This document shows, piece after piece, positions 1 to 64,000 of a stretch of 64,000 nucleotides of DNA. The stretch's first letter is position 1; every line of letters starts with the position of its first letter. The DNA is taken from the NCBI RefSeq assembly GCF_023734135.1, contig NZ_AP025730.1:3534001-3598000 (forward strand). Direction: 5' to 3'. The position numbers were made by a program, and so were the translations under genes. The DNA comes from Sphaerotilus microaerophilus. Lineage in GTDB: Bacteria > Pseudomonadota > Gammaproteobacteria > Burkholderiales > Burkholderiaceae_C. The notes under the pieces are model-generated. The model was not told the DNA's origin. It saw only the letters and a program-made list of their open reading frames with translations, and did no database searches.

Positions 1-1346
1 AGCAACAAGCCGGCCACGGCCACCGCGGCGAGTGCAGGCCCGCGCTGTGTGAATCGGTCGAGCCAGCGCCACAGCGGGTGCTTGTCCGCGCCTTGTGCAT
101 CGGCCTGCTCGTCGCGCAGGCTGCGCTGGGCGGCCCGGGCGTCCACCCCGGTGTAGGACAGCAGGATGGGCAGCAGGATCAGGTTGGTGAAGATCAGCAC
201 CGCTACCCCCAGCGAGGCGGCAATGGCCAGCTCACGGATCACCGGGATATCGATGACCAGCAGCACCGCGAAGCCCACCGCGTCGGCCAGCAACGCCGTC
301 AGCCCGGCCAGGAACAACCTGCGGAAGGTGTAGCGCGCGGCCACCAGCCGGTGCGTGCCGCGGCCGATGTCCTGCATGATCCCGTTCATCTTCTGCGCGC
401 CGTGGCTCATGCCGATGGCGAAGACCAGGAAGGGCACCAGCATCGAATACGGATCGAGCGAATAGCCCAGCGTGGGCAGCAGCCCCAGCTGCCAGACCAC
501 GGCCACCAGGGATGCCACCACCACCAGCGCGGTCGAGCGCAGACAGCGGGTGTAGCCATAGACCATGGCGGCGGCGATGGCCACTGTCGCGGCGAAAAAC
601 AGCAGGACCACCTGCACACCCTCGATCAGGTCTCCCACGATCTTGGCAAAGCCGGTGATGTGGATCGTGACGCCCTGGCGCTGGTACTTGGCGCGCAGGT
701 CCTCCAGGCTGCGAGCCAGCTGACCGTAGTCCAGTGGCCGGCCCTGGGCATCCTTGGCCATCAGCGGCACGAAGATCACACTGGACTGGCCATCCAGCGC
801 CACCAGTTGGCCCACTTCACCGGAGCGGGCGATGTTGGCCGCCAGGCGCTGCAGGCTGGCAGGTGAGCCGTCAAAACCGTCCGGAATCACCGGCCCGCCC
901 TCGAGGCCCTCTTCGGTGACGCCGGACCAGCGTGTCGAGGGCGTCCACAGACTCTTCATGCCCTGCCGGTTGACGCCCGGCAGAAGGAAGATCTCGTCGC
1001 TGAGTTGGCGAAGCGTTTCCAGGTAGGCCGCGTCGTAGAGGCTGCCCTTCGGGTTGGCTACCGCGATGCGCAGGGCATTGCCCAGGCCTCTCAGTTCGTC
1101 TTGATGCGCCAGGTAGTTGGCGATGTAGGGATGGGCTGTCGGAATCGTCTTTTCGAAGCTGGCCGACAACTGCAACCGGGTGGCCTGCCAGCCCAGGATG
1201 AGCGTGACCAAGAGACACAGGGCCACCACCAGGCGGCGGTGGTTGAACAGGGCGCGCTCGACGGCCGAGCCTGAGCGGGCGTCGAACTTCGACAGCTCGG
1301 AAACGACCGGGGAGGTCTTGTCGGAATGAACCGTCTGAACAGTCAC
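1..1346 (-). CDS. RND/MMPL-family transporter, N-terminal part (runs off left edge)
   Basis: Translating the minus strand from the GTG at 1346 gives an open frame to the left edge. It has a short cytoplasmic start, a first membrane helix (about residues 43-57, VVALCLLVTLILGW) and then a periplasmic domain typical of MMPL/RND exporters. The GTG overlaps the stop of the upstream gene as GTGA, so the two are translationally coupled. RND permeases of this type are commonly found with DUF1302, DUF1329 and YCF48 genes, as here. They are thought to move hydrophobic compounds across the envelope. The substrate cannot be read from the sequence. The C-terminal half is outside the window. Confidence 0.8.
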   Translation of the reverse strand, partial: MTVQTVHSDKTSPVVSELSKFDARSGSAVERALFNHRRLVVALCLLVTLILGWQATRLQLSASFEKTIPTAHPYIANYLAHQDELRGLGNALRIAVANPKGSLYDAAYLETLRQLSDEIFLLPGVNRQGMKSLWTPSTRWSGVTEEGLEGGPVIPDGFDGSPASLQRLAANIARSGEVGQLVALDGQSSVIFVPLMAKDAQGRPLDYGQLARSLEDLRAKYQRQGVTIHITGFAKIVGDLIEGVQVVLLFFAATVAIAAAMVYGYTRCLRSTALVVVASLVAVVWQLGLLPTLGYSLDPYSMLVPFLVFAIGMSHGAQKMNGIMQDIGRGTHRLVAARYTFRRLFLAGLTALLADAVGFAVLLVIDIPVIRELAIAASLGVAVLIFTNLILLPILLSYTGVDARAAQRSLRDEQADAQGADKHPLWRWLDRFTQRGPALAAVAVAGLL

Positions 1347-2443
1347 TTGGAAACTCCGGGAAGACGGACGGCACCGGCATAGCCCAGCGCAATGAAATCA
1401 CCCTGGCCCGTCAGAAGGGAGTACGCTAGCGGTGGCAGCGTGGGTGTGGGCAGTACCCGCAAGGCAGCACCGTCACGGGCCACCAGGAGCTGGCCCGCCT
1501 GACTGGTGAACAGCAGCGAACCATCGGCCCGCGGCAGCACGGCGACCAGCGAGGCGGGCGTTGCGCCCTCCAGGGGTTGCCAGGAGTTCCCGTCATCCTG
1601 GGAGACGAAAGCGTGTCCGCGCAAACCCGCCAGCACCCAGCGGCCAGGCCCCTGGCTGGCTACGGCGAACCAGCTGCCCTGATAGGGACTGGTCAGACGC
1701 GTGAAACTGCGTCCACCATCTTTCGAGCGCAGCAACAGGCCCTGTTCTCCAGCAATCAGCCAACTGTCGCCCTGCATGGCCACGGCATACAGGTGCAGTG
1801 CTTTCGGGTTGTCGAGCCGGTCCATGACGCTGCGCCAGGTGGCCCCGCCATCGTCCGTGATGAAGGCCAGGTTGTAGGCGCCCACCGCCATGCCCCGCCG
1901 GTTGTCCTTGAAGGCGATGTCGAACAGGGGCTTGTCTGGCCCATCGGCCTCCAGACGAGTGGCATCGCGGCGAATGCGCTCGGCATTTGGCTCAGCGGCG
2001 GTGACCAGTTCATCAGCACGGGCCGCGGCCGCGGCCGCAAGACGGGCGCCCTGAGTCACCCGCACCCAGGTGAGGCCCTGGTCCTGCGAGCGCAGAAGCA
2101 CGCCGCCGTGGCCCGTCACAAACAGCGTGCCGTCGGGCATGGCCTTGACTGCCGTGAGCGTCACGCTGGTCGGCACGGACTTGGCCTGTTGCCAGCGCTT
2201 GCCACCGTCGTCCGACCACACCACCAGCCCCCGCTCACCGACCGCCACCAGTCGGCTGCCCAGCGCGATACCCGACAGCAGAACAGCCTTCTCCGGCGTC
2301 TTCACGACCAGGGCCGGCCGCTCGATGGCGGCGAACTTGCCTGCAAGGCCAGCGACCTTGTCGCCGACCGGATCGGCCGCGTACACGACGCAGGCACAGC
2401 CCCAGGCGAGCAGGCCCAGCCCGAGTGACTCAGAGCACTTCAT
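1343..2443 (-). CDS. YCF48/BNR-repeat beta-propeller protein
   Basis: About 366 aa. A Sec-type signal peptide (MKCSESLGLGLLAWGCACVV, then YAAD) is followed by repeated strand motifs such as WSDDGGKRW, SQDQGLTW, TDDGGATW, SKDGGRSF and SQDDGNSW. These are the Asp-box (BNR) signatures of the YCF48/photosystem-II-assembly-like propeller family. I use the ATG at 2443 because the signal peptide begins there, not the longer upstream frame. Its start overlaps the end of the DUF3237 gene by 14 bp and its end overlaps the RND gene. In such clusters the protein is thought to be a periplasmic partner of the transporter; that role is inferred. Confidence 0.85.
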   Translation of the reverse strand: MKCSESLGLGLLAWGCACVVYAADPVGDKVAGLAGKFAAIERPALVVKTPEKAVLLSGIALGSRLVAVGERGLVVWSDDGGKRWQQAKSVPTSVTLTAVKAMPDGTLFVTGHGGVLLRSQDQGLTWVRVTQGARLAAAAAARADELVTAAEPNAERIRRDATRLEADGPDKPLFDIAFKDNRRGMAVGAYNLAFITDDGGATWRSVMDRLDNPKALHLYAVAMQGDSWLIAGEQGLLLRSKDGGRSFTRLTSPYQGSWFAVASQGPGRWVLAGLRGHAFVSQDDGNSWQPLEGATPASLVAVLPRADGSLLFTSQAGQLLVARDGAALRVLPTPTLPPLAYSLLTGQGDFIALGYAGAVRLPGVSK

Positions 2444-2894
2444 ACACTTCGATCGAAACGGCCCAGGGGTTGTCGGTCGGCGGCAGCAGGTCACCGACGA
2501 AGATCGACTCGTTGAGCCAGCGGTGCTGTGGGGCAGCGGTCTCGAACTTCGGCGTCGTGCGCGTGTACCAGTCACGCACCTGCGCCGAGTTGCCCGAGAA
2601 GATGTGCGCCATCTGCTCCGGACTGACCCGACCGAGCCCCTCGTTGATGACCGAGATCACCGCCCCGTCATCGGCCTGGATTTCGTAGCGCGCCCAGACG
2701 TGGGTGATGCCGTCCGGGCGGATGACGTTCCAGTCAGCGCCACCTGGCAGGATCACGCCGCGGATGCGCTCCCCGGAGAACCGCCCACCGGTGATCGGGA
2801 TCACCCGTCGCATGCCGACGTAGGTCGGACCCACTTCCACGGCGGGACGCAGATCCACATCGAGGCGGAAGGCGTGACGAAACTGCAACGTCAT
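2430..2894 (-). CDS. DUF3237 family protein
   Basis: 154 aa with the features of DUF3237: LDVDLRPAVEVG near the N-terminus, VPITGGRFSGERIRG, VILPGGADW, and a C-terminal half containing YEIQADDGAVI. The family is a small beta-barrel of unknown biochemical role, often near catabolic genes. There is an AGGAGG ribosome-binding site 6 nt before the ATG. It lies between DUF1329 (14 bp upstream) and the YCF48 gene (overlapping), so it is the third cistron of a five-gene operon. No signal peptide is seen, so it is probably cytoplasmic. Confidence 0.85.
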   Translation of the reverse strand: MTLQFRHAFRLDVDLRPAVEVGPTYVGMRRVIPITGGRFSGERIRGVILPGGADWNVIRPDGITHVWARYEIQADDGAVISVINEGLGRVSPEQMAHIFSGNSAQVRDWYTRTTPKFETAAPQHRWLNESIFVGDLLPPTDNPWAVSIEVYEVL

Positions 2895-2907
2895 CTCGGC
2901 CTCCTGC

Positions 2908-4278
2908 TCAGCGCAGACCTTCGCCAGCCATTGCGTCCGGTGTGAACACGCTGTCGCTGTAGCGCTTCTGCACCTTGTACTGAACCTTTTGCTGATTCAT
3001 CACCAGCGTGGCGAACAGGGTGCGGGCCACGTGGTCGTAGGCACCCCAGGTCACGGCGGCCTGGGCCGGTACGTCGGGCATCGCCACTGGGAGCGTGAAC
3101 TGCGAGCGGGCCAGTTGACCCTTCGCATCCCACCGGTCCCCCCAGACCAGGATCCAGGAGTCTTCGTCGATGTAGTAGCGCGACTTCGGCGAGGTATGTC
3201 GCTGGCCGGCCTTGAGCGCAGCCTCGACCACCCACACTCGGTGAAGTTCCCAGCGCACATGATCCGGGTTGAGATGGTGTTCGCCAATCAGGTCGCTGTC
3301 CTTGGCCGGAACCAGTGAACGGTTGCTGTTGTAGGGGATCAACATCTCCTGCTTGCCCACCAGCTTCCAGTCGAAGCGGTCCATGCGACCGGAGAAACCC
3401 TCCACTTCGTCGAAGGACACCACGCCCGCGGAGAACGGCGTGGGCGTGTCGCAGCAGGCGTTCGGCAGCTTGCGCACCCGGCGCTGGCCGGTGAGGTAGA
3501 CCCAGACCTGCGTCTTGTCGCCATTGAGTTGCTCGCGCCCGGTGATGGCCTCGCCGGCGCGGATGGCTGGGCCGGTGTTGACCGAACGCACCAACCAGTG
3601 CTCGCCGCCGAACTTCTCAGGGGAACCATCCGGCGCGTAATACGGCATCTGGTAATCGTTGCGGGTTTCCTGGACCAGCACGCGCTTGCCTTCGGGCGTC
3701 ACGGTGTAGCCGTTGAACTCGCTGTACCAGGACTCCCCGCGCCAGCGCAGCAGCACGTTCCACATCGCCTCGATGCCGGACTTGGGAATCGGGAACGGCA
3801 CACCGGCATAGGCGCCCTCTGGGATGGACCCCGCCGAACTTTCGACTGTCTTGGCCCGAGTCGCGTTCTTGAAGGTGTTGTCGTAGACGTACTGAGGGGC
3901 TGCTGCGGTGCGCCGTGTGGGATAGACATCGACCCGGAAGCTGTCTGGGTGGCGCTGTGCCAGCGCCTTCACGCCATCCGGCAGCTTGGCGGCATGCTCG
4001 GCCAGGTTCTTGGCGTTCACCGAGTACAGCGGCTTGTCCGCAGCGAAGGGATCCGGGCGCCGACCACCGTTGGTGAAGCCGGGCGTCGGGGTGGTCAGCC
4101 CGCCGGTCCACGCGGGAATGCTGCCGTCCTTGTTGCCCGCCTTCTCCGCGCCCATGGGCGTGAGCGTGGACTTGAGTTGCGCAGCCTCGTCGGCGCTGAC
4201 GCCGGCGACCGAAAAGCCGCAAGCCGTCGCCAGGATCGCTGCCGCGGCGAGGCATTGGAGGGTGAAGGGTTTGGACAT
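2908..4278 (-). CDS. DUF1329 domain-containing protein
   Basis: 456 aa with a clear signal peptide (about residues 1-27, ending near VAGVSA) and the DUF1329 hallmark pattern GSIPAWTGGL. It resembles LolB/outer-membrane-associated proteins of this family, which nearly always sit beside DUF1302. I start at ATG 4278; one codon upstream is a TTG with no better ribosome-binding site. It follows DUF1302 by 12 bp. The pair probably act together at the outer membrane with the downstream RND pump. The substrate is unknown. Confidence 0.88.
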   Translation of the reverse strand: MSKPFTLQCLAAAAILATACGFSVAGVSADEAAQLKSTLTPMGAEKAGNKDGSIPAWTGGLTTPTPGFTNGGRRPDPFAADKPLYSVNAKNLAEHAAKLPDGVKALAQRHPDSFRVDVYPTRRTAAAPQYVYDNTFKNATRAKTVESSAGSIPEGAYAGVPFPIPKSGIEAMWNVLLRWRGESWYSEFNGYTVTPEGKRVLVQETRNDYQMPYYAPDGSPEKFGGEHWLVRSVNTGPAIRAGEAITGREQLNGDKTQVWVYLTGQRRVRKLPNACCDTPTPFSAGVVSFDEVEGFSGRMDRFDWKLVGKQEMLIPYNSNRSLVPAKDSDLIGEHHLNPDHVRWELHRVWVVEAALKAGQRHTSPKSRYYIDEDSWILVWGDRWDAKGQLARSQFTLPVAMPDVPAQAAVTWGAYDHVARTLFATLVMNQQKVQYKVQKRYSDSVFTPDAMAGEGLR

Positions 4279-4290
4279 CAATGGCTCCGA

Positions 4291-5958
4291 TCAGAATGAA
4301 TAGCGCAGCGACGCGGCGATGAAGTCGCGGTCCTTGTAGGTCTGCTGCCAGCTGTAGGCGTTGTTGGCGGCCAGGTCGTTGAAGGTGGCGGCCTTGCCGT
4401 AGTAGTGAGTGAAGCTCAGCGTGGCCCGCCAGGCGTCGTTCACGCTGGCGTTGAGACCCACCGTGATGTCGCCGCCGTTCTCGGGGATCCAGGCATTGGG
4501 GCTGCTCATGGCCAGCGGCCGGGAGCACTTCGGCGCATAGCCGATACCCAGGGGCACCCCGATGTCCACGCCATCGAAGACACCGCGGTAGACCGGTTCC
4601 AGCACCAGCCGCAGCGCCAGGCCGTCGCGTGTTGAGTTCGGATCCTTGGCAGCCGCGTTCTTCGTGATGCTCAGGACACGGTTCCAGGCCAGCTCCGCCG
4701 CCAGGTTGGCTTCCTTCCAGAGCAGTGACGGCCCCAGGCTCCCGATCGTCGAGAGGTTGATGTGGGCGGTGTTGCCCACCGCGTAACCCGGGTTGTCGGT
4801 GTTGTTGGTCTTGGCCACTGGCGCAACGGCGCTGGCGTCTGCACCTTGGGTGCTGGCCAGATCCTGGTTGCGGCGCGTCGAAGCCTCGATCGCGACGTTG
4901 AAGTTGTCGAAGGTCTTGCTGACGCTGCCGCCGAAGGCGGTGATGCCCTCGTGGTAGACCATGGAGTAACCGCCAGGCATGGGACCAGCGGGCGACATCA
5001 CCAGTTGCGGCACCAGTTGAGGCGTCTTGGCATGGAAGCGGATGGCGTACAGGCCGAAGTCCACTCCTTCACCGCGCAGCTTCAACTGCAGGCCACCCTG
5101 GCCGGAGCTTTTCGGCTTGAAGTCCGCCTGGCGAGTCGCCAGGGGTGCACCAGGACCCAGGATCAGGTTCTCGCCGCCATCAACTGCCGGATCGGCGTTC
5201 GAGAAGTAGCTGCCGACGGCCGGCACACGGCTGGCTTCCCAGCCGGTCTGAACATAGGCCCCCAGCGACACAGTCGAGCTCAACTGCAGTTGGCCCGACA
5301 CCTGCGGAACCGGGCGGATGGCCTCCTTGAACTGGGTGTTGGGCACCGACAGCAGCTTCACAATGTCGACAGGCTGCTGCCCGCCCGAGATCGCGTTGCC
5401 CCCCAGAAACAGGCTCTCACCCCAGAGGATGGCGTGGCGTCCGGCGCGCACGCTGCCGGGCAACTCCCCCAGGTCGAACTTCGCGAACACGAAGGCATCC
5501 AGCAGTTCGGCCTTGCGGCCATGCAGGTCGCGTGTTGCCGCCGGGAAGCGGTTCGACGCCACAGACGTCTGGTTCGGAAACGCGCCGCCGGCGAACCCGG
5601 GGTTGTCGTTGGACGTGTTGTAGGCCGCGTCGTAGTAGGCCGCCCCGCTGAGGCGCAGCCCAAACCGGCGCTGGTAGACCGCGTCGAACTCCGTGAACCA
5701 GTCGACCCGACTGGAAACCAGGCCCTTGGCGAAGTTCCGGTCACCGTCGTCGTTGTTCGGGTTGGTCAGCAGAGCAGCATCCGGACTCTTCAACCGGTAG
5801 GCCCCACTGAGCTTGACGGTGTTGTCCCAACGCAGCGACAGGTCGCTGTCGTCCGTGTCGATCTGTACCGCCTGGGCGTTGGCCGCGGCCAGTGCAATGA
5901 CTGCAACCGTCGGTCGCACCACGAAGGCAGGCAGCGCCTTCCGCTTGGGTGTGTGCAT
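4291..5958 (-). CDS. DUF1302 outer-membrane beta-barrel protein
   Basis: 555 aa, signal peptide followed by a long beta-rich chain ending in an outer-membrane-type C-terminus (SLRYSF, aromatic last residue). DUF1302 proteins are predicted porin-like barrels. The ATG at 5958 has AGGAGAC about 8 nt upstream and directly precedes the signal peptide, so it is preferred over the ATG 33 bp earlier. It is the first gene of the minus-strand operon and is divergent from the FCD regulator at 6201. It may form the uptake or export channel for a hydrophobic substrate; this is inferred from the usual gene neighbourhood. Confidence 0.88.
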   Translation of the reverse strand: MHTPKRKALPAFVVRPTVAVIALAAANAQAVQIDTDDSDLSLRWDNTVKLSGAYRLKSPDAALLTNPNNDDGDRNFAKGLVSSRVDWFTEFDAVYQRRFGLRLSGAAYYDAAYNTSNDNPGFAGGAFPNQTSVASNRFPAATRDLHGRKAELLDAFVFAKFDLGELPGSVRAGRHAILWGESLFLGGNAISGGQQPVDIVKLLSVPNTQFKEAIRPVPQVSGQLQLSSTVSLGAYVQTGWEASRVPAVGSYFSNADPAVDGGENLILGPGAPLATRQADFKPKSSGQGGLQLKLRGEGVDFGLYAIRFHAKTPQLVPQLVMSPAGPMPGGYSMVYHEGITAFGGSVSKTFDNFNVAIEASTRRNQDLASTQGADASAVAPVAKTNNTDNPGYAVGNTAHINLSTIGSLGPSLLWKEANLAAELAWNRVLSITKNAAAKDPNSTRDGLALRLVLEPVYRGVFDGVDIGVPLGIGYAPKCSRPLAMSSPNAWIPENGGDITVGLNASVNDAWRATLSFTHYYGKAATFNDLAANNAYSWQQTYKDRDFIAASLRYSF

Positions 5959-6051
5959 CGATTCGTCTCCTGTGGCCCGAAGGGCGTTCATGCGATCTCT
6001 CGGTCACGGCACCGGGCCGCTCGCTCGATGAACATAGATTACACGCCGTTT

Positions 6052-6156
6052 TATCGATATTTTAGCGGGTAATCCATTAGCTCACGATTGTGGACATGAT
6101 CTACTGTTTGATCGATGATATTGACGCAAACAGGTCAGCCACCTTCTGATCGATAC
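6052..6156. promoter_or_regulatory. Divergent control region with repeated ATCGAT palindromes
   Basis: The 242-bp gap between the DUF1302 operon and the FCD regulator is locally AT-rich and carries three ATCGAT-centred palindromes: TATCGATA at 6052-6059, TGATCGATGA at 6109-6118 and ATCGAT at 6149-6154. More degenerate TCGAT copies flank them. Repeated short dyads between a GntR-type regulator and its divergent operon are typical operator candidates. Binding is not shown. Confidence 0.45.
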
Positions 6157-6200
6157 TTCGCTCGATCGCACGCCCTCTGACACCTGTCACTCGACGCAAC

Positions 6201-6941
6201 ATGGACCTGCCCTCCCTCAATCCCGCCTCTTCCAGCGCGCCCAACGCACGAAGCCTGACCACGATGGCTTTCGAACGGCTGCGATCGGACATCCTTCTGG
6301 GTGAGCTGAAGCCCGATGAGCGGTTGCGCATCCAGGGCTTGAGCGAGCGCTACAGCGTCGGTGCCACTGCCATCCGGGAGGCTCTGTCGCGGCTGGTGAC
6401 CGACGGGCTGGTGGAGTCCGAAGACCAGCGCGGCTTCTGTGTGGCCCCCGTGTCGCGGGAGGAACTGCAGGACCTGACCGCCACGCGTGTGGCCGTCGAA
6501 CAGATCGCGCTGCGCGGGGCCATCGCCCACGGCGGCGTGGACTGGGAGTCCCACCTGCTCAGCAGCTTCCACCGCCTGTTGCGCGCCCCCCTGCCCCTGA
6601 ACCCATCCGACGCGTTGCAGTGGTCTCAGGTGCACCGCCAGTTCCACGAGTCGCTGCTGGCCGGCTGTGGCTCCACCTGGACGCTGCGGCTGTGCCGCCT
6701 GCTCTACGACAAGTCCGAGCGCTATCGCAACCTGGCCGATCGAGCGACCACGCCCCATTCACGCGACACCGTCACCGAACACCGTCAACTCATGGATGCC
6801 GCGATGGCACGCGACGCCGAAAGGGCCTGCGAGCTGCTCTCCGAGCACTTCTGGGAGACCACCCAGATCATCCTGAAGGCAGGATTGATCACTGAAAGCG
6901 GCAAGGCTCGCCGTTCCCCGGGCAGAAAGGCCGCCCTGTGA
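6201..6941 (+). CDS. GntR-family transcriptional regulator, FCD subfamily
   Basis: 246 aa. An N-terminal winged helix (about residues 20-85) contains the GntR core AFERLRSDILLGELKPDERL and the recognition region GATAIREALSRLVTDGLV. The remainder is an all-helical FCD effector-binding domain with conserved histidines (HRQFHESLL, EHRQLMDA). FCD regulators usually sense carboxylic acids and repress neighbouring catabolic or transport genes. It is divergent from the DUF1302 operon and followed by an MFS transporter, so either or both are likely targets. The ribosome-binding site is weak; ATG 6201 is the first in-frame start. Confidence 0.9.
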   Translation: MDLPSLNPASSSAPNARSLTTMAFERLRSDILLGELKPDERLRIQGLSERYSVGATAIREALSRLVTDGLVESEDQRGFCVAPVSREELQDLTATRVAVEQIALRGAIAHGGVDWESHLLSSFHRLLRAPLPLNPSDALQWSQVHRQFHESLLAGCGSTWTLRLCRLLYDKSERYRNLADRATTPHSRDTVTEHRQLMDAAMARDAERACELLSEHFWETTQIILKAGLITESGKARRSPGRKAAL

Positions 6942-7077
6942 CGGCTGCCACTGCGGCCTGAGGTCAGCCCCCTCCCCTCCGCTCTCTCTACCCTCCCCCG
7001 TTCCCTGCCGATGCGGCCACGCGCGCTGCAGGGACGGACTCACCCTGAAACAAGGCGCCCCGCCGCAGGAGACTTTG

Positions 7078-8310
7078 ATGCATGCCCCCTCATCCTCACG
7101 CTACGGAAGCCAGTGGGACCCCGCCTACGAGAAGAAGGCCGTCGGCCTCTTGTCGCTGGGATTTGGTCTGGTCGGACTGGACCGCTTCATCATCAATCCT
7201 CTCTTCCCGGTGATGGCCAAGGACCTCGGACTGAACTACCAGGACATGGGTCTGATCTCTGCCGTGCTGGCGCTGACCTGGGGGCTGTCCTCGATCTTCA
7301 CCGGCCGCCTGTCGGACCAGATCGGGCGCAAGAAGGTGCTGGTTCCGGCGGTGGTGATCTTCTCGCTCCTGGTGGCCACCAGCGGCCTGGCCACCGGCCT
7401 GGCCAGCCTGCTGGTCATCCGCGGACTCATGGGGCTGGCTGAAGGCGCCTTCGTGCCGGCCTCGATCGTTTCCACCATCGAGGCGAGCAAGCCCAGCCGC
7501 ATTGGTCTGAACATCGGGCTGCAGCAGACCGCTGCGCCGCTGGTGGGACTCGGGCTGGGGCCGGTGATCGCGGTGGCGATGCTGAAGGTGCTGCCCAGCT
7601 GGCACTGGGTGTTTGCCATCGTGGCCGTGCCCGGACTGATCGTCGCCTGGCTGATGGCCCGGACTCTGAAGGAGTCGGCGCCGGATCCGGAGGTCTCGAC
7701 CGAGTTCAAGTCGAGTTGGTGGGAGGTGCTGCGCTACCGCAATGTGGTGTTCGGCACCCTGGGCATGTGCTGCTTCCTGAGCTGCCTGATCGTGTTGTCG
7801 GCCTTCATGCCCAACTACCTCACCGACCAACTCAAGCTCAGCCTCGACCAGATGGGCATGGTGCTCGCCGGCATCGGCCTGGGCAGCTTCATCGGCATGG
7901 TGGCGGTACCGGCGCTGTCCGACAAGTTGGGCCGCAAGCGCACGATGATCGTGGCGCTGCTGCTCGAACTGGGCGCCCTGCTGCTGCTGCCATCCATCGG
8001 CGCGGAGCCGCTGAAGCTCTTCGCGGTGCTGTTCGTCGCCACCTTCATGAATGCCGGGGTCGTTGCCATCACGGTCGGTCCGCTCACCCACCATTCCGTC
8101 CCTGCGCGGCTGGCCACCACGGCCACAGGCATCGTGGTCGGCTTGGGTGAGGTGGTCGGTGGCGCCCTTGCACCGGCCGTGGCAGGCGGCATGGCTCAGG
8201 CCATGGGCATCGCGGTGATTCTGCAGATCGCGCTGGCCGCAATCGCGGCAGGTACCGTGGTGGTCATTGTGGGGATCCGCGAGCCACGACCGGATGCAAT
8301 GACAGCTTGA
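7078..8310 (+). CDS. MFS transporter
   Basis: 410 aa with twelve predicted membrane segments. The MFS signature between TM2 and TM3 (GRLSDQIGRKK) is repeated in the second half (PALSDKLGRKR). GGAG lies about 8 nt before the ATG at 7078; the preceding TTG codon is not needed. It follows the FCD regulator by 136 bp and may be regulated by it. The sequence resembles small-organic-acid/aromatic-acid symporters, but the substrate cannot be assigned. Confidence 0.9.
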   Translation: MHAPSSSRYGSQWDPAYEKKAVGLLSLGFGLVGLDRFIINPLFPVMAKDLGLNYQDMGLISAVLALTWGLSSIFTGRLSDQIGRKKVLVPAVVIFSLLVATSGLATGLASLLVIRGLMGLAEGAFVPASIVSTIEASKPSRIGLNIGLQQTAAPLVGLGLGPVIAVAMLKVLPSWHWVFAIVAVPGLIVAWLMARTLKESAPDPEVSTEFKSSWWEVLRYRNVVFGTLGMCCFLSCLIVLSAFMPNYLTDQLKLSLDQMGMVLAGIGLGSFIGMVAVPALSDKLGRKRTMIVALLLELGALLLLPSIGAEPLKLFAVLFVATFMNAGVVAITVGPLTHHSVPARLATTATGIVVGLGEVVGGALAPAVAGGMAQAMGIAVILQIALAAIAAGTVVVIVGIREPRPDAMTA

Positions 8311-8389
8311 GCCGCTGGGCGTGTCTTGCCCTTGGCGATTGACCTGCATCCGGCATCAAGTGGCCGACGCCAAGCTCAGACCGCTCATG

Positions 8390-8860
8390 CGGCCATGCCT
8401 CATCCTCACTGGCAACTCCGGCTGCTCCAACCGCCAAGTCGCCCAGCAAGGGCGTCATGTCCTCCAGCTGCCCGGCGATCAGATTGCGCTCATCGCCCCC
8501 GCGCTGCCATGTGTCCTTGACACCCGAGAGCCGCGCCTGCAGCGATGGCAGGCGCAGTCGCTCCTTGGTTTTCGAGCCAGACCATCACCTGCACATTGTC
8601 GGATTCATCCTCCAGCGACACGAACATTCCCCCGTGAACCGTTTCCGGCTGCTCGAGAACTCCCCTCCGTCGCGCGCTGAAGATTCGCAGCCCCGCCTCC
8701 ACTTTGAGTCCGCCGATCATCCGCAAGCCCAGCCGCAAGGGCGAGGGCTCAGGCAGCCCATCGAGGGTGCAGTTCCAGTCGCTGTGAATCACATCGACCC
8801 GCCAGACCTCCACCCCATGCCGCTTCTTGTCCTGCACAACTGGCTGGGGCAGTAGAAGTC
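8390..8860 (-). pseudogene. dnaE2: Decayed 3' part of dnaE2 (error-prone DNA polymerase III alpha)
   Basis: On the minus strand, pieces of the DnaE2 C-terminal third appear in order but in different frames: FYCPSQL, then QDKKRHGVEV, VDVIHSDWNCTL and LRLGLRMIGGL, then an OB-fold piece (MFVSLEDESDNVQVMVW), then after another frameshift TKERLRLPSLQARLSGVKDTW, and finally NLIAGQLEDMTPLLGDLA. The central stretch of the normal protein between the helix-rich segment and the OB fold is missing. No intact start or catalytic PHP/palm region exists nearby. This is a relic at the junction between ordinary chromosome and the conjugative element. Confidence 0.8.
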
Positions 8861-9012
8861 ATGTCGCAGGTGACGCAGTCCTCGGCCGGGATATCCTGCA
8901 TGCCAAATGCATATCCCCGGCGCTGGCTCGCGAAGTCACGGCGCTTGCGGAGCGCTGTCAGCATGAGGGAACTGCGTTCAAGGGCAATTCGACCTCGTAT
9001 CCATCTCAAGCC

Positions 9013-9339
9013 ATGCAGTCGTCACTGCAAACGAATCGCCCTCCCACATGCCCCCAAAGGGGGATGGTGTCGCCTGCGCAGAGCCTGCACGATGTGGTCA
9101 TGGCACGCTCCCATGAAGTCCAGGTTCTTCTGCTGGCCATGCAGGGCGCCGCCATTGAGGAAATGAGCCTTCTGCTGACACCTGACGATGCCGAGCGGGC
9201 CCGGCAGCGAGTCAGCTCACGCCTGAGGGCGATGGTGGCCAGACTGCGCCTGGAGCCTGATGACGACGCGCAGCTTGCCGCAGGTGTGGTGAGCGTGCTA
9301 TCAAAGATGCAGTCGCGGGAAGCGATTGGAAGCAACTGA
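9013..9339 (+). CDS. Hypothetical protein
   Basis: 108 aa from ATG 9013; an alternative ATG at 9064 gives 91 aa. The C-terminal 80 residues are predicted helical (VQVLLLAMQGAAIEEMSLLL, AERARQRVSSRLRAMVARL). It is small and possibly regulatory. No family is recognised. It lies between the dnaE2 relic and the minus-strand ICE genes, and there is no clear ribosome-binding site, so coding status is uncertain. Confidence 0.35.
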   Translation: MQSSLQTNRPPTCPQRGMVSPAQSLHDVVMARSHEVQVLLLAMQGAAIEEMSLLLTPDDAERARQRVSSRLRAMVARLRLEPDDDAQLAAGVVSVLSKMQSREAIGSN

Positions 9340-9452
9340 AGGTCGATACCCAAGAGGAACCCTGTCTCATTGGGGCCAGCCATTCCGCTCAACGGCAATG
9401 GCTCTCACCTCAAGTCGCAGGAGCTCACCGCCATCGAAGTCGAAGACCCCTG

Positions 9453-9884
9453 CTACACGCACGGCCGTTCCAAGGGGCAGGACTCAGTTTCCATCCTTTC
9501 GTAGTCCCTGCAGTGCTGCTCGTTGGCCGGCAGGTACACCAGTCCTGTCACCCCGACACAGTCGGCCAGGTGCGCCACCCGGTCCGGCTGCACAAAGGCA
9601 ACCAGGATCGGCCCTGCCAGACGGCGCACGCGAATCCGCTCGGTGAGCAACTGGATCGTCAAGCCCCGAAGCTCATGGCGGTTGTCACGATCCAGGTTGC
9701 GCACCACGTCTTCCCCGAACACGCTGGCAATTCGCCGATCCAGGCAAGACTTGTCCTGCAGAGCCAGACCCAGCATGTTTGCCCCGGTGGCGCGAAGCAG
9801 CCCCAGGCAGTGTTGGTGGGCGTGTCGCAGGTCGACCTCCGCGTCCGCCCCGACCTTGAGATGAAATCGTTGGTATCGACTCAT
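9453..9884 (-). CDS. Hypothetical protein of the ICE left module
   Basis: 143 aa from ATG 9884 (MSRYQRFHLKVG). Longer in-frame starts exist, but protein-like sequence begins here. It is a mixed alpha/beta protein with a Cys- and His-containing helix (AHQHCLGLLRATGANMLGLA) and a C-terminal strand-helix segment (GPILVAFVQP). No known domain is recognised. It is last in the minus-strand series DUF1845, AlpA-like, integrase-like, hypothetical. The start has no strong ribosome-binding site. Confidence 0.5.
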   Translation of the reverse strand: MSRYQRFHLKVGADAEVDLRHAHQHCLGLLRATGANMLGLALQDKSCLDRRIASVFGEDVVRNLDRDNRHELRGLTIQLLTERIRVRRLAGPILVAFVQPDRVAHLADCVGVTGLVYLPANEQHCRDYERMETESCPLERPCV

Positions 9885-10041
9885 GCGTGACAGTTGAACA
9901 TTCAATCCGATTCGTCGATGGTAAGCACACGCCCGATGCAGGCTGCATCGAACGAACCCTGTGCACACGGGGGGTGGTCCGCATTCAGCGATGAACCGAC
10001 CCCCACGTCGGCCCCAGATCTGCTTGCTGCCGCGACGCTCC

Positions 10042-10998
10042 TCAAATCGGCTCCTCCACCGCCTCCACCAGGCTCGGCCGCGGCCTGGGCAACTGCTCGC
10101 GCACCGCGCTGCGATCCGCTATGCCCAGCACCAACCCCACCTGGTCCTCATCGGCCCCGCGGTCGTACATCCTCGACATCAGCGTCAAGCGCGCCGATTG
10201 GGTGTTCAGCCCCTTGATGCCGGACAGCCTGAACAGCTTGCGGAAGATCTCCAGCAGCGTCCTGCAGACCTGACGGTTCTGCTGCGGCTCGCCGTTGGGC
10301 GTGATGCGGTAGGGAGTCCCATCGGAGGAGAGGAACAGTGCACTCTCCCCGTCCAGGCCCCGATAGGCCGGCGACTCCCCCAACCCCTGCCGCCTGGCCA
10401 GACGCTCAGCCAGGTAGGCCTGAAGCGCCTCATCGAGCCGGCTGCTCTGAAACAGCAGCGGCCGCTCCCGCCCGTTGATGGCCGCCTCGGCCCGCAGCCG
10501 CGACTGGCGCACCACGCTGCCGTCGGCCAGCAGATAGTCGCTCACCCGCAGACGGGCGACTTCCAGCGGCCTCAACCCGGTCGCAAACAGCAGGTAGTAC
10601 AGCGCCAGGTCATGCAGAGGTCGGCTGCTGCGCAGACGGATGCGTGCCGCACCCTGGTTGACTTCGGCGGCACTCAGCACCCTTGCGGGGCGGGCGCCGG
10701 AGGCGTCCCGCGGCGCAAAGTCATCCAGTGCTCGCAGCACCGCCTCGCGGTGCAGGCGCAGGCGCCTCACGAAGGTGGCGCCCTCCTCCCTCAGCCCGTC
10801 CACCCCCACCACCTGCGTCAACTCGACCGCCACGGTCTTGATGCGGCGCTCCACGGCCGTGCGGGTGAGGCCGTGGGCCTGTGCCACCGTCTCATAGGTG
10901 CTGCCATGCACGACCGAACGCAGCATGTCGATCGACTGACTCAGGCTGCCCGCATTGCGACGGTGCGTGCCACTGAAGGTGTGTGCAAGTTCATCCAT
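10042..10998 (-). CDS. Tyrosine-recombinase-like protein lacking catalytic residues
   Basis: 318 aa. The N-terminal part (about residues 20-60) looks like a helix-turn-helix (STYETVAQAHGLTRTAVERR). The C-terminal domain has the integrase box I (YLLFATGLRPLEVARL) and a box II-like region (SARLTLMSRMYDRGADEDQV). The HxLRH histidine is not conserved and no nucleophilic tyrosine follows box II; the protein ends in a Pro/Glu tail. GGGAGG precedes ATG 10998. It may be a DNA-binding protein derived from an integrase, used for ICE maintenance, rather than an active recombinase. Confidence 0.7.
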   Translation of the reverse strand: MDELAHTFSGTHRRNAGSLSQSIDMLRSVVHGSTYETVAQAHGLTRTAVERRIKTVAVELTQVVGVDGLREEGATFVRRLRLHREAVLRALDDFAPRDASGARPARVLSAAEVNQGAARIRLRSSRPLHDLALYYLLFATGLRPLEVARLRVSDYLLADGSVVRQSRLRAEAAINGRERPLLFQSSRLDEALQAYLAERLARRQGLGESPAYRGLDGESALFLSSDGTPYRITPNGEPQQNRQVCRTLLEIFRKLFRLSGIKGLNTQSARLTLMSRMYDRGADEDQVGLVLGIADRSAVREQLPRPRPSLVEAVEEPI

Positions 10999-11127
10999 GC
11001 CGTCCTCCCTTCGGAACCGACAGGCTCTCGCCGCGACCCCAGCGCGACCGGATGGATGCTGCCCACACAACGACGCGAGAACGACGTGGGAGACCACCCC
11101 AGTCCGTGCGACCCCGACGCCGGCCAA

Positions 11128-11210
11128 GCCCCTTTATCAAAGGGCAGGATGCGGCCAACGGGCATCCCACCAAAGGGGGAACTTTGGGGGTATCAGGTGG
11201 TGATCCACCC
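11128..11210. promoter_or_regulatory. Cluster of three short inverted repeats between AlpA-like and integrase-like genes
   Basis: The 300-bp gap between these two minus-strand genes contains CCCTTT-ATC-AAAGGG (11130-11144), CCAAAG-6 nt-CTTTGG (11170-11187) and GGTGG-TGAT-CCACC (11196-11209), together with several G and C runs of five to six. Three adjacent dyads just upstream of a DNA-binding protein gene suggest an operator or a centromere/recombination-like site. None is followed by a T-run, so terminators are less likely. Confidence 0.4.
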
Positions 11211-11298
11211 CCCACAGGTATCCCCCCGGAATGAACCTGCGCTGGTTGCTGCACATGTGGGCGCGAGTCTCGCCGGTGCGGCGATGGCAGACGGACTG

Positions 11299-11571
11299 TC
11301 ATGGCTGCCCTCCTTGCTCACCGATCCAGTGATGGACGTCCACGGCCCGCCAGACGGTGACCCGCTCGGAGAGCTTGACCGGCAAGGGGAAAGTGCCGGC
11401 CTGGACGCGGCGCCACAGGGTGGACTTGGAGATCGGCACCAGGCCCAGCACCTGCGGCTGACGCAGGAAGCCCGCGACCGGTGTCTGGGCCGGCGTGCTG
11501 GAGGGCGCTGGCGCCACCGGCAAAGCTGCGCCCGGGGTTGGTGAACGAAGTGGGGTGGAGTGTGGAGACAC
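11299..11571 (-). CDS. AlpA/MerR-like excisionase-type transcriptional regulator
   Basis: 90 aa. After a Pro/Ser-rich N-terminus, residues about 33-85 form the AlpA fold: FLRQPQVLGLVPISKSTLWR followed by RVQAGTFPLPVKLSERVTVW and RAVDVHHWI. AlpA proteins are small winged-helix regulators or recombination directionality factors carried by phages and ICEs. The start is GTG 11571 with GGAGG 7 nt upstream. It sits between the DUF1845 gene and the integrase-like gene, as in related elements. Confidence 0.85.
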   Translation of the reverse strand: MSPHSTPLRSPTPGAALPVAPAPSSTPAQTPVAGFLRQPQVLGLVPISKSTLWRRVQAGTFPLPVKLSERVTVWRAVDVHHWIGEQGGQP

Positions 11572-11899
11572 GATCGAACCTCCGATCGGCGCGTTGCCGA
11601 CATCGGGCTTGACCCGCTCTGTTTCGGAGGTGCCAGGTCACGAAGGCTGCCGCCGATGAGGGACCGGTGCATCGTCCGTGTCGCGGTGGTCCCGCGAAGT
11701 CGACACGGCGCTGGGGCAAAGGAGTGGACCGAGGGTCCAGGTACGCGGCGACAGGTGCAGCGACGGCAGGTCGCATCACGCACACGAAGATCGGGGCAGG
11801 TATCGACTGCAACGCCGACGGGTCCGGCAGGAGGTCATCAGAGTGACCACGGACATCCGCGGAAGGGATCGATCGGGCGATCGATCCAGCACCACCAGC
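11572..11899. other. Intergenic region between DUF1845 and AlpA-like genes
   Basis: No convincing coding frame on either strand. It contains the AlpA ribosome-binding site (GGAGG near 11580) and, near its upstream end, the 22-bp palindrome listed separately. It probably holds the AlpA promoter. Confidence 0.5.
11866..11887. repeat. Near-perfect 22-bp GATCGATC palindrome
   Basis: The arms GGATCGATCG and CGATCGATCC are exact reverse complements separated by GG. It lies 13 bp downstream of the DUF1845 stop and about 300 bp upstream of the AlpA start. The minimal loop argues against an RNA terminator and for a protein-binding or cruciform site. Confidence 0.6.
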
Positions 11900-12766
11900 C
11901 TAAGGCGCGGGCCTGCCGCGTTCAAGCGCCAGCCCGGCGTCGCCGTCCAAACTGGGCAGCGGTTCAGGCGCTTGAGGTGGCGACTCCGCCTCACCCGGTT
12001 CATCGACACCCTGGAACATCCCGTCAATGAACCCATCGGTGACGAGCGGAGGGGCGGGTGCTGCGTCCGCGGCCGGGACCTGTTGCTCATTCGGATCAAC
12101 TTGCCCCTCCGCATCGATCCCGTCGACCGCCTGGCCCTGCGCCCCGGCAGCCTGACGGGACATCTGGTTCATCCGCCTGCGCAGCGCCGTGGCCTGGCTG
12201 CGGGCACCGTTGGCCACGTTGCGCACCTGCCGCTTCAGGGCGGCCCGCTGGCTGTCCAGCTGCTGCGCACTGAGCACCTCGTGGATCTCCAAGGTCTGCA
12301 GCAGGGGCATCAGCTGATCGAGCTTGCCCAGCACCTCCAGGTAGCGGCGGCTCAGCGAGGACAGCACATGCACGTCCAGCTCCAGTGGCAGGGCGTCGTA
12401 GGTTGCCGGCGCGGTGATGCCATGGGCCCGGAACAGCACCTCAGCCTCATCGATGGCCCGGTTCAGCTTCTCGGTCACCTGTTCGAGCTGGCCACGCAGC
12501 GCCAGCTCGATGCGTGTGATCTCGTCGGCATCGATGCGGGTACGGGCGATCACCGAGATGAAGTGGGTGTTCAGCTGCAGGGTGTTGAACATGCGCACGA
12601 ACAGCCGTTTGCCCTCGGCGCTGGTGAAGCGCACCGGCATCTTGACGCTGGCCGCTTCGATGCGCCGGAAGTCGGCCTGGGCCTGTCGAGCCAGGATGCG
12701 GGCGTTGACCCCGCCATCGTCCACCTTGACGATCTGCAGCTCGGCGCTGCCGTTGCTGACGCTCAT
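11900..12766 (-). CDS. DUF1845 (AcaB-like) ICE regulator
   Basis: 288 aa starting MSVSNGSAELQIVKVDDGGV, with AGGAGG 7 nt before ATG 12766. The family core is clear: ARILARQAQADFRRIEAASV, FNTLQLNTHFISVIARTRID and KLDQLMPLLQTLEIHEVLSA, a largely helical protein. In IncA/C plasmids the DUF1845 protein AcaB works with FlhDC-like AcaCD to activate transfer genes. FlhD/FlhC homologues are present here at 18.5 kb. An acidic Pro-rich C-terminal tail of about 70 residues is extra. It is divergent from the gene at 13258. Confidence 0.85.
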   Translation of the reverse strand: MSVSNGSAELQIVKVDDGGVNARILARQAQADFRRIEAASVKMPVRFTSAEGKRLFVRMFNTLQLNTHFISVIARTRIDADEITRIELALRGQLEQVTEKLNRAIDEAEVLFRAHGITAPATYDALPLELDVHVLSSLSRRYLEVLGKLDQLMPLLQTLEIHEVLSAQQLDSQRAALKRQVRNVANGARSQATALRRRMNQMSRQAAGAQGQAVDGIDAEGQVDPNEQQVPAADAAPAPPLVTDGFIDGMFQGVDEPGEAESPPQAPEPLPSLDGDAGLALERGRPAP

Positions 12767-13257
12767 GCCTGCCTCCTGAAGCGATGCCCCATCGTCCAAC
12801 GCGAGGCCTGCGACCTCCACCATGAATGGCCCCGAATTGCAGGCGGTTTCGGGATCGGTGGGAGATGAGGCGATGTCCAGGGGTTGAGCCGGGGCTCCAG
12901 CGGGACTAAGGTTCTGACCCAGCAGCAGCTGGCCCTGCGTCATCAGGCGAGCCCCGGAGACCCCGGTACAGCAATGCCACCCTGGCACGGCTGCACCCTC
13001 TGGCAACGCCATGTTGCCGAATCACGCACCGCAGGCTTTTCAGGCCAGGGATGCGCACCCGCAGCGCCCTGCCCTGTGAAGCCTGTTCCCACCGGTCGCT
13101 GGCCCGTCCTTCTCTTATCTGCGCCGGCCTACCTAGCGCCTGCCAGCCTTGTCCAGCCCTTGCGGCAGCCGCCCGTCCAGGTCGGCATCTCATCCACCCT
13201 CGGGGGCTCGTCGCCCCGTCGGGTTGCATGTGGCCTCCGCCCTCTCCCGGAGGTTCC
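12767..13257. promoter_or_regulatory. Divergent promoter region between DUF1845 and the 13.3-kb operon
   Basis: 491 bp with no reliable gene. Both flanking genes have strong ribosome-binding sites (AGGAGG for DUF1845, GGAGG for 13258) and point away from each other, so promoters for both must lie here. Open frames across it are extensions of the flanking genes without their own ribosome-binding sites. Confidence 0.45.
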
Positions 13258-13806
13258 ATGCTTCTGTCTCAAGCCTGTCATCGCGGTCATGACGCTTTCC
13301 CCGGCTTTGCCGATAGCCTGTTCCCACCAGGCCCTGATCACCCCTCCGACTCAGGCGACGCTGCGGCGGAGGCTGGCGCCGAGCCGCCCTTTGAATGGAG
13401 CGACGAAGAAATCGTCCTGCTCCATTGGCGCCTGTTGCAGGAGATCGAACGGCTGACCGATCCGGCCACGCCGCTGGAAGAGAAGCTCGACACCCTGCGC
13501 TGGGTCTTCACCGAACGGCACAAGGAGGACCGGCCGTTCTCCTTCGTGCGCTGTCTGCACGTGGTGGGCTGCAGCCCGTTGTCACCGATTGCCTACTGCG
13601 GTCTGGTGGATGCGGAGGTGCTGCGCGACCACATCCGCGCCGGTCTTCATCACTGGCTGGGCGCCACGCTGCAGCGCTACCCCCTGTGGGTGCGCGAGGC
13701 CATCGCCCAACGTCCCGAATGGGTCGAGTCGCAGTTGCTGCGCAACCCGCAGTGGCTCAACGAACAGGTGCTGCAAGTACGTCTTCAGGGCGACCTGTTC
13801 GCCTGA
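13258..13806 (+). CDS. Hypothetical ICE protein
   Basis: 182 aa; GGAGG 6 nt before ATG 13258 fixes the start inside a longer open frame. The first 40 residues are disordered and acidic. The rest is helical with many aromatic residues (EWSDEEIVLLHWRLLQEIER, HHWLGATLQRYPLWVREAI) and repeated Arg-Asn-Pro-Gln-Trp-like segments near the end. No family is recognised. It is the first gene of a plus-strand series running through the GHKL, primase-like and DUF932 genes. Confidence 0.65.
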   Translation: MLLSQACHRGHDAFPGFADSLFPPGPDHPSDSGDAAAEAGAEPPFEWSDEEIVLLHWRLLQEIERLTDPATPLEEKLDTLRWVFTERHKEDRPFSFVRCLHVVGCSPLSPIAYCGLVDAEVLRDHIRAGLHHWLGATLQRYPLWVREAIAQRPEWVESQLLRNPQWLNEQVLQVRLQGDLFA

Positions 13807-13862
13807 GTCGTGCCGAGGGCCCCGTCATCCGACTTCATTCGCCTTCCTCCAAGGAGCACACC

Positions 13863-14183
13863 ATGCCCCAGTTCACCTGTGAACACCCGCTGCCGCTGCG
13901 GCTGTGCCAGGTCACGCCTGACGACGACCTCGGCGAGTTGGTGCAGACCCAGGAAGTCCGCACCGGCCGCAGCGGCCGGCTCTTCCTGATCCTCGGTGCC
14001 GAGCGCCTGCCCTACCAGGTGCACAGCCTGCCGGTGGGCGCCCATCTCGGGCTGCGCATCGACCGGCTCGACGCCCAGGGCCGTCCACTGCATTCCCAGT
14101 GCCTCACCCGCGCTGCGTTGCCGCGCCACGCCCTCGGCGAGGCGCAGGCCACCGGCCAGTTGTTCACGCCGTCGCTGCCGTAA
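13863..14183 (+). CDS. Hypothetical small ICE protein
   Basis: 106 aa from ATG 13863, preceded by AAGGAGCACACC. It is beta-rich (RLFLILGAERLPYQVHSLPV) with no signal peptide or membrane segment. No domain is recognised. Its position between the 13258 gene and the GHKL ATPase, all on one strand, implies shared expression. Confidence 0.6.
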   Translation: MPQFTCEHPLPLRLCQVTPDDDLGELVQTQEVRTGRSGRLFLILGAERLPYQVHSLPVGAHLGLRIDRLDAQGRPLHSQCLTRAALPRHALGEAQATGQLFTPSLP

Positions 14184-14294
14184 GCAGCCGACCGCTCTGC
14201 CCTCTGTGCTCTCCCCCTCCCCGCGCGGGCCCGACCCGCCGGGTGCGGGCCGGCTCGGGGCCTGTTCCCTCCACTTGTTGATCGAGGAGTTCCC

Positions 14295-15959
14295 ATGAAC
14301 ATCCAGGTTCGCATCGATGCCGCTGGTGCCCTGCGCAACCAGCGTTTTGCTTTTGCACACCGCGACACCCTCGTGGTCGAGCTGCTGCAGAACGCCCGCC
14401 GCGCGGGCGCCACGCGCATCGAGCTTCACTTCGACGCTGCAGCCCGCCGCCTGAGTGTGGCCGACGATGGCTGCGGCATCGACGACTTTCAGACCCTCTT
14501 GACCCTGCACCAGTCGGGTTGGCAGGCCGAGTCCATCCACGAGGAGCATCCCTTCGGGGTAGGCTTCTCGAGCTGTCTGTATGCGGCCGAACGCTGCATC
14601 GTTCGCTCCAAGGGTTGGCGCATCGACTTCATGACCGAAGCGGCGCTGGCGCTGGAGCTGATCGAGGTCCAACCCGATACCACCTCGTCCGGGCGTCCAG
14701 GCTGCCAGGTCGAACTGCACGGCGTCCATTTGGTCGAGCTGGAGCAGCGCATCGAGAGGCTCTGCGAAGGCTTTCCGGTGCCCATCCATTTCAATGGGCG
14801 GGCACTGGAACGACGCTACGCGATCGACCGGCTGCAGGCGCTGCCGACCCCGGTCGGCCTGGTGCACTTGGCGGGCCGGCACGACGGCAGGTGCAGCCGC
14901 GAGTCCCTGGTCTACCTGCAAGGCATCTGTGTGTTGCGCCCGATCTGGTGGGACGCCGACCGGGTCAACATCGTCCACCTGGACGCAGCTCAGTTCCTGG
15001 CTCGCCTGCCCGATCGGATGAGCCTGTTGGATGAGGACCTGCAGTGCCCGCGCATCCAGGCCGCGCTGGGGTCTGCCTGGCGCGAAGCCCTGGTGGCGGC
15101 CAAGGCCCGGCTTAGTGCCGAGCGCTTCGTCGCTGCCTATTTCCAGGTGATGCGACAGTGGGGTCACCGGGACCTGCTCAACGACCTGGACCTGCTGCCG
15201 GCCGAGCTTTGCCAGGCCATCGTAGGCTATCCGCACCAGCAGGCCGACGGCGCCTGCGACTTCCTTCAGGCACTCGACCGCGCCCCGTCACGGGCGGCCA
15301 TTGAGGGCGGCAGCTGCACGTTGGTGAACCTGGGACCGCTGGACGAGTTCAATGCGGCGCGCTGGATGTTCGCCCGCCATCGAGGCCACCTGGTGGTCGA
15401 TGCGGTCTGGCTGGACCCTGGGCACTGGGCGCATCGCTGCATCCAGGACCTGGAATCGCAGGAAGTGGAGCTGCAGGCGATCGATGAACACACCCGCAGC
15501 AGCTTCGAGGGCCGCTGGCTCTGGGCGCCGGTGGTGCTCTGCGACAGGCTGCGGATCCAATCGGGGGACATCAGCACAGAGGTCTCGTCTGAAGGCGTCG
15601 GCCATGACGGCACGCTGTACATCCCGGCCGGCGAAGCCAGTGGTCGCGCGCTGCGGCAGCTGTCGCGCTACCTGGATGAAAACGACCTGTCGCTGGACCA
15701 CGAGCTGGGCGAGGACCTGCAGGCGCTGGCCGACCTGCTGCGCCGGTTGCGCTCCACCGACCCGGTGCAGACCTTCGACTCGCTGCTGGCCGAGCTGCGG
15801 CTGGGGCAGTACCCGCTGCTGCAGGGCCGCAGCTTCCGGGTGTCGATCGGCATCGGGAACGGCAACGGCAACGGGGATCAGCCCGGCCACACGGTGGAAT
15901 GCGCTCCGGTCATCGACGCTCCAACAGAGTTTTCGGGAGACTCGCATGCTGCGCACTGA
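14295..15959 (+). CDS. GHKL-type ATP-binding protein
   Basis: 554 aa. The N-terminal 110 residues carry the Bergerat-fold motifs: N box LVVELLQNARRAGA (Asn33), G1 box VADDGCGID (about residues 55-63) and G2 box HPFGVGFSS. This is the ATPase type of HSP90, MutL and topoisomerase VI. The remaining 440 residues are not assigned. Such proteins recur in ICE left modules beside primase-like genes, but their role is unknown. The end overlaps the next gene by 14 bp. Confidence 0.75.
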   Translation: MNIQVRIDAAGALRNQRFAFAHRDTLVVELLQNARRAGATRIELHFDAAARRLSVADDGCGIDDFQTLLTLHQSGWQAESIHEEHPFGVGFSSCLYAAERCIVRSKGWRIDFMTEAALALELIEVQPDTTSSGRPGCQVELHGVHLVELEQRIERLCEGFPVPIHFNGRALERRYAIDRLQALPTPVGLVHLAGRHDGRCSRESLVYLQGICVLRPIWWDADRVNIVHLDAAQFLARLPDRMSLLDEDLQCPRIQAALGSAWREALVAAKARLSAERFVAAYFQVMRQWGHRDLLNDLDLLPAELCQAIVGYPHQQADGACDFLQALDRAPSRAAIEGGSCTLVNLGPLDEFNAARWMFARHRGHLVVDAVWLDPGHWAHRCIQDLESQEVELQAIDEHTRSSFEGRWLWAPVVLCDRLRIQSGDISTEVSSEGVGHDGTLYIPAGEASGRALRQLSRYLDENDLSLDHELGEDLQALADLLRRLRSTDPVQTFDSLLAELRLGQYPLLQGRSFRVSIGIGNGNGNGDQPGHTVECAPVIDAPTEFSGDSHAAH

Positions 15960-16968
15960 CGCTGCTGCCTCGGCCGCCCGCCTGGACGCGGTGCGGCTGC
16001 GGGCCCAGGGCCGCTGGAGCGAGATCCTGCCCCGACTGGGTGTGGACCCGCGCTGGCTGTCCCGACGCAACCAGCCCTGCCCACGCTGTGGCGGCACCGA
16101 TCGCTACCAGTACACCGACAAGTTCGGCGAAGGCAACTACCACTGCCGGCACTGCGGCCCCGGCGGCGGCTTCAAGCTGCTGCAGGCCACCACCGGGATG
16201 GGCTTTGCGCGTGCGCTCCGGGAAGTCGAAGCCTGCGTGGGGCTGCTGCCCCTCGTTCCTGCTGCAACGGCGCAGGCCCCGGCACCTTCTTCGGCCTCCA
16301 TGAAGCAGTTGGTGCAGCGCATCTGGGACGAAGCCGCCCCAGTGACCCGCGGCGACGCGGTGGATCGCTACCTGAGCGGGCGAGGCCTGGTGCTGCCGGA
16401 ATTCCCGGCGGTGCTGCGCTTTCATCCTGCTCTGGGCTACTACGCCAAGGACGAGGCCGGCCGGTCGCGACGTGTGGCCGAGTACCCGGCGATGTTGGCC
16501 TGCATCCAGGGGCCGGATGGCCAGGCCGTGACGCTGCACCGCACCTACCTGGACGGCGGGGGCAAGCTGCATGCGGCCGATGCCAAGAAGGTGCTCTCCG
16601 GCGGCCTGCATGGCGCCGCGGTGCGCCTGTACGAACCGGGCGAAGGCCTGGCGATTGCCGAAGGCATCGAGACGGCGCTGGCGCTGCACCTGGCCACCGG
16701 CAAGCCGGTCTGGGCAGGCCTGAACGCCGGCAACCTGGACAAGCTCTGGTTGCCTGCCGGGCTGCGGCGAGTCGATGTCTACGCGGACAACGACGCCGAC
16801 GGCGACTTCGCGGGGCAGTGCGCTGCCTTCGCGCTGGCCCGTCGGCTGCGTCGCGAAGGCCAAGGCGAAAGCGACCGACAAGTCAGGGTCTTCGTGCCCC
16901 GACATGCAGGCGCCGACTGGGCCGATGTGTGGTGCCGGCGCTCGCTGATCACTGGGGCGCCGGGTTGA
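15946..16968 (+). CDS. Toprim/zinc-ribbon primase-like protein
   Basis: 340 aa. A zinc ribbon near the N-terminus (CPRCGGTDRYQYTDKFGEG, then YHCRHC) is followed by a middle region and a Toprim domain with LAIAEGIETALAL (catalytic Glu) and VDVYADNDADGDF (the DxD). This is the arrangement of phage/ICE primases and the DUF7146-Toprim family. ATG 15946 is preceded by GGGAGA and overlaps the GHKL stop. It likely helps replicate or prime transferred DNA. Confidence 0.82.
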   Translation: MLRTDAAASAARLDAVRLRAQGRWSEILPRLGVDPRWLSRRNQPCPRCGGTDRYQYTDKFGEGNYHCRHCGPGGGFKLLQATTGMGFARALREVEACVGLLPLVPAATAQAPAPSSASMKQLVQRIWDEAAPVTRGDAVDRYLSGRGLVLPEFPAVLRFHPALGYYAKDEAGRSRRVAEYPAMLACIQGPDGQAVTLHRTYLDGGGKLHAADAKKVLSGGLHGAAVRLYEPGEGLAIAEGIETALALHLATGKPVWAGLNAGNLDKLWLPAGLRRVDVYADNDADGDFAGQCAAFALARRLRREGQGESDRQVRVFVPRHAGADWADVWCRRSLITGAPG

Positions 16969-17197
16969 AGTTTCCGATTTGACTTTCTCCACTGGCAGCT
17001 GTCAGGCCAGGCGCTGCGGGCCCCCACCCGAGCGCAAAGACAGCCTTGAAGCACGCCGTGCGGCCCCTTTGGGGATGAAGCACGGCCCGGGCCGGACCCA
17101 CGGCCCAGACATGACCTTGCCCTTCATTTCATCCACCCCGCGGGGTTCCCCCGCGATGGCGGCGGGCCCCGCACTGTTTTCTCACGAGGAGCCTCAC

Positions 17198-18262
17198 ATG
17201 AAACACGGACGCAGTCTCATCAGCCTGGCCCATGAACTGGAGCGCCAGCAAAGCGCCAAGAAGGACCTGCTGGTCCCTTCGCAGCGCCTGCAGCATTGCA
17301 CCGAGTCGGGTGGCCACACCCACCTGCTGGTGGAGGACGGCCCCAGCCCCACCCGCTATGGCCTGACCACCCTGGCGCGCCGCCAGCTAGCCGAGAAGCT
17401 GAAGATCCCCTTCGCCTACTTCGAGCGCATGCGCGAGGAGCAGCCCGAGCTGCTGGACCACAACGTCAACACCTGGCTGCAGGAAGACGGCGAGCGGCGC
17501 ATGCTGCGCACGCTGGATGGAACCGTGCGGGCGGTCCTGTCGGACCGCTACCGCCGGCTGGACAACCACGAACTCGCCGAGAGCGTGCTGCCCATCCTGA
17601 TGCAGGTGCCGGACTTGCGCTTCGAGTCGATGGAGTTGACCGACACGCGCATGTACCTGAAGTGCGTCACCCCGCAGCTGAGCTGCGAGATGGCGCCGGG
17701 GGACGTGGTGCAGGCCGGCCTGGTGATCTCCAACTCGGAGGTCGGCCTGGGCATGCTGTCGATCCAGCCGCTGCTGTACCGGCTGGTCTGCCGCAACGGC
17801 CTGATCGCCGCCGACCACACGCTGCGCAAGACCCACGTGGGTCGCTCGCTGGCGGTGGACGAGCCGGCGGCCTCGGTGTTCCAGGACGACACCCTGCGCG
17901 CCGACGACCGCGCCTTCTTCCTGAAGGTGCGCGACGTTGTGCAGGCCACCGTCTCGGAGACCGTGTTCCGCCAGGTGGCGGGGCGGTTTCAGCGCACGCG
18001 CGAGCTGGAGCTGACCGGCGACCCGACGCGCAGCGTCGAGGTGCTGGCGCAGCGCCACAGCCTCAACGAGGCCGAACGCATCGGCGTGCTGCGCCATCTC
18101 GTCAGCGGGGCCGACCTGTCCGGCTACGGGTTGGTCAACGCCGTCACCCACTACAGCCAGGAGGTGTCGTCCTATGACCGCGCCACCGAGTTGGAGGCCC
18201 TGGGCGGCAAGCTGGTGGAGCAGTCAGCCACGGAGTGGAAGGCGCTGTTGTCGCCCGCCTGA
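17198..18262 (+). CDS. DUF932-like ICE protein
   Basis: 354 aa from ATG 17198 with GAGGAG about 8 nt upstream; the longer open frame has no ribosome-binding site. The sequence has DUF932 features: YGLTTLARRQLAEKLKIPFA, a strand segment RTLDGTVRAVLSDRYRRLDN, and a C-terminal helix with NAVTHYSQEVSSYDRATELE. The family is widespread on phages and conjugative elements and has no proven biochemical role. A perfect 11-bp-stem hairpin lies 21 bp after the stop. Confidence 0.75.
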   Translation: MKHGRSLISLAHELERQQSAKKDLLVPSQRLQHCTESGGHTHLLVEDGPSPTRYGLTTLARRQLAEKLKIPFAYFERMREEQPELLDHNVNTWLQEDGERRMLRTLDGTVRAVLSDRYRRLDNHELAESVLPILMQVPDLRFESMELTDTRMYLKCVTPQLSCEMAPGDVVQAGLVISNSEVGLGMLSIQPLLYRLVCRNGLIAADHTLRKTHVGRSLAVDEPAASVFQDDTLRADDRAFFLKVRDVVQATVSETVFRQVAGRFQRTRELELTGDPTRSVEVLAQRHSLNEAERIGVLRHLVSGADLSGYGLVNAVTHYSQEVSSYDRATELEALGGKLVEQSATEWKALLSPA

Positions 18263-18283
18263 GTTCAGCAGACCTGCGAACCC

Positions 18284-18311
18284 CCGCTGCGGCACACCGT
18301 TGCCGCAGCGG
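18284..18311. terminator. 11-bp perfect stem-loop after the DUF932-like gene
   Basis: CCGCTGCGGCA and TGCCGCAGCGG pair exactly around a CACCGT loop. No T-run follows, so it is either a weak terminator or a 3'-end stabiliser separating the DUF932 operon from the FlhD/FlhC-like genes. Confidence 0.5.
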
Positions 18312-18515
18312 AGTGCCTTCCCGGGTCCTGTCGGGCTAGGCGCCTCTCCGCAGGCGAACGCAATGCTGTCGCCTCACGGGCGCTTGAGTGTGGCGTTCAG
18401 AGCTGGGAACCTGAGTTGCAAAAACCACCATTCCCACGAAACAAGCAGTTACATATTCTGAATCCAGGGACAGGTTTCACTGCAACACGAGTGCATCACC
18501 ACTGGGAGACGACCC

Positions 18516-18848
18516 ATGAGTCACCTGACACTGACCGATGTCGAGTGGATCAATCTGCAGATCCTCACCAGCATTCACGCGGCCGTTCAGGCCGATGCGG
18601 CCGAGGCCTGCAGCCGGTACGGGCTGGACACCGCCCTGGCCGACCACCTGCGCGAGCTGCATCTGGATCAACTCTGGTCGCTGATCCTGCAGGTGGGCGA
18701 CAACTCCCTGTTCCCTCCCCGGCCGGACCTGCTCGCCCTGATCAGTGCACCCGCCGTGCTTGCCGGCCCGCTCGCCCTGGTGCACCAGCGTCTGCAGCCA
18801 CGGGTTCGCTCCCTTCCCGCGGAGTTCGGCCGTGCGCAGCCGCGGTGA
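18516..18848 (+). CDS. FlhD-like transcriptional activator subunit
   Basis: 110 aa, helical, with the FlhD pattern: WINLQILTSIHAAVQADAAE, CSRYGLDTALADHLRELHLD and QLWSLILQVGDNSLFPPRPD. FlhD-like subunits pair with FlhC-like subunits to form the master activators of ICE and plasmid transfer (SetCD in SXT, AcaDC in IncA/C). The next gene, overlapping its 3' end, is FlhC-like, which supports this. The ATG at 18516 follows GGGAGACGACCC. Confidence 0.8.
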   Translation: MSHLTLTDVEWINLQILTSIHAAVQADAAEACSRYGLDTALADHLRELHLDQLWSLILQVGDNSLFPPRPDLLALISAPAVLAGPLALVHQRLQPRVRSLPAEFGRAQPR

Positions 18849-19449
18849 TCGCCACCTGCAGGCCGTGCGACTGGCGCGCGAGCTGGCCCTGTTGGGAGCC
18901 CGGCTGAAGACCATCCACGCCGTGACCGGCCTGCCACCGCGACAGGTGCAGTCGCTGTTCTTTCCGGACGGGTTGACCATTCCGCGCGGCCGGGCGCCGG
19001 ACTCGGTGGAGTGGTTCCACGGTGCCAACCTGATCCTGCGCGCCGACGCCTGTCTTTTTGGGGTCAAGTATGAGCAGCTGCGCCAGCAGGGCCTGGCTGC
19101 GGGCGACGCGCTGCTGTGCGCCTACCGCGCCTACCAATGCGTCACGCGATCCCCCAGCCGCATCAGCATGGACCGCGCCTTCAATGTGGCCTCCTACCTC
19201 GACGGCATCTGGCTGGCCCGCGAACCTGCGCTGTCGGTGAGCCACTGCAGCCACTGCGGCTGCGCTCACCTCACTGCCATCGGAACACCGGCCGTGCACA
19301 GCAACGGTTGCCCGTTCTGCCGGCTGCTGGAGCGCTTCCATCACGACCCTCGACTTCAGGTGGCGTACCGGGATCGCAGCCGGCCGTTGCCGATCGATGC
19401 GGATCGCCTGAAGGCTTGGCCACAAGCGCCACAACGTCGGGCCGCATGA
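18832..19449 (+). CDS. FlhC-like transcriptional activator subunit
   Basis: 205 aa from GTG 18832, overlapping the FlhD-like gene by 17 bp; longer in-frame starts lie inside that gene. The FlhC fold is recognisable: LARELALLGARLKTIHAVTG, SVEWFHGANLILRADACLFG, RAFNVASYLDGIWLARE, and zinc-binding cysteines HCSHC (C139, C142) and CPFC (C160, C163). With the upstream FlhD-like subunit it would form the transfer activator. Targets are probably the traI/traD and traA-trbC operons. Confidence 0.85.
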   Translation: MRSRGDRHLQAVRLARELALLGARLKTIHAVTGLPPRQVQSLFFPDGLTIPRGRAPDSVEWFHGANLILRADACLFGVKYEQLRQQGLAAGDALLCAYRAYQCVTRSPSRISMDRAFNVASYLDGIWLAREPALSVSHCSHCGCAHLTAIGTPAVHSNGCPFCRLLERFHHDPRLQVAYRDRSRPLPIDADRLKAWPQAPQRRAA

Positions 19450-19456
19450 GGTCGGC

Positions 19457-21151
19457 ATGCCCTCCATCGACTGCTCTGCCGTTGCCGCAGATCCCTGGCC
19501 AGGGTCCGACGCAGGACTTCGGCGCCTGCCTGTGGTGGCAATCGACTCCTTGCTCGCGGCACAAGCGGGCTGGCTCACCCGCATTCGGCTGGCGCACGGT
19601 GGCGGCATCGCTGGTTTTGAAGCGGAGCTGCTGCCGCTGATCCAGCGCTACGCGAGCTGTGTGCACCTGTTGCCAGCAGCCTCCGAGGGGCCCTTCAGCG
19701 AAGCAGGAGGACTGTTCCAGCTCGGACTGCAGACGGCATTCTTTGCGCTGCAAGGCACCGATGCCCGAATTTTTGCAGGACCTTCGTCGCTGACCACCCG
19801 CCAGCAGCTGGAGCCGCGCTGGCGCCTGGCCACCTTTGCGGCCGGGCTGTGTGGCGAACTTCATCGGGTGGCCGACCGGCTGGAGGTCAGTGACGAAGCC
19901 GGTCAGCAGCGCTGGCATCCCCTGCTGGAGCCGTTGGTGGACTGGCTGCAGCGGCAGCAGATGCGGCACTACCAGTTCCGCTGGCTGTCTCGCAGACCGT
20001 CCGCGCGCAGCCTGGGCCTGTTCCTTCTGCCTCAGGTGTTGCCGCAGGCACTGCTGCGTCAGTTGGCCGAAGGCCATGACCTGGTCTTGCCGCATCTGAT
20101 GGCCAGTGTCAGCGGGGTGCCGGTTTATCCGGAACCCAATGTGCTGGACGCCCTGGTGCGGCGGGCACTGTGGCTGTGTCTGCAGCAGGGCAGATCGCCT
20201 TCCAACACCGGAGAAGACCCGGCCTGGGCGGACGAGGTGCTGCAGCGCGAGCTGATCGATGGGATGCGTCAATTGGCGGCCAGCGACCCGGGCTGGGTGG
20301 TCAACCGGGAGAAGTCCCGCCTCTGGTGGGCAGCCGATGGCGCCTATGTGGTCTGGCCCGGTGGGGGTGAGGACGTGCTGCGCCTGCTCACCGCCAGCGG
20401 TCTGATCGATCTGCCCAGAGGGGCGAAAGAGGCCGCCGAAGTGTTGCTGCGTTCCGGCGCGGTGGAACCCCGACCAGATGGGTCTGAGCTCTGGTCGATC
20501 CGCCCACCCGGTGGACGGGGCGCGCTGGACGCACTCAAGCTGCGCCACCCGGGCCAGGTGGGGCTGGGAACAGACTCAGCGCCGGCGATGCCGCTGGCGG
20601 ATGAGTTGTGCACCCGCTCTGCGCCCGCTGCGGCGATCGCCGTGCCTCGAAGGCCGATGGAAGCGTTCGCTCCTGCACCTGCCGCCACTCCACCCGACTC
20701 CAGCGCAGAGGAGCTGTTCGCGCAGGCCACAGCCTCTGCGATGCCAACTTCTCCCACCGAACAACTGACTTTGCTTGAGGACAGCGCTGCGCCCACGTCC
20801 GAGGGGGTCCCGTCGCCTCCAGAGCCGACCTGGGTCCTCGACGCACCGCTGCGGCTGAGCCCCGCCATCCGCAGCGCCCTGGCTGTGGCGCTGGCCTCCC
20901 CTGCCCTGCAGCCGCAATGGGGAGCACGGGCGAGTGAGCCACAAACACCGTCACCGCTGTTTGTGCCGCTGTCGGCGTTGAGCGGCACCGGCCCTCAACC
21001 TGCCGCCATCCTGCGCGCACTGCGCGAGGCCGGCATGCTGGAGGTGGCAGCGGGAGAAGCGCCGACGGTGCAGCGGATGCTGGATGGGGTCTCTGTCCCA
21101 GGGTTGCTGCTCTCGGCCCGGTACCTCAGGCAGCGCATAGATGCCTGCTGA
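19457..21151 (+). CDS. traI: MobH/TraI-like relaxase homologue with lost active-site residues
   Basis: 564 aa. The N-terminal 170 residues align with MobH relaxases (ICE TraI_2), and residues about 260-360 match the TraI C-terminal module (MRQLAASDPGWVVNREKSRL, AAEVLLRSGAVEPRPDGSEL). Canonical MobH proteins have a histidine cluster and RH pair in the motif that here reads LLPAASEGPFSEAGGLFQLG (residues 71-90). They have LLHDxGK where this protein reads GLCGELHRVADR. The metal-binding His and Asp are therefore absent. The gene sits directly before traD, as an ICE relaxase should. It is either inactive or uses other residues. Confidence 0.75.
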   Translation: MPSIDCSAVAADPWPGSDAGLRRLPVVAIDSLLAAQAGWLTRIRLAHGGGIAGFEAELLPLIQRYASCVHLLPAASEGPFSEAGGLFQLGLQTAFFALQGTDARIFAGPSSLTTRQQLEPRWRLATFAAGLCGELHRVADRLEVSDEAGQQRWHPLLEPLVDWLQRQQMRHYQFRWLSRRPSARSLGLFLLPQVLPQALLRQLAEGHDLVLPHLMASVSGVPVYPEPNVLDALVRRALWLCLQQGRSPSNTGEDPAWADEVLQRELIDGMRQLAASDPGWVVNREKSRLWWAADGAYVVWPGGGEDVLRLLTASGLIDLPRGAKEAAEVLLRSGAVEPRPDGSELWSIRPPGGRGALDALKLRHPGQVGLGTDSAPAMPLADELCTRSAPAAAIAVPRRPMEAFAPAPAATPPDSSAEELFAQATASAMPTSPTEQLTLLEDSAAPTSEGVPSPPEPTWVLDAPLRLSPAIRSALAVALASPALQPQWGARASEPQTPSPLFVPLSALSGTGPQPAAILRALREAGMLEVAAGEAPTVQRMLDGVSVPGLLLSARYLRQRIDAC

Positions 21152-21165
21152 AGGGAGATCCAGCC

Positions 21166-23073
21166 ATGCTGCTGCGCCCCTACGAGATGCCCTGGCGGCC
21201 TGCCTACGAAGGCCTGGCCGGGCTGGCCTGGATGGCGGCTGGGCTTGGCACCGCCGCGGCCGCCGCACTGCATCACCTGCCGTTGGATCTGGCCTGGGTC
21301 CTGAGCCTGGGGTGCCTAGTGATGGCAGTGCTGCGGCTGGTGCAGGCGAACCAGGTGCTGAGGCAGCGAGCGGCCCTGCTCGGGCAGGGCATCGAAGTGC
21401 GAACAGCCACTGAGGTGGCGCAGTGGTGTCGTGATCCAGCGCAGGTCTTCCTGGGGTTCGGCTTCGAGTGGCGCCCCGTGCATGCACAACGGCTGTACGA
21501 ACTGGCCAAGATCGATCCGCGCGAGCTTGCAGTGCCCCGATGGGTGGCAGGCTGGCTGGGTCAGGGGCGACACCCGCAGCCGGATTCCGAGATCGGCCTG
21601 CCCTACATCCACGGGGTAGAGCCGCGGGAAGGGCCGCTGTACCGGCCGCTGCAGAACTTCGAAGGCGGCACGCTGCTGGTGGGCACCACCCAGTCCGGCA
21701 AGGGGGTGGCACTCGCGCACCTCGTGACGCAGGCGGTGCGCCGCGGGGACGTGGTGGTGGTGATCGATCCCAAGAACAGCCACCGTCTGAAGCGGGTGGT
21801 GCAGCGCGCCTGCACCGACTGGCGCGAGCCGGACACCTTCCTGGAGTTCCACCCAGCGTTTCCGGAACGGGGGGTGCGGCTGGACTTCATGTTCAACTGG
21901 CAGAAGCCCACCGAGATTGCCTCGCGCATCCAGTCGGTGATGCCGCCGGACACGGCCGGCACCTTCTCCGCCTTCGGCTGGGATGCCGTCAACGTGGTGG
22001 TGCAGGGGCTGATCGAGCTGGAGGAGCGGCCCAACCTGGCCAAGCTGACGCAGTTCATCGAGGGCGGTATCGAGCCGGTGCTGGAAGCCAGCCTGCAGCG
22101 CTTCTATGCCCGGGTGCTGGGGGCCGACTGGCGGGACCGACCGGAGATGCGCCGGTTGCTGCAGGAGGCGCAGCGTGGCAGCCTGAAGCGGCCTTCGGAG
22201 GCCGCAAGTGCGGACCTGATGGCCTATGTGGGCTACTACGAGCAGCACCTGCCGCAAAACCAGCGCCACAAGGTACTGGACGCCCAGGTGCGCACCTTCC
22301 GGCACAACCGCGAGCACTACCAGAAGATCACCGCCAACCTGCTGCCGATCCTGTCGATGCTGACTTCCGGGGACCTGGGCCACAGCCTGTCGCCGGATCC
22401 CTTCGATGCCACCGATCTGCGCCCGATCATGAACTTCGAGAAGATCGAGCGCGCCGGCCATGTGCTCTACATGTGCCTGGATTCGCTGCCCGATCCCTCG
22501 GTGGCCTCGGCCATCGGCGCACTCGCCTTGGCGGACATGGCTGCTCGCACTGGCATGCGCTACAACCTGGGCCAGTACCGGCGCATCGCGCTGTTCGTCG
22601 ACGAGGTGGCCAATGTGATCAACCAGCCGCTCATCGAGATCCTGAACAAGGGCGCCGAGGGCGGCATCTACACCACCTGCGCGATGCAGACCCTGGCCGA
22701 CCTGGCCCGCCGCCTGGGCAGTGAGGACGCCGCGCGCATGGCGCTGGGCAACCTGAACAACCTGATCGCGCTGCGCAGCAAGGACCGCCCCACCCAGGAC
22801 TTCGTGGTGGAGACCTTTGGCAAGACGGCCATCCACACGCTGCGTGTGGGCAGCAGCCAGGGCAGCGACACGCACCTGGGAGACTTCTCGGCGAGCCAAT
22901 CGGCACAGCTCTCTGAAAGCCTGGAGGAGCGTGTGCCTGCCGACGTGCTGGGCAAGCTGCCGAATCTGCAGTACTTCGCCTCGGTGTCGGGCGGGCGCAT
23001 CCTGAAGGGGCGCTTCCCGATCCTGGATCCGGATCAGGGTGTGACGCAGCCTCAGTCGCGGAGCACCCGATGA
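21166..23073 (+). CDS. traD: TraD type IV coupling ATPase
   Basis: 635 aa. Two N-terminal membrane helices (about residues 18-65) precede an RecA-like ATPase with Walker A GTTQSGKG (residues 173-180) and VVVVIDPKN after it, plus the late motif IALFVDEVANVINQPLIEIL and a TraG/TraD C-terminal ATPase lobe (AMQTLADLARRLGSEDAA). TraD receives the relaxosome and feeds DNA into the T4SS. It lies 14 bp after traI; the next gene overlaps it as ATGA. Confidence 0.92.
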   Translation: MLLRPYEMPWRPAYEGLAGLAWMAAGLGTAAAAALHHLPLDLAWVLSLGCLVMAVLRLVQANQVLRQRAALLGQGIEVRTATEVAQWCRDPAQVFLGFGFEWRPVHAQRLYELAKIDPRELAVPRWVAGWLGQGRHPQPDSEIGLPYIHGVEPREGPLYRPLQNFEGGTLLVGTTQSGKGVALAHLVTQAVRRGDVVVVIDPKNSHRLKRVVQRACTDWREPDTFLEFHPAFPERGVRLDFMFNWQKPTEIASRIQSVMPPDTAGTFSAFGWDAVNVVVQGLIELEERPNLAKLTQFIEGGIEPVLEASLQRFYARVLGADWRDRPEMRRLLQEAQRGSLKRPSEAASADLMAYVGYYEQHLPQNQRHKVLDAQVRTFRHNREHYQKITANLLPILSMLTSGDLGHSLSPDPFDATDLRPIMNFEKIERAGHVLYMCLDSLPDPSVASAIGALALADMAARTGMRYNLGQYRRIALFVDEVANVINQPLIEILNKGAEGGIYTTCAMQTLADLARRLGSEDAARMALGNLNNLIALRSKDRPTQDFVVETFGKTAIHTLRVGSSQGSDTHLGDFSASQSAQLSESLEERVPADVLGKLPNLQYFASVSGGRILKGRFPILDPDQGVTQPQSRSTR

Positions 23074-23693
23074 TTCGGGCAGTCGTTGTCGCATCGCTGA
23101 GCGCCTTGCTGCTGTTGGTGCTCTACCTGCCGTCAGCCCACCCTCCTGAGCAGTTCGTAGCGGTGCTGCGCGAGGAGCACCAAGCCACGGTCGAAGCCTG
23201 GGGGTGGCAGCCTGCTGAGTCGATCCTGGAAAGGACGCTGCGCTGGCAACAGGTTTCCGATGGCTGGGCACCTCTGCCGACCAAGGCTGCCGCGGCACCC
23301 ATCCCGGTCGACCCCATGGCTGGGGCCGTCGGGCAGGAGATGAACGCTGTGCAACAGCGCCTGCTGCGCAACGACTACTTCCGCGCCATCGATGCCCTGG
23401 TGCTGCTGGCCACGCATCGCCTGGCCGCGCTGCTGCACTGGTGGCCAGGCCTGTTGCCTGTCGTCGTGGCCAGCTGGATCGATGCGCTTCAGCGGCGCCG
23501 GGTGCGTGCCCGTGTCCTGGCAGGCAACCGCCCGGAACGCTTTGCACTGTGGGGCAGCCTGTGCGTCGGGATCGCCTGCGCCGGGTGGCTAGCGATGGTG
23601 TGGCCGGTCGCGCTGCCACCAGTGCTCTGGCCTGGGCTGGCGGTGGCGGTTGCGGGGACGACGAGCCGGGCTTGGGGGTGGTACAGGGTGTAG
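23070..23693 (+). CDS. DUF4400 ICE membrane protein
   Basis: 207 aa. An N-terminal membrane helix is followed by a periplasmic segment (LREEHQATVEAWGWQPAESI) and three hydrophobic helices in the C-terminal 90 residues. This matches the DUF4400/ICE membrane-protein family that follows traD in SXT- and PFGI-type elements. It is likely an inner-membrane accessory of the coupling protein. The 22.5 kb cassette is inserted directly after it. Confidence 0.85.
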   Translation: MIRAVVVASLSALLLLVLYLPSAHPPEQFVAVLREEHQATVEAWGWQPAESILERTLRWQQVSDGWAPLPTKAAAAPIPVDPMAGAVGQEMNAVQQRLLRNDYFRAIDALVLLATHRLAALLHWWPGLLPVVVASWIDALQRRRVRARVLAGNRPERFALWGSLCVGIACAGWLAMVWPVALPPVLWPGLAVAVAGTTSRAWGWYRV

Positions 23694-24236
23694 TAGGGCA
23701 TCCGGCGCCGGCAGAGTGCATCCTCAAAAAGGTTGGCGAAGGTGGCGTTGACCCGCTCCACTCCAGCCCGGTTGTTGGAGCCACAGCCTTCAGACCCGGC
23801 GGCGCTGGAACGAGGATGCGTCCGGGCGTGCACCTCCTGCAACCGACCGATGGTCACGTGCGTGTAGATGTGTGTAACCCAGCATTGCCTGGTTGACGGT
23901 CTCCTGCTGCTTCACCTCGGAACGGCGAGAGGGAAACAGGTCATCAGCACCTTCTTGGCCAAAGAAGCCGCACCTTTTCAACCGCCCGCCCGCCAGCGTG
24001 CCATCCAAGACGGGCCTTGTGAAGGCGGTGCTGCCCCGCCCCCGAGGGGGCCCTTTCAGACGCTGCCGGCACGTAACCATCCCTTTCGCCGACGTCACCC
24101 CTGTGGGTTTACAGCAGTGCAACACCCTGGTTGACAGTCCCGACATAGGTATGAGTCCCAGTCGACGTAAACCGCGCAGCGTACAACCCCGGTCGTGGGT
24201 CTCGAAAATTTCTTTGCAAATCAAGCACTTGTCACC
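23694..24236. promoter_or_regulatory. Upstream control region of the cassette with GGTTKAC half-sites and an IHF site
   Basis: No gene is supported in this 540 bp. It contains direct and inverted half-sites of the type GGTTKAC: GTAACC 23874-23879, GGTTGACGG 23891-23899, GTAACC 24073-24078, GGTTTACAG 24106-24114, GGTTGACAG 24129-24137 and GTAAACC 24167-24173. The stretch CCTGGTTGAC-R-GTC occurs twice (23888-23901, 24126-24139). AATCAAGCACTTG (24219-24231) fits the IHF consensus WATCAANNNNTTR exactly. These precede a sigma-54-type promoter, as enhancer and bending sites should. Confidence 0.6.
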
Positions 24237-24252
24237 TGGAACGTGGATTGCG
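24237..24252 (+). promoter_or_regulatory. Sigma-54 (RpoN) -24/-12 promoter of the cassette
   Basis: TGGAACGTGGATTGCG matches TGGCACG-N4-TTGCW with the invariant GG and GC at the correct spacing; only position 4 and the last base differ. The predicted start is near 24262, about 40 nt before the first ATG at 24303. A sigma-54 activator gene ends the same cassette. Confidence 0.7.
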
Positions 24253-24302
24253 TAATAGCACCGTTAGGTGAGCCGGTGCGCCGCCTGGCGAGAGGAGACG
24301 AC

Positions 24303-26375
24303 ATGCTGACGATCGAGGAAGGCAATCTGGCAACCCGCCGCCCAGTGCGTGCACTGGCCTCCGGCGTGCCGCGCATCACACCCATCCACGACCCCGTGGA
24401 CAAACGGCACTGCGACCTCAGCTTCAGCATCGACACCGGTGGCCGTCAGAGCTTTCGCGTCTTGATCACGCGTGACCGAGCCCTGTTCTCTCCCTCGCAG
24501 GCAGGGGCACGCAATGCGTCGAACTTCTATGACAGCCAGCGTGATGGGCTGCTACACGACGATGGGCCACCCTGCTTTTTCCTCGTGCCCCGCAGCGTAC
24601 TGCACGCAATGCTCCCGGCGCCACGGCTGTACTACACCGTCATCGCCTATGACGACAGCAACGGCGCCCGCGCCGTTTACGGCCACCCGCCGGAGAAGTT
24701 GGCGACCGAGGCACCCTCGGTGGCACTGGCCAGCGATTTGGCCGGCAGCCTGTCGCTGATGTTCGGAACGCCGGTGACACGGTTGTTGCAGGTCAGCGCA
24801 ATCCAGTCGCTGAACCTGGCCGAGGAAGAAGTCGGCGAGGACCACGAGACCAGTCTGCCCGAGTCCATCGGACTCATGGTCGATGACGATGGGGCCTACG
24901 ACCAATTCAATGCAGCCGACAACTACGAAAGCGATAACAACGACAACGTCTACCAGCAAGCTGCCGCGCTCGATGCAGACGGGGAAAGCGACGGTGTCGA
25001 TGATGGTTACGGTGACGGCCAGGACCTCGCGCATATCTATGCAAACAACGATGTGTGGCGCGAGCCTGTGCTGGAAGGCAGCGAAGCTGCGGCATTCGCG
25101 GCGCCTGCGCCCGAGGCCGACTTGGGCGACATCTGGGGCGGTGGAACGACCGCAGGCGAAGACGAATACGACGACGGATTCGGCACCTCCGAGCCGCCAG
25201 CCCAGGCCTATCAGGAACAGGGCGAGGATGTCGAGCCCGCTGCCCCGGCGCAGGCCTCTGACGCTTGCCGCATGTGCAGTTACGGCGACGACGCGGCTCA
25301 AGCCTTCGATGCCCCGGCAGGCGATCCTCTGCCCGAGATGCTGCCGGACGAGGAAGCAGACGGTGTCCACCCTGCGCAAGCGGGACATGACGACAACGCC
25401 ATTGAGTTGGAATCGGCTCAGAACCTGCCCTATGACGACTCCTATGGCGTCGATTACTCCGACGAACAGAGCCAACTGCAGGCGGCGCCGGGAGCCATGC
25501 GCGTGCCCTTCGACATCGAGGCCTGCAAGGCCATCCTGGCGCGCATCGCGCCCTATGAATCGGGCGGCGATGGCTTCGCGCGCACACTGGAAGACGCCGA
25601 GTTTGCCGGTCGCTTTGGAACCGGCCATCCGGCCCACCAGCGCTACCACCTCGGCTTGACCTTTGGCGCCTTCCCCTTCGTACAGGAGCAGGGGACGCTG
25701 GGACAGTTGCTGGCTCTCATGCGCGAGCGCGACCGATCCACCTTCGATGCGACCTTCCCAGAAGCCGACAAGCTGATCGCCGTCACCAATGCGTCGGCCG
25801 GTCCGCGCGCGTGGGAGTCGCCCGACGGATTCTCGCCCAGGCTGCGCCCGGTGGGTGGCAGACTTCTATGGCAGGAACCATGGCTGACGCGCTTCAAGCG
25901 TGCCGCCACTCACCCACCCTTCCAGGGCGCCCAGAATGAGATGGCAGCGCGCCTGTACGTGCAGCCTGTTCTGACGGTGGCTCGGCAGATCGGTCTGGAT
26001 TCCGAACAAGGCCTGACGCTGTTGATCGACCGTGCCGTGCAGTTGGGCGCGGCGGCCGCACTGGCGCTGGTTCTCGACGCGGCCACGCCGGTGGAGACGC
26101 CAGCGCTGCGCCAGCAGGCGCTGGGTGGCCTTGGCCATCAGGACTTGGCCACCTTCCAGCGCGCCGCGAATCTGCCGGTCACGGGTACTTGGGACGTGTC
26201 CACTCATGCGGCACTGATCGCCGCGCTGCGCACCAGCCCGCGCAGCCCGGTGCCGGTGCTTGGTTGCAACGAGATCGTCGCAGCCCTGCTGCGTCACGCT
26301 CAGGGCATGCCCTGGGCCGAACGCATGGCGCGGCTGCGCGACGCCAGTCCGGCCACGCGACTGTTCCAGCTCTGA
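24303..26375 (+). CDS. Multidomain lysozyme-like protein with acidic linker and PG-binding-like C-terminus
   Basis: 690 aa; AGGAGA 4 nt before ATG 24303 (longer frame not used). Residues 1-150 are a beta-rich domain of unknown type. Residues about 185-400 form a long acidic, Tyr/Asp/Glu-rich low-complexity linker. From about 408 comes a lysozyme-superfamily-like (GH46-like) domain with APYESGGDGF (Glu419 as candidate catalytic acid) and HLGLTFGAFPFVQ. Near 620-645, LATFQRAANLPVTGTWDVST resembles PG_binding_1. No signal peptide. First gene after the sigma-54 promoter, so probably the most strongly expressed product. Peptidoglycan cleavage is inferred. Confidence 0.6.
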   Translation: MLTIEEGNLATRRPVRALASGVPRITPIHDPVDKRHCDLSFSIDTGGRQSFRVLITRDRALFSPSQAGARNASNFYDSQRDGLLHDDGPPCFFLVPRSVLHAMLPAPRLYYTVIAYDDSNGARAVYGHPPEKLATEAPSVALASDLAGSLSLMFGTPVTRLLQVSAIQSLNLAEEEVGEDHETSLPESIGLMVDDDGAYDQFNAADNYESDNNDNVYQQAAALDADGESDGVDDGYGDGQDLAHIYANNDVWREPVLEGSEAAAFAAPAPEADLGDIWGGGTTAGEDEYDDGFGTSEPPAQAYQEQGEDVEPAAPAQASDACRMCSYGDDAAQAFDAPAGDPLPEMLPDEEADGVHPAQAGHDDNAIELESAQNLPYDDSYGVDYSDEQSQLQAAPGAMRVPFDIEACKAILARIAPYESGGDGFARTLEDAEFAGRFGTGHPAHQRYHLGLTFGAFPFVQEQGTLGQLLALMRERDRSTFDATFPEADKLIAVTNASAGPRAWESPDGFSPRLRPVGGRLLWQEPWLTRFKRAATHPPFQGAQNEMAARLYVQPVLTVARQIGLDSEQGLTLLIDRAVQLGAAAALALVLDAATPVETPALRQQALGGLGHQDLATFQRAANLPVTGTWDVSTHAALIAALRTSPRSPVPVLGCNEIVAALLRHAQGMPWAERMARLRDASPATRLFQL

Positions 26376-26391
26376 CTGCGGAATTGCCGCC

Positions 26392-27660
26392 GTGCGAGCC
26401 GAACTGTCCTCCACCGTCCCGCTTGGCGAAGGCCATGAGGTGGCAGCTGTGCGCCAATTGGTCCAGGTGCTGCAGAAGGCCCCAGCCTACCGCGCGCTCA
26501 ACAACGAGGCGCGGCATGAGTTCGACCGTTCGCTGGGCAGCATCCAGCAGGTGCTGGGTATGCCGCCCTTGGCGCACCAGATGGCGCCCGATCTGCGCTC
26601 GCAGCTGTCGCCAGGCGGCGCTTCGACTCCTGCCACCGCCCCAACGCCTGCAAGCAGCGGCGCCATCAACCCGGGCACTGCATCTCCCCCTGCACAGGCT
26701 GTCCAGGGCACAGGCCCGGTGGGCCGGGTAGGAGAGGTCGCTCGCGCCACGCTCAACGCCATCGATTTCCCGAGTTTCGTCGCCTCGCTCATCCAGGGCA
26801 CTTTCCAGGCCATTGTCGATGCGTCGATCCAGCAGATGGAGGCCTACGCCGAGTTGCTGAAGAATGTGGCCGGCACTGTCGACAGGTTCATGGGCGACAA
26901 CGTGTCGGACGGCATGGCCAAGGACTACCTTGCCGACCAATACAGCGGGGTGCTCGGCCGCGACACACGCGGGGGTACGGCCAAACTGGTGGTCAACCCG
27001 AACGCGGGCGCCCTTCCCAGCTTCTTCAAGGATCTGGGATTCGAGAGCGCTGACCAACTGAACGAGCAGAGCCTCAACGAGGTGGTGGTGCCGGCCACAC
27101 GGCGCCAAATGGCCGAACGGCGCCAACAGACGCTTGCGACGATGGTGCTGATGGGCATCAACCGCGTGATCGTCAAGGACGGCGAGATCAGCGCCAAGCT
27201 GATGTTCCACATCGACGCCACCGAGTCGACCAATATCAAGTTCGATCAAAACAAGGTCACCAGCGGGAACATGAGCGGCACTGCCGGCCGCAGCCCGTTC
27301 GGCGCCACCAGCGTCATGGTCAATACGACCAGCTTGAACGCTCAGAGCGCCATCAACGTGCGCGCCGACCTCACCGGCCAAGTGACTGTGCGTTTTGCCA
27401 GCGAGACATTTCCGCTGGAGCGCTTTGCCGATTCGGCCGCGATTCAGCTGATCAACAACAACGCCAAAGTGCCCGCGCTTTCGGCCCCTGCGCCCGGCAC
27501 GCTGCCGCCGGGCCAGCCGGTGGTGCCGGGATCCCCGCTGCCCACCCTTCCTTCACCGACGCTGCCGGCCCCATCTGCGCCGGCGGTGACCGCGCCGAGG
27601 CCGGTGCCGGCGCAAGCCCTGGCCTTTGACCCCTGGGCACCGGTCGGGAGCGTGTCGTGA
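26392..27660 (+). CDS. Paralogous family protein P1
   Basis: 422 aa from GTG 26392, 16 bp after the previous stop. It defines the cassette's repeated family. An N-terminal helical unit (about 15-58) and Pro/Ala linker precede the core helix at about 124-170 (IDFPSFVASLIQGTFQAIVD, then IQQMEAYAELLKN). Next come a helix-strand junction (RRQQTLATMVLMGINRVIV), a variable beta region and a conserved strand ending ASETFPLERF. The Pro-rich tail ends FDPWAPVGSVS. The helix-plus-beta layout resembles DUF2589, a weak similarity judged by eye. The next gene starts within its stop codon. Confidence 0.65.
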   Translation: MRAELSSTVPLGEGHEVAAVRQLVQVLQKAPAYRALNNEARHEFDRSLGSIQQVLGMPPLAHQMAPDLRSQLSPGGASTPATAPTPASSGAINPGTASPPAQAVQGTGPVGRVGEVARATLNAIDFPSFVASLIQGTFQAIVDASIQQMEAYAELLKNVAGTVDRFMGDNVSDGMAKDYLADQYSGVLGRDTRGGTAKLVVNPNAGALPSFFKDLGFESADQLNEQSLNEVVVPATRRQMAERRQQTLATMVLMGINRVIVKDGEISAKLMFHIDATESTNIKFDQNKVTSGNMSGTAGRSPFGATSVMVNTTSLNAQSAINVRADLTGQVTVRFASETFPLERFADSAAIQLINNNAKVPALSAPAPGTLPPGQPVVPGSPLPTLPSPTLPAPSAPAVTAPRPVPAQALAFDPWAPVGSVS

Positions 27661-27890
27661 GAACCGAGCTGGCAGACACCCTGCTGCAGCTGTTCGAGGG
27701 GATCGGCACGGCGCCGGGCTCGGGCTTGGTGGTTACCGAGGTCGAGGTCGTCATGCCGCTCGAAGTGAGTGCCGCGACGCGCGGCGAGGAACTCGTGTTT
27801 CTGGCGCAGCCGCCGCATTCGCGCTGGGAGGCGGGCTTCCTCCCGCCGGTGCAGCGGCTGCACCTGAAGCTGGCCCTGGAGGAGCGATGA
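27657..27890 (+). CDS. Small trypco2-like beta protein
   Basis: 77 aa, GTG start overlapping the P1 stop as GTGA. A short helix (LADTLLQLFEGIG) is followed by three or four strands (LVVTEVEVVMPLEVS, EELVFLA, QRLHLKLALEE). This helix-then-sheet plan matches trypsin-co-occurring domains (trypco), small domains found beside proteases in predicted bacterial conflict systems. A subtilase gene lies 1 kb downstream. The match is by pattern only. Confidence 0.5.
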   Translation: MRTELADTLLQLFEGIGTAPGSGLVVTEVEVVMPLEVSAATRGEELVFLAQPPHSRWEAGFLPPVQRLHLKLALEER

Positions 27891-27891
27891 C

Positions 27892-28887
27892 TTGGCCGAT
27901 CGCCACAACCCTGCCGGAACCGGATTCATGGTCGAGGAGTTCATCACCTCGATCACGACCCAGCTCGACCGCGTGCAGGACGCGCTGCGCATCAAGGCCG
28001 TCAACCGCCCGCTGACATACGCCCTCAAGGAACTGCATCTGGAGCTCAAGGTGTTCGTTGACATGGATCCCCAAGGACAGGTGTTGCTGCGCGCCGCCGG
28101 CCCCAATGAGGCGGGCGCCAGCACCCTGGCCATGGACTTCACGACCATCACCAAGCCCATGATCGAGGAGAACACCATCTCGCTGGCCGCCAGCCGCTCG
28201 GCCCCGCTGGACAGCCTTGGCCTGAAGCCAGAAGAGCAGATGAAGCTGGAGCGACTGGGCGTGACCAACCTTGCGCAGCTGGAACGGCTGAAGGGCTCCA
28301 CTGGCGTCAACACCGTGGCCCGCATGGCCGACGTGCCCATCGAACGTCTGCGCCGCGCGCTGCAGGCCGGGCAGCCACGGCTTGGCGGCGTGGTGGCACC
28401 GCGGCCGCCCGTGGCCATGCCTGCGCCCGTGCAGGTACCACCGCCCCCGCCGCGCCAGCCTCAGCCGCGGCCGGCGCCCGTGTTCACACCTGGACCCCGA
28501 AGGCTGCCGGTGCACTCACTGCGACCGCTGAGCTTGGACGACGAGCCCCCCTTCCCTGAAGGCCAGGCCGCCTTACCCGACCCGGCCGCGGTGCTGGAAG
28601 TGCATCCCTCCACCCGCAGTCTGGCGCTTGGCGGAAGCCACCTGCTGCACGAGGGCTATCCGCCCGAGGTGCGCCTGAATGGCGAGGCGCTGGAGATCGA
28701 GGAGCTGGACGACGATCGCCTGGTGGTGCGCCTGCCTGAGCATTTCGAGCCGGGTGCGCTGGAGGTGCGGCTGGGCGACCTGGAGCCGCACTGCTACGCG
28801 CTGGTTCACCCCTTCAGCGCCGAAGCCTACGCCGAACCCTACGTCGAAACCACCGACCCCTGGGCACCCGCTGGAGGCCGCGCATGA
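27892..28887 (+). CDS. Trypco-like / helix-hairpin-helix / IPT-like modular protein
   Basis: 331 aa if TTG 27892 is the start, which has GGAGGAG 5 nt upstream; the ATG at 27928 has no ribosome-binding site. Residues about 12-85 form a trypco-like helix and strands (VEEFITSITTQLDRVQDALR, LHLELKVFVDMD). Residues about 105-165 look like a helix-hairpin-helix (SLGLKPEEQMKLERLGVTNL). A Pro-rich linker leads to an IPT/TIG-like beta domain at about 235-315. It ends DPWAPAGGRA, sharing the DPWAP-x-G tail with P1. The stop overlaps the protease start as ATGA. Confidence 0.55.
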   Translation: MADRHNPAGTGFMVEEFITSITTQLDRVQDALRIKAVNRPLTYALKELHLELKVFVDMDPQGQVLLRAAGPNEAGASTLAMDFTTITKPMIEENTISLAASRSAPLDSLGLKPEEQMKLERLGVTNLAQLERLKGSTGVNTVARMADVPIERLRRALQAGQPRLGGVVAPRPPVAMPAPVQVPPPPPRQPQPRPAPVFTPGPRRLPVHSLRPLSLDDEPPFPEGQAALPDPAAVLEVHPSTRSLALGGSHLLHEGYPPEVRLNGEALEIEELDDDRLVVRLPEHFEPGALEVRLGDLEPHCYALVHPFSAEAYAEPYVETTDPWAPAGGRA

Positions 28888-30278
28888 AGCGCGAAGGCTT
28901 CCTCACACTCACGCTGCGCAGCGGAGTGGCCGCGGCCGCGGTGCCGGCGCACCTGGATTGCCTGTCCGGCGCCGGACGTCCCAGCCCGCGGCTGGATGGC
29001 GGGCGCATCGACGCGCTGCTGGCCCGCGCTGCCGACGGCGCGCGCTTCCGCCGCATCTTCCACGCCCGCCGTTCGCTGGGCCGGCCGGGCGAGCAGCACG
29101 TGGGCTTTGACGACACCGAAGAGGCGCTGGGCCTGTCGCGCAGCTACCAGGTGGAACTGGGCCGCAGCGACGCCGCCGCCTACGTACGCGAAGCGCTGCG
29201 CGATCTGGGCCCCGTGGAACACTGCGAAGAGCAGCAGTTGGCCTACGCCCCACTCGATGCCCATGCCCTTGCCGGTGCCGATGCGGGCCACCCACCGCGC
29301 CGCCGCGTCACACAGGCCCAGGCCCGCGCCGCGCAGCAGCGCATCCGTGCGCCCGAAGCGCTGGCGCTGGAGCCGGGCGACCCGACCGTGACCGTGGCCA
29401 TCGTCGATACCGGCGTTGTGGTGGGCCACCCCGAACTGCAGCGCCGCTGCATGGCCGGTTACGACACCGTCGACCTGGGACTGGGCCGCCTCAACGACAA
29501 CATGCGGCTGGTGGGCGACTCGCGCGGCTGGGACTACAACCCCTACGACGAGGTGGGCCACGGCTGCCTGGTGGCCGGCATCGTCGGCGCGCGCGGCTTC
29601 CGGCTGCCGCCCGGCCTGGCCGGCCTGGCGATGCTGCTGCCCATCCGCGTGCTGGCGGCGGCGCGGCGCGAGGCCGGCGGCGCGCGCCTGGTGGGCGTTG
29701 GCGCGCTGCCGGATATCGACGCCGGCATCAAGGTCGCCGTCGACCTGGGTGCCACGGTCATCAACATGAGCCTGGGCTCGCCGCGCGACGAGGCCGACCC
29801 ACACGCGGCGCTGCCGCACCAGGCTGTAGCGCGCTACGCGCTGGCGCGCGGTTGCGTGCTGGTGGCCGCGGCCGGCAACAGCGGCCGACGTGAGCAGTTC
29901 TACCCGGCCGCCCTGCCAGAAGTGATCGGGGTCGGGTCGGTCGACGCGCTCGGCCAGCGCTCGCGCTTTTCCACCTGGGGGCCCCAGATCGCGCTGTGCG
30001 CGCCGGGCGAGGGTATCGTGGGTGTTGGCCGCCACGGTTACCAGGCCAGCTCTGGCACTTCGTTTGCGGCGCCCTTCGTGGCCGGCGCTGCGGCGCTGAT
30101 GATCGCACGCGCGCGCCGGCTGGGTCGTGCGATCGACGCTGCCGGCGTGCGCCGGCTGCTGTGTTCATCCGCCCAACGCCTGCCGGGACCAGCCGAGGAA
30201 GTCGGCGCCGGCCTGCTCGATTGCCGCGCGGCGCTGCAAGCGTTGGACGCAGCCCCCTCAAGCCCTGCGAGGAGCTAA
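28884..30278 (+). CDS. Subtilisin-like S8 serine protease
   Basis: 464 aa. The full catalytic set is present: Asp175 in VAIVDTGV, His226 in VGHGCLVAGI, oxyanion Asn332 in AAAGNSG, and Ser393 in SSGTSFAAPFVAGAAAL. About 160 residues precede the catalytic domain, and no signal peptide or propeptide-type secretion signal is seen, so it is probably cytoplasmic or carried inside an assembly. It is translationally coupled to the trypco/IPT-like gene. Trypco-type domains are known to accompany proteases, which supports a functional unit. A maturation role for P proteins or hydrolases is possible but inferred. Confidence 0.85.
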   Translation: MKREGFLTLTLRSGVAAAAVPAHLDCLSGAGRPSPRLDGGRIDALLARAADGARFRRIFHARRSLGRPGEQHVGFDDTEEALGLSRSYQVELGRSDAAAYVREALRDLGPVEHCEEQQLAYAPLDAHALAGADAGHPPRRRVTQAQARAAQQRIRAPEALALEPGDPTVTVAIVDTGVVVGHPELQRRCMAGYDTVDLGLGRLNDNMRLVGDSRGWDYNPYDEVGHGCLVAGIVGARGFRLPPGLAGLAMLLPIRVLAAARREAGGARLVGVGALPDIDAGIKVAVDLGATVINMSLGSPRDEADPHAALPHQAVARYALARGCVLVAAAGNSGRREQFYPAALPEVIGVGSVDALGQRSRFSTWGPQIALCAPGEGIVGVGRHGYQASSGTSFAAPFVAGAAALMIARARRLGRAIDAAGVRRLLCSSAQRLPGPAEEVGAGLLDCRAALQALDAAPSSPARS

Positions 30279-30281
30279 TCC

Positions 30282-32276
30282 ATGGCCGCCCGAAAATCGA
30301 ACCCATCGCCGCGCCGTCCGCCCGATCCGTGGATCGAACTGCTGCTGCTGGTGCTCGACGGAAGCGCGCTGGAAGCCGATCTGGAAGGCGCCAAGCACCA
30401 GCTGCAGCAGACCCTGGAGACCGATCAAGAGAGCGCGCCCGAAGTGCTGCGCGAGGGGCTGGACACCCGCGCCTCGACGCTCCGCGCTGGCGGCCGCGCG
30501 CCACCGTCAGCTGCCTACCGGCTGATGCTCGTGCGCCTGCTGCGCCGCGCGCTGCAGGACCCAAGCATCGGCGCCACTCCTGAACAGCTCATACCACTCG
30601 AGCAGCACTTGGAGCGGCTCGACGCCAACTCCCTCCGGCCGATTGTGGGGCCGGCCTTGCGCCTCGTCATCGGCAAGCCACGCGATGGGGACTCTCGCTT
30701 TCTCAATCAGTGGCTGGTCCAGTTCATCAAGGAGACTTCCATGGCCGACTTCCATTTCGAGATCGATGTCAGTTCCGTGCCGATCCTGCGAGACGACGCG
30801 GTCAAGAACAATTACATCAATCAAGTTGAGGGTCTGCTCGACGAAATGTCGCGCTCTGTACCGGGAACCGTCAAGACGAGGAAGGAGCCGTGGGCTGCCG
30901 CCGTCATTGGCATGGTCATCCTGGACGGTGAGGTGGATCCCGCGTCGAGTGGACTGCAGGGCGCTGTGACGCGAGCCTGGCACGAGTCCATCCATAAGGT
31001 CGTCGATACAAACAAGAAGGAACGACCGCTCTCGGAAGTCTACGAGTACATCGCAAAAAAACTGCCTTCCCTCAACGGGGGCATTCAGAGCCTCTCGGTG
31101 CAAGAGTTTGCCTTTGTCGCGCGCGAGGTTATCGCCGGCGCCGAAGCCAACCCTTTCGGCCATGGCAGCTTCGACTCTGCCATTCGCATAGCGCTCGACC
31201 GCTACGTTTCCACCCGCGCCACCGGCGACTCGCTGAGCCTGCCGCCGGGCTGCCTGCCCGGCGGCACACAGAACGCGGGAGGCGACGCCGACCTGAACTC
31301 CGACAACATCCGCGTCTGCGGTCTGACCTATTCGCTGGCACTGCTGGAAAAGACGCTGGTACTGCGCGTGGCCGACCGCATCGCCGAGTTGTTCATGAAC
31401 GGTTTGCTGCCCTTCGGCCGCGATGCCGCAGGCAAGGCCATCGACGACTACTACTGGGAAACAGAGGACCGGCTGACGGAATCGCAGCGGCGCTCGCAGT
31501 ACGCGCGCATGTTGGGCATGCCAGGCGGCGAGGTGTCGAAGGAGGTGGCACCGAACAAGTCATTTGAGCAGCTGTTCCTGCGTTTCATCGCCAGTGTCTC
31601 CGAGTTCACCCGCCAGCGCGAGGTGGACCGCATGTTCAACAACCGCACCTCGCAACTTTCGATGACGGGCGAACAGGTCCGCAAGAGCGCCTTCGAACTG
31701 GCCAAGAACGCCTCGCTCTACGCCTGGGGCGGCAGCTTCTACGTGGCCACGCGCATCAACAAGCACCTGGACCGCGCCATCGGCATCCTCAACCAGCCGC
31801 AGGTGCTGAAGACCTACGCGGCCTCGAACCACTGGCAAGTGATTGAGCGCGTCGCGCAGCAGGACTTCGGCGGCGCGCCAAACTGGGTGAAGTACAGCAC
31901 CATGGCGCAGTCGGCCAATGCGCTGTTCGGTATCCTCGCCAACAAGACGGCGGCAATCTCCGACACCAGCAGCAGCAGCCCCTTCCTGTTCGACCCCAGC
32001 TTCGGCGGCGAAGGTGGTAGCGGCGACTTGGACGAGACCACCACCAACCTACTGCTGCGCAGCGTGCAGTCGTGGCTGGCCGTCAACGGCGTGCGCGACG
32101 ACCAGGTCAAGCAGTACGCGCAGCCTGTGGAGATGAACACCGCGCCCAGCCTGCCAGGCCTGCCCGGCGCTGGCGACAGCTTAGGTCTGGACGTGCTGAA
32201 CAAGCTCAAGCAGCTGACTGCCAACGGCACCCCCAGTCCCGACCAGCTGCAGCAGCTGCTGGCCCAGCTGCACTGA
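30282..32276 (+). CDS. Unknown large helical cassette protein (possible two-start gene)
   Basis: 664 aa, GAGGAGC before ATG 30282, 3 bp after the protease stop. Residues 1-150 are helical with leucine-rich stretches (YRLMLVRLLRRALQDPSIGA). An in-frame ATG at residue 154 (30741) has its own AAGGAGA 5 nt upstream and begins MADFHFEIDVSSVPILRDDA, which looks like a natural N-terminus. A shorter 511-aa product may therefore also be made, or the gene may be a fusion. The rest is mostly helical with a Ser/Gly-rich patch near residue 580. No known domain is recognised. Confidence 0.7.
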   Translation: MAARKSNPSPRRPPDPWIELLLLVLDGSALEADLEGAKHQLQQTLETDQESAPEVLREGLDTRASTLRAGGRAPPSAAYRLMLVRLLRRALQDPSIGATPEQLIPLEQHLERLDANSLRPIVGPALRLVIGKPRDGDSRFLNQWLVQFIKETSMADFHFEIDVSSVPILRDDAVKNNYINQVEGLLDEMSRSVPGTVKTRKEPWAAAVIGMVILDGEVDPASSGLQGAVTRAWHESIHKVVDTNKKERPLSEVYEYIAKKLPSLNGGIQSLSVQEFAFVAREVIAGAEANPFGHGSFDSAIRIALDRYVSTRATGDSLSLPPGCLPGGTQNAGGDADLNSDNIRVCGLTYSLALLEKTLVLRVADRIAELFMNGLLPFGRDAAGKAIDDYYWETEDRLTESQRRSQYARMLGMPGGEVSKEVAPNKSFEQLFLRFIASVSEFTRQREVDRMFNNRTSQLSMTGEQVRKSAFELAKNASLYAWGGSFYVATRINKHLDRAIGILNQPQVLKTYAASNHWQVIERVAQQDFGGAPNWVKYSTMAQSANALFGILANKTAAISDTSSSSPFLFDPSFGGEGGSGDLDETTTNLLLRSVQSWLAVNGVRDDQVKQYAQPVEMNTAPSLPGLPGAGDSLGLDVLNKLKQLTANGTPSPDQLQQLLAQLH

Positions 32277-32294
32277 CGGATCGGGAGCCCTACC

Positions 32295-33386
32295 ATGCAA
32301 GCCAGAGACACCCTGGCCCAACGCGCGCGAAGCCTGCTCGCGCAGTCGGCCCGACGGCTGGGCACTGCAGATCCGCTGGAAGACGTGGGCGCCGCGCTGG
32401 ACGAACAGCTCGACGTGCCCTACGGCGAACTCACCGACGATACGCCGCTGTCGACCCAGTACTCCGAACAGACGCCCGAGCACTTGAACTTTGTGATGCG
32501 CGCCACCGGCCGCGGCGTGACCGGTGCTGACCGCATTGAAAGTTCGAGCCAGGCGATGGCGCAGGTTGTCGACCGCCACTTCGGTCGTGCCGCGCGGCGC
32601 TGGCTGGACAACCAGCTGGAGCCCGTGCGTACCCAGGAGATGAGCCGCACCGCGTCGTGGGGAGCCGCCTTCGGCAGCGCCTTCGACCGCAACGGCCTGG
32701 CCGAGTCCTACGTGCACTGCGAGTGGGGGCCGAGCCTGGTGGATGCCCTGCCGGGCCCGCTGCACCGCCTGGTTCGCACCGTGGTGGACAACATGCCGGG
32801 CCTGCATCCGGTGATCCTGTCAGTGCGCTGCGGGCGCTCGGCCGGGGCGCAGCAGCTGTCCTTTGAATCGGAGCGGCCACTGGCACTGGCCGCGCTGCAG
32901 CCGCTGATGGATCAGCTGGGCCTGGGCCACCGTCACGCCGGCCTGATGAGCGCCGTGGCCTTCATCCTGGGCGCGCGCTTCGTGCTGCCGGCTGAGGCCG
33001 CAATGCTCACGCTGCGGCCGCTGCGTCAGGGCGTGGAAATGCGCCTGGACGTAAGCCTGGACGCCATTCCCGACCTGCCCTCGCAGCTGATGGCCCTGAC
33101 ACGCTTGCAGATGACCGAACGACCACGCAGCGTGCAGGGCATGGACCGCTGGCTGATGGCGCTGACGCCGGACGGCTACCCCGGCCCCGGCACGGTGTCG
33201 GTGCTGTCGGTGTGGGTGCGGCCCGACCTGCCGGCGCGCGTGGCGCTGTACCTGCGGCCGGCCTCGCTGGACCCGCGCCTGGAAGGCCTGCGCCAGCCGG
33301 CCGCGCCGCGGCCTGCCGCGCCGCCCGTGCGCCAGCCCGAGCCCGTGGCCGGGCAGGCGCTGTGGTCCTCGTCGGCCTGGGCCTGA
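32295..33386 (+). CDS. Unknown cassette protein
   Basis: 363 aa from ATG 32295, 18 bp after the previous stop. An N-terminal helical region is followed by a mixed alpha/beta body (ADRIESSSQAMAQVVDRHFG; LRPLRQGVEMRLDVSLDAIP) and a Pro/Ala-rich tail ending SSSAWA. The same (A/S)WA end occurs in the gene at 35957. No signal peptide or membrane segment. The family is not recognised. Confidence 0.65.
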   Translation: MQARDTLAQRARSLLAQSARRLGTADPLEDVGAALDEQLDVPYGELTDDTPLSTQYSEQTPEHLNFVMRATGRGVTGADRIESSSQAMAQVVDRHFGRAARRWLDNQLEPVRTQEMSRTASWGAAFGSAFDRNGLAESYVHCEWGPSLVDALPGPLHRLVRTVVDNMPGLHPVILSVRCGRSAGAQQLSFESERPLALAALQPLMDQLGLGHRHAGLMSAVAFILGARFVLPAEAAMLTLRPLRQGVEMRLDVSLDAIPDLPSQLMALTRLQMTERPRSVQGMDRWLMALTPDGYPGPGTVSVLSVWVRPDLPARVALYLRPASLDPRLEGLRQPAAPRPAAPPVRQPEPVAGQALWSSSAWA

Positions 33387-33421
33387 GACCCTGAGACCTT
33401 GCGCACCGAGGGAGTTGCACC

Positions 33422-34696
33422 ATGACACCTGCCGCCGCCCCGAACGACCGCCTGCTCGGCGACATCCGGTCGCGCGTGCGGCAGGCGCTAACGCGCAGCA
33501 GCGCCTTCAATGCCCTGCCCGCCGACAAGCGCACCGAGATTGCCCACAACACGGTGCGCGCCTTCCACTACATCCTGGGCGGTGCCGACGGCCAGTCGCG
33601 CCCGGGCTCGGTGGAACTGGGCGGCAACGTCGGCGGCTATGCGCCGCTGGCCGAAGCGCAGGCCAGCCCGGCCAAGCCCGCGGCACCGCAGCGCACCATC
33701 GTGGCCAACCAGCCGCCGCCGCTGGGCGAGGCCGCTCGCCGCGGCGGCGACGCCATGGCCGACCTGATCCAGGAGGTCGACTTCCCCTCCTTCGTCGGCG
33801 GCCTTGTCGACGGCGTCTTCAACTCCATCGTCACCAGCTCCATCAAGCAGATGGAGGCATATGCCGAGCTGGTGAAGAACGTGAGCAAGTCGGTCGACCA
33901 GTACATGAAGGACAACGTCAGCGAGAACAACGCGCGCGACTACCTGGTGCAGAAGTACCCCGAGCACCTGGAGATGGACCTCTCGGGCGAGTCGCCCAAG
34001 CTCAAGCCGCGCGAGGGCGCCGACGAATCCAACATGCCCGACTTCTTCGCTGACCTGGGCCTGAAGTCGCCGGTGGCCAGCCTCGACCAGGACACCGCCG
34101 AGCAGCAGCTGATGCCCGCCGCGCGCCAGCGCATCGCGATGGACCGCCAGCAGATGCTGGCCACCATGGTGATGATGGGCGTGAACCGGCTGGTGGTGAC
34201 CAACGGCACCATCGAGGCCTCGTGCCTGTTCAAGCTGGACACGCGCGACACGCGCGTCCGCGACCGCACGCGCACCGCCGGCGGCTCCTGGGGCAGCAGC
34301 TCGCACGACGAATGGGGCGGCAAGGGCGATCACACCTACGAGGCCGAGCGCAAGGAGAACGACTGGATCAAGAGCGGCAAGTACTCGGGCAACTCCAGCT
34401 GGTACAGCGGCCACACGCGCGACAGCAACGCGCAGTTCAGCGTGTCCACCGTCGACACCAACAAGAACGAGGAGGAGATCAAGCTGCACGCCGAGCTCAC
34501 GGGCAAGGTCAAGCTCAACTTCAAGAGCGACTACTTCCCGATGGAACGCATGATCGACGCGCTGCAGATCAACCAGATCCGCGACAAGGTGCCCGCCACC
34601 GCGCCCGCTCCGGTGGCGGCCGTTCCCGCCGCGCCGCCGCTGCCGCCGATGCCGCCGCTGCCCTCCGTGCCTGGCGTCACCGTGCCGGCACGCTGA
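33422..34696 (+). CDS. Paralogous family protein P2
   Basis: 424 aa. The N-terminal unit (residues about 8-55) ends in AFHYILGGADGQ, shared almost exactly with P3. The core helix begins near residue 120 (VDFPSFVGGLVDGVFNSIVT) and continues IKQMEAYAELVKNV and QYMKDNVSENNARDYL. The middle motif is RQQMLATMVMMGVNRLVVTN. The variable beta insert is Ser/Gly/Tyr-rich (about residues 285-345). The conserved strand is KLNFKSDYFPMERM, followed by a Pro-rich tail. P2 and P3 look like a recent tandem duplication. Confidence 0.7.
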   Translation: MTPAAAPNDRLLGDIRSRVRQALTRSSAFNALPADKRTEIAHNTVRAFHYILGGADGQSRPGSVELGGNVGGYAPLAEAQASPAKPAAPQRTIVANQPPPLGEAARRGGDAMADLIQEVDFPSFVGGLVDGVFNSIVTSSIKQMEAYAELVKNVSKSVDQYMKDNVSENNARDYLVQKYPEHLEMDLSGESPKLKPREGADESNMPDFFADLGLKSPVASLDQDTAEQQLMPAARQRIAMDRQQMLATMVMMGVNRLVVTNGTIEASCLFKLDTRDTRVRDRTRTAGGSWGSSSHDEWGGKGDHTYEAERKENDWIKSGKYSGNSSWYSGHTRDSNAQFSVSTVDTNKNEEEIKLHAELTGKVKLNFKSDYFPMERMIDALQINQIRDKVPATAPAPVAAVPAAPPLPPMPPLPSVPGVTVPAR

Positions 34697-34710
34697 GCCG
34701 AAAGCCGACC

Positions 34711-35940
34711 ATGCCCACGCCACCGGACGACCGGCTGCTGCCGCTGATCCGCCAGCGCGTCAAGCAGGGCTTGCTGGCCAGCCCCGCGTATGCGCGCATG
34801 AGCCCCGAGCAGCGCCTGGGCGTGGCGCGCGACACCGTGCAGGCCTTCCACTACATCCTGGGAGGCGCCGACGGCCAGACCTGCCCCGACCAGGTGACCG
34901 TGGCCGGCCGCACGCCGGTGTCGGCCCTGGCCGAAAAGCGCGTGCTGCCCGAAGGCGACACCGCCGGCCAGCGCTTCGGCGAAAGCGGCGCGGTGGCCGC
35001 GCAGCAGGGCGGTGACGCCTTCACCGAGATGGTCCAGAAGGTCGACTTCCCGCAGTTCGTGGCCGGGCTGATCGACGGCGTGTTCGGCGCCATCGTCAAC
35101 TCGTCAATCCAGCAGATGGAGGCCTACGCCGAACTGGTGAAGAACGTCAGCAAGTCGGTCACGCAGTACATGAAGGATAACGTCAGCGAGAACAACGCGC
35201 GCGACTACCTGGCCGACCGCTACCCCGAGCACTTCGAGATCGACATCAGCGGCGACAAGCCGCGCGTGCGCCAGCGCCAGGGCTCCAGCGAGGAGAACCT
35301 GCCCGACCTGCAGGGCGACCTGGGCCTGCCCGACCCGGTGAGCTCGCTGGACGATGACGTGATCGAGGAAAAGCTCGTGCCCGCCGCGCGCCGCCGCATG
35401 GCACTGGACCGCCAGCAGCTGCTGGCCACGATGGTGATGATGGGTGTCAACCGCCTGGTGGTGACCAACGGCTCGATCGAGGCCTCGTGCATGTTCGAGC
35501 TCAACACCACCGACGCCGTGCGCCGCAAGATGAAGCAGGAGCGCTCGGCCGACTGGCACTCGCAGAACAAGGCCGAGTCGGGCTACTCGGGCAACTACAG
35601 CAGCTCGCGTTCGGGCTTCCTGGGCCTGGGCGCCAAGCGCAAGTACAACGCCAGCTGGTACGGCAAGTCCAGCCACGAGGACACGGCCAACTTCTCGGTG
35701 TCCACTACGCGCAGCGAGGACTCCGAGGCCAAGGTGCAGATGCACGCCAAGCTGGCCGGCAAGGTGAACGTGCAGTTCAAGAGCGATTACTTCCCGATGG
35801 AACGCATGGTCGACGTGATGCAGATCAACCAGATCCGCAGCAAGACACCGGCCGGCCAGGACGTCAATGCCGTACCTGGCACGCCCGGTGCGTCACCGGG
35901 CGCCAAGGCGCCGGCCCCTGCGTCCGCGGTGGCGCGCTGA
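34711..35940 (+). CDS. Paralogous family protein P3
   Basis: 409 aa from ATG 34711, 14 bp after P2; the longer open frame lies inside P2 and is not used. It has the AFHYILGGADGQ N-terminal unit, core helix from about residue 111 (VDFPQFVAGLIDGVFGAIVN), MLATMVMMGVNRLVVTN-type middle motif, a Ser/Tyr-rich insert (YSGNYSSSRSGFLGLGAKRK) and the conserved strand QFKSDYFPMERM. Most of the divergence from P2 is in the acid/charged segment before the middle motif and in the insert, suggesting exposed loops. Confidence 0.7.
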   Translation: MPTPPDDRLLPLIRQRVKQGLLASPAYARMSPEQRLGVARDTVQAFHYILGGADGQTCPDQVTVAGRTPVSALAEKRVLPEGDTAGQRFGESGAVAAQQGGDAFTEMVQKVDFPQFVAGLIDGVFGAIVNSSIQQMEAYAELVKNVSKSVTQYMKDNVSENNARDYLADRYPEHFEIDISGDKPRVRQRQGSSEENLPDLQGDLGLPDPVSSLDDDVIEEKLVPAARRRMALDRQQLLATMVMMGVNRLVVTNGSIEASCMFELNTTDAVRRKMKQERSADWHSQNKAESGYSGNYSSSRSGFLGLGAKRKYNASWYGKSSHEDTANFSVSTTRSEDSEAKVQMHAKLAGKVNVQFKSDYFPMERMVDVMQINQIRSKTPAGQDVNAVPGTPGASPGAKAPAPASAVAR

Positions 35941-35956
35941 AGACCGGAGACGGACC

Positions 35957-36907
35957 ATGCACCGCCGCGCCAGCTCCGACGTGCTTGCCGCCGCCCTGCG
36001 CGACGCGAGCCGGGCGCTGTCGGGCTTCTCGGCGACGCTGGCGCTGGCCGAGGACCCCCTGCGCCTGGCCCTGCCAACGCTTCCCTGCCCGGAGACCGCA
36101 GCACCGTCGCGCGACCTGCTGGGCGCCTGGGCTGCGCTGTACCTACAGGCCGAGCTGGAAGAAGCCGGCGTTCTGGCGGCGGTGGAGGCGCTGGTCGCGC
36201 AGCGGCACACGCTGCAGCTGGACGACAGGGCTGCCGCCGCCCGCCTCGACCGCCTGGCATGGACGGCGCGTGACTACCCCAGCCACGATGAACGCACGGC
36301 CCTCTTCGCGCAGCTGTTCGGCTTCGGCGTCACGCCGCTGCGGCTCGATTTCCCGCAGCGCCTGCTGCGCCTGGCTACGGCCGTGGTGCGCGCCGACCTG
36401 GAACGCCAGCGCCACGGCAACCGTCCCGGCCCCGGGCTGATCAGCCGCTCCGCCTGGCAGGCTGCCGCGCAAGACCTGTTGGCCGCGGTGGCCGCCGCGC
36501 CCGCCGGCTCGCTGCTGAACTGGGCGCGGCGCATCCATGCGCACCTGCTGCAGGCCTTCGAGCTGCTGGGCGATGCGGGCCTGATGCGACAGCTGGGCTC
36601 GCGCTCGGCCTGGGATAGCCTGGGCCGCCTGTTGCCCGAAGACGGCGCCGCCCGTCGCGATGCCGCGGCGCGGCGTGGTGCCGCCGGCCAGCAGCTGTTG
36701 CGTGGTCTCGCCGACATGCCCGGCGCCGAAGTGCCGGATGCCATGGCGGTACAGGCCGCACTGCGCTGGCTGGCGGCCAGCGGCCTGCCGGTGCCCACCG
36801 CCTCGCTGCCGCTACCGGCCGCGCCGCCTAGCCTGCCCGACACGGCTTTCGCCAGGTCGTCCAGCCTGTCGCGCGCCGCCATCGAGCGCGCGCGGAGCTG
36901 GGCATGA
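35957..36907 (+). CDS. Unknown Ala/Leu-rich helical cassette protein
   Basis: 316 aa; ATG 35957 preceded by CCGGAGACGGACC. Almost entirely helical and Ala/Leu/Arg-rich (VLAAALRDASRALSGFSATL; LLNWARRIHAHLLQAFELLG). It ends RARSWA. It separates the P2/P3 pair from the P4/P5 pair and its stop overlaps P4 as ATGA. It could be a scaffold or chaperone for the P proteins; no family is recognised. Confidence 0.6.
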   Translation: MHRRASSDVLAAALRDASRALSGFSATLALAEDPLRLALPTLPCPETAAPSRDLLGAWAALYLQAELEEAGVLAAVEALVAQRHTLQLDDRAAAARLDRLAWTARDYPSHDERTALFAQLFGFGVTPLRLDFPQRLLRLATAVVRADLERQRHGNRPGPGLISRSAWQAAAQDLLAAVAAAPAGSLLNWARRIHAHLLQAFELLGDAGLMRQLGSRSAWDSLGRLLPEDGAARRDAAARRGAAGQQLLRGLADMPGAEVPDAMAVQAALRWLAASGLPVPTASLPLPAAPPSLPDTAFARSSSLSRAAIERARSWA

Positions 36908-38478
36908 GCATCGCCCTGCTTGCCCGTCCGCTGCGCCCAGCGCCACCGCTGCCGGCACTCGCCACGCCCCCATCGGCCGCGGGGCGAACCGTGGCCCTGT
37001 CCGGCGCCTTCGCCACGCCGCCCGACCCGCAGGGCATACGCCCCACGCCGGCCACCACTGCGCTGGTGCGCACCCAGGTGCGCAGCTTGCTGGAAGCTAC
37101 GCCGTCGTACCATCAGCTGGCCGACGAAGAGCGCTGCGCGTTGGAAGACAAGCTCGCGCGCGTGGCCGCCTATGCCGCCGAGTGCCTGCGCGACATCTAC
37201 TGGCAGTCCGAACAGATTGGCCAGACGCCGGTGCTGAAGGAAACCCGCGTCAGTCGCGCCGTCGCGCCCGAAGAGCAGGCGGCACCCGCGCAATCGCCTC
37301 GGCGAGCGCAGCTGGCGAAGGCCCAGGCCAACGACTTCGCACCGCGCGCAGCCAGCCAGATCGGCAACGTCACGCAGCAGACCCTGCGCGCCATCGCCTT
37401 CCCCACTTTTGTGGCCGATCTGATTCGCGGCACCTTCGACGCTATCTTCCAGACCACCGTCAAGCAGATGGAGGCCTTCTCCCAACTGCTGTCCAACGTC
37501 TCCAAGACCGTCGACCAGTTCATGGACGACAACGTCACCGACGAGCAGGCCCACGGCTGGCTGGCGCAGACCTACCCGCGCCACCTCACCATGCGCGGCG
37601 GCAAGGCCGTGCCGCGCGACGGCGCAGACCAGCTGCAGCCGCCCAACTTCGAAACCGAGCTGCACACCAGCGCCGGCCTGGACGAATCGTCGATCGAGCA
37701 GACGCTGCTGCCGGCTGCGCGCCGGCGCCTGGCCGAGACGCGGCTGCAGATGCTGTCGACCATGGTCCTGATGGGCATCAACCGCATCGTCGTCACCGCC
37801 GGAAAGATCCGCGCCACCATGGCCTTCCACATTGACACAAGCGACAGCGCCTTCGAGCGCAACGCCGAGGACGTCGACGCCCGCGTGGCCATGCGCGGGC
37901 ACTACAACGCGCTGGTCTGGGGCGTAGAGGCCTCGGCCTCGCTGGCCTACGTGAGCAGCAGGCGCGCCGGCAGCGATGCCGAGATCAACACCTCGACCGA
38001 CCTGACCGGCGAGGTGGAGCTGCATTTCAAGAGCGACTACTTTCCGGTCGAGCGCTTCGCGAATGCCGGCGCGCTGCGCACGATCTCGGGCAACACGGCG
38101 GTGCCCGAGGCCAACCCGCCGCCGACCTTCGCGCCGCCGCGGGTGGGCGCGCCGCCGCCGGTGGAGGGGGCCGCCGCACCGCGTGCACGCCGCGTGCGCG
38201 AGGCGCCGCCGACGATGACGCCGGTCGGCGCGCCGCTGCCCGAGGCGCGGCTGCCCACCGAGACGCCGATCCAGCGCGGCGCGCTCGACCCCGGGGCCAA
38301 CAACCCGGTGCCTGCGCCGACCTCCGGAAACGCCGCCGGCAACACGGTCGGCAACGCCGAAACCAACACGGCGGGCACCGAGCCCGACGCCGAACCCGAC
38401 GCAGAGCCGGCCGCCGAGGGGCAATCGCTCGGCGCCGCGCGCTCCATCGAGAAGGGACTGCCATGGACCGTCCGCTGA
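36904..38478 (+). CDS. Paralogous family protein P4
   Basis: 524 aa, the longest family member. A Pro-rich start leads into the N-terminal unit (TQVRSLLEATPSYHQLADEE) and the GQTPVL motif shared with P5. The core helix starts near residue 164 (IAFPTFVADLIRGTFDAIFQ), then KQMEAFSQLLSNVSKTVDQF. The middle motif is QMLSTMVLMGINRIVVTAGK and the conserved strand ELHFKSDYFPVERF. A tail of about 130 residues is rich in Pro, Ala, Glu, Asn and Thr. The 3' end overlaps P5 by 16 bp. Confidence 0.7.
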   Translation: MSIALLARPLRPAPPLPALATPPSAAGRTVALSGAFATPPDPQGIRPTPATTALVRTQVRSLLEATPSYHQLADEERCALEDKLARVAAYAAECLRDIYWQSEQIGQTPVLKETRVSRAVAPEEQAAPAQSPRRAQLAKAQANDFAPRAASQIGNVTQQTLRAIAFPTFVADLIRGTFDAIFQTTVKQMEAFSQLLSNVSKTVDQFMDDNVTDEQAHGWLAQTYPRHLTMRGGKAVPRDGADQLQPPNFETELHTSAGLDESSIEQTLLPAARRRLAETRLQMLSTMVLMGINRIVVTAGKIRATMAFHIDTSDSAFERNAEDVDARVAMRGHYNALVWGVEASASLAYVSSRRAGSDAEINTSTDLTGEVELHFKSDYFPVERFANAGALRTISGNTAVPEANPPPTFAPPRVGAPPPVEGAAAPRARRVREAPPTMTPVGAPLPEARLPTETPIQRGALDPGANNPVPAPTSGNAAGNTVGNAETNTAGTEPDAEPDAEPAAEGQSLGAARSIEKGLPWTVR

Positions 38479-39752
38479 ACGTCGCCGGTACGGCGGCCGC
38501 ACTGCCCGGACCCTTCGACACCGCGCCGCAGCCGCAGGGCATCACGATCACGCCGCCAGTCTCGAAGCTGGTCCATGCGCAGGTGCGCGCGCTGCTGGAA
38601 TCGAGCCCGGCCTTTCACGACTTGCCTCCGTCGCGCCGCGAGGTGATGGGCCGCGACCTGGAGAAGATCGCCGCCTACACCGCCGCCCTGGTGCACGAGG
38701 AGTGGGCCCAGAGCAAGCGCCTGGGCCAGACTCCGGTGCTGCACCAGCGCGAAAGCCTGCCGGTGGCCGCCGCGCAGGACGGCTCGCTTTGGGAGCCGCA
38801 GCCTGTCCAGACCACCCAGACGGCGCTGGCCGCCGCCCTGCCGGCCCAGACGCTGGCCAACAAGGAGCAGGAGCACTTCGACACCCGCGCCACCGGCCAG
38901 GTGGGCCGCATCACGCGCGACACGGTCAACGCCATCGCCTTCCCCACCTTTGTGGCTGACCTCATCAAGGGCACCTTCCAGGCCATCGTCAACGCCAGCA
39001 TCCAACAGATGGAGGCCTATGGCGCGCTGCTGGCCAACGTGTCCAAGACGGTGGACCAGTTCATGGCCGACAACATCAGCGACAACAACGCGCGCGACTG
39101 GGTGGCCAATGCCTACCCAAGCCACTTCAAGATCGACACCAGCGGCGAGCGCCCGCGCATCGTCGTGCGCGACGGCGCTGACTCCGCAGCCAAGCCCGAC
39201 TTCCGCGGCACCCTGGGTCTGAATGAGGATGTCGATGTCTCCGACGAGGCCGGCGAAGAGAAGCTGGTGCCGGCGGCGCGCCGCTACCTGGCCAAGAGCC
39301 GTCACCAGATGCTGTCGACCATGATGCTGATGGGCATCAACCGCATCGTCATCACCAGCGGCCGCATCTATGCGCGCATGGGCTTCCAGATCAATGCGCA
39401 AGACCTGGCCCAGGCCGAGAGTGCGAGCCAGTTCGACATGAGGCACCAGCACCGCGTCGGCTTTGGAGGTGGGCTCGCGGGGCTGCTGGGCGGCGCCAGC
39501 GGAGAAGCCAGCACCAGCGTGGCCTATGTCTCCTCCAAGAAGGCCAACAGCAGCGACGCCATCGACGTGCACGCCGACCTCACCGGCGAAGTCGACCTCA
39601 AGTTCAAGAGCGACTACTTCCCGATGGAACGCTTCGCCAAGCCGGAGCTGATGTCTCTGATCATGGGCAACACACCCAACCCGACGGCCAACACACCGGT
39701 CAACAGCCATGGTGGCGAAGGCAAGGCGGTAGTGCCCGCACCGGCCGCCTGA
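38463..39752 (+). CDS. Paralogous family protein P5
   Basis: 429 aa. Closest to P4: QPQGITITPPVSKLVHAQVR, GQTPVL, core helix from about residue 158 (IAFPTFVADLIKGTFQAIVN) and NIQQMEAYGALL-type continuation, QMLSTMMLMGINRIVITSGR, then a Gly-rich beta insert (GFGGGLAGLLGGASGEASTS) and KFKSDYFPMERF. Of the five, its C-terminal beta region most resembles DUF2589 (paired strands around a Gly-rich loop followed by an amphipathic MERF-type helix). Confidence 0.7.
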   Translation: MDRPLNVAGTAAALPGPFDTAPQPQGITITPPVSKLVHAQVRALLESSPAFHDLPPSRREVMGRDLEKIAAYTAALVHEEWAQSKRLGQTPVLHQRESLPVAAAQDGSLWEPQPVQTTQTALAAALPAQTLANKEQEHFDTRATGQVGRITRDTVNAIAFPTFVADLIKGTFQAIVNASIQQMEAYGALLANVSKTVDQFMADNISDNNARDWVANAYPSHFKIDTSGERPRIVVRDGADSAAKPDFRGTLGLNEDVDVSDEAGEEKLVPAARRYLAKSRHQMLSTMMLMGINRIVITSGRIYARMGFQINAQDLAQAESASQFDMRHQHRVGFGGGLAGLLGGASGEASTSVAYVSSKKANSSDAIDVHADLTGEVDLKFKSDYFPMERFAKPELMSLIMGNTPNPTANTPVNSHGGEGKAVVPAPAA

Positions 39753-39791
39753 GATCCCGCAACGCACAGGTACGACAGCAAGGAGACCACC

Positions 39792-42700
39792 ATGCGCAGA
39801 ACCCACTCCCACCATGTCGGCGCGACTTCGGTCAGCGCGCTGGTGTTCGGCGTCGAACCGGACACCGCGCCAGCCGCCGCACCGGTCTCGGCCTTCCAGG
39901 CGACGCTGAACTTCGCGGCCGCCCAGGGTGACGGTGCGCACACTCTGGCGGCGCTGCGGCGGCCGCGCGACCCTCGCTACCCGAGCCACAACCTCCAGCA
40001 CGACAACGGCTGGCTGCGCTGGGCGCAACTGCCGGCCGGTTTCAGCGGGCCCGTCGACATGGTCGTGCACCTGCACGGGTTCACGAGCTACGCCGACGAA
40101 GACCATCCGCCGCGCATGAACCTGGGCGCCAAGGCCGGCCTCAGCGGCCTGGTGCTCGCAAACCCGGGCGTGCCGCGCGCGACGATCGGCCTGGTGCCGC
40201 ATGGCGTGGCAGGCCGCTGGGTCAACTCGCGAACCGGGCAGTTCCATGGCGAGAGCTTCAACTTTCCGCATGTGGCGACCGCGCAGCAGCTCGACACCGT
40301 GCTCGTCGAGGCGCTCGGCGCCTTCGGTGCCGGGCGCGGCAGCCTGTCGCGCGGTCGCGTGATCCTGACCGCGCATTCCGGCGGCGGCGCGCGACTGCTG
40401 CAGCTGCTGCGGTCGACCGTCGGCAGCGCGGTGGCGGTGCAGGGCGTGCAGTTGTTCGATGCGACCTACGGCGGACCCGATTGGCCGGTGGCGCTGCGAC
40501 CCTGGGTCGACGCCGCACTCGATGCCGACATCGCGCTGATCGGCACGTCGCGCGGCGAGACGGCGCTGCAGCGCATGCGCAGCGCGGGCCATCACCTGCG
40601 CGTGGTCTTCCTCGGCGGCACGGCGCCGCAGGCCAAGGCGATCGACGGCATGCTGGCTCAGGCGCTGGCCGCCAAGGCACCCGATGCCGACCTTCGCGCG
40701 CTGCTGCGCAGGTTCTACCGAGCCCAGCGCGTCGTCGGCCGCGGCATCGTGCACAACGACGTGCCGAACACATTCGGCGGTCGTCTGCTGGCCGACCCGG
40801 GCAACGACCTGGCGCCGCAGACGCAGGACCTTCCGGTGGCGGCCGCGCGCGCGCACGCCGAGGCCGCCGATGAGTGGTATGACGAAAGCAGCGAGAGCTG
40901 CGAGAGCGCCGAGAGCGCCGACTGGGACGGCGAGGCTTTCGACGTCATCGTGCACGAACTGCGCGCTCCGGCACGCCCCGCAGATGCACCCACCGGCTCG
41001 GCCTTCATCACCAGCATGGGCGAGCGCAAAGGCGTGGAGCGCGAGAACCGCATCTTCGAGCAGCTGCGTGCCGGCAACATCCCAGGTTCGCTGCGCAACT
41101 TCCACACCGTGCGCGCCAGCGGCAACGACCGCGCCGGCCAACGCCACGAATTCGAGTTCTACGTACTGCCCGACGTGTTGGCCGTCGGCAGCGAGAGCGA
41201 CCACGTGCGCGTGCCTACTGACCCGGTGACGGCGCAGCGCATCGCCGACCTGTTTGGCTGCCTGCTGCCCACCGCCCGCATGGTCGAGCAGCTGTATCAG
41301 GCCGCACCCACCAAGCTGGCCTTCATCCCCGGCAACTACGCGGGCACGCCGCGCGCTCACCTGCAGGACGCTTCGAGCAGCTACCAGTGGCACAGCCGGC
41401 AGATCGACGGCCAGCTGCGCCGCCCGCCCACCATCCTGACCGCCGGCCACAAGAAGGAGCTGGTCATCAGCAACGGCTACCTGCGCGCGGCCCGCAACAA
41501 GACCACCGGCAAGATGGGCCCGCCGCGCCCGAAGCTGGCCTTCTACGGCGCCTACACCGCCGCCGGCGTCCCGATCCAGGCGCCGCGCAACGGCGCGCAG
41601 GTGATGCGCGGCTACCCATCCTTCGCGCACGAGCCGGTGTTTGTGGACTACAGCCACGGCGTGCGCCTGGTGTGGCCAACGATGAAGGTTGACGGCATCG
41701 CACGAGGCGTCGCCGAGGTGCTGCGCGACGCCAACCTCGCGCCGCTGATCGCCGCCGAAGGCGTGATCAACGAGCCAAGGTACACGCTCGATCGCAGCGG
41801 CCGCCCCGCGGCGGCGCAGGCACAGGCAGCGTCCAGCGATGATCCGCTGGGGCTGTCGTGGGGCACGCCTGAGGCCGGCTGTGGTGCGCTGGGCTACGGC
41901 CAGACCTGGGACGAGCGCATCCGCGCCACCGTCGAAGGCTTTCTGGCCGGGTGGAGGGGAGTGCCGGTGCGCGTGGGCACGCAGACCCTGCGCGTTCACC
42001 CACCCTACTTCATGAACGCCAACTCGAGTTCGAAACCCGCCACGCGCGAGCGCCACCGCCTGGCCACCGCACACCGGGCCTCCGCCCCCACGGCGCTGAG
42101 AGCGCTGATCGCAGAGAGGCGCTTCACCCATGAACGCGTCGGCAAGTCGACGACGGACAAGCTGCGCGACCTGCTGCAGGACGCCGACTCGCGCGGCCTG
42201 CTGCAGGCTGACGCCACCGTGGGCAGCAGCCCCACGGCCGACAATCTGCGCGACTTCCTGAAGCACTACGGTCTGGGCATCGACTGCTCGGGCTTTGTCT
42301 CGCAGGCGATCAACCGGCTGATCGACCTGTTCCCCGCCGCCACGGCGACCGACCGCATTGCCGCGCCGCACAGCACCCGCTCGGCGGCACTCAAGGGAGG
42401 GCAGGGCGCCTTCGAACGGGTCACCGATCCCGCGCAGCTGTGCGGCGGCGACACGATGTGGCTTTCGGGGCACATCCGCATCCTGGCCTGGGCCGAACGG
42501 CGCGGTTCCAACATCTGCTTCTGTACCGCCGAGTCGCGCGCGTCGAACCCACGCGACATCGGGCCTGCGGTTGCCTACTGGCGCCTGGTGCCCGACACCG
42601 CCGCTGGCTCCGAGAACTTCCGCGGCTGGCGGCTGGAGCGCAGCAACGACCTCAACGCGCCGGCCAGCGCCTGGGCGCGCGTGGGCGCCACCCATGTCTA

Positions 42701-44330
42701 CGGCCACTACCGCCCGCTGCGCCGCTTGCTGCAGGCCGCGGGGTCCACGCCCACGGCGCTAGAAGCCGTCACGGGCTGGACGCTGCAGGCGACGCCGCAG
42801 CAGCCCTACCTGCCCAACGGCGGGCGCGCCTTCGTGCCGCAGGAGGGAACGTTCAACACCGCACCTGCGGGCTTCACCGTCGTGCCGGCCTCGTTCCTAC
42901 CAGAGCCCACGACCGACACTGCGGCGGCCATCGACACCGCCCTGACCGTCGCCGGCCTCAACGCCGCGCAACGCCGCCGGATCGCACGCGAAGGCTTGGT
43001 GCCGTTGGCCGCGGCCTTCGGCGCCAGCGCGCTGACCGAGCTGTTCTCGCGCCTGAGGTGGGCGCCCGTCTTCCTTGAGGAGAACGGCAAAGCCGCCACC
43101 ACGATGCTGGTGCAACGTCTGTTGCTGCACATCCCCGGGCACTTCCGCGAACTGGCGCGGCGCGCGCCCTCGGCCGCCGAGGCCTTCGTGCTCGAGTGCC
43201 TGGGCTGGGCGATGCTCTCGCACGTGCGGCAAGCGATCCAGAACGCGACGCGGACGCGCTGGTGGATCCCGCCGGCACCGGCCTTCGTCACCGCGGTACC
43301 GAACCCGATGCCCGGAGTCAGCGCTGAGGTGCAGCGGCTGATCACGCGCCTGGGATTCATCGACACGGTGATGTCGCCCGCCGACTGGAACGCACGTTAC
43401 GCGTTCTGGCGGCGGGGCCTGGCGGGGCGACAGTGGGATTCGGAGCTGAACGCTGCGCAACCCGGCCGGCCCCTCTATGCCGGCCTGCTCACAGTGCCCG
43501 CACACCTGGGCACTGCCACAGATCGCGATCGCGCTGCCTTCGCCAGGGCATGGACCCGGCGGCTCGCGGAGGTCGATGCCCTGCATCCCCCCATGGCGCC
43601 GACGGCCACCCAGGTGACGCTGGACGGCCTGCGCAATGCCGCGATGCTGCGGCAGGATGCCCCCGCCAGCAGGCCCGCGGGCCTGCTGGGACCGCTGAAC
43701 CTGCAGGGCCTGCAGCTCGCCCGGGGCCGCTTCCCGCTGGTGGACGGCGGTCCAGTCTCGGAGCAGGTTGACCTTCTCCGGCGGGTGCACCCGGCCTTCG
43801 CGGCGGTGTTCGCGGCTGCGCGCGAACTGGGCTGGAACGACCTCATGTACCAGACCAGCGGCACGGCCGCTTTCCGCGGCATCAAGCACAACCCCCGCGT
43901 CGTCAACGCCGCCGGCGTCTCGCTGGGCGCGCCCTTCTCCGCGCCCACGCAGGCGCTGGTCGACCGGATCAACAACGAAGCGACACCGGCGTCGCGCGCC
44001 GCCGTCATTCGCGCGGCCACCGTCGCCGCGCGCACGATGTCGGACCACGCGCTGGGCATTGCGGTCGACCTAAACTACCCCGAGAACGTGGACAACGCGG
44101 GCTCGCGGCCCTTCGGCAGCATGGACCCGCGGCTGGTAGCACTGTTCGAGGCCTTCAACTTCCGCTGGGGCGCGGGCTTCTCGCCGACGGACCCGCACCA
44201 CTTTGAGTACTGCGAGAACCCGTGTGCGCCCGCCGCGGTGGCTGGCTGGCCGGCACCCGCCGCCGGCCCCCTGCCAGGGATGATCCCCTCTGGTACCGGC
44301 AGCGGCCGCGGCGGGCCCATGCTGGCCTGA
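39792..44330 (+). CDS. Four-module hydrolase: alpha/beta-hydrolase-like, YSHGVRL domain, NlpC/P60-like, M15 peptidase-like
   Basis: 1512 aa, the largest cassette product. Module 1 (about 60-330) is alpha/beta-hydrolase-like: HLHGFTSYADEDHP and nucleophile elbow TAHSGGG (Ser196). Module 2 (about 410-670) has the signature of an uncharacterised family: TAGHKKELVISN and VDYSHGVRLV. Module 3 has a papain-like NlpC/P60 pair, Cys832 in GIDCSGFVSQ and His894 in SGHIRI. Module 4 is VanY/M15-like: SDHALGIAVD (His1419, Asp1426) and PHHFEY (His1470). Cysteine- and zinc-peptidases of these types cut peptidoglycan stem peptides. No signal peptide. The N-terminus shares SALVFG with the next gene. Confidence 0.7.
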   Translation: MRRTHSHHVGATSVSALVFGVEPDTAPAAAPVSAFQATLNFAAAQGDGAHTLAALRRPRDPRYPSHNLQHDNGWLRWAQLPAGFSGPVDMVVHLHGFTSYADEDHPPRMNLGAKAGLSGLVLANPGVPRATIGLVPHGVAGRWVNSRTGQFHGESFNFPHVATAQQLDTVLVEALGAFGAGRGSLSRGRVILTAHSGGGARLLQLLRSTVGSAVAVQGVQLFDATYGGPDWPVALRPWVDAALDADIALIGTSRGETALQRMRSAGHHLRVVFLGGTAPQAKAIDGMLAQALAAKAPDADLRALLRRFYRAQRVVGRGIVHNDVPNTFGGRLLADPGNDLAPQTQDLPVAAARAHAEAADEWYDESSESCESAESADWDGEAFDVIVHELRAPARPADAPTGSAFITSMGERKGVERENRIFEQLRAGNIPGSLRNFHTVRASGNDRAGQRHEFEFYVLPDVLAVGSESDHVRVPTDPVTAQRIADLFGCLLPTARMVEQLYQAAPTKLAFIPGNYAGTPRAHLQDASSSYQWHSRQIDGQLRRPPTILTAGHKKELVISNGYLRAARNKTTGKMGPPRPKLAFYGAYTAAGVPIQAPRNGAQVMRGYPSFAHEPVFVDYSHGVRLVWPTMKVDGIARGVAEVLRDANLAPLIAAEGVINEPRYTLDRSGRPAAAQAQAASSDDPLGLSWGTPEAGCGALGYGQTWDERIRATVEGFLAGWRGVPVRVGTQTLRVHPPYFMNANSSSKPATRERHRLATAHRASAPTALRALIAERRFTHERVGKSTTDKLRDLLQDADSRGLLQADATVGSSPTADNLRDFLKHYGLGIDCSGFVSQAINRLIDLFPAATATDRIAAPHSTRSAALKGGQGAFERVTDPAQLCGGDTMWLSGHIRILAWAERRGSNICFCTAESRASNPRDIGPAVAYWRLVPDTAAGSENFRGWRLERSNDLNAPASAWARVGATHVYGHYRPLRRLLQAAGSTPTALEAVTGWTLQATPQQPYLPNGGRAFVPQEGTFNTAPAGFTVVPASFLPEPTTDTAAAIDTALTVAGLNAAQRRRIAREGLVPLAAAFGASALTELFSRLRWAPVFLEENGKAATTMLVQRLLLHIPGHFRELARRAPSAAEAFVLECLGWAMLSHVRQAIQNATRTRWWIPPAPAFVTAVPNPMPGVSAEVQRLITRLGFIDTVMSPADWNARYAFWRRGLAGRQWDSELNAAQPGRPLYAGLLTVPAHLGTATDRDRAAFARAWTRRLAEVDALHPPMAPTATQVTLDGLRNAAMLRQDAPASRPAGLLGPLNLQGLQLARGRFPLVDGGPVSEQVDLLRRVHPAFAAVFAAARELGWNDLMYQTSGTAAFRGIKHNPRVVNAAGVSLGAPFSAPTQALVDRINNEATPASRAAVIRAATVAARTMSDHALGIAVDLNYPENVDNAGSRPFGSMDPRLVALFEAFNFRWGAGFSPTDPHHFEYCENPCAPAAVAGWPAPAAGPLPGMIPSGTGSGRGGPMLA

Positions 44331-44340
44331 GGAGAACGCC

Positions 44341-45528
44341 ATGACCCTCCAGTTCACATCTTCGAGCGCGCTCGTCTTCGGTGAATCGCCCTGGCCGCAC
44401 CGCGCGGCCGCGGCGCAGGCGCAGCAGGCCGAAGGCTTCAGCTCACCGCCCCGCAGGGCCGACACCTCCGAATTGACGCAGGCCGAAGTCGACCACCTGG
44501 CCGGCGTGCGCTTCAGGACCGCGGCAGACATCGAGAGCTACTTCCAGCGCAGCGGCGAGGCCGGCTTCATCGACTGGTACAACGCCGGCCTTGCCCACAG
44601 CGCACCATTCAGCGCACGCGGCGCCATCACCACCAGCCGCACTGTACGCAACCGCTTCACCACCTTCTGGAACCAAGTGCGCACGGCTTTCGACCGCGAC
44701 GAGATCAACGCGCTGGACTTCGCTGCCTTCACGGCGATCTCCATCAACGAGACCGGCGGCAACCTCTGGGCTCACCCGGAAAGCAGCGGCCGCGGCGGTG
44801 GTGGACGCCGAGATGCGCTGGGTCGCCACCCAGGCTTGGCCTACTTCTTTGACCGCATCGAACTGCGGCCCGGTCACTTCAAGGCCAGCTACAACCACCT
44901 CAGCGGCGGACGTACTGCCGGATCGCTGTTCGATGACGCCGACTACCTCGCTGCCCACGGCACGCTGGCCGGTGCCGACCGCCTGGCGAGCCACGGCGGC
45001 GATTTCGGTGGCGCCTGGAACGGCAGCTTCTACCCGCAGAATGAGTTCAGCAGTGTCGAAGACCCAGCCGTCAACGGCTTCATCATGCAGGCCGACTTCT
45101 ACAAGTTCCGCGGCCGAGGGGTAATCCAGACCACCGGTCGGTCTTCGTACAAGCGCGCAGTCAACTTCATCAAGACCTACCGCGGCACCAACACCGTGCT
45201 GGCTGATGCCGGTCAACGCTGGGCCCTGATGTCGGCCGATGTGGCCTGCACCCGCAGCCGCAACGAAGACTGGGATCACATCTTCGAACAGCCGGAAATG
45301 CTGGCCAAAGGCCTATCGCTGCACGCCGGCACACGCAACGACTATCGCCGCATGAGCACCACGGTCGCCACGTTGCTGCATGTGCCGCGGGCATCGGAAG
45401 GCAACGCACGCGGCCTGACTGGCTCCATCTATGCCATGGGCCGGCGCATCAGCGGCAGCCGCAGCTATGGCGCCGGCCTCTACCGCCAACGCGTGCTGGC
45501 GCTGCTGCACGGTTTCTTGACGGTTTGA
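44341..45528 (+). CDS. GH19/lysozyme-like muramidase or chitinase-type hydrolase
   Basis: 395 aa. After SALVFG (residues 9-14) and a disordered Ala-rich stretch, the catalytic domain (about 100-380) has a lysozyme-type acid, Glu137 in SINETGGNL. It also has the GH19 substrate-cleft signature FRGRGVIQTTGRSSYKRAV (about 256-274). GH19 folds act on chitin or peptidoglycan glycan strands. No signal peptide. It follows the four-module hydrolase by 10 bp, giving the cassette enzymes against both glycan and peptide parts of the wall. Confidence 0.75.
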   Translation: MTLQFTSSSALVFGESPWPHRAAAAQAQQAEGFSSPPRRADTSELTQAEVDHLAGVRFRTAADIESYFQRSGEAGFIDWYNAGLAHSAPFSARGAITTSRTVRNRFTTFWNQVRTAFDRDEINALDFAAFTAISINETGGNLWAHPESSGRGGGGRRDALGRHPGLAYFFDRIELRPGHFKASYNHLSGGRTAGSLFDDADYLAAHGTLAGADRLASHGGDFGGAWNGSFYPQNEFSSVEDPAVNGFIMQADFYKFRGRGVIQTTGRSSYKRAVNFIKTYRGTNTVLADAGQRWALMSADVACTRSRNEDWDHIFEQPEMLAKGLSLHAGTRNDYRRMSTTVATLLHVPRASEGNARGLTGSIYAMGRRISGSRSYGAGLYRQRVLALLHGFLTV

Positions 45529-45538
45529 GCAGATCGAG

Positions 45539-45835
45539 ATGCACCGCCAGCGCGTACTGCACCGACGAAAGCTGCCACAACCCGGCAGATCGCCGGACCA
45601 CGCCAGCGGGCTGGCCCGCTACGCCAACCGGTTCGAGGTGGGATACAACGCCTTCGAGTTTCTGTTCAACTTCGCTCAAGACTACGACGATGGCGGCTTC
45701 GCGCATTCGCGTATCGTCACCGTGCCGGCCTATGCCAAGGTGTTCCTCGGCGTGCTCCATCGCAGCATCGTCGACTACGAGGCGCAATTCGGTCAGATCC
45801 CGCTGCCGCCTGGGGTACCCGGAGTTGACTCCTGA
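45539..45835 (+). CDS. DUF3467 protein
   Basis: 98 aa. The DUF3467 pattern is visible: RYANRFEVGYNAFEFLFNFA, IVTVPAYAKVFLGVLHRSIV and DYEAQFGQIP. The family is small and uncharacterised, and is expected to be dimeric and cytoplasmic. ATG 45539 lies 10 bp after the GH19 gene. It is the last plus-strand gene of the cassette and overlaps the 3' end of the sigma-54 activator by 43 bp. Confidence 0.75.
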   Translation: MHRQRVLHRRKLPQPGRSPDHASGLARYANRFEVGYNAFEFLFNFAQDYDDGGFAHSRIVTVPAYAKVFLGVLHRSIVDYEAQFGQIPLPPGVPGVDS

Positions 45836-46779
45836 GCCGCGCATGAGATCTCGTGCTTGGCCATCTTGCGGTAAAGCGTCACCCGCGACCACTTGAGGTC
45901 ACGCGCCGCGGCGGTCTTGTTCCAGTGCGTAGCCGACAAGGTGTCGAGGATGCGACGGCGCTCTTGTCGCACCAATTCGTCGCCCCAGCCCGTCGTCGTA
46001 CGTTCCGTCAGATAGCTCGGAAGCGCGTGCGGCGTGATGGCACCTTCAGGCGGGTCGATGAAGATCGACTCAATCACGTTGCGCAGCTCGCGCACATTCC
46101 CGGGCCAGTGGTGGGAGAGCAGGCAGGCCACCGCATCATGGTCGAACCAACCGACGTTGGCGCCCTCGGGCGTTCGGCGAAGTGGCGCCATGAAGTGGGC
46201 AGCCAGTTCGAGGATGTCGTCGCGACGCTGGCGCAGCGGCGGCAACTGAACACGGGCCACGTTGAGCCGATAGAACAGGTCGTAACGAAAACGTCGCTCG
46301 CGCAGCAGCTCGTCCAACGGTTGATGGGTGGCTGCAACGATGCGCAGATCGATCTTGCGCGTACGCAGGCTGCCCAGCGGCGTCACCTCGCGATGCTCAA
46401 TAGCACGTAACAACTTGGCCTGGGAGGCCAGTGGCAGGTCGCCGAGCTCATCTAGAAACAGAGTGCCGCCATCGGCCGCGGCAAAGCGGCCAGCATAGGA
46501 ACGACCTGCCCCGGTGAAGGCACCCCGCTCGTAGCCAAAGAGTTCGCTCTCGATCAAGCTCTCAGGCAAGGCAGCACAGTTGAGGCTGACGAAGGGCCCC
46601 TCAGCGCGTGCACTGTGAGCATGGACCAAGCGCGCGACTTCATCCTTGCCGGTTCCCGTCTCTCCTACGATCAGCAGTGGGCACTGATGTCGAGCGGCCT
46701 TGCAGGCGAAAGCCAGGGCTGAAGTAAAGCTGACGTTATGTCCCACCAAACCATGAGGCAGGTTCGAATGGAAGTGCAT
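45793..46779 (-). CDS. Sigma-54-dependent transcriptional activator without sensor domain
   Basis: 328 aa; GGGAGG 6 nt before ATG 46779. The AAA+ domain has Walker A GETGTGKD (39-46), the sigma-54-contact loop GAFTGA (86-91) and GGTLFLDELGDL as Walker B. A Fis-type helix-turn-helix sits at the C-terminus (NKTAAARDLKWSRVTLYRKM). There is no N-terminal receiver, GAF or PAS domain, so activity must be set by another protein or by expression, as for PspF. It converges on the DUF3467 gene. The only convincing -24/-12 promoter found is upstream of the cassette's first gene. Confidence 0.88.
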   Translation of the reverse strand: MHFHSNLPHGLVGHNVSFTSALAFACKAARHQCPLLIVGETGTGKDEVARLVHAHSARAEGPFVSLNCAALPESLIESELFGYERGAFTGAGRSYAGRFAAADGGTLFLDELGDLPLASQAKLLRAIEHREVTPLGSLRTRKIDLRIVAATHQPLDELLRERRFRYDLFYRLNVARVQLPPLRQRRDDILELAAHFMAPLRRTPEGANVGWFDHDAVACLLSHHWPGNVRELRNVIESIFIDPPEGAITPHALPSYLTERTTTGWGDELVRQERRRILDTLSATHWNKTAAARDLKWSRVTLYRKMAKHEISCAAQESTPGTPGGSGI

Positions 46780-46988
46780 GGCTCGCCTCCCCCACCAGAT
46801 CAACACCACGACATTGCTGCGCGTAGCTCAAACTACGTTAACTAATTCACGATCGATTGGCAAGGACCACAAACTTCGAAACCCCCCTCACACCACCGCC
46901 ATTCCGCCCCTGACGTGCCAGGACGGCCCGCCTACCCTTCAGTCAACCACCCGCCATCGCGCAGGGTGGCCAGAAGGGATACCGGGCC
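46780..46988. promoter_or_regulatory. Divergent region between sigma-54 activator and tra operon
   Basis: 209 bp, locally less GC-rich. It must hold the activator promoter (minus strand) and the tra-operon promoter (plus strand). GTCAACC at 46942-46948 is the reverse complement of the GGTTGAC half-site found upstream of the cassette promoter. Confidence 0.4.
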
Positions 46989-47480
46989 ATGTTCGTTGCT
47001 CCCACCACGCAGCTCGGCGCTGACCGGCTGACGCTGGCTCTGTCACTCAGCCTGAGCCTGCCCGCCTCGGCCTGCTGGGAGGCCGCCGGCCAGCGCCACG
47101 GTGTGTCGCCTGAACTGCTGCACGCGATCGCCCAGGTGGAGTCCAGCCTGGACCCCGCTGCCATCAACCGCAGCCACCTGGCGCGCACCGGCAGCTACGA
47201 CATCGGGCTCATGCAGATCAACAGCAGCCACCTGCCGCTGCTGGCAAGGCACGGCATCTCGCGCGACGACCTGTTCGACCCCTGCACCAACATCGAAGTG
47301 GGTGCCTGGCTGCTGGCTCAGTCCTTTGCGCGCCACGGCACCAGCTGGAACGCCGTGGGCGCCTACAACGCCGCCTGCACCCAACTGCAGGGTGCCGATT
47401 GCCAGCGCACCCGCAGCCGATACGCCTGGCGGGTCCATCGGCGACTGAACGCGCTCGCAACACCGGAGGGCCAGCGATGA
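46989..47480 (+). CDS. Conjugative lytic transglycosylase (SLT/VirB1-like)
   Basis: 163 aa with an N-terminal hydrophobic signal segment (residues about 13-28) and the SLT fold: [20 protein letters not shown] (catalytic Glu in AQVESS), [13 protein letters not shown] and a C-terminal [11 protein letters not shown]. VirB1-type enzymes open the wall for the transfer channel. First gene of the T4SS operon; its stop overlaps the next start as ATGA. Confidence 0.9.
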
Positions 47481-48286
47481 GACACGCTGCCATCCCTGCC
47501 CAGCGTCAACCGATCCGGGTCGCGCTCCTGTCGAGCCTGACCGCGGCCGTCCTCGGCGCCTGCACGCTGCCGGAGCCTGACCCGCTCGATGGCCCCACCC
47601 GTTACCCACCGAGGCGACCTGATCCGGCGGCACACCCTCAACGGGTTGCGCAGGTTGGCTTTGAACGCCAGGCCGCCTTCGAGGTCTGCAGCCCGCCGAA
47701 TTGCCCCACGGTCACCCGCAAGACGCTGGCAGCCCATCGACCCGCCGACGACCGACCCGTGAACCCGCCCCAGACGCCGGTCCGTCCACTGCCCGTGTCA
47801 CCGGCTCCAACACCTGCACCGGCAGACATCGCTGTGGCTCCAGAGGCAGTGGCCCGCGCACCTGTTGCGCAGCCTCCGGCAATAGAGCCTCCTGCGGCCC
47901 CGGCAACGGTCCCTGCCAAGCCGACCGCTCCCGTTGCCCAACTCCGCAAGCTCACCCTGCTGTTCAACTCCAACAGCGCCGAGCTGACCGCCGGCCACCG
48001 CGGCCAGCTCCAGGGCGCCCTCGGCGAACTGCGCCTGGCCGAACGGCTGATCATCTCCGGTCGGACCGACGACCAAGGCAGCGAGCGACTCAACCAGGCA
48101 CTGGCGGTCAGCCGCGCCCTGGCCATCCGCCGCGAGCTGCTGAACCTGGCACCGGACCTGCCGGCCCGCATCGAGATCGATGCCCGGGGACGCTGCTGCT
48201 ACGTCGCGACCAACAAGGACGAAGACGGACGCGCCCGCAACCGGCGGGTGGAGCTGGTCTACGCGCCGCCCACTGCGCCGTCCTGA
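47477..48286 (+). CDS. OmpA-C-terminal-domain lipoprotein
   Basis: 269 aa. The signal peptide ends in a lipobox (VLGAC, cleavage before Cys). A Pro/Ala-rich spacer leads to an OmpA-like peptidoglycan-binding domain ([42 protein letters not shown]). It would anchor the transfer apparatus to peptidoglycan from the outer membrane. Coupled to the transglycosylase by an ATGA overlap. Confidence 0.85.
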
Positions 48287-48367
48287 AGGCATCTGCGTCT
48301 GAACGCTGCCTGATCCACCGATCCCGCCCGCGCCGGGCCTCGGCGCACCCACGCCTGGAGAACTCCC

Positions 48368-48760
48368 ATGCTGCACCGACCGACCTTCCTGACCCGCCGC
48401 CAACCTCCTGTGCGGCGCGCGCTGCAGGCTCTGTCTCAGACCTTGCGGCTGCACCAACCCGCACAACGCTGGGGCCTGCTGGTCGGGCTGGTCCTGGCCA
48501 TCGCACTGGCCTCACCCAGTCACGCGCTCGACCTGGTGGCCTTCTCCGGCATCACCGGCCCAATGACCTCGGCACTGACGCAGATCGCAGCCCTGGGGCC
48601 CGGCATCAAGGCGCTGGTGGGGTTCGTGGGCTTCGTGGTGGCGCTGATCTCGCTGGCCGCGCTGCGCAACTTCGGGCCGGTGCTGTTCTATGTCGGGCTG
48701 GCCATCTTCGGTGCGGTCGGCCTGGTCATTGCCGGCGCCATCATGGGTGCGGTGATCTGA
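48368..48760 (+). CDS. traA: TraA-like F-type pilin precursor
   Basis: 130 aa. A long basic leader of about 53 residues ends at SHA, giving a mature chain of about 77 residues (LDLVAFSGITGPMTSALTQI...) with two hydrophobic helices (ALVGFVGFVVALISLAAL; VLFYVGLAIFGAVGLVIAGA). Size, long leader and two-helix plan match F-type TraA pilins, and traL follows directly. Assigned by architecture and position rather than by sequence identity. Confidence 0.7.
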   Translation: MLHRPTFLTRRQPPVRRALQALSQTLRLHQPAQRWGLLVGLVLAIALASPSHALDLVAFSGITGPMTSALTQIAALGPGIKALVGFVGFVVALISLAALRNFGPVLFYVGLAIFGAVGLVIAGAIMGAVI

Positions 48761-48790
48761 CGGCAGCACGCCGACCACAGGAGCCCTGCG

Positions 48791-49090
48791 ATGCTGGCCG
48801 ACACCTACATCCCGCGCCGCCTGGACGACCAGTGGAAGATCGGCTTCTGGGACGTCGACGTGGCCGCACCGCTGCTGTTCTTCGTCTTCGTCGGCTACCT
48901 CTCCGGCACGCGGGTGGCCTTTCTCGCCTGCCTGGGTGTGGGCATGCTGCTGTCGCGCTCGATCGCGCGGCTCAAGGCAGACAAGCATCCGGCCTTTGCC
49001 ATCCACTGGCTGTACTGGCACCTCCCGACCAGCCCGCTGACGGCGATGTCGGCCACACCCCCTTCGCACCTGCGCCGCATGGTGGGCTGA
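48791..49090 (+). CDS. traL: TraL T4SS protein
   Basis: 99 aa. The TraL pattern is clear: YIPRRLDDQWKIGFWDVD, then a hydrophobic hairpin (LLFFVFVGYLSG; VAFLACLGVGMLLS) and a C-terminal tail ending PPSHLRRMVG, with HWLYWHLP. TraL (VirB3-like) is an inner-membrane subunit of the F-type channel. Followed by traE at 13 bp. Confidence 0.9.
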   Translation: MLADTYIPRRLDDQWKIGFWDVDVAAPLLFFVFVGYLSGTRVAFLACLGVGMLLSRSIARLKADKHPAFAIHWLYWHLPTSPLTAMSATPPSHLRRMVG

Positions 49091-49103
49091 CAGGGAGACT
49101 GCC

Positions 49104-49667
49104 GTGGACTTCAACCGACTCGATGGCGACCTGCGCGAGCTCAGGCGCCGCAACCGGGGCCTGTCCTGGGGCATCGGCCTGCTCGCGGCCGGGCAGCTGC
49201 TGGCGCTGGTGGTGATCCTCAACCTGCTGGGCAGCACCCGCACGGTGGTGGTGCCGCCCACGCTGCACAAGAGCTTCTGGGTGCAGCGCGACCGCGCCAG
49301 CAGCGAGTACCTGGAACAGATGGCCGCCTTCCTGGCCTGGCTGGTGCTGGATGTCACCCCGGCCTCGATCGACTGGAAGAAGGACCTGATGCTCGGCTAT
49401 GTGGAGCCCGAGCACTACGGCGCCCTCAAGACCCGCCAGGAGGTGGAGGCCGAGCGACTGAAGCGCATCAACGCCAGCACCACCTTCGCACCCCAGCAGC
49501 TCATCACCAGCGAAGACCAGCAGAGCGTGGTCGTGCGTGGCCGCCTGCGCACCCTGGTCAACGGCATGGAGACCAGCCACGAGAGCAAGGCCTACCGACT
49601 GGCCTTCGGCTACTCGGGTGGACGCATGCACCTGCACAGCTTCGAGGAGGTCGGCGATGCGAAGTGA
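49104..49667 (+). CDS. traE: TraE T4SS protein
   Basis: 187 aa from GTG 49104 (GGGAGACTGCC upstream). One N-terminal membrane helix (about 21-40) and a VirB8-like periplasmic domain (VVVPPTLHKSFWVQRDRASS; FAPQQLITSEDQQSVVVRGR). TraE bridges the inner-membrane complex to TraK/TraB. Overlaps traK by 11 bp. Confidence 0.9.
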   Translation: MDFNRLDGDLRELRRRNRGLSWGIGLLAAGQLLALVVILNLLGSTRTVVVPPTLHKSFWVQRDRASSEYLEQMAAFLAWLVLDVTPASIDWKKDLMLGYVEPEHYGALKTRQEVEAERLKRINASTTFAPQQLITSEDQQSVVVRGRLRTLVNGMETSHESKAYRLAFGYSGGRMHLHSFEEVGDAK

Positions 49668-50607
49668 CCTGCCATCCGTCCCAGGACGCGCCAGTAGCAG
49701 CGCCAACCGCCGCGCCGTGTGGGCCCTGGGCCTGCTCATCGCGGCCAGCGCTGCCAGTGCCTTGCAGGTGGTCGAGACCCGCGACGGCGTGAACGCCGAG
49801 GCCCTGCTGTCGATCCAGGAGCCCACCCGCATTCGCATCGAAGGTGCGGCCATCACCGATGTGTTCGGCAACCTGCACTCCAGCCGCTGCGACAGTGGTG
49901 GTGGTGGTGTTGGTGGTGGTGCAGGCTCGGGCCTGGGCCACCTGGGCACCCCGCCCGGCGGCGTCAGCCCGGTCGGGCCCGCATTGGGCAGCGCAGCGGT
50001 CAACCCCCAGGGCGAACTGGTGCTGGAGTGCGACCGGGACAAGGGCGAGATCTATGTGCGCCCGGTGCACCCCACCGCCACCAAGCCGATCAACCTCTTC
50101 ATCTCCTCCGCGCAGGCCACCTACACCCTGCTGCTGCGCCCGGCGGACCTGCCGGCCGACACCATCCTCATCCGGGACCGCTCTCTGCGCTCACCCACGA
50201 CACAAGGTCGGGGTGGCCCTGAAGGTCCGGCACCGAGCCATCTGCGTTCGATGAAGGCCCTGCTGGTGGCCATGGCAGGCGAGCGGGTGCCGCAGGACAT
50301 CCGGGTCGAGGAAATCCATCGCCCGGTACAACTCTGGGCCGAAGCACGCATGCTGCTGCTGCGGCGCTTCGAAGGCCGAGACCTGATCGGCGAGCACTAC
50401 CTGCTGCACAACATCAGTGCCCAGCCGATGGTGCTGGCCGAGCAGGAGTTCGATCGGCCGGACGATCCGCTGGGACCTGCGCGTCGCAGCGATCGAGGCG
50501 GACCAGGATCGGCGCGGGGCCGGGTGGTGGCGGTGTCGATCGAACAGCACAACCTGCTGCCCGGCGCCAGCACCGCGGTCTATGTGATCCGGCGGAGCCT
50601 GCCGTGA
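49657..50607 (+). CDS. traK: TraK secretin-like T4SS protein
   Basis: 316 aa. A leader ending near AASAASA precedes TraK N-domain sequence (VVETRDGVNAEALLSIQEPT; RIRIEGAAITDVFGNLHSS) and CDRDKGEIYVRP, INLFISSAQATYTLLL. A Gly-rich stretch (residues about 81-90, from repeated GGT codons) interrupts it between two strands. Overlaps traE and traB (GTGA). Confidence 0.88.
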   Translation: MRSDLPSVPGRASSSANRRAVWALGLLIAASAASALQVVETRDGVNAEALLSIQEPTRIRIEGAAITDVFGNLHSSRCDSGGGGVGGGAGSGLGHLGTPPGGVSPVGPALGSAAVNPQGELVLECDRDKGEIYVRPVHPTATKPINLFISSAQATYTLLLRPADLPADTILIRDRSLRSPTTQGRGGPEGPAPSHLRSMKALLVAMAGERVPQDIRVEEIHRPVQLWAEARMLLLRRFEGRDLIGEHYLLHNISAQPMVLAEQEFDRPDDPLGPARRSDRGGPGSARGRVVAVSIEQHNLLPGASTAVYVIRRSLP

Positions 50608-52160
50608 ACGGCCCCGCCCTGTCGGCCTGGCCCACGCGGCTCATCGGTGCCCTGCGCCGACGCTGCGCAGCAATGAGCGAGCGCCTGTCGCCGCGCCAGC
50701 GCCAGTTTGGTCTGCTGGGCCTGATCGTCGCTGCAGCGGTACTGCTGCTGTGGCTGGTGCTGTCGATCTCTGAATCGGGCAAGGCGGCCGCGCAGCTGAA
50801 CACAGGCTCCACCTCCAGCGCCAGCCCGGTGGCCGCCAAGGCCAGTGCGATCACCAACATCGGTGTCCTGGCTCCCGGCGCACAGGTCAGCCCGGTGGAC
50901 CAGTGGGTGGGCACGGCCGGACGCAAGCTGGCCCAGTATGAGAGCGAACGCGACGAACAGACCCGCCTGAACAAGGACCGCCAGGCCTTCGAGGCGCGCA
51001 CGATGCAGCGCTTTGCAGAGCTGGAGCAGCGGCTGCAGGCGTCGGTCAACGCGGCGTCCCAGGCTGCTGCGGCGACTGCGCCCAACGCCCAGGCGCTGCG
51101 ATCGGTGGGCCCGCCGTTGACCCCTTCGACCCCGTTGACTCCGTTGCCACCGTTGGCTCCCGTCCCACCACCACCCTCGCCCTCTCCCGCCCGCAGCCCG
51201 TCGCCACAGACTGCAGACTTCCCACCCGCGGCCAGCCTGCCGCAGGCCGTGCCCCTGCGTCGAACGACCGGGCCGGCGAGCACGCCCTTGGCCGAGCCGG
51301 TCTGGCCGCAGGGCCCAGCACTGCCCCCTTCACCACCGGTTCCCACGATCAGCCGGGTGACGCTGGCAGATCGAACGGCCACCCCAAGCACGACCACCGT
51401 GGCTGCCGGAGCACTCCCGCAGGCAAGCACCAACGAGCCACCCCGGACCACCTCATCCTTCCTGCCGGTGAGCTTCACCCGCGGCGTGCTGCTGGGCGGG
51501 CTGGACGCCCCCACCGGCGGGCAGGCTCAGTCCAACCCGCACCCGGTGCTGATCCGCCTGTCCGATACCTCGGTGCTGCCCAACCGGGTTCGTGGTGACT
51601 ATCGAGAGTGCTTCGTCATTGCCGCAGGCTATGGCGACATCAGCTCGGAGCGGGCCTACCTGCGCACCGAGAGCCTGTCCTGCGTGCGCAGCGATGGCAC
51701 GGTGCTGGAGTTGCGCATCCAGGGCAGCGTCTACGGCGAGGACGGCAAGGTGGGCTTGCGCGGTCGGCTGGTGACCAAGCAGGGCCAGATGCTGGCCAAT
51801 GCGCTTCTGGCCGGGGTGGTGAGCGGCATCGGCCAGGGCGTGGCCACCGCCAGCACCAACGTCAGCAGTTCGGCCCTGGGCACGGTGGCCCAGCTCAGCG
51901 GCCAGGACGCCCTGCGCGCGGGTGTGGGCAGCGGCGTGGGCAGGGCACTGGACCGCTTGGCGCAGTACTACATCAAGCTGGCAGAGAACACCTTTCCGAT
52001 CATCGAGGTGGATGCCGGCCGAGAGATCGACGTGGTGATCACCCGGGGCAGCCGCATCGACCTTCCCGCGCCGCCCGGGCCGCGGTCTGACGGCAGCGGC
52101 CAGGCCCGCACACACCGTACTGAACGGAACCAGGAGGCTGGCGATGATGGCGAGTACTGA
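50604..52160 (+). CDS. traB: TraB (VirB10-like) T4SS protein
   Basis: 518 aa from GTG 50604 overlapping the traK stop. Membrane helix (about 34-54), coiled coil ([20 protein letters not shown] and onwards), Pro-rich spacer (about 170-250) and a C-terminal VirB10-type outer-membrane domain with [33 protein letters not shown] and [14 protein letters not shown]. TraB spans both membranes and forms the core complex with TraK and TraV. Confidence 0.92.
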
Positions 52161-53007
52161 ACCCCTGCGGCGCCGGGCTGGCGTCAGCGGCCTGGCGGCT
52201 TGCTGGGTCACTTGTGTAGCCACCTGCTGCGCCACCGCTGCAACCGCGGCAGCAGCCAAGCCTGAGAACCCAGAGACCCGGTTGCTGGCTGAGCTTCGCC
52301 GAGCCCATCCGGGAACCACGTTTTCTTCCGTCCAGCCCACTGCGGTGCCAAGCCTGTACGAGGTCTGGATGAACGGCAACGTGGCCTATGTCTTTGCTGC
52401 CCGGCCGCGCTACTTCGTCTTCGGCCGGCTCTTCGACACGCAAACGATGACCGACCTGACGGCGCCCAAGCTGGCCCGGGCCAACGCCGGCCTGGTGCAG
52501 ACCCCTGCGACCGCCCCCACCACAGACCCTTCGGCCGCGATCGATCTGCGCCAGTTGCCAATGACGGATGCCCTGCACCGCGTCAAAGGCCCAGGCCGGC
52601 GCCAGCTGGTGGTCTTCAGCGATCCGGCCTGCCCCTACTGCCGCCGGCTGGAGGAGGAACTGTCGGGCATCGACGACCTGACCGTTCACACCTTCTTGCT
52701 GCCCTTCCAGGGCGAAGCACTGCCCATCCAGCTATGGTGCTCCGCCGACCCCTCGGGCAATTGGGAACGCTTGATGCGCAATGGCACGCCGCCGGAAGGC
52801 CGCTCTGGTTCGGCCGCCGCCACGCGCTGCGATCACCCGATCGACCGCAACCTGGCCCTGGCACGGCAGTTGGGCATCCGGGCCACCCCCACGCTGGTCT
52901 GGGCCGATGGCAGCCGCAGCGAAGGCCACCTGCCGCGTGAACGCATTGAGGCCCGGCTGAACAGCGCCGCCGCAGGCCCCAGAACCGCCCAGGAGCGCCA
53001 ACCATGA
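52144..53007 (+). CDS. dsbC: DsbC-like thioredoxin-fold disulfide isomerase of the T4SS
   Basis: 287 aa with a secretion signal (about 1-40), a DsbC-like dimerisation region, and a thioredoxin domain with [16 protein letters not shown] (CPYC active site) and the cis-proline segment [12 protein letters not shown]. It would help fold cysteine-rich periplasmic Tra proteins such as TraU. Overlaps traB by 17 bp; an ATG three bases later is an alternative start. Confidence 0.9.
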
Positions 53008-53591
53008 CGCCAGACGCCCTCGCCCCTGCGGTCACCCTGGTGATCGCTTCCACAGCCCTGCTCTGCGGCTGCGAGAGCCTGTCCGGGCTGGGGGGAGGCT
53101 CCCGCTATGCCTGCCAGGCGCCGGAGGGTGTGGCCTGTCAATCGGTGTCCGGCACCTACGCCAACGTCGCCGCCACCGGCCGCGCGGCGTCTGCCCCCGA
53201 GCCTGCTCCGGCAACGCCAGCGGCGACGCGGGCTGCGCTCGCCCGCACCGCAGCACCTGCAGTTGCGCCGGCCCCTCAGGCCACAACTTCCCCGCTGCGC
53301 TCGGCCGCGCGTGTGCTGCGCCTGTGGATCAAGCCCTGGGAGGACCTCGACGGGGACCTCTTCGACCAGGGTTATGTCTACGTTCAGGTGGACAGCGGGC
53401 TGTGGCTGCTGGACCACCTGCAGCGCAGCATCCGGGAGTCCTACGCGCCGCTGCGCCCGCCGGTCACGCAGGCGGGATCACGCGATGGAGCCTCCGCCGC
53501 GGGGGCGCCTCAGCCCCTGCAATCCCGCCCCTCGTTGAACCCGCGCCGCGCCCCGGCATGGGGTCGGGACGCTCTGGATGACAGCCCCTGA
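53004..53591 (+). CDS. traV: TraV outer-membrane lipoprotein
   Basis: 195 aa. Lipobox near residues 17-21 (ALLCGC, lipidated Cys), TraV motif [20 protein letters not shown], Pro/Ala-rich spacer, and the terminal helix-strand segment [20 protein letters not shown] and VDSGLWLLD. TraV is the VirB7-like part of the F-type core complex. Coupled to dsbC by ATGA. Confidence 0.9.
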
Positions 53592-56181
53592 GGTCAACAT
53601 GGCGGCACCAGCTTCATCTGTGCATCGGACAGGTCAGACCTCGACTCCGTCTGGCCTGCTGGCCCGACTCGGCCTCGGTGGCGAGGCGATGTCTCCTGCC
53701 GAGCAGTTCGCCTCCTGGCTGCCCTACTCGGCCTACCTGCCGACCGAGCGCCTGTTCGTCAACCGAGACAACCTGGGCTTCCTGCTGGAGGTGATGCCGC
53801 AGTCCGGCGCGGACGACCGCATGGCCGAGGTGCTGGTGTCGCTGTACGCGAACTGCCCGCCCGGCGTCGGGGTGCAGCTGCACCTGTTCGCCTCGCCCCA
53901 CGTGCGCGAGCAGCTGCGGCGTTACGCCAACCTGCGGCTCGAGGACGGCGACCAGACGGACAAGGCCCACCAGTGGGGCCGCCCGGCGCGCAACGACAAC
54001 CTGTTTCGCAAGCTGGCCCGCCAACGCGTGGGCCACCTGCTTCAGGGCGCCCAGCATTCGCTCACGGCGGGGTTCCACTACACGATCCGCGACTTCCGCC
54101 TGATGCTCAGCGTGTCCTGCCCGGTGGCCCCTGAGGCGGCCGGCGAGCCGCAGCACCGCGATGCTGTGCTGGCGCTGCGCGACTCGATGGCCTCGACGCT
54201 GCGTTCGGCCTCGCTACCCAACCGGGTCTGCGATGCCGCCGACCTGATCAACTGGTGCGCCCTGTTCACCAACCCGGACCGCATCGCACAGACCGACGCC
54301 CCCGATCTGCACTACGACGACGGGCGCGAGATCCGCGACCAGATCGTCGACTTCGACACCATCCAGGACCCGCTGCCCAGCGGCCTGCGGCTGTGGAAGG
54401 AAGGTTGGGATGAGGCGCTGGAGCTGCGCTTCTACTCGATCAAGAGCTTTCCGGAACGCTTTGCGCTGTGGCAGATGGGCTCGCTGATCGGCGACCTGAT
54501 GCAGCCGGCGCTGCAGTACAACGCGCCCTTCCTGCTGACGCTGGGGGTGCACATCCTCGACCCCAACGTCACCAAGTCGGTGGTGACGGCCAACCACGTG
54601 CGGGCGACCCAGAACGCCAAGTCGAAGATGGCCGACGTCATGCCCGACGTACGCAAGAAGCTCGACGACTGGACCGCCGCAGCCGACGCGATCGACACCG
54701 GCGGCAGCCTGGTCAGCCTCTACCACCAGCTGGCGCTGTTCACGCCCCCCGGCAAGGCGGTGCCCGCCCACGAAGCGGCCAACGCGATCTGGCGCGGCCG
54801 GGGCTTCCAGCTCAACGCGGACACCTACATGCACCGCCAGGCGCTGCTGGCCAGCCTGCCGATGACGCTGTCCGAGCGCTTCCACAAGGACCTGGCCAAG
54901 ATGCGCCGGGTCTCGCGCAAGACCATGGCCAACGCCATCCACCTGGCGCCCCTGGTGGCGGAGTGGCGCGGCACCCGCACCCCGGCGCTGGTCTTCGGCG
55001 GACGGCGCGGCCAGCTGATGACGCTGGACATCTTCGACAACGACCTGGGCAACTACAACTTCGCGATCATCGGCGCGCCGGGCTCGGGCAAGTCGGTACT
55101 GATGAACGAGATGGCCTGGTCCTACCGCGCCATCGGCGCCAAGGTCTGGATGCTCGACCTGGGCCGTTCCTTCGAGAAGCTCTGCCGCAAGGCCGGCGGC
55201 ACCTACATCGAGTTCAAGGCGGACGTCGACATCTGCCTGGACCCCTTCAGCCACGTCGTCGACATCCACGAGGACATCGACATGCTGGTGCCGGGCATTT
55301 CGAAGATGTGCTCGATGCAGCACCCGCTGGAGGAGGTCCAGTACAAGGCCATCTCGGCGATGGTGCTCAAGCTCTGGAAGTCCTACGGCCAGGAGCTGCG
55401 CATCACCGCCTTGCGCGACGCCTTCAAGGACGGCTCGATCGAAGAGCTGGGGCTCAACGGCGACCAGCGCATCAAAGACCTGGCCGTGATGCTCAACCCC
55501 TACGCCCGGGGCGGCCAGTACGCGCGCTTCTTCGAGGGGCACAACAACGTCGATTTCAGCAACGACTTCATCGTCATCGAGAACGAGGAGCTCAAGCGCC
55601 GACCGGACCTGCATGCGGTGGTCAACATCCTGCTGCTGCACCGCATCACCGGCGAGATGTACCTCACCCGCAACCGGCGCAAGGTGCTCTTCGTCGACGA
55701 GCTGAAGCAGCAGCTGGGCGACATCGGCGCCGACGATCCGGTCAAGGCCGCGGTGGTGGAGGAAGCCGCCCGCCGTGCCCGCAAGTACGGCGGGGCCCTG
55801 GGCACCGCCACCCAGAGCGCCGACGACTTCTACAGCTCCACCCAGATGGAGGCGGCTTTCAACTGCTCGGACTGGGTGTTCCTGCTGCGCCAGAAGCCCG
55901 AGTCCATCGAGATGCTCGACCGCAAGGGGCGGCTGACGATGGACGAGCCCAAGAAGCGGCTGCTGAACTCGCTGCGAACGGAACCGGGGGCGTTTTCTGA
56001 GCTGTACATCTCCTCGCCGGTGGGCGAAGGGGTGGCGCGCAACATCCTCGACCCGGCCACGCACCTGCTGTTCTCGAACAAGCTGGAGGACAACGCACCG
56101 ATCGATGAGCTGCGGGCGCAAGGGCTCAGCATTGACGAGGCCATCGGCGAGCTGCTGCGCCGGCGGGGGCATGTGGCATGA
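53578..56181 (+). CDS. traC: TraC ATPase of the F-type T4SS
   Basis: 867 aa, typical size. Walker A GAPGSGKS at residues 499-506 and Walker B VLFVDEL (Asp707), followed by the late motif GTATQSADDFYSSTQMEAAF. The N-terminal 450 residues match the TraC N-domain (YLPTERLFVNRDNLGFLLEV). TraC (VirB4-like) drives pilus assembly at the inner membrane. Overlaps traV and the trbI-like gene. Confidence 0.93.
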   Translation: MTAPEVNMAAPASSVHRTGQTSTPSGLLARLGLGGEAMSPAEQFASWLPYSAYLPTERLFVNRDNLGFLLEVMPQSGADDRMAEVLVSLYANCPPGVGVQLHLFASPHVREQLRRYANLRLEDGDQTDKAHQWGRPARNDNLFRKLARQRVGHLLQGAQHSLTAGFHYTIRDFRLMLSVSCPVAPEAAGEPQHRDAVLALRDSMASTLRSASLPNRVCDAADLINWCALFTNPDRIAQTDAPDLHYDDGREIRDQIVDFDTIQDPLPSGLRLWKEGWDEALELRFYSIKSFPERFALWQMGSLIGDLMQPALQYNAPFLLTLGVHILDPNVTKSVVTANHVRATQNAKSKMADVMPDVRKKLDDWTAAADAIDTGGSLVSLYHQLALFTPPGKAVPAHEAANAIWRGRGFQLNADTYMHRQALLASLPMTLSERFHKDLAKMRRVSRKTMANAIHLAPLVAEWRGTRTPALVFGGRRGQLMTLDIFDNDLGNYNFAIIGAPGSGKSVLMNEMAWSYRAIGAKVWMLDLGRSFEKLCRKAGGTYIEFKADVDICLDPFSHVVDIHEDIDMLVPGISKMCSMQHPLEEVQYKAISAMVLKLWKSYGQELRITALRDAFKDGSIEELGLNGDQRIKDLAVMLNPYARGGQYARFFEGHNNVDFSNDFIVIENEELKRRPDLHAVVNILLLHRITGEMYLTRNRRKVLFVDELKQQLGDIGADDPVKAAVVEEAARRARKYGGALGTATQSADDFYSSTQMEAAFNCSDWVFLLRQKPESIEMLDRKGRLTMDEPKKRLLNSLRTEPGAFSELYISSPVGEGVARNILDPATHLLFSNKLEDNAPIDELRAQGLSIDEAIGELLRRRGHVA

Positions 56182-56570
56182 GCTCCGACGATCGGCCCCC
56201 ACCGGGACGTCTGCCGGGAACTCTGCTCGGAATGCTGCTGGCGAGCCTGCTGGTCACTGCCGGCGCGCTGTACGCCTACGACCGCTGGCAGGTTCAGCCC
56301 GCGCTCAAGCTGGCGGTGGTGGACGTGGGTGAGGTCTATCGCAGCAAGGAGGCCGAGTTCACCCGCCTGCTGACCCACGCTAGCAGCGATGAGGAGCGGC
56401 AGCAGGCCCTGGAGGTGGCCCGCCATTTCGCGCAGCGCCTTCCGCAGGCCCTGGATGAGCTCGGCCGGGAATGCGGCTGCCTGGTGATGATCCGCTCCGC
56501 CGTGGTGGCGCCCTCCCCCCGCACGGTCGACTTGACCGGGCGCCTGCAGGCCATGCTGGAGCGGCCATGA
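56178..56570 (+). CDS. trbI: TrbI-like F-type conjugation protein
   Basis: 130 aa. One N-terminal membrane helix (about 16-35) and a periplasmic coiled helix (VYRSKEAEFTRLLTHASSDE onward) with LGRECGCLVMIRSAVVA, the TrbI pattern of F-type systems. Its ATG overlaps the traC stop. Confidence 0.8.
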   Translation: MSSDDRPPPGRLPGTLLGMLLASLLVTAGALYAYDRWQVQPALKLAVVDVGEVYRSKEAEFTRLLTHASSDEERQQALEVARHFAQRLPQALDELGRECGCLVMIRSAVVAPSPRTVDLTGRLQAMLERP

Positions 56571-57115
56571 ACGCAGCGTTGAGCAGACTGCTGCAGCTGC
56601 GGGCCTGGTTGGCGCCACTGGGTGCACACCGCGGGGCCCTGACTGCGCTGCTGCTGATCTGGGTTCTGGCGGCGCTGCGGCTGTTCATTGATCCGAGCCC
56701 CCGCCTGCCCCTGCTGTTCAACGTCACGCCCAGCCTGCCGCACCACCTGGTCTGGTTGCGCCAGGGCGGCACTAAGTTGCGACGCGGGGACCTGGTGGTC
56801 TACCGCTTCGAGGGCGAGGCGGCTGCGGACCGCCCGGGGCTGCGCGGCCAGCCCTTCTTCAAGGTGCTGCGGGGTTTGCCCGGCGACGTGGTCACGGTGA
56901 CAAGTCAGAGCGTCGCCTTGAACGGCGAGCCGATGGGCGTGGCCAAGACGCACAGCGTCGACGGTCGCGCCCTGCATCCAATCGCAGCGGGGGTGATCCC
57001 GCCCGGGCACTTCTACGTGCAAGGCACCGGGCCGGACTCCTTCGACTCCCGCTACAAAGAGAGCGGGCTGGTGCGCGCCGACCAGGTGCTGGGCACGGCG
57101 GTGGTGCTGTTTTGA
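56567..57115 (+). CDS. trhF: TrhF/TraF S26 signal-peptidase-like protein
   Basis: 182 aa. One membrane helix (about 22-40), then the S26 catalytic pair: Ser56 in NVTPSLPHHL and Lys99 in FFKVLRGLPGDVV, with VIPPGHFYVQGTGPDSFDSR near the C-terminus. In conjugation systems these proteases process or cyclise the pilin or other Tra substrates. Coupled to the trbI-like gene by ATGA. Confidence 0.88.
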   Translation: MNAALSRLLQLRAWLAPLGAHRGALTALLLIWVLAALRLFIDPSPRLPLLFNVTPSLPHHLVWLRQGGTKLRRGDLVVYRFEGEAAADRPGLRGQPFFKVLRGLPGDVVTVTSQSVALNGEPMGVAKTHSVDGRALHPIAAGVIPPGHFYVQGTGPDSFDSRYKESGLVRADQVLGTAVVLF

Positions 57116-57124
57116 GGAGGCCGC

Positions 57125-57808
57125 ATGAAGCCCTTCGGTCGGTTGGCTCTGCGCCGGACGTTCTGTCTCTGCAAACGGACCCTGTGTTTGCTGGGCTCGG
57201 TCAATACGGCCCTCGCAGCAGGCGCGGTGGGTCCAGCTTCCAACAGCGACCTCGGTGTGATCGGCCCCACCTACGCCATCAGCGAACCCCACCTGTTGGA
57301 GGAAATCCAGCACAAGCTGCGGGCCAAGGAGCGCAGCGGCGAGCTGCAGCGGCTGATGGAGGATGCGCGCCGTCGCGGCATCGCCACGGTGCGCAACCCT
57401 CCACCGGTGGAGGGTCTGCAGGCCACCCGGCAGGCGCGCAGCTTCCATGTGGACCCCAGCTTCGTGCTGGAGCGCAACCTCACCGATGTCCAGGGTCGTC
57501 TGTTGTTTGCAGCCGGCACCCGCAAGAACCCGCTGGAGGTGGTGTCGCTGTCCAAGCGGCTGCTGTTCTTCGACGCCCGCGATAGGCGCCAGCTCAACCA
57601 GGCGCAGCAGCTGGCCCGCCAGCATGGCGCGGGCCTCAAGCTGATCCTGACCGGCGGCTCCTACCTGGAGCTGATGAAGGCCTGGCAGGTGCGGGTGTAC
57701 TACGACCAGCAGGGCACGCTGACCCGGCGGCTGGGCATCCGGCAGGTGCCGGCGCTGGTGTCGCAGGAAGGGCTGCGGCTGCGCATCGATGAGTTGGCGC
57801 TGCGATGA
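57125..57808 (+). CDS. traW: TraW T4SS protein
   Basis: 227 aa, GAGGAGGCCGC before ATG 57125. Signal peptide to about residue 35, then TraW features: VIGPTYAISEPHLLEEIQHK, SFHVDPSFVLERNLTDVQGR, and KRLLFFDARDRRQLNQAQQL. Periplasmic; works with TrbC and TraU in pilus assembly. Overlaps traU. Confidence 0.9.
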   Translation: MKPFGRLALRRTFCLCKRTLCLLGSVNTALAAGAVGPASNSDLGVIGPTYAISEPHLLEEIQHKLRAKERSGELQRLMEDARRRGIATVRNPPPVEGLQATRQARSFHVDPSFVLERNLTDVQGRLLFAAGTRKNPLEVVSLSKRLLFFDARDRRQLNQAQQLARQHGAGLKLILTGGSYLELMKAWQVRVYYDQQGTLTRRLGIRQVPALVSQEGLRLRIDELALR

Positions 57809-58836
57809 GAAACGCCTGGCTGCGTCCCCTGGCCATCGCCGTCCTCGCCGTTTGGATGCTGCTGGGCGAAGGGTCCAAGGTGCAGTCGGCCGACAGCCTG
57901 ACCTGCACCGGCCGCTTCCCGAACCCGATCACCGAGATCTGCTGGAGCTGCATCCTGCCCATCAGCATTGGCAGCATCACGATCGCCAACATCGATGGAC
58001 AGGAGGACATCGACAACCCGTCGAGTCCGGTGTGCAGCTGCGGCCTGAACCCCACGGTGGGGTTGTCGATCGGCTTCTGGGAGCCGGCCCGCCATGTGGA
58101 GGCGGTGCGCAAACCCTTCTGCCTGGCAGCACTGGGCGGCATCGATCTGGACCCGGGTCTGGCCGCACCCGCGGCGGCGCGATTCACGCACGCGGAAGGC
58201 GATGGGGATGGCGGCAGTTTCTACCAGGCACATTTCTACATGAACCCGGTGCTGTACTGGCTGGAGGTGGTGGCGGGTTTTCCGTGTCTGGAGAAGGGCT
58301 CCTTCGACCTGGCCTACCTGACCGAGGTGGACCCGCTGTGGAACGACGATGAGCTGACATTGATCCTCATTCCGGAGGCGGTGCTGTTCGCCAACCCGGT
58401 GGCGGTGGCCGCCTGCGCGGCGGACTGTGTGGCGGCCACGGTGGGGTTTGGGATCGAGGCGCTGTTCTGGTGCGCCGGCTGCCAGGGCGGCGTCTACCCG
58501 CTGGACGGCCATGTGCCGTACCACATGGGTGGGGTGCGCACCGCGGAGCTGATCGCACAGCGCCTGACCGCCAAGATGCACCGCGAGCTGCTGGCCTGGG
58601 GCTGGCATGGTCACGCCGGGCTGTGTGGGCCGTACTTCCTGCCGACGATGGACAAGACGGCCTACAAGACCCAGCTCACCCACCCGGTGGCCAACACCGC
58701 CAAGGACGGTGGCCACTGCTGTCAGCCCTTTGGGCGCAGCACCGTCGTCTGGGGAGCAGGCAAGGAGTTTCCGGTGCGGGGGGAGGATTTTGCGTTCCTG
58801 CTGTTTCGCAAGCGCAACTGCTGTCTGGGGTTCTGA
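57805..58836 (+). CDS. traU: TraU T4SS protein
   Basis: 343 aa, secreted, cysteine-rich: CTGRFPNPITEICWSCILPI, CSCGLNP, VAACAADCVAAT, FWCAGCQGGVYP and the C-terminal KRNCCLGF. This cysteine pattern is that of TraU, a periplasmic protein requiring disulfide bond formation, which fits the dsbC in the operon. Confidence 0.92.
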   Translation: MRNAWLRPLAIAVLAVWMLLGEGSKVQSADSLTCTGRFPNPITEICWSCILPISIGSITIANIDGQEDIDNPSSPVCSCGLNPTVGLSIGFWEPARHVEAVRKPFCLAALGGIDLDPGLAAPAAARFTHAEGDGDGGSFYQAHFYMNPVLYWLEVVAGFPCLEKGSFDLAYLTEVDPLWNDDELTLILIPEAVLFANPVAVAACAADCVAATVGFGIEALFWCAGCQGGVYPLDGHVPYHMGGVRTAELIAQRLTAKMHRELLAWGWHGHAGLCGPYFLPTMDKTAYKTQLTHPVANTAKDGGHCCQPFGRSTVVWGAGKEFPVRGEDFAFLLFRKRNCCLGF

Positions 58837-58846
58837 GGAGAAGGCG

Positions 58847-59500
58847 ATGGGCACTCGGTTGCATCTGAAACTTGCCACCCTGCTGGCAGGCCTGGCGGCC
58901 TGGAGCTGCTGTGGGGCAGGAGACCCCGTGGTTACGCCGGCCGACATCGAACGGGCCCGCCAACAACATCGCATGCCCAGCGAGGAAGAACTGGCCCGGG
59001 TGCCGATTCCGCGCTCACCCCAAATCGACGCGCTGCCGCAACCGAGCAACCGTCCACCGTTGGACCTGGAAGCGCTGGCCAAGGGATTCGAGTTTCAACG
59101 CAGCCCCACGCCGATGGCGCAACCAAGCGCCCCCCGGCTGCTGGTCTTCATCAGCCTGGGGATGCCGAAGGCGTCGCTGCAACGGTTGGTCACCCAGGCG
59201 GCGCAGGCCCGCGCAACGCTGGTGCTGCGGGGATTGCACCTAGGGTCGGTGCAGGCGTCGGTGGCGAGGATGCACGAGTTGATCGGGTCGCAGCGGGTGG
59301 CCGTTCAGATCGATCCGACCGCATTTGATCGGTATGGGGTGGTGCAGGTGCCCACGTTTGTACTGGCGCGTGGCGGTCGATCAGGGGTCGAATGCGCGGC
59401 AGAGGCCTGTGCGGCCGGTACAAGGTTCGCGAAGGTTGCAGGGGATGTGAGTCTCGGGTATGCGCACAAGGTACTTGGGAGTTGGGCTGAAGTTCGATAA
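58847..59500 (+). CDS. trbC: TrbC (F-type) T4SS protein
   Basis: 217 aa from ATG 58847 (GAGGAGAAGGCG upstream). A hydrophobic leader, then the TrbC_Ftype domain: LLVFISLGMPKASLQRLVTQ, ATLVLRGL, VAVQIDPTAFDRYGVVQVPT. Last tra gene in the window. In relatives traN would normally follow; here a decayed GGDEF fragment follows instead. Confidence 0.88.
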   Translation: MGTRLHLKLATLLAGLAAWSCCGAGDPVVTPADIERARQQHRMPSEEELARVPIPRSPQIDALPQPSNRPPLDLEALAKGFEFQRSPTPMAQPSAPRLLVFISLGMPKASLQRLVTQAAQARATLVLRGLHLGSVQASVARMHELIGSQRVAVQIDPTAFDRYGVVQVPTFVLARGGRSGVECAAEACAAGTRFAKVAGDVSLGYAHKVLGSWAEVR

Positions 59501-59514
59501 GGGAGGGCATGGAC

Positions 59515-59815
59515 TGCCATGTAGAACGAACACTCGGTGCCATCACGCCGCCTACGCCTGAAGTCACCCGAATCGAGGTAGAGCATGGCCAAGGACTCAG
59601 CGGCGTCGAACCCAGTTGGGTGTCAAGCCTGCGTTCAAGCCAGGCGCGATTGAGCAGCCGTGTCAGCCGATCGGTCATGGACGCCAGCTCCAGATGGGTC
59701 CGTTCCTGCCATGCTGCCGTGATGCCTTGTCTGACCACCACAAAGCCATCCGGCAATCCGTCCGAGCGTCGCAGTTGAAGGCACATCTCAGATGGATCTG
59801 CGCAGGGGTTCCCTA
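59515..59815 (-). pseudogene. Decayed GGDEF (diguanylate cyclase) fragment
   Basis: The minus strand reads, in pieces of different frames, a PAC-like stretch GFVVVRQGITAAWQERTHLE, then the start of a GGDEF domain ASMTDRLTRLLNRAWLERRL, then after a frameshift LAMLYLDSGDFR. No GGDEF active-site motif remains. It fills the gap between trbC and fic and marks the edge of the conjugative region. Confidence 0.6.
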
Positions 59816-60958
59816 GGTGGACTCTGGCACCCACCCCGGCAGATTGACGTAGTAGCGCGTTGAGCGGCCACCGCCCAGCTGCTGAAGCAAGCCCATCGCT
59901 TCAAGGTCGATGAGTTCGCGCGATGCGGTCGCCCGCGATGCGCCCGTGACGCTCTCGTACTTCTTCGTGCTCATGCCGCCGTCGAAGCCACCCGGGCCGG
60001 CATCCAGCAGCAGGTTCATCACCTTGCGCTGACGCTCGCTCAGGGTTGTGCGGCCGTGGTCCAGCCAGAAGCGGGCCTTCACGAGGGTGTGGTCCACCAC
60101 CGTCGACGCCTCTTCGCAGGCGGCCTGCATTTGCTCAACGAACCAGCACACCCAGTGCGTCACGTCAGGGTCGCCATGCTGGGCGCGTTCCAGGTTGGCG
60201 TAGTAGTCGCGGCGACGATCGAGCAGGCGCTGGGATGTGCGGAACTGGCGACTGGCCTCGCCGCTGTCGCGGGCCAGCAGCAGGTCGACCAGCACGCGCC
60301 CGAGGCGACCGTTGCCGTCCTCGAAGGGGTGGATGGTCTCGAACCAGAGGTGTGCGAGCGCAGCCCGCACCCAGGTGTCCGGTTCGCTGGCGGCGTTGAA
60401 CCAACGTAGAAGACGATCCATCTCCTCAGGCACGCGGCCCGACGGTGGTGCCTCGTAGTGCACCTCCTCCCGTCCCAGTCGACCACTGACGATCTGCATC
60501 GGCTCGGCATGCTCGCGGTAGCCACCGACGCGAATCTTCGTCATGCCCGAGTAGCCGGTGGGAAAGAGCGCGGCGTGCCAGGCGTGCAGGCGCTCGTGCG
60601 TGAGCGGGTCGTTGCAGCGCTGGACCGCGTCGTCCATGATGTCCAGCAGGCCTTCCACGTTGCGCGGCGCGCTCGGCCCATCCTGCCTGCCCACGCCCAG
60701 CCGCCTTGCGACCGAACTGCGCACGGCGGCCAGGTCCAGTCGTTCGCCCTCGATGGCCGAGGTGGCCAGCGCATCCTGGCTCCAGGCTTCCGCAGCCAGT
60801 TCCAGGCGTTGTTCGATGCCCAGGGCCGCCAGCTTGCCTTCGACCAGGCCCTGCGCACGCCGCGCCTTGGCCAGGACCTCGCCGACACGAACGCGGTCGT
60901 ACCGAAGATCGGGCCAGTCCGGGTGCTGCCAGACGTAAGTGGATGCGCGGGCTTTCAT
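59813..60958 (-). CDS. Fic-family protein with inhibitory motif and C-terminal winged helix
   Basis: 381 aa. An N-terminal helical domain carries the inhibitory motif TSAIEG (Thr66, Glu70, Gly71), i.e. an intramolecular (class II) Fic. The catalytic loop is HPFEDGNGRLGR (His210). The C-terminal 90 residues form a winged-helix DNA-binding domain (STKKYESVTGASRATASREL). Fic enzymes usually AMPylate proteins. The DNA-binding tail suggests autoregulation, and repeated TCGACTC heptamers lie in its promoter. Divergent from hsdR. Confidence 0.9.
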   Translation of the reverse strand: MKARASTYVWQHPDWPDLRYDRVRVGEVLAKARRAQGLVEGKLAALGIEQRLELAAEAWSQDALATSAIEGERLDLAAVRSSVARRLGVGRQDGPSAPRNVEGLLDIMDDAVQRCNDPLTHERLHAWHAALFPTGYSGMTKIRVGGYREHAEPMQIVSGRLGREEVHYEAPPSGRVPEEMDRLLRWFNAASEPDTWVRAALAHLWFETIHPFEDGNGRLGRVLVDLLLARDSGEASRQFRTSQRLLDRRRDYYANLERAQHGDPDVTHWVCWFVEQMQAACEEASTVVDHTLVKARFWLDHGRTTLSERQRKVMNLLLDAGPGGFDGGMSTKKYESVTGASRATASRELIDLEAMGLLQQLGGGRSTRYYVNLPGWVPEST

Positions 60959-60974
60959 GCGCTGAGGTGGAGAT

Positions 60975-61035
60975 GAGTCGAATGCTCGTCATTATCGACT
61001 CAGCAGTTGAGCTGAATTTGAAGTCTATTCGACTC
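60975..61035. promoter_or_regulatory. fic/hsdR divergent operator with TCGACTC heptamers
   Basis: GAGTCGAAT (60975-60983) and ATTCGACTC (61027-61035) are exact inverted 9-mers, and a further TCGACTC lies at 60995-61001. All three are between the Fic start (60958) and the hsdR start (61218). Confidence 0.5.
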
Positions 61036-61217
61036 GGGAGTTGAAGCCGATCCGTCGCAGCCCGAGTGTCGGGGCATCACGGCTCGTTGCCGCGCAAGAG
61101 CCTGACTGACATGGGCGTCGGCGTACGGCGTCGAAGGGCCTGCGAGCTTTCGTTTGATGCCGCTCGACTGTGGCCCAATGGCGTCGTGGACAGCGACAAA
61201 CAGGAGGAAAGCGGGCA

Positions 61218-63656
61218 ATGACCAGCAAGCAGACGAACAACAATGCCAGGACGGAGGCCGACACCTGTCGGGAATGGGTCACGCCCAAGATCGTTCAGGC
61301 GGGCTGGGCGGCTTCGCCTTGCGCCATCGGGGAACAGCGCACGTTCACCAACGGTCGCATCTTCGTGGCCGGCGGCAAGGTCCGGCGCGGCAAGCAGCGC
61401 CGGGCCGACTACATCCTCTTCTACCGCCGTGACTTTCCCCTGGCCGTGGTCGAAGCCAAAGACGCCAGCCTGCCTGCCGAAACGGGTGTGCAGCAGGCCC
61501 GGGAGTACGCCGAGGCGCTGGGACTCAAGTTCGCCTACGCGACCAACGGCCACCGGATCATCGAGATCGACTACCTCGCCGGCACCGAAACCGAGGTCGA
61601 CCGCTACGCCACGCCGGATGAGCTGTTCGCCAGGTTGAGCAGTGGTGCAAACCTGCCGCCCGCAGCTGCGCCGCACCTCTTGGAACCCTTCAACCTGGCC
61701 TCGGGCAAGGTGCCGCGCTACTACCAACAGATTGCCATCCACCGAGTGGTCGAGGCCATCCTGCTCGGCCAGAAGCGCATCCTGGCCACGCTGGCCACGG
61801 GCACCGGCAAGACCTGCGTAGCATTCCAGATCTGCTGGACGCTCTGGAACAGCCGCTGGAACCGCACGGGCGAATACCGCCGCCCCAAGATCCTTTTCCT
61901 GGCGGACCGCAACATCCTGGTGGACGACCCCATGGCCAAGATGTTTGCGCCCTTCGGCGACGCACGCCACAAGATCGCCGGTGGGGAGGTCAGCCAGGGC
62001 CGAGACATGTACTTCGGCATCTACCAGGCCCTGACCACGGCCAGCGCGGACGTGTTCCGTCAGTACCGCCCCGACTTCTTCGACCTCATCATCATCGACG
62101 AGTGCCACCGTGGCTCCAGCCGAGACGAAAGCGCCTGGCGAGCCGTGCTCGACTACTTTGAGCCGGCCGTCCAGTTCGGCATGACGGCCACCCCACTGCG
62201 CGAGGAATCGTGTGACAGTTACGATTACTTCGGCAACCCGATCTACACCTACAGCCTGCGCCAAGGCATTGAAGATGGCTTCCTGGCGCCCTACCGGGTT
62301 CACCGCGTCATCACCACCGTAGACGCTGCCGGCTGGCGGCCGGGCAAGGACGAGCTGGATCGCTACGGCCGCGAAGTTCCCGACGATGAGTACCAGACCA
62401 AGGACTTCGAACGCGTGGTGGCCCTCAGGTCGCGCACCCAGGCCATGGCCCGGCACCTGACCGAGTTCCTGAGGGGCACCGACCGCTTCGCCAAGACCAT
62501 CGTGTTCTGCGTGGACCAGGAGCACGCGGCCGAAATGCGCCAGGAGTTGGTCAATCTCAACAGCGACCTCGTCCGGCCCTACCCCGACTATGTTTGCCGT
62601 GTCACCGCCGATGAAGGCTCGATCGGCCTGACCCACCTGGCCGACTTCCAGGACGTGGACAAGCCGGCACCGGTGGTCCTGACCACCTCGCAGTTGCTGA
62701 CCACGGGTGTGGACGCCGAGATGGTCAAGAACGTGGTGCTGGCCCGCGTGGTCGGCTCCCGGTCGGAGTTCAAGCAGATCGTCGGCCGAGGCACCCGCCT
62801 GAAGGTGGACTATGGCAAGGAATACTTCAACATCATCGACTTCACCGGCACGGCCACCCGGCACTTCGCGGACCCCGACTTCGACGGCGAGCCCGCGCGC
62901 ATCGAAGAAGTGACGGTGGACGAGGCCGGCGAGCAGATCGCCGTCGTTGAATTGACTCCCGAGACTGAACCCGAGCCAGCGCCGGGCACCGTCCCGCCCG
63001 GGTATGAACTGCCTGAAGAGCACATCGGCCCCGGAACGGGCATCGTCGTCAACGAGCCCATGGACGAATCGTTCATCGAGCCCCGCAAGTTCTACATCGA
63101 CGGGGGCGAGGTCGAGGTCATCGGACACCTGGTCTACGACCTGGACACCGACGGCAAGAAGCTGCAGGTGGTGAAATACACCGAGTACTCCGGCCGCGCG
63201 GTGCGCACGCTGTACCCCAGCCGCGAGGCTCTGCAATCGGCCTGGGCCGACCCCAACACCCGCAGCGAGGTGCTGCGCGAGCTGACCGAGCGCGGCATCA
63301 GCTTTGAAGAGCTGGCCTCCAGCAGTGAGCAACCCGACGCCGATCCCTTCGACCTGCTGTGCCATCTGGCCTGGAACGCGCCGCTGCTGACCCGCCGCCA
63401 GCGAGCCGACGCTGCGCGGCGCCAGGCCCAGGACCTGTTCGGTCAGTACAGTGACACGGCCCGCGAGATCCTGACGTTGCTGCTCGATCGCTACATCGAG
63501 CGCGGCATCCTCCAGTTCAACGCGCTGTCCGATCTGATGAAGGTTCAGCCCTTCGACCGCTACGGTAGCCCCTCGGAAATCGCCCTACGCCACTTCGGCG
63601 GCGTGCGCGGCATGAAAGACGCCGTGGCACGCCTGCAAGGCGCGCTTTACCTGTAA
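61218..63656 (+). CDS. hsdR: Type I restriction endonuclease subunit R
   Basis: 812 aa; AGGAGG about 10 nt before ATG 61218 favours this start over the longer frame. An N-terminal PD-(D/E)XK nuclease (RRADYILFYRRDFPLAVVEA, ending AKD) precedes an SF2 translocase with Walker A ATGTGKT (residues 193-199, Lys198), DECHR (Asp294), GMTATP and late helicase motifs (VGRGTRLK). The HsdR EcoEI-type C-terminal domain follows. It cuts unmodified DNA. hsdM follows directly. Confidence 0.93.
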   Translation: MTSKQTNNNARTEADTCREWVTPKIVQAGWAASPCAIGEQRTFTNGRIFVAGGKVRRGKQRRADYILFYRRDFPLAVVEAKDASLPAETGVQQAREYAEALGLKFAYATNGHRIIEIDYLAGTETEVDRYATPDELFARLSSGANLPPAAAPHLLEPFNLASGKVPRYYQQIAIHRVVEAILLGQKRILATLATGTGKTCVAFQICWTLWNSRWNRTGEYRRPKILFLADRNILVDDPMAKMFAPFGDARHKIAGGEVSQGRDMYFGIYQALTTASADVFRQYRPDFFDLIIIDECHRGSSRDESAWRAVLDYFEPAVQFGMTATPLREESCDSYDYFGNPIYTYSLRQGIEDGFLAPYRVHRVITTVDAAGWRPGKDELDRYGREVPDDEYQTKDFERVVALRSRTQAMARHLTEFLRGTDRFAKTIVFCVDQEHAAEMRQELVNLNSDLVRPYPDYVCRVTADEGSIGLTHLADFQDVDKPAPVVLTTSQLLTTGVDAEMVKNVVLARVVGSRSEFKQIVGRGTRLKVDYGKEYFNIIDFTGTATRHFADPDFDGEPARIEEVTVDEAGEQIAVVELTPETEPEPAPGTVPPGYELPEEHIGPGTGIVVNEPMDESFIEPRKFYIDGGEVEVIGHLVYDLDTDGKKLQVVKYTEYSGRAVRTLYPSREALQSAWADPNTRSEVLRELTERGISFEELASSSEQPDADPFDLLCHLAWNAPLLTRRQRADAARRQAQDLFGQYSDTAREILTLLLDRYIERGILQFNALSDLMKVQPFDRYGSPSEIALRHFGGVRGMKDAVARLQGALYL

Positions 63657-63686
63657 TCCGTACACCGTTCCCGAGAACTCGACCCG

Positions 63687-64000
63687 ATGGCCAAAGCCAG
63701 CACCACCGCCCAGGCAGAAAAGAAGACCCGCGCGCCGCGAAAGACCGCCAAGGCGCTGCTCACCACCCGAGAGAACCTGTCGGCCCTGATCGGAACAGCC
63801 CGCAAGATCCTGCGCAAGGACAAGGGCCTCAACGGCGACGCCGACCGCCTGCCGCTGCTGACCTGGGTGATGTTCCTGAAGTTCCTGGACGATCTTGAGA
63901 TCGTCCACGAGGAAGAGGCCGAACTGGACGGCAAGCCCTACGAGCCCATCATCGAAGCGCCGTACCGGTGGCGAGACTGGGCAGCCCGCGAGGACGGCAT
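63687..64000 (+). CDS. hsdM: Type I restriction-modification DNA methyltransferase subunit M, N-terminal part
   Basis: Cut by the right edge after about 104 codons. A basic, Ala/Lys-rich start is followed by the HsdM N-terminal domain (NLSALIGTARKILRKDKGLN; LPLLTWVMFLKFLDDLEIVH; APYRWRDWAARED). It would methylate adenines in the recognition site with HsdS. No HsdS gene is in the window. Confidence 0.9.
   Translation, partial: MAKASTTAQAEKKTRAPRKTAKALLTTRENLSALIGTARKILRKDKGLNGDADRLPLLTWVMFLKFLDDLEIVHEEEAELDGKPYEPIIEAPYRWRDWAAREDG

What the first reader, a model, noticed from the sequence alone, without database searches (positions are those of the whole stretch)
24237..46779. A 22.5 kb sigma-54-controlled cassette that looks like an undescribed multi-protein system carrying peptidoglycan hydrolases
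The sequence shows fifteen co-directional, mostly overlapping genes: five paralogues, a cytoplasmic-type subtilase with adjacent trypco-like proteins, three unknown large proteins, three multidomain wall hydrolases without signal peptides, a DUF3467 protein and a convergent sigma-54 activator. I recognise no known phage tail, T6SS, eCIS or toxin-antitoxin core. Wall-lytic enzymes lacking export signals imply they are loaded into a particle, released by lysis, or exported by the P-family assembly. All mechanistic steps are inference.
Basis: partly seen in the sequence, partly recalled or inferred. Interest (0 to 1): 0.95.

Follow-up and report, generated by a model that had tools for sequence, protein, structure and literature searches.

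The report
Conserved undescribed wall-hydrolase-carrying protein machine
A block of fifteen same-direction genes plus its own regulator, whose core recurs in the same order in distantly related bacteria, encodes an undescribed set of proteins predicted to assemble into a machine that carries and deploys wall- and protein-cutting enzymes; it matters because its main structural proteins match no family we could find described.

Summary
The cassette is real and not a one-off ICE passenger. Its core recurs in near-constant order in 61 loci outside the window (Beta-, Alpha-, Gamma- and Deltaproteobacteria, Actinobacteria, Acidobacteria, Cyanobacteria, Gemmatimonadetes): [effector]-P1-small-Trypco2-subtilase-H5-G6-P2(-P3)-H5'-P4(-P5)-[effectors]. 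New: (1) the gene before P1 encodes a hydrolase with a shared N-terminal domain (ND) in 33 of 36 distinct loci where it is visible, joined to variable peptidase or wall-hydrolase domains; (2) P paralogues fall into clades by gene position; (3) "unknown" G6 (32295-33386) is predicted with high confidence to be an aromatic-prenyltransferase (DMATS/ABBA) barrel; likely active-site residues are kept in 38 of 52 aligned copies and lost in the window's subtype, which pairs P4 with P5; (4) a -24/-12 sigma-54 box precedes the operon in 16 of 17 loci with an activator and 1 of 13 without, and four Roseobacter-group cassettes are followed directly by their own sigma-54 factor gene. P, H5 and ND match no named family. 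Best mechanism: a soluble hetero-oligomer that loads polymorphic hydrolases, matured by the subtilase; assembly, loading and route are inferred. Main rival: an intracellular conflict/suicide system.

The parts
24237..24252 (+). sigma-54 (-24/-12) box, 66 bp before the g01 start codon
   Evidence: TGGAACGTGGATTGCG, 10 of 12 fixed positions. Sites of this kind are not enriched in the window (25 found, 42 expected); support comes from position and from relatives (16 of 17 vs 1 of 13)
24303..26375 (+). g01, ND effector: shared N-terminal domain, acidic linker with YDDGFG motif, weak GH46-like/PG-binding C-terminus
26260..27660 (+). g02, P1 (ORF; start codon uncertain, probably after 26375)
   Evidence: P-family HMM; P1 clade of 41 tips from 41 sources incl. 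the window, support 0.996
27657..27890 (+). g02b, 77-aa small trypco-like protein (GTG start)
   Evidence: small genes in the same place in L009:10348 and L010:20439
27928..28887 (+). g03, Trypco2-like protein (T2)
   Evidence: T2 in 49 of 61 loci; Pfam Trypco2 in 22 of 38 family members at E<=1, not in this copy
28884..30278 (+). g04, S8 subtilase, no signal peptide recognised, catalytic D/H/S motifs present
   Evidence: S8 in 50 of 61 loci
30282..32276 (+). g05, H5 family (no known domain)
   Evidence: 107 H5-family copies (both paralogues) in 56 of 61 loci
32295..33386 (+). g06, G6: predicted aromatic prenyltransferase (DMATS/ABBA) barrel; likely active-site residues substituted in this copy
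33422..34696 (+). g07, P2
   Evidence: type-B P2/P3 clade
34711..35940 (+). g08, P3 (53% identical to P2; paired with it in the window and three close relatives)
35867..36907 (+). g09, H5' (short paralogue of g05; likely start 35957)
36904..38478 (+). g10, P4
38463..39752 (+). g11, P5
39792..44330 (+). g12, 1512-aa effector, C-terminal Peptidase_M15_4, N-terminal SALVFG tag
44341..45528 (+). g13, endolysin-like effector with the same N-terminal SALVFG tag
45539..45835 (+). g14, DUF3467 protein
   Evidence: Pfam DUF3467 3.6e-7, 30.6 bits, cut-off 25
45793..46809 (-). g15, sigma-54 activator, AAA+ and Fis HTH, no N-terminal sensor domain recognised (PspF-like); alternative ATG at 46779

Best explanation
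The cassette encodes a conserved, undescribed multi-protein system in which paralogous P subunits together with H5/H5' and the prenyltransferase-fold protein G6 are predicted to form a soluble assembly that is likely loaded with wall- and protein-cutting effectors. Shown: near-constant gene order across phyla, P paralogues in clades by gene position, an ND domain on most first-gene effectors joined to interchangeable hydrolase modules, a second short tag (SALVFG) on the unrelated effectors g12 and g13, and a sigma-54 box that tracks the activator. Inferred: a stress-triggered, PspF-like activator switches on the operon; the P proteins, H5, H5' and G6 co-assemble in the cytoplasm; ND (and SALVFG) dock the effectors; the subtilase with its Trypco2-like partner matures the assembly or frees the effector domains; because no signal peptide was recognised and the core has no clear transmembrane segment, the loaded assembly would leave on cell lysis or cross the envelope by its own means and attack the walls and proteins of other cells. 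In the majority subtype G6 would in addition prenylate a cassette protein, which could give these soluble proteins a membrane anchor; in the window's subtype G6 is likely only structural.
For: Core and order in 61 loci: P 215 copies in 61, H5 family 107 in 56, G6 54 in 53, S8 51 in 50, T2 49 in 49. P tree (206 of 221 P hits): P1 41 tips/41 sources (0.996, window included), P2 40/40 (0.907), P3 44 tips/40 loci (0.948), P4 39/39 (0.999); in the window's subtype the P2/P3 slot is a clade of 16 tips/12 sources (0.997) and P4/P5 one of 25 tips/14 sources (0.999). ND directly upstream of P1 in 30 of 30 fetched regions that show that gene (29 distinct), and in the window, L009, L025, L069: 33 of 36 distinct loci, the misses being L036, L037, L063. 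Pfam content of 30 ND proteins: C70 16, Amidase_2 9, C92 7, Trypsin_2 6, DUF3238 6, Trypsin 5, C39_2 4, GH46 4, CHAP 1, NlpC 1. YDDGFG-type linker motif, pattern drawn up after seeing it, in 26 of 29 ND proteins, 0.03 expected, 0 in 585 core-family entries (H5 and H5' lists overlap). SALVFG tag on g12 and g13, otherwise unrelated. Maximal 19-residue hydropathy >=1.8 in 0 of 215 P, 0 of 54 G6, 0 of 49 T2, 1 of 51 S8, 7 of 107 H5. Sigma-54 box 16 of 17 with activator vs 1 of 13 without, Fisher 1.9e-6; sigma-54 factor genes 58-62 bp after the last P gene in L056, L057, L060, L062. H5-G6 fusion in Cellulomonas humilata.
Against: No step of assembly, loading, export or killing was tested. The P model is low confidence and matches nothing. 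No sheath, tube, spike, baseplate, secretin or motor ATPase was recognised in the cassette, nor a holin. Trypco2 is known from intracellular conflict systems (PMC7159879, PMC10907252, passages), which favours the rival. ND is not universal: the first genes of L036, L037 and L063 lack it, two of them being GH46-like/PG-binding proteins (weak matches), and the Tolypothrix cassette has a different order. 3 of 29 ND proteins lack the YDDGFG motif. At the laxer hydropathy limit of 1.6, 5 of 215 P, 11 of 54 G6, 14 of 51 S8 and 18 of 107 H5 pass, and g01 has one stretch of 1.82. SALVFG is confined to the window's close relatives: the 8 closest of 113 g13 entries, the window's own included (7 by the strict pattern); the g12/g13 homologues of L015 lack it. 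The deeper nodes of the P tree are weakly supported (0.1 and 0.576).
Confidence: 0.45

Rival explanations
1. An intracellular conflict or suicide system: on stress or phage attack the subtilase/Trypco2 module activates the peptidase and wall-hydrolase effectors against the producing cell, P acting as a scaffold or membrane-permeabilising oligomer.
For: Trypco2 homology and the published link of Trypco domains to peptidase effectors in conflict systems (PMC7159879, PMC10907252, passages); peptidase-rich effectors; mobile location in the window ICE and on plasmids; rare distribution: G6 in 1 of 398 genomes sampled in the phylum, the window's own; PspF-like activator; no immunity-like gene was noted beside the effectors (no dedicated search).
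Against: No NTPase sensor, STAND, MoxR or vWA gene recognised in the cassette; in PADLOC only a generic subtilase match, a weak IetS match and the activator's AAA part; many effector domains act on peptidoglycan, which is not in the cytoplasm; several conserved structural paralogues are more than a sensor-effector switch needs.
Confidence: 0.3
2. A protein-prenylation and processing pathway: G6 prenylates P or the effector and the subtilase trims it, in the way cyanobactin pathways use a prenyltransferase plus subtilases, giving lipidated, envelope-attached hydrolases.
For: G6 has a predicted DMATS/ABBA fold and keeps likely diphosphate-binding residues in 38 of 52 aligned copies; the subtilase also matches the PatA/PatG cyanobactin protease model, below cut-off.
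Against: The window's own subtype has lost these residues in 13 of 13 aligned members yet keeps the rest of the core, so prenylation cannot be essential to it; the subtilase scores higher against the mycosin model, and its best PDB matches are AK.1 protease and thermitase; no precursor peptide was noted.
Confidence: 0.12
3. A distant member of a known contractile injection, phage-tail or T6SS class that sequence comparison fails to recognise.
For: Soluble paralogous structural proteins and N-terminally addressed effectors resemble eCIS and T6SS cargo logic (recalled); P models with low confidence, so remote homology is not excluded.
Against: No Pfam, NCBIfam or PHROGs hit to a tail, sheath or baseplate family above noise; no P2 relative in 50,697 phage records and none confirmed in IMG/VR (patterns of a single protein, so close relatives only).
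Confidence: 0.08
4. Unrelated accessory genes that happen to sit together in an ICE hotspot.
For: In the window the cassette lies between a TraD/DUF4400 block and a TraK/TraB/TraV/TraC/TraU block.
Against: The same order recurs in loci of many phyla, including a Burkholderia megaplasmid typed as non-mobilizable; TraU is absent from 8 of 9 carrier genomes tested.
Confidence: 0.01

Closest known systems
Aromatic prenyltransferases of the DMATS/ABBA fold (CymD, PriB, DMATS1)
   Different: 14% identity to CymD in that alignment; sits in a multi-protein cassette; likely active-site residues lost in the window's subtype
Trypco2-containing conflict systems (Kaur et al. 2020, PMC7159879; passages seen)
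   Same: Trypco2-like protein adjacent to a serine peptidase gene; peptidase effectors
   Different: Partner is a subtilase, not a trypsin; no vWA/MoxR/STAND NTPase recognised; nothing like P, H5, G6 or ND in the passages seen
Polymorphic-effector delivery systems (eCIS, T6SS; recalled)
   Same: Shared N-terminal address domain joined to interchangeable toxic enzyme domains, encoded with conserved soluble structural paralogues
   Different: No recognisable sheath, tube, spike, baseplate or AAA+ recycler; no immunity genes noted
Cyanobactin pathways (PatA/PatG subtilases with PatF-type prenyltransferase; recalled, PMC4663559 seen in listing only)
   Same: Subtilase plus ABBA-type prenyltransferase fold in one operon
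   Different: No precursor peptide noted; large structural and hydrolase proteins instead
PspF-type sigma-54 activators (recalled)
   Same: AAA+ and Fis HTH without recognised N-terminal sensor; -24/-12 box before the operon
   Different: Lies beside this cassette in place of psp genes

Membership tests
DMATS/ABBA aromatic prenyltransferase (G6) | Barrel of alpha-beta-beta-alpha repeats over the full length | tested here: met
DMATS/ABBA aromatic prenyltransferase (G6) | Catalytic Glu and diphosphate-binding Arg/Lys/Tyr residues (positions assigned from recalled motifs, not by superposition) | tested here: not met
   The window copy reads E N Y H Q W Y at seven positions; 38 of 52 aligned members keep R65, K/R139 and Y/F141, 14 do not. 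So: met in the majority of the family, not in the window copy
Trypco2 | Pfam PF19631 match | tested here: inconclusive
   22 of 38 family members hit at E<=1, best 2e-4; the window's T2 does not; no match on the Tolypothrix plasmid
VMAP/MoxR ternary conflict system | vWA, MoxR ATPase and VMAP-type proteins | tested here: not met
   None in the Pfam scans of the cassette
Contractile injection system / phage tail / T6SS | Sheath, tube, spike or baseplate gene recognisable by family models | tested here: not met
   Pfam, NCBIfam, PHROGs: none above noise; NCBIfam and PHROGs were given 10 cassette proteins each
Contractile injection system / phage tail / T6SS | Structural homology of P to a tube, sheath or connector | tested here: inconclusive
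Known anti-phage defence systems | PADLOC system genes | tested here: not met
   Of 10 proteins given, only the S8 protein (generic subtilase 1.2e-18, IetS 3.9e-4) and the activator (RtcR-like models, best 4.7e-95, AAA/HTH part) hit
Sigma-54 regulated operon | -24/-12 box before the first gene plus nearby activator | tested here: met
   Box 16 of 17 with activator, 1 of 13 without; sigma-54 factor genes next to four cassettes. Transcription itself not testable here
Cyanobactin pathway | PatA/PatG equivalog and precursor peptide | tested here: not met
   PatA/PatG model 95 bits against a cut-off of 421; no precursor-like ORF noted (no dedicated search)

The most novel reading that the evidence does not exclude
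A new class of bacterial effector-deploying nanomachine, carried by eight phylum- or class-level lineages including Gram-positives: a hetero-oligomer of four to five P paralogues with H5/H5' and a repurposed aromatic prenyltransferase as subunit, its wall-hydrolase and peptidase cargo addressed mainly by an interchangeable N-terminal ND domain. It exists in two subtypes, type A with a potentially active prenyltransferase and separate P2, P3 and P4, and type B (the window's) in which the prenyltransferase is degenerate and the terminal P is a P4/P5 pair with extra genes downstream.
Probability: 0.35. Interest if true: 0.95.

Novelty: categorically new. Interest (0 to 1): 0.87.

Why it matters
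A syntenic core of mostly unnamed families, present in distant phyla but rare within the one sampled, points to a class of bacterial machinery not yet described. The ND domain gives a handle for collecting its effectors, the sigma-54 box gives a way to switch it on, and the prenyltransferase-fold subunit raises the testable possibility that bacteria lipidate such soluble assemblies.

Tried and rejected
P fold: AF2 on P5 with 78 sequences gave pLDDT 66.7; Foldseek and VIA gave no convincing match; sequence profiles of P and H5 gave no PDB match below E 0.5. The G6 profile's best PDB hit, STENOFOLIA at E 0.0057, covers residues 77-153 only and was rejected as chance against the full-length fold match to prenyltransferases. 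P4 to Phage_HCP1 (E 0.055), P5 to ASXH (0.0096) and P2 to TraJ (0.0083) are sub-threshold partial hits, rejected.

YDDGFG as a prenylation site was considered and set aside: the motif is equally present in the subtype with degenerate G6 (window, L099, L101, L102). Counting sigma-54 sites over the whole window is uninformative (25 found, 42 expected by chance). In the uniform test L103 misses although a box identical to that of L104 lies near its first gene; in the earlier, less uniform scan L107 missed instead. The activator label was set by hand as convergent for the window, L099, L101 and L102; for L099 the activator lies on another contig of the same genome. L089, the one positive without activator, had only 122 bp upstream. 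My first G6 HMM drew in H5 through the natural H5-G6 fusion in L047; clean HMMs were rebuilt and only their counts are quoted.

The L009 'no ND' row is an overlapping wrong-frame ORF; the annotated gene at 5431 has ND. The draft also called P1-P4 one-per-locus subfamilies everywhere; the window's P2/P3 and P4/P5 belong to separate clades.

Paper searches found nothing on the cassette; of PMC7159879 and PMC10907252 I saw passages only, of all others the search listing. Rows dropped: L096 (same contig number and length as L118) before the counts, though it is one of the 30 regions; L094, L095, L098 and L100 do not show the gene before P1; 206 of 221 P hits entered the tree (211 were 200 residues or longer); 51 of 54 G6 copies plus the window's entered A5; one search kept the best 80 of 82 matches.


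Full report
WHAT IS THERE. The window is part of a 6.06-Mb genome, contig 1. From 24303 to 45835 fifteen genes run in one direction, overlapping or within 40 bp of each other, and end against a convergent sigma-54 activator (45793-46809, minus strand). The cassette lies in a conjugative element: TraI_2 helicase, TraD-type coupling protein and DUF4400 upstream; a lytic transglycosylase, TraK, TrbI/TraB, DsbC, TraV, TraC, S26 and TraU downstream. 24237 is a sigma-54 box, 66 bp before the g01 start codon at 24303.

IT IS A CONSERVED SYSTEM, NOT AN ICE PASSENGER. P5 has 1,384 homologues at E<=0.001 among the candidates scored. P2 has no relative in 50,697 phage records, none confirmed in IMG/VR and matches in 4 plasmid records. 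One of these, the Burkholderia pyrrocinia megaplasmid pBPJTT, typed as non-mobilizable, carries the cassette in the same order with activator and DUF3467 gene in front. A scan of genome contigs with the P profile, capped at the best 80 of 82 matches, gave 59 loci whose record titles name Burkholderiales and other Betaproteobacteria, Alpha-, Gamma- and Deltaproteobacteria, Actinobacteria (Nocardioides, Cellulomonas), Acidobacteria, Cyanobacteria and Gemmatimonadetes. With clean HMMs, in these 59 plus two plasmid loci: P 215 copies in 61 of 61, H5 family 107 in 56, G6 54 in 53, subtilase 51 in 50, T2 49 in 49. The order is nearly constant; the Tolypothrix plasmid cassette is reduced and reordered. 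TraU is absent from 8 of 9 carrier genomes tested. The system is rare: in 398 genomes sampled in the phylum G6 is found only in the window's own, and P there plus one marginal 43-residue hit; in 200 genomes of the family P2 matches 8, the window's own included, two of them marginal.

P SUBUNITS BY POSITION. A tree of 206 P sequences splits by gene position: P1 41 tips from 41 sources (0.996, window included); P2 40 from 40 loci (0.907); P3 44 tips from 40 loci (0.948); P4 39 from 39 (0.999). The window's subtype differs: its P2/P3 slot is a separate clade of 16 tips from 12 sources (0.997), single in most but doubled in the window, L011, L012 and L013, and its P4/P5 form a clade of 25 tips from 14 sources (0.999). 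Deeper nodes are weak (0.1, 0.576). Paralogues kept in fixed positions across phyla are what distinct subunits of one assembly would give; this is inference. The P5 model is confident only at about residues 31-80 and 201-280, mean pLDDT 66.7, and has no structural match.

THE EFFECTOR SIDE. In 30 of 30 fetched regions that show the gene directly before P1, that gene has the same N-terminal domain, ND (L096 and L118 are one cassette, so 29 distinct). With the window, L009, L025 and L069 this makes 33 of 36 distinct loci; L036, L037 and L063 have a first gene without detectable ND, in L036 and L037 with weak GH46-like and PG-binding matches. In the listed N-termini ND mostly begins within about 30 residues of a plausible start, leaving no room for a signal peptide. 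Domain content of 30 ND proteins (29 regions and the window): Peptidase_C70 16, Amidase_2 9, C92 7, Trypsin_2 6, DUF3238 6, Trypsin 5, C39_2 4, GH46-like 4, CHAP 1, NlpC/P60 1. A linker motif of the type YDDGFG, defined after seeing it, occurs in 26 of 29 ND proteins (and in the window's), 0.03 expected from shuffled linkers, and in none of the core-family entries. The downstream effectors g12 and g13 are unrelated except for a short N-terminal tag, SALVFG, also on the g12 homologues of L011-L013 and the g13 homologue of L012 (one further hit, inside an unrelated 224-aa ORF of L053, looks like chance). Of 113 g13 entries the 8 closest, the window's own included, carry ALVFG near the N-terminus (7 by the strict pattern). 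ND and the tag are therefore likely address signals.

REGULATION. The activator has an AAA+ domain and Fis HTH but no recognised N-terminal sensor, like PspF. A -24/-12 box with at least 10 of 12 fixed positions lies within 450 bp before the first operon gene in 16 of 17 loci with the activator and 1 of 13 without (Fisher 1.9e-6; chance per region about 1.6%). The single positive without activator, L089, starts near a contig end. In four Roseobacter-group loci (L056, L057, L060, L062) a gene for a whole sigma-54 factor (core-binding and DNA-binding domains above cut-off) follows the last P gene by 58-62 bp, so some cassettes appear to bring their own sigma-54. Counting sites in the window alone gives no enrichment.

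TRYPCO. Pfam Trypco2 is hit by 22 of 38 members of the T2/small-protein alignment at E<=1 (best 2e-4) and TIG by 7; the window's own T2 is not hit. In published work Trypco domains mark peptidase-based conflict systems (PMC7159879, PMC10907252; passages), which is the main reason to keep the conflict reading alive.

MECHANISM. I commit to a soluble, sigma-54-induced assembly of the P proteins, H5, H5' and G6 that is loaded, mainly through ND, with polymorphic hydrolases and matured by the subtilase/Trypco2 pair, to act on other cells (0.45). Conservation, order, domain architecture, shared N-terminal signals and promoter are shown; assembly, loading, maturation and route are inferred. The rival, an intracellular conflict or suicide system using the same parts, gets 0.3; a prenylation and processing pathway 0.12; a hidden contractile system 0.08; chance neighbours 0.01.

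NOVELTY. No Pfam, NCBIfam, PHROGs or PADLOC model gave a convincing match to the P, H5 or ND parts of the proteins scanned, and paper searches (an open-access library only) found no description. The mechanistic class is not settled; the system as such lies outside every kind that I could test.

Noticed in passing
window 19457-23693 and 46989-58836: Conjugation genes (TraI_2, TraD, DUF4400; SLT, TraK, TraB/TrbI, DsbC, TraV, TraC, S26, TraU) flank the cassette; the insertion point looks like an accessory hotspot of an SXT-like ICE (recalled comparison).
   Followed up: partly
L056:13694-14929, L057:13725-14981, L060:13728-14999, L062:13725-14981: A complete sigma-54 factor gene directly follows the last P gene in four Roseobacter-group cassettes.
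   Followed up: partly
window 59813-60958 (-): Fic/DOC protein with DUF4172 inside the ICE region.
   Followed up: no
window 61077-63365 (-): 762-aa ORF with no Pfam match next to the Fic gene.
   Followed up: no
window 14295-15959 and 16979-18262: HATPase-domain protein and a DUF932 protein upstream of the conjugation genes.
   Followed up: no
L047:5519-8494 (Cellulomonas humilata): Natural fusion of H5 and G6 in one ORF; in the related L064 the two are separate ORFs.
   Followed up: partly
L010 (Tolypothrix sp. PCC 7712 plasmid): Reduced, reordered cyanobacterial cassette: alpha/beta hydrolase, S8, PG-binding protein, H5, one P, 721-aa and 436-aa proteins, small protein, T2.
   Followed up: partly
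L034, L037, L063 first genes: Repeats of the type PEPPSATGQYPDxxW near the N-terminus in a cyanobacterium, an acidobacterium and a gemmatimonad; L037 and L063 are among the loci without ND, so this may be an alternative address motif.
   Followed up: no
g13 homologues P0222, P0203, P0243: g13-type domain occurs in proteins that also carry caspase (PF00656), OmpA (PF00691) or PG-binding (PF01471) domains.
   Followed up: no
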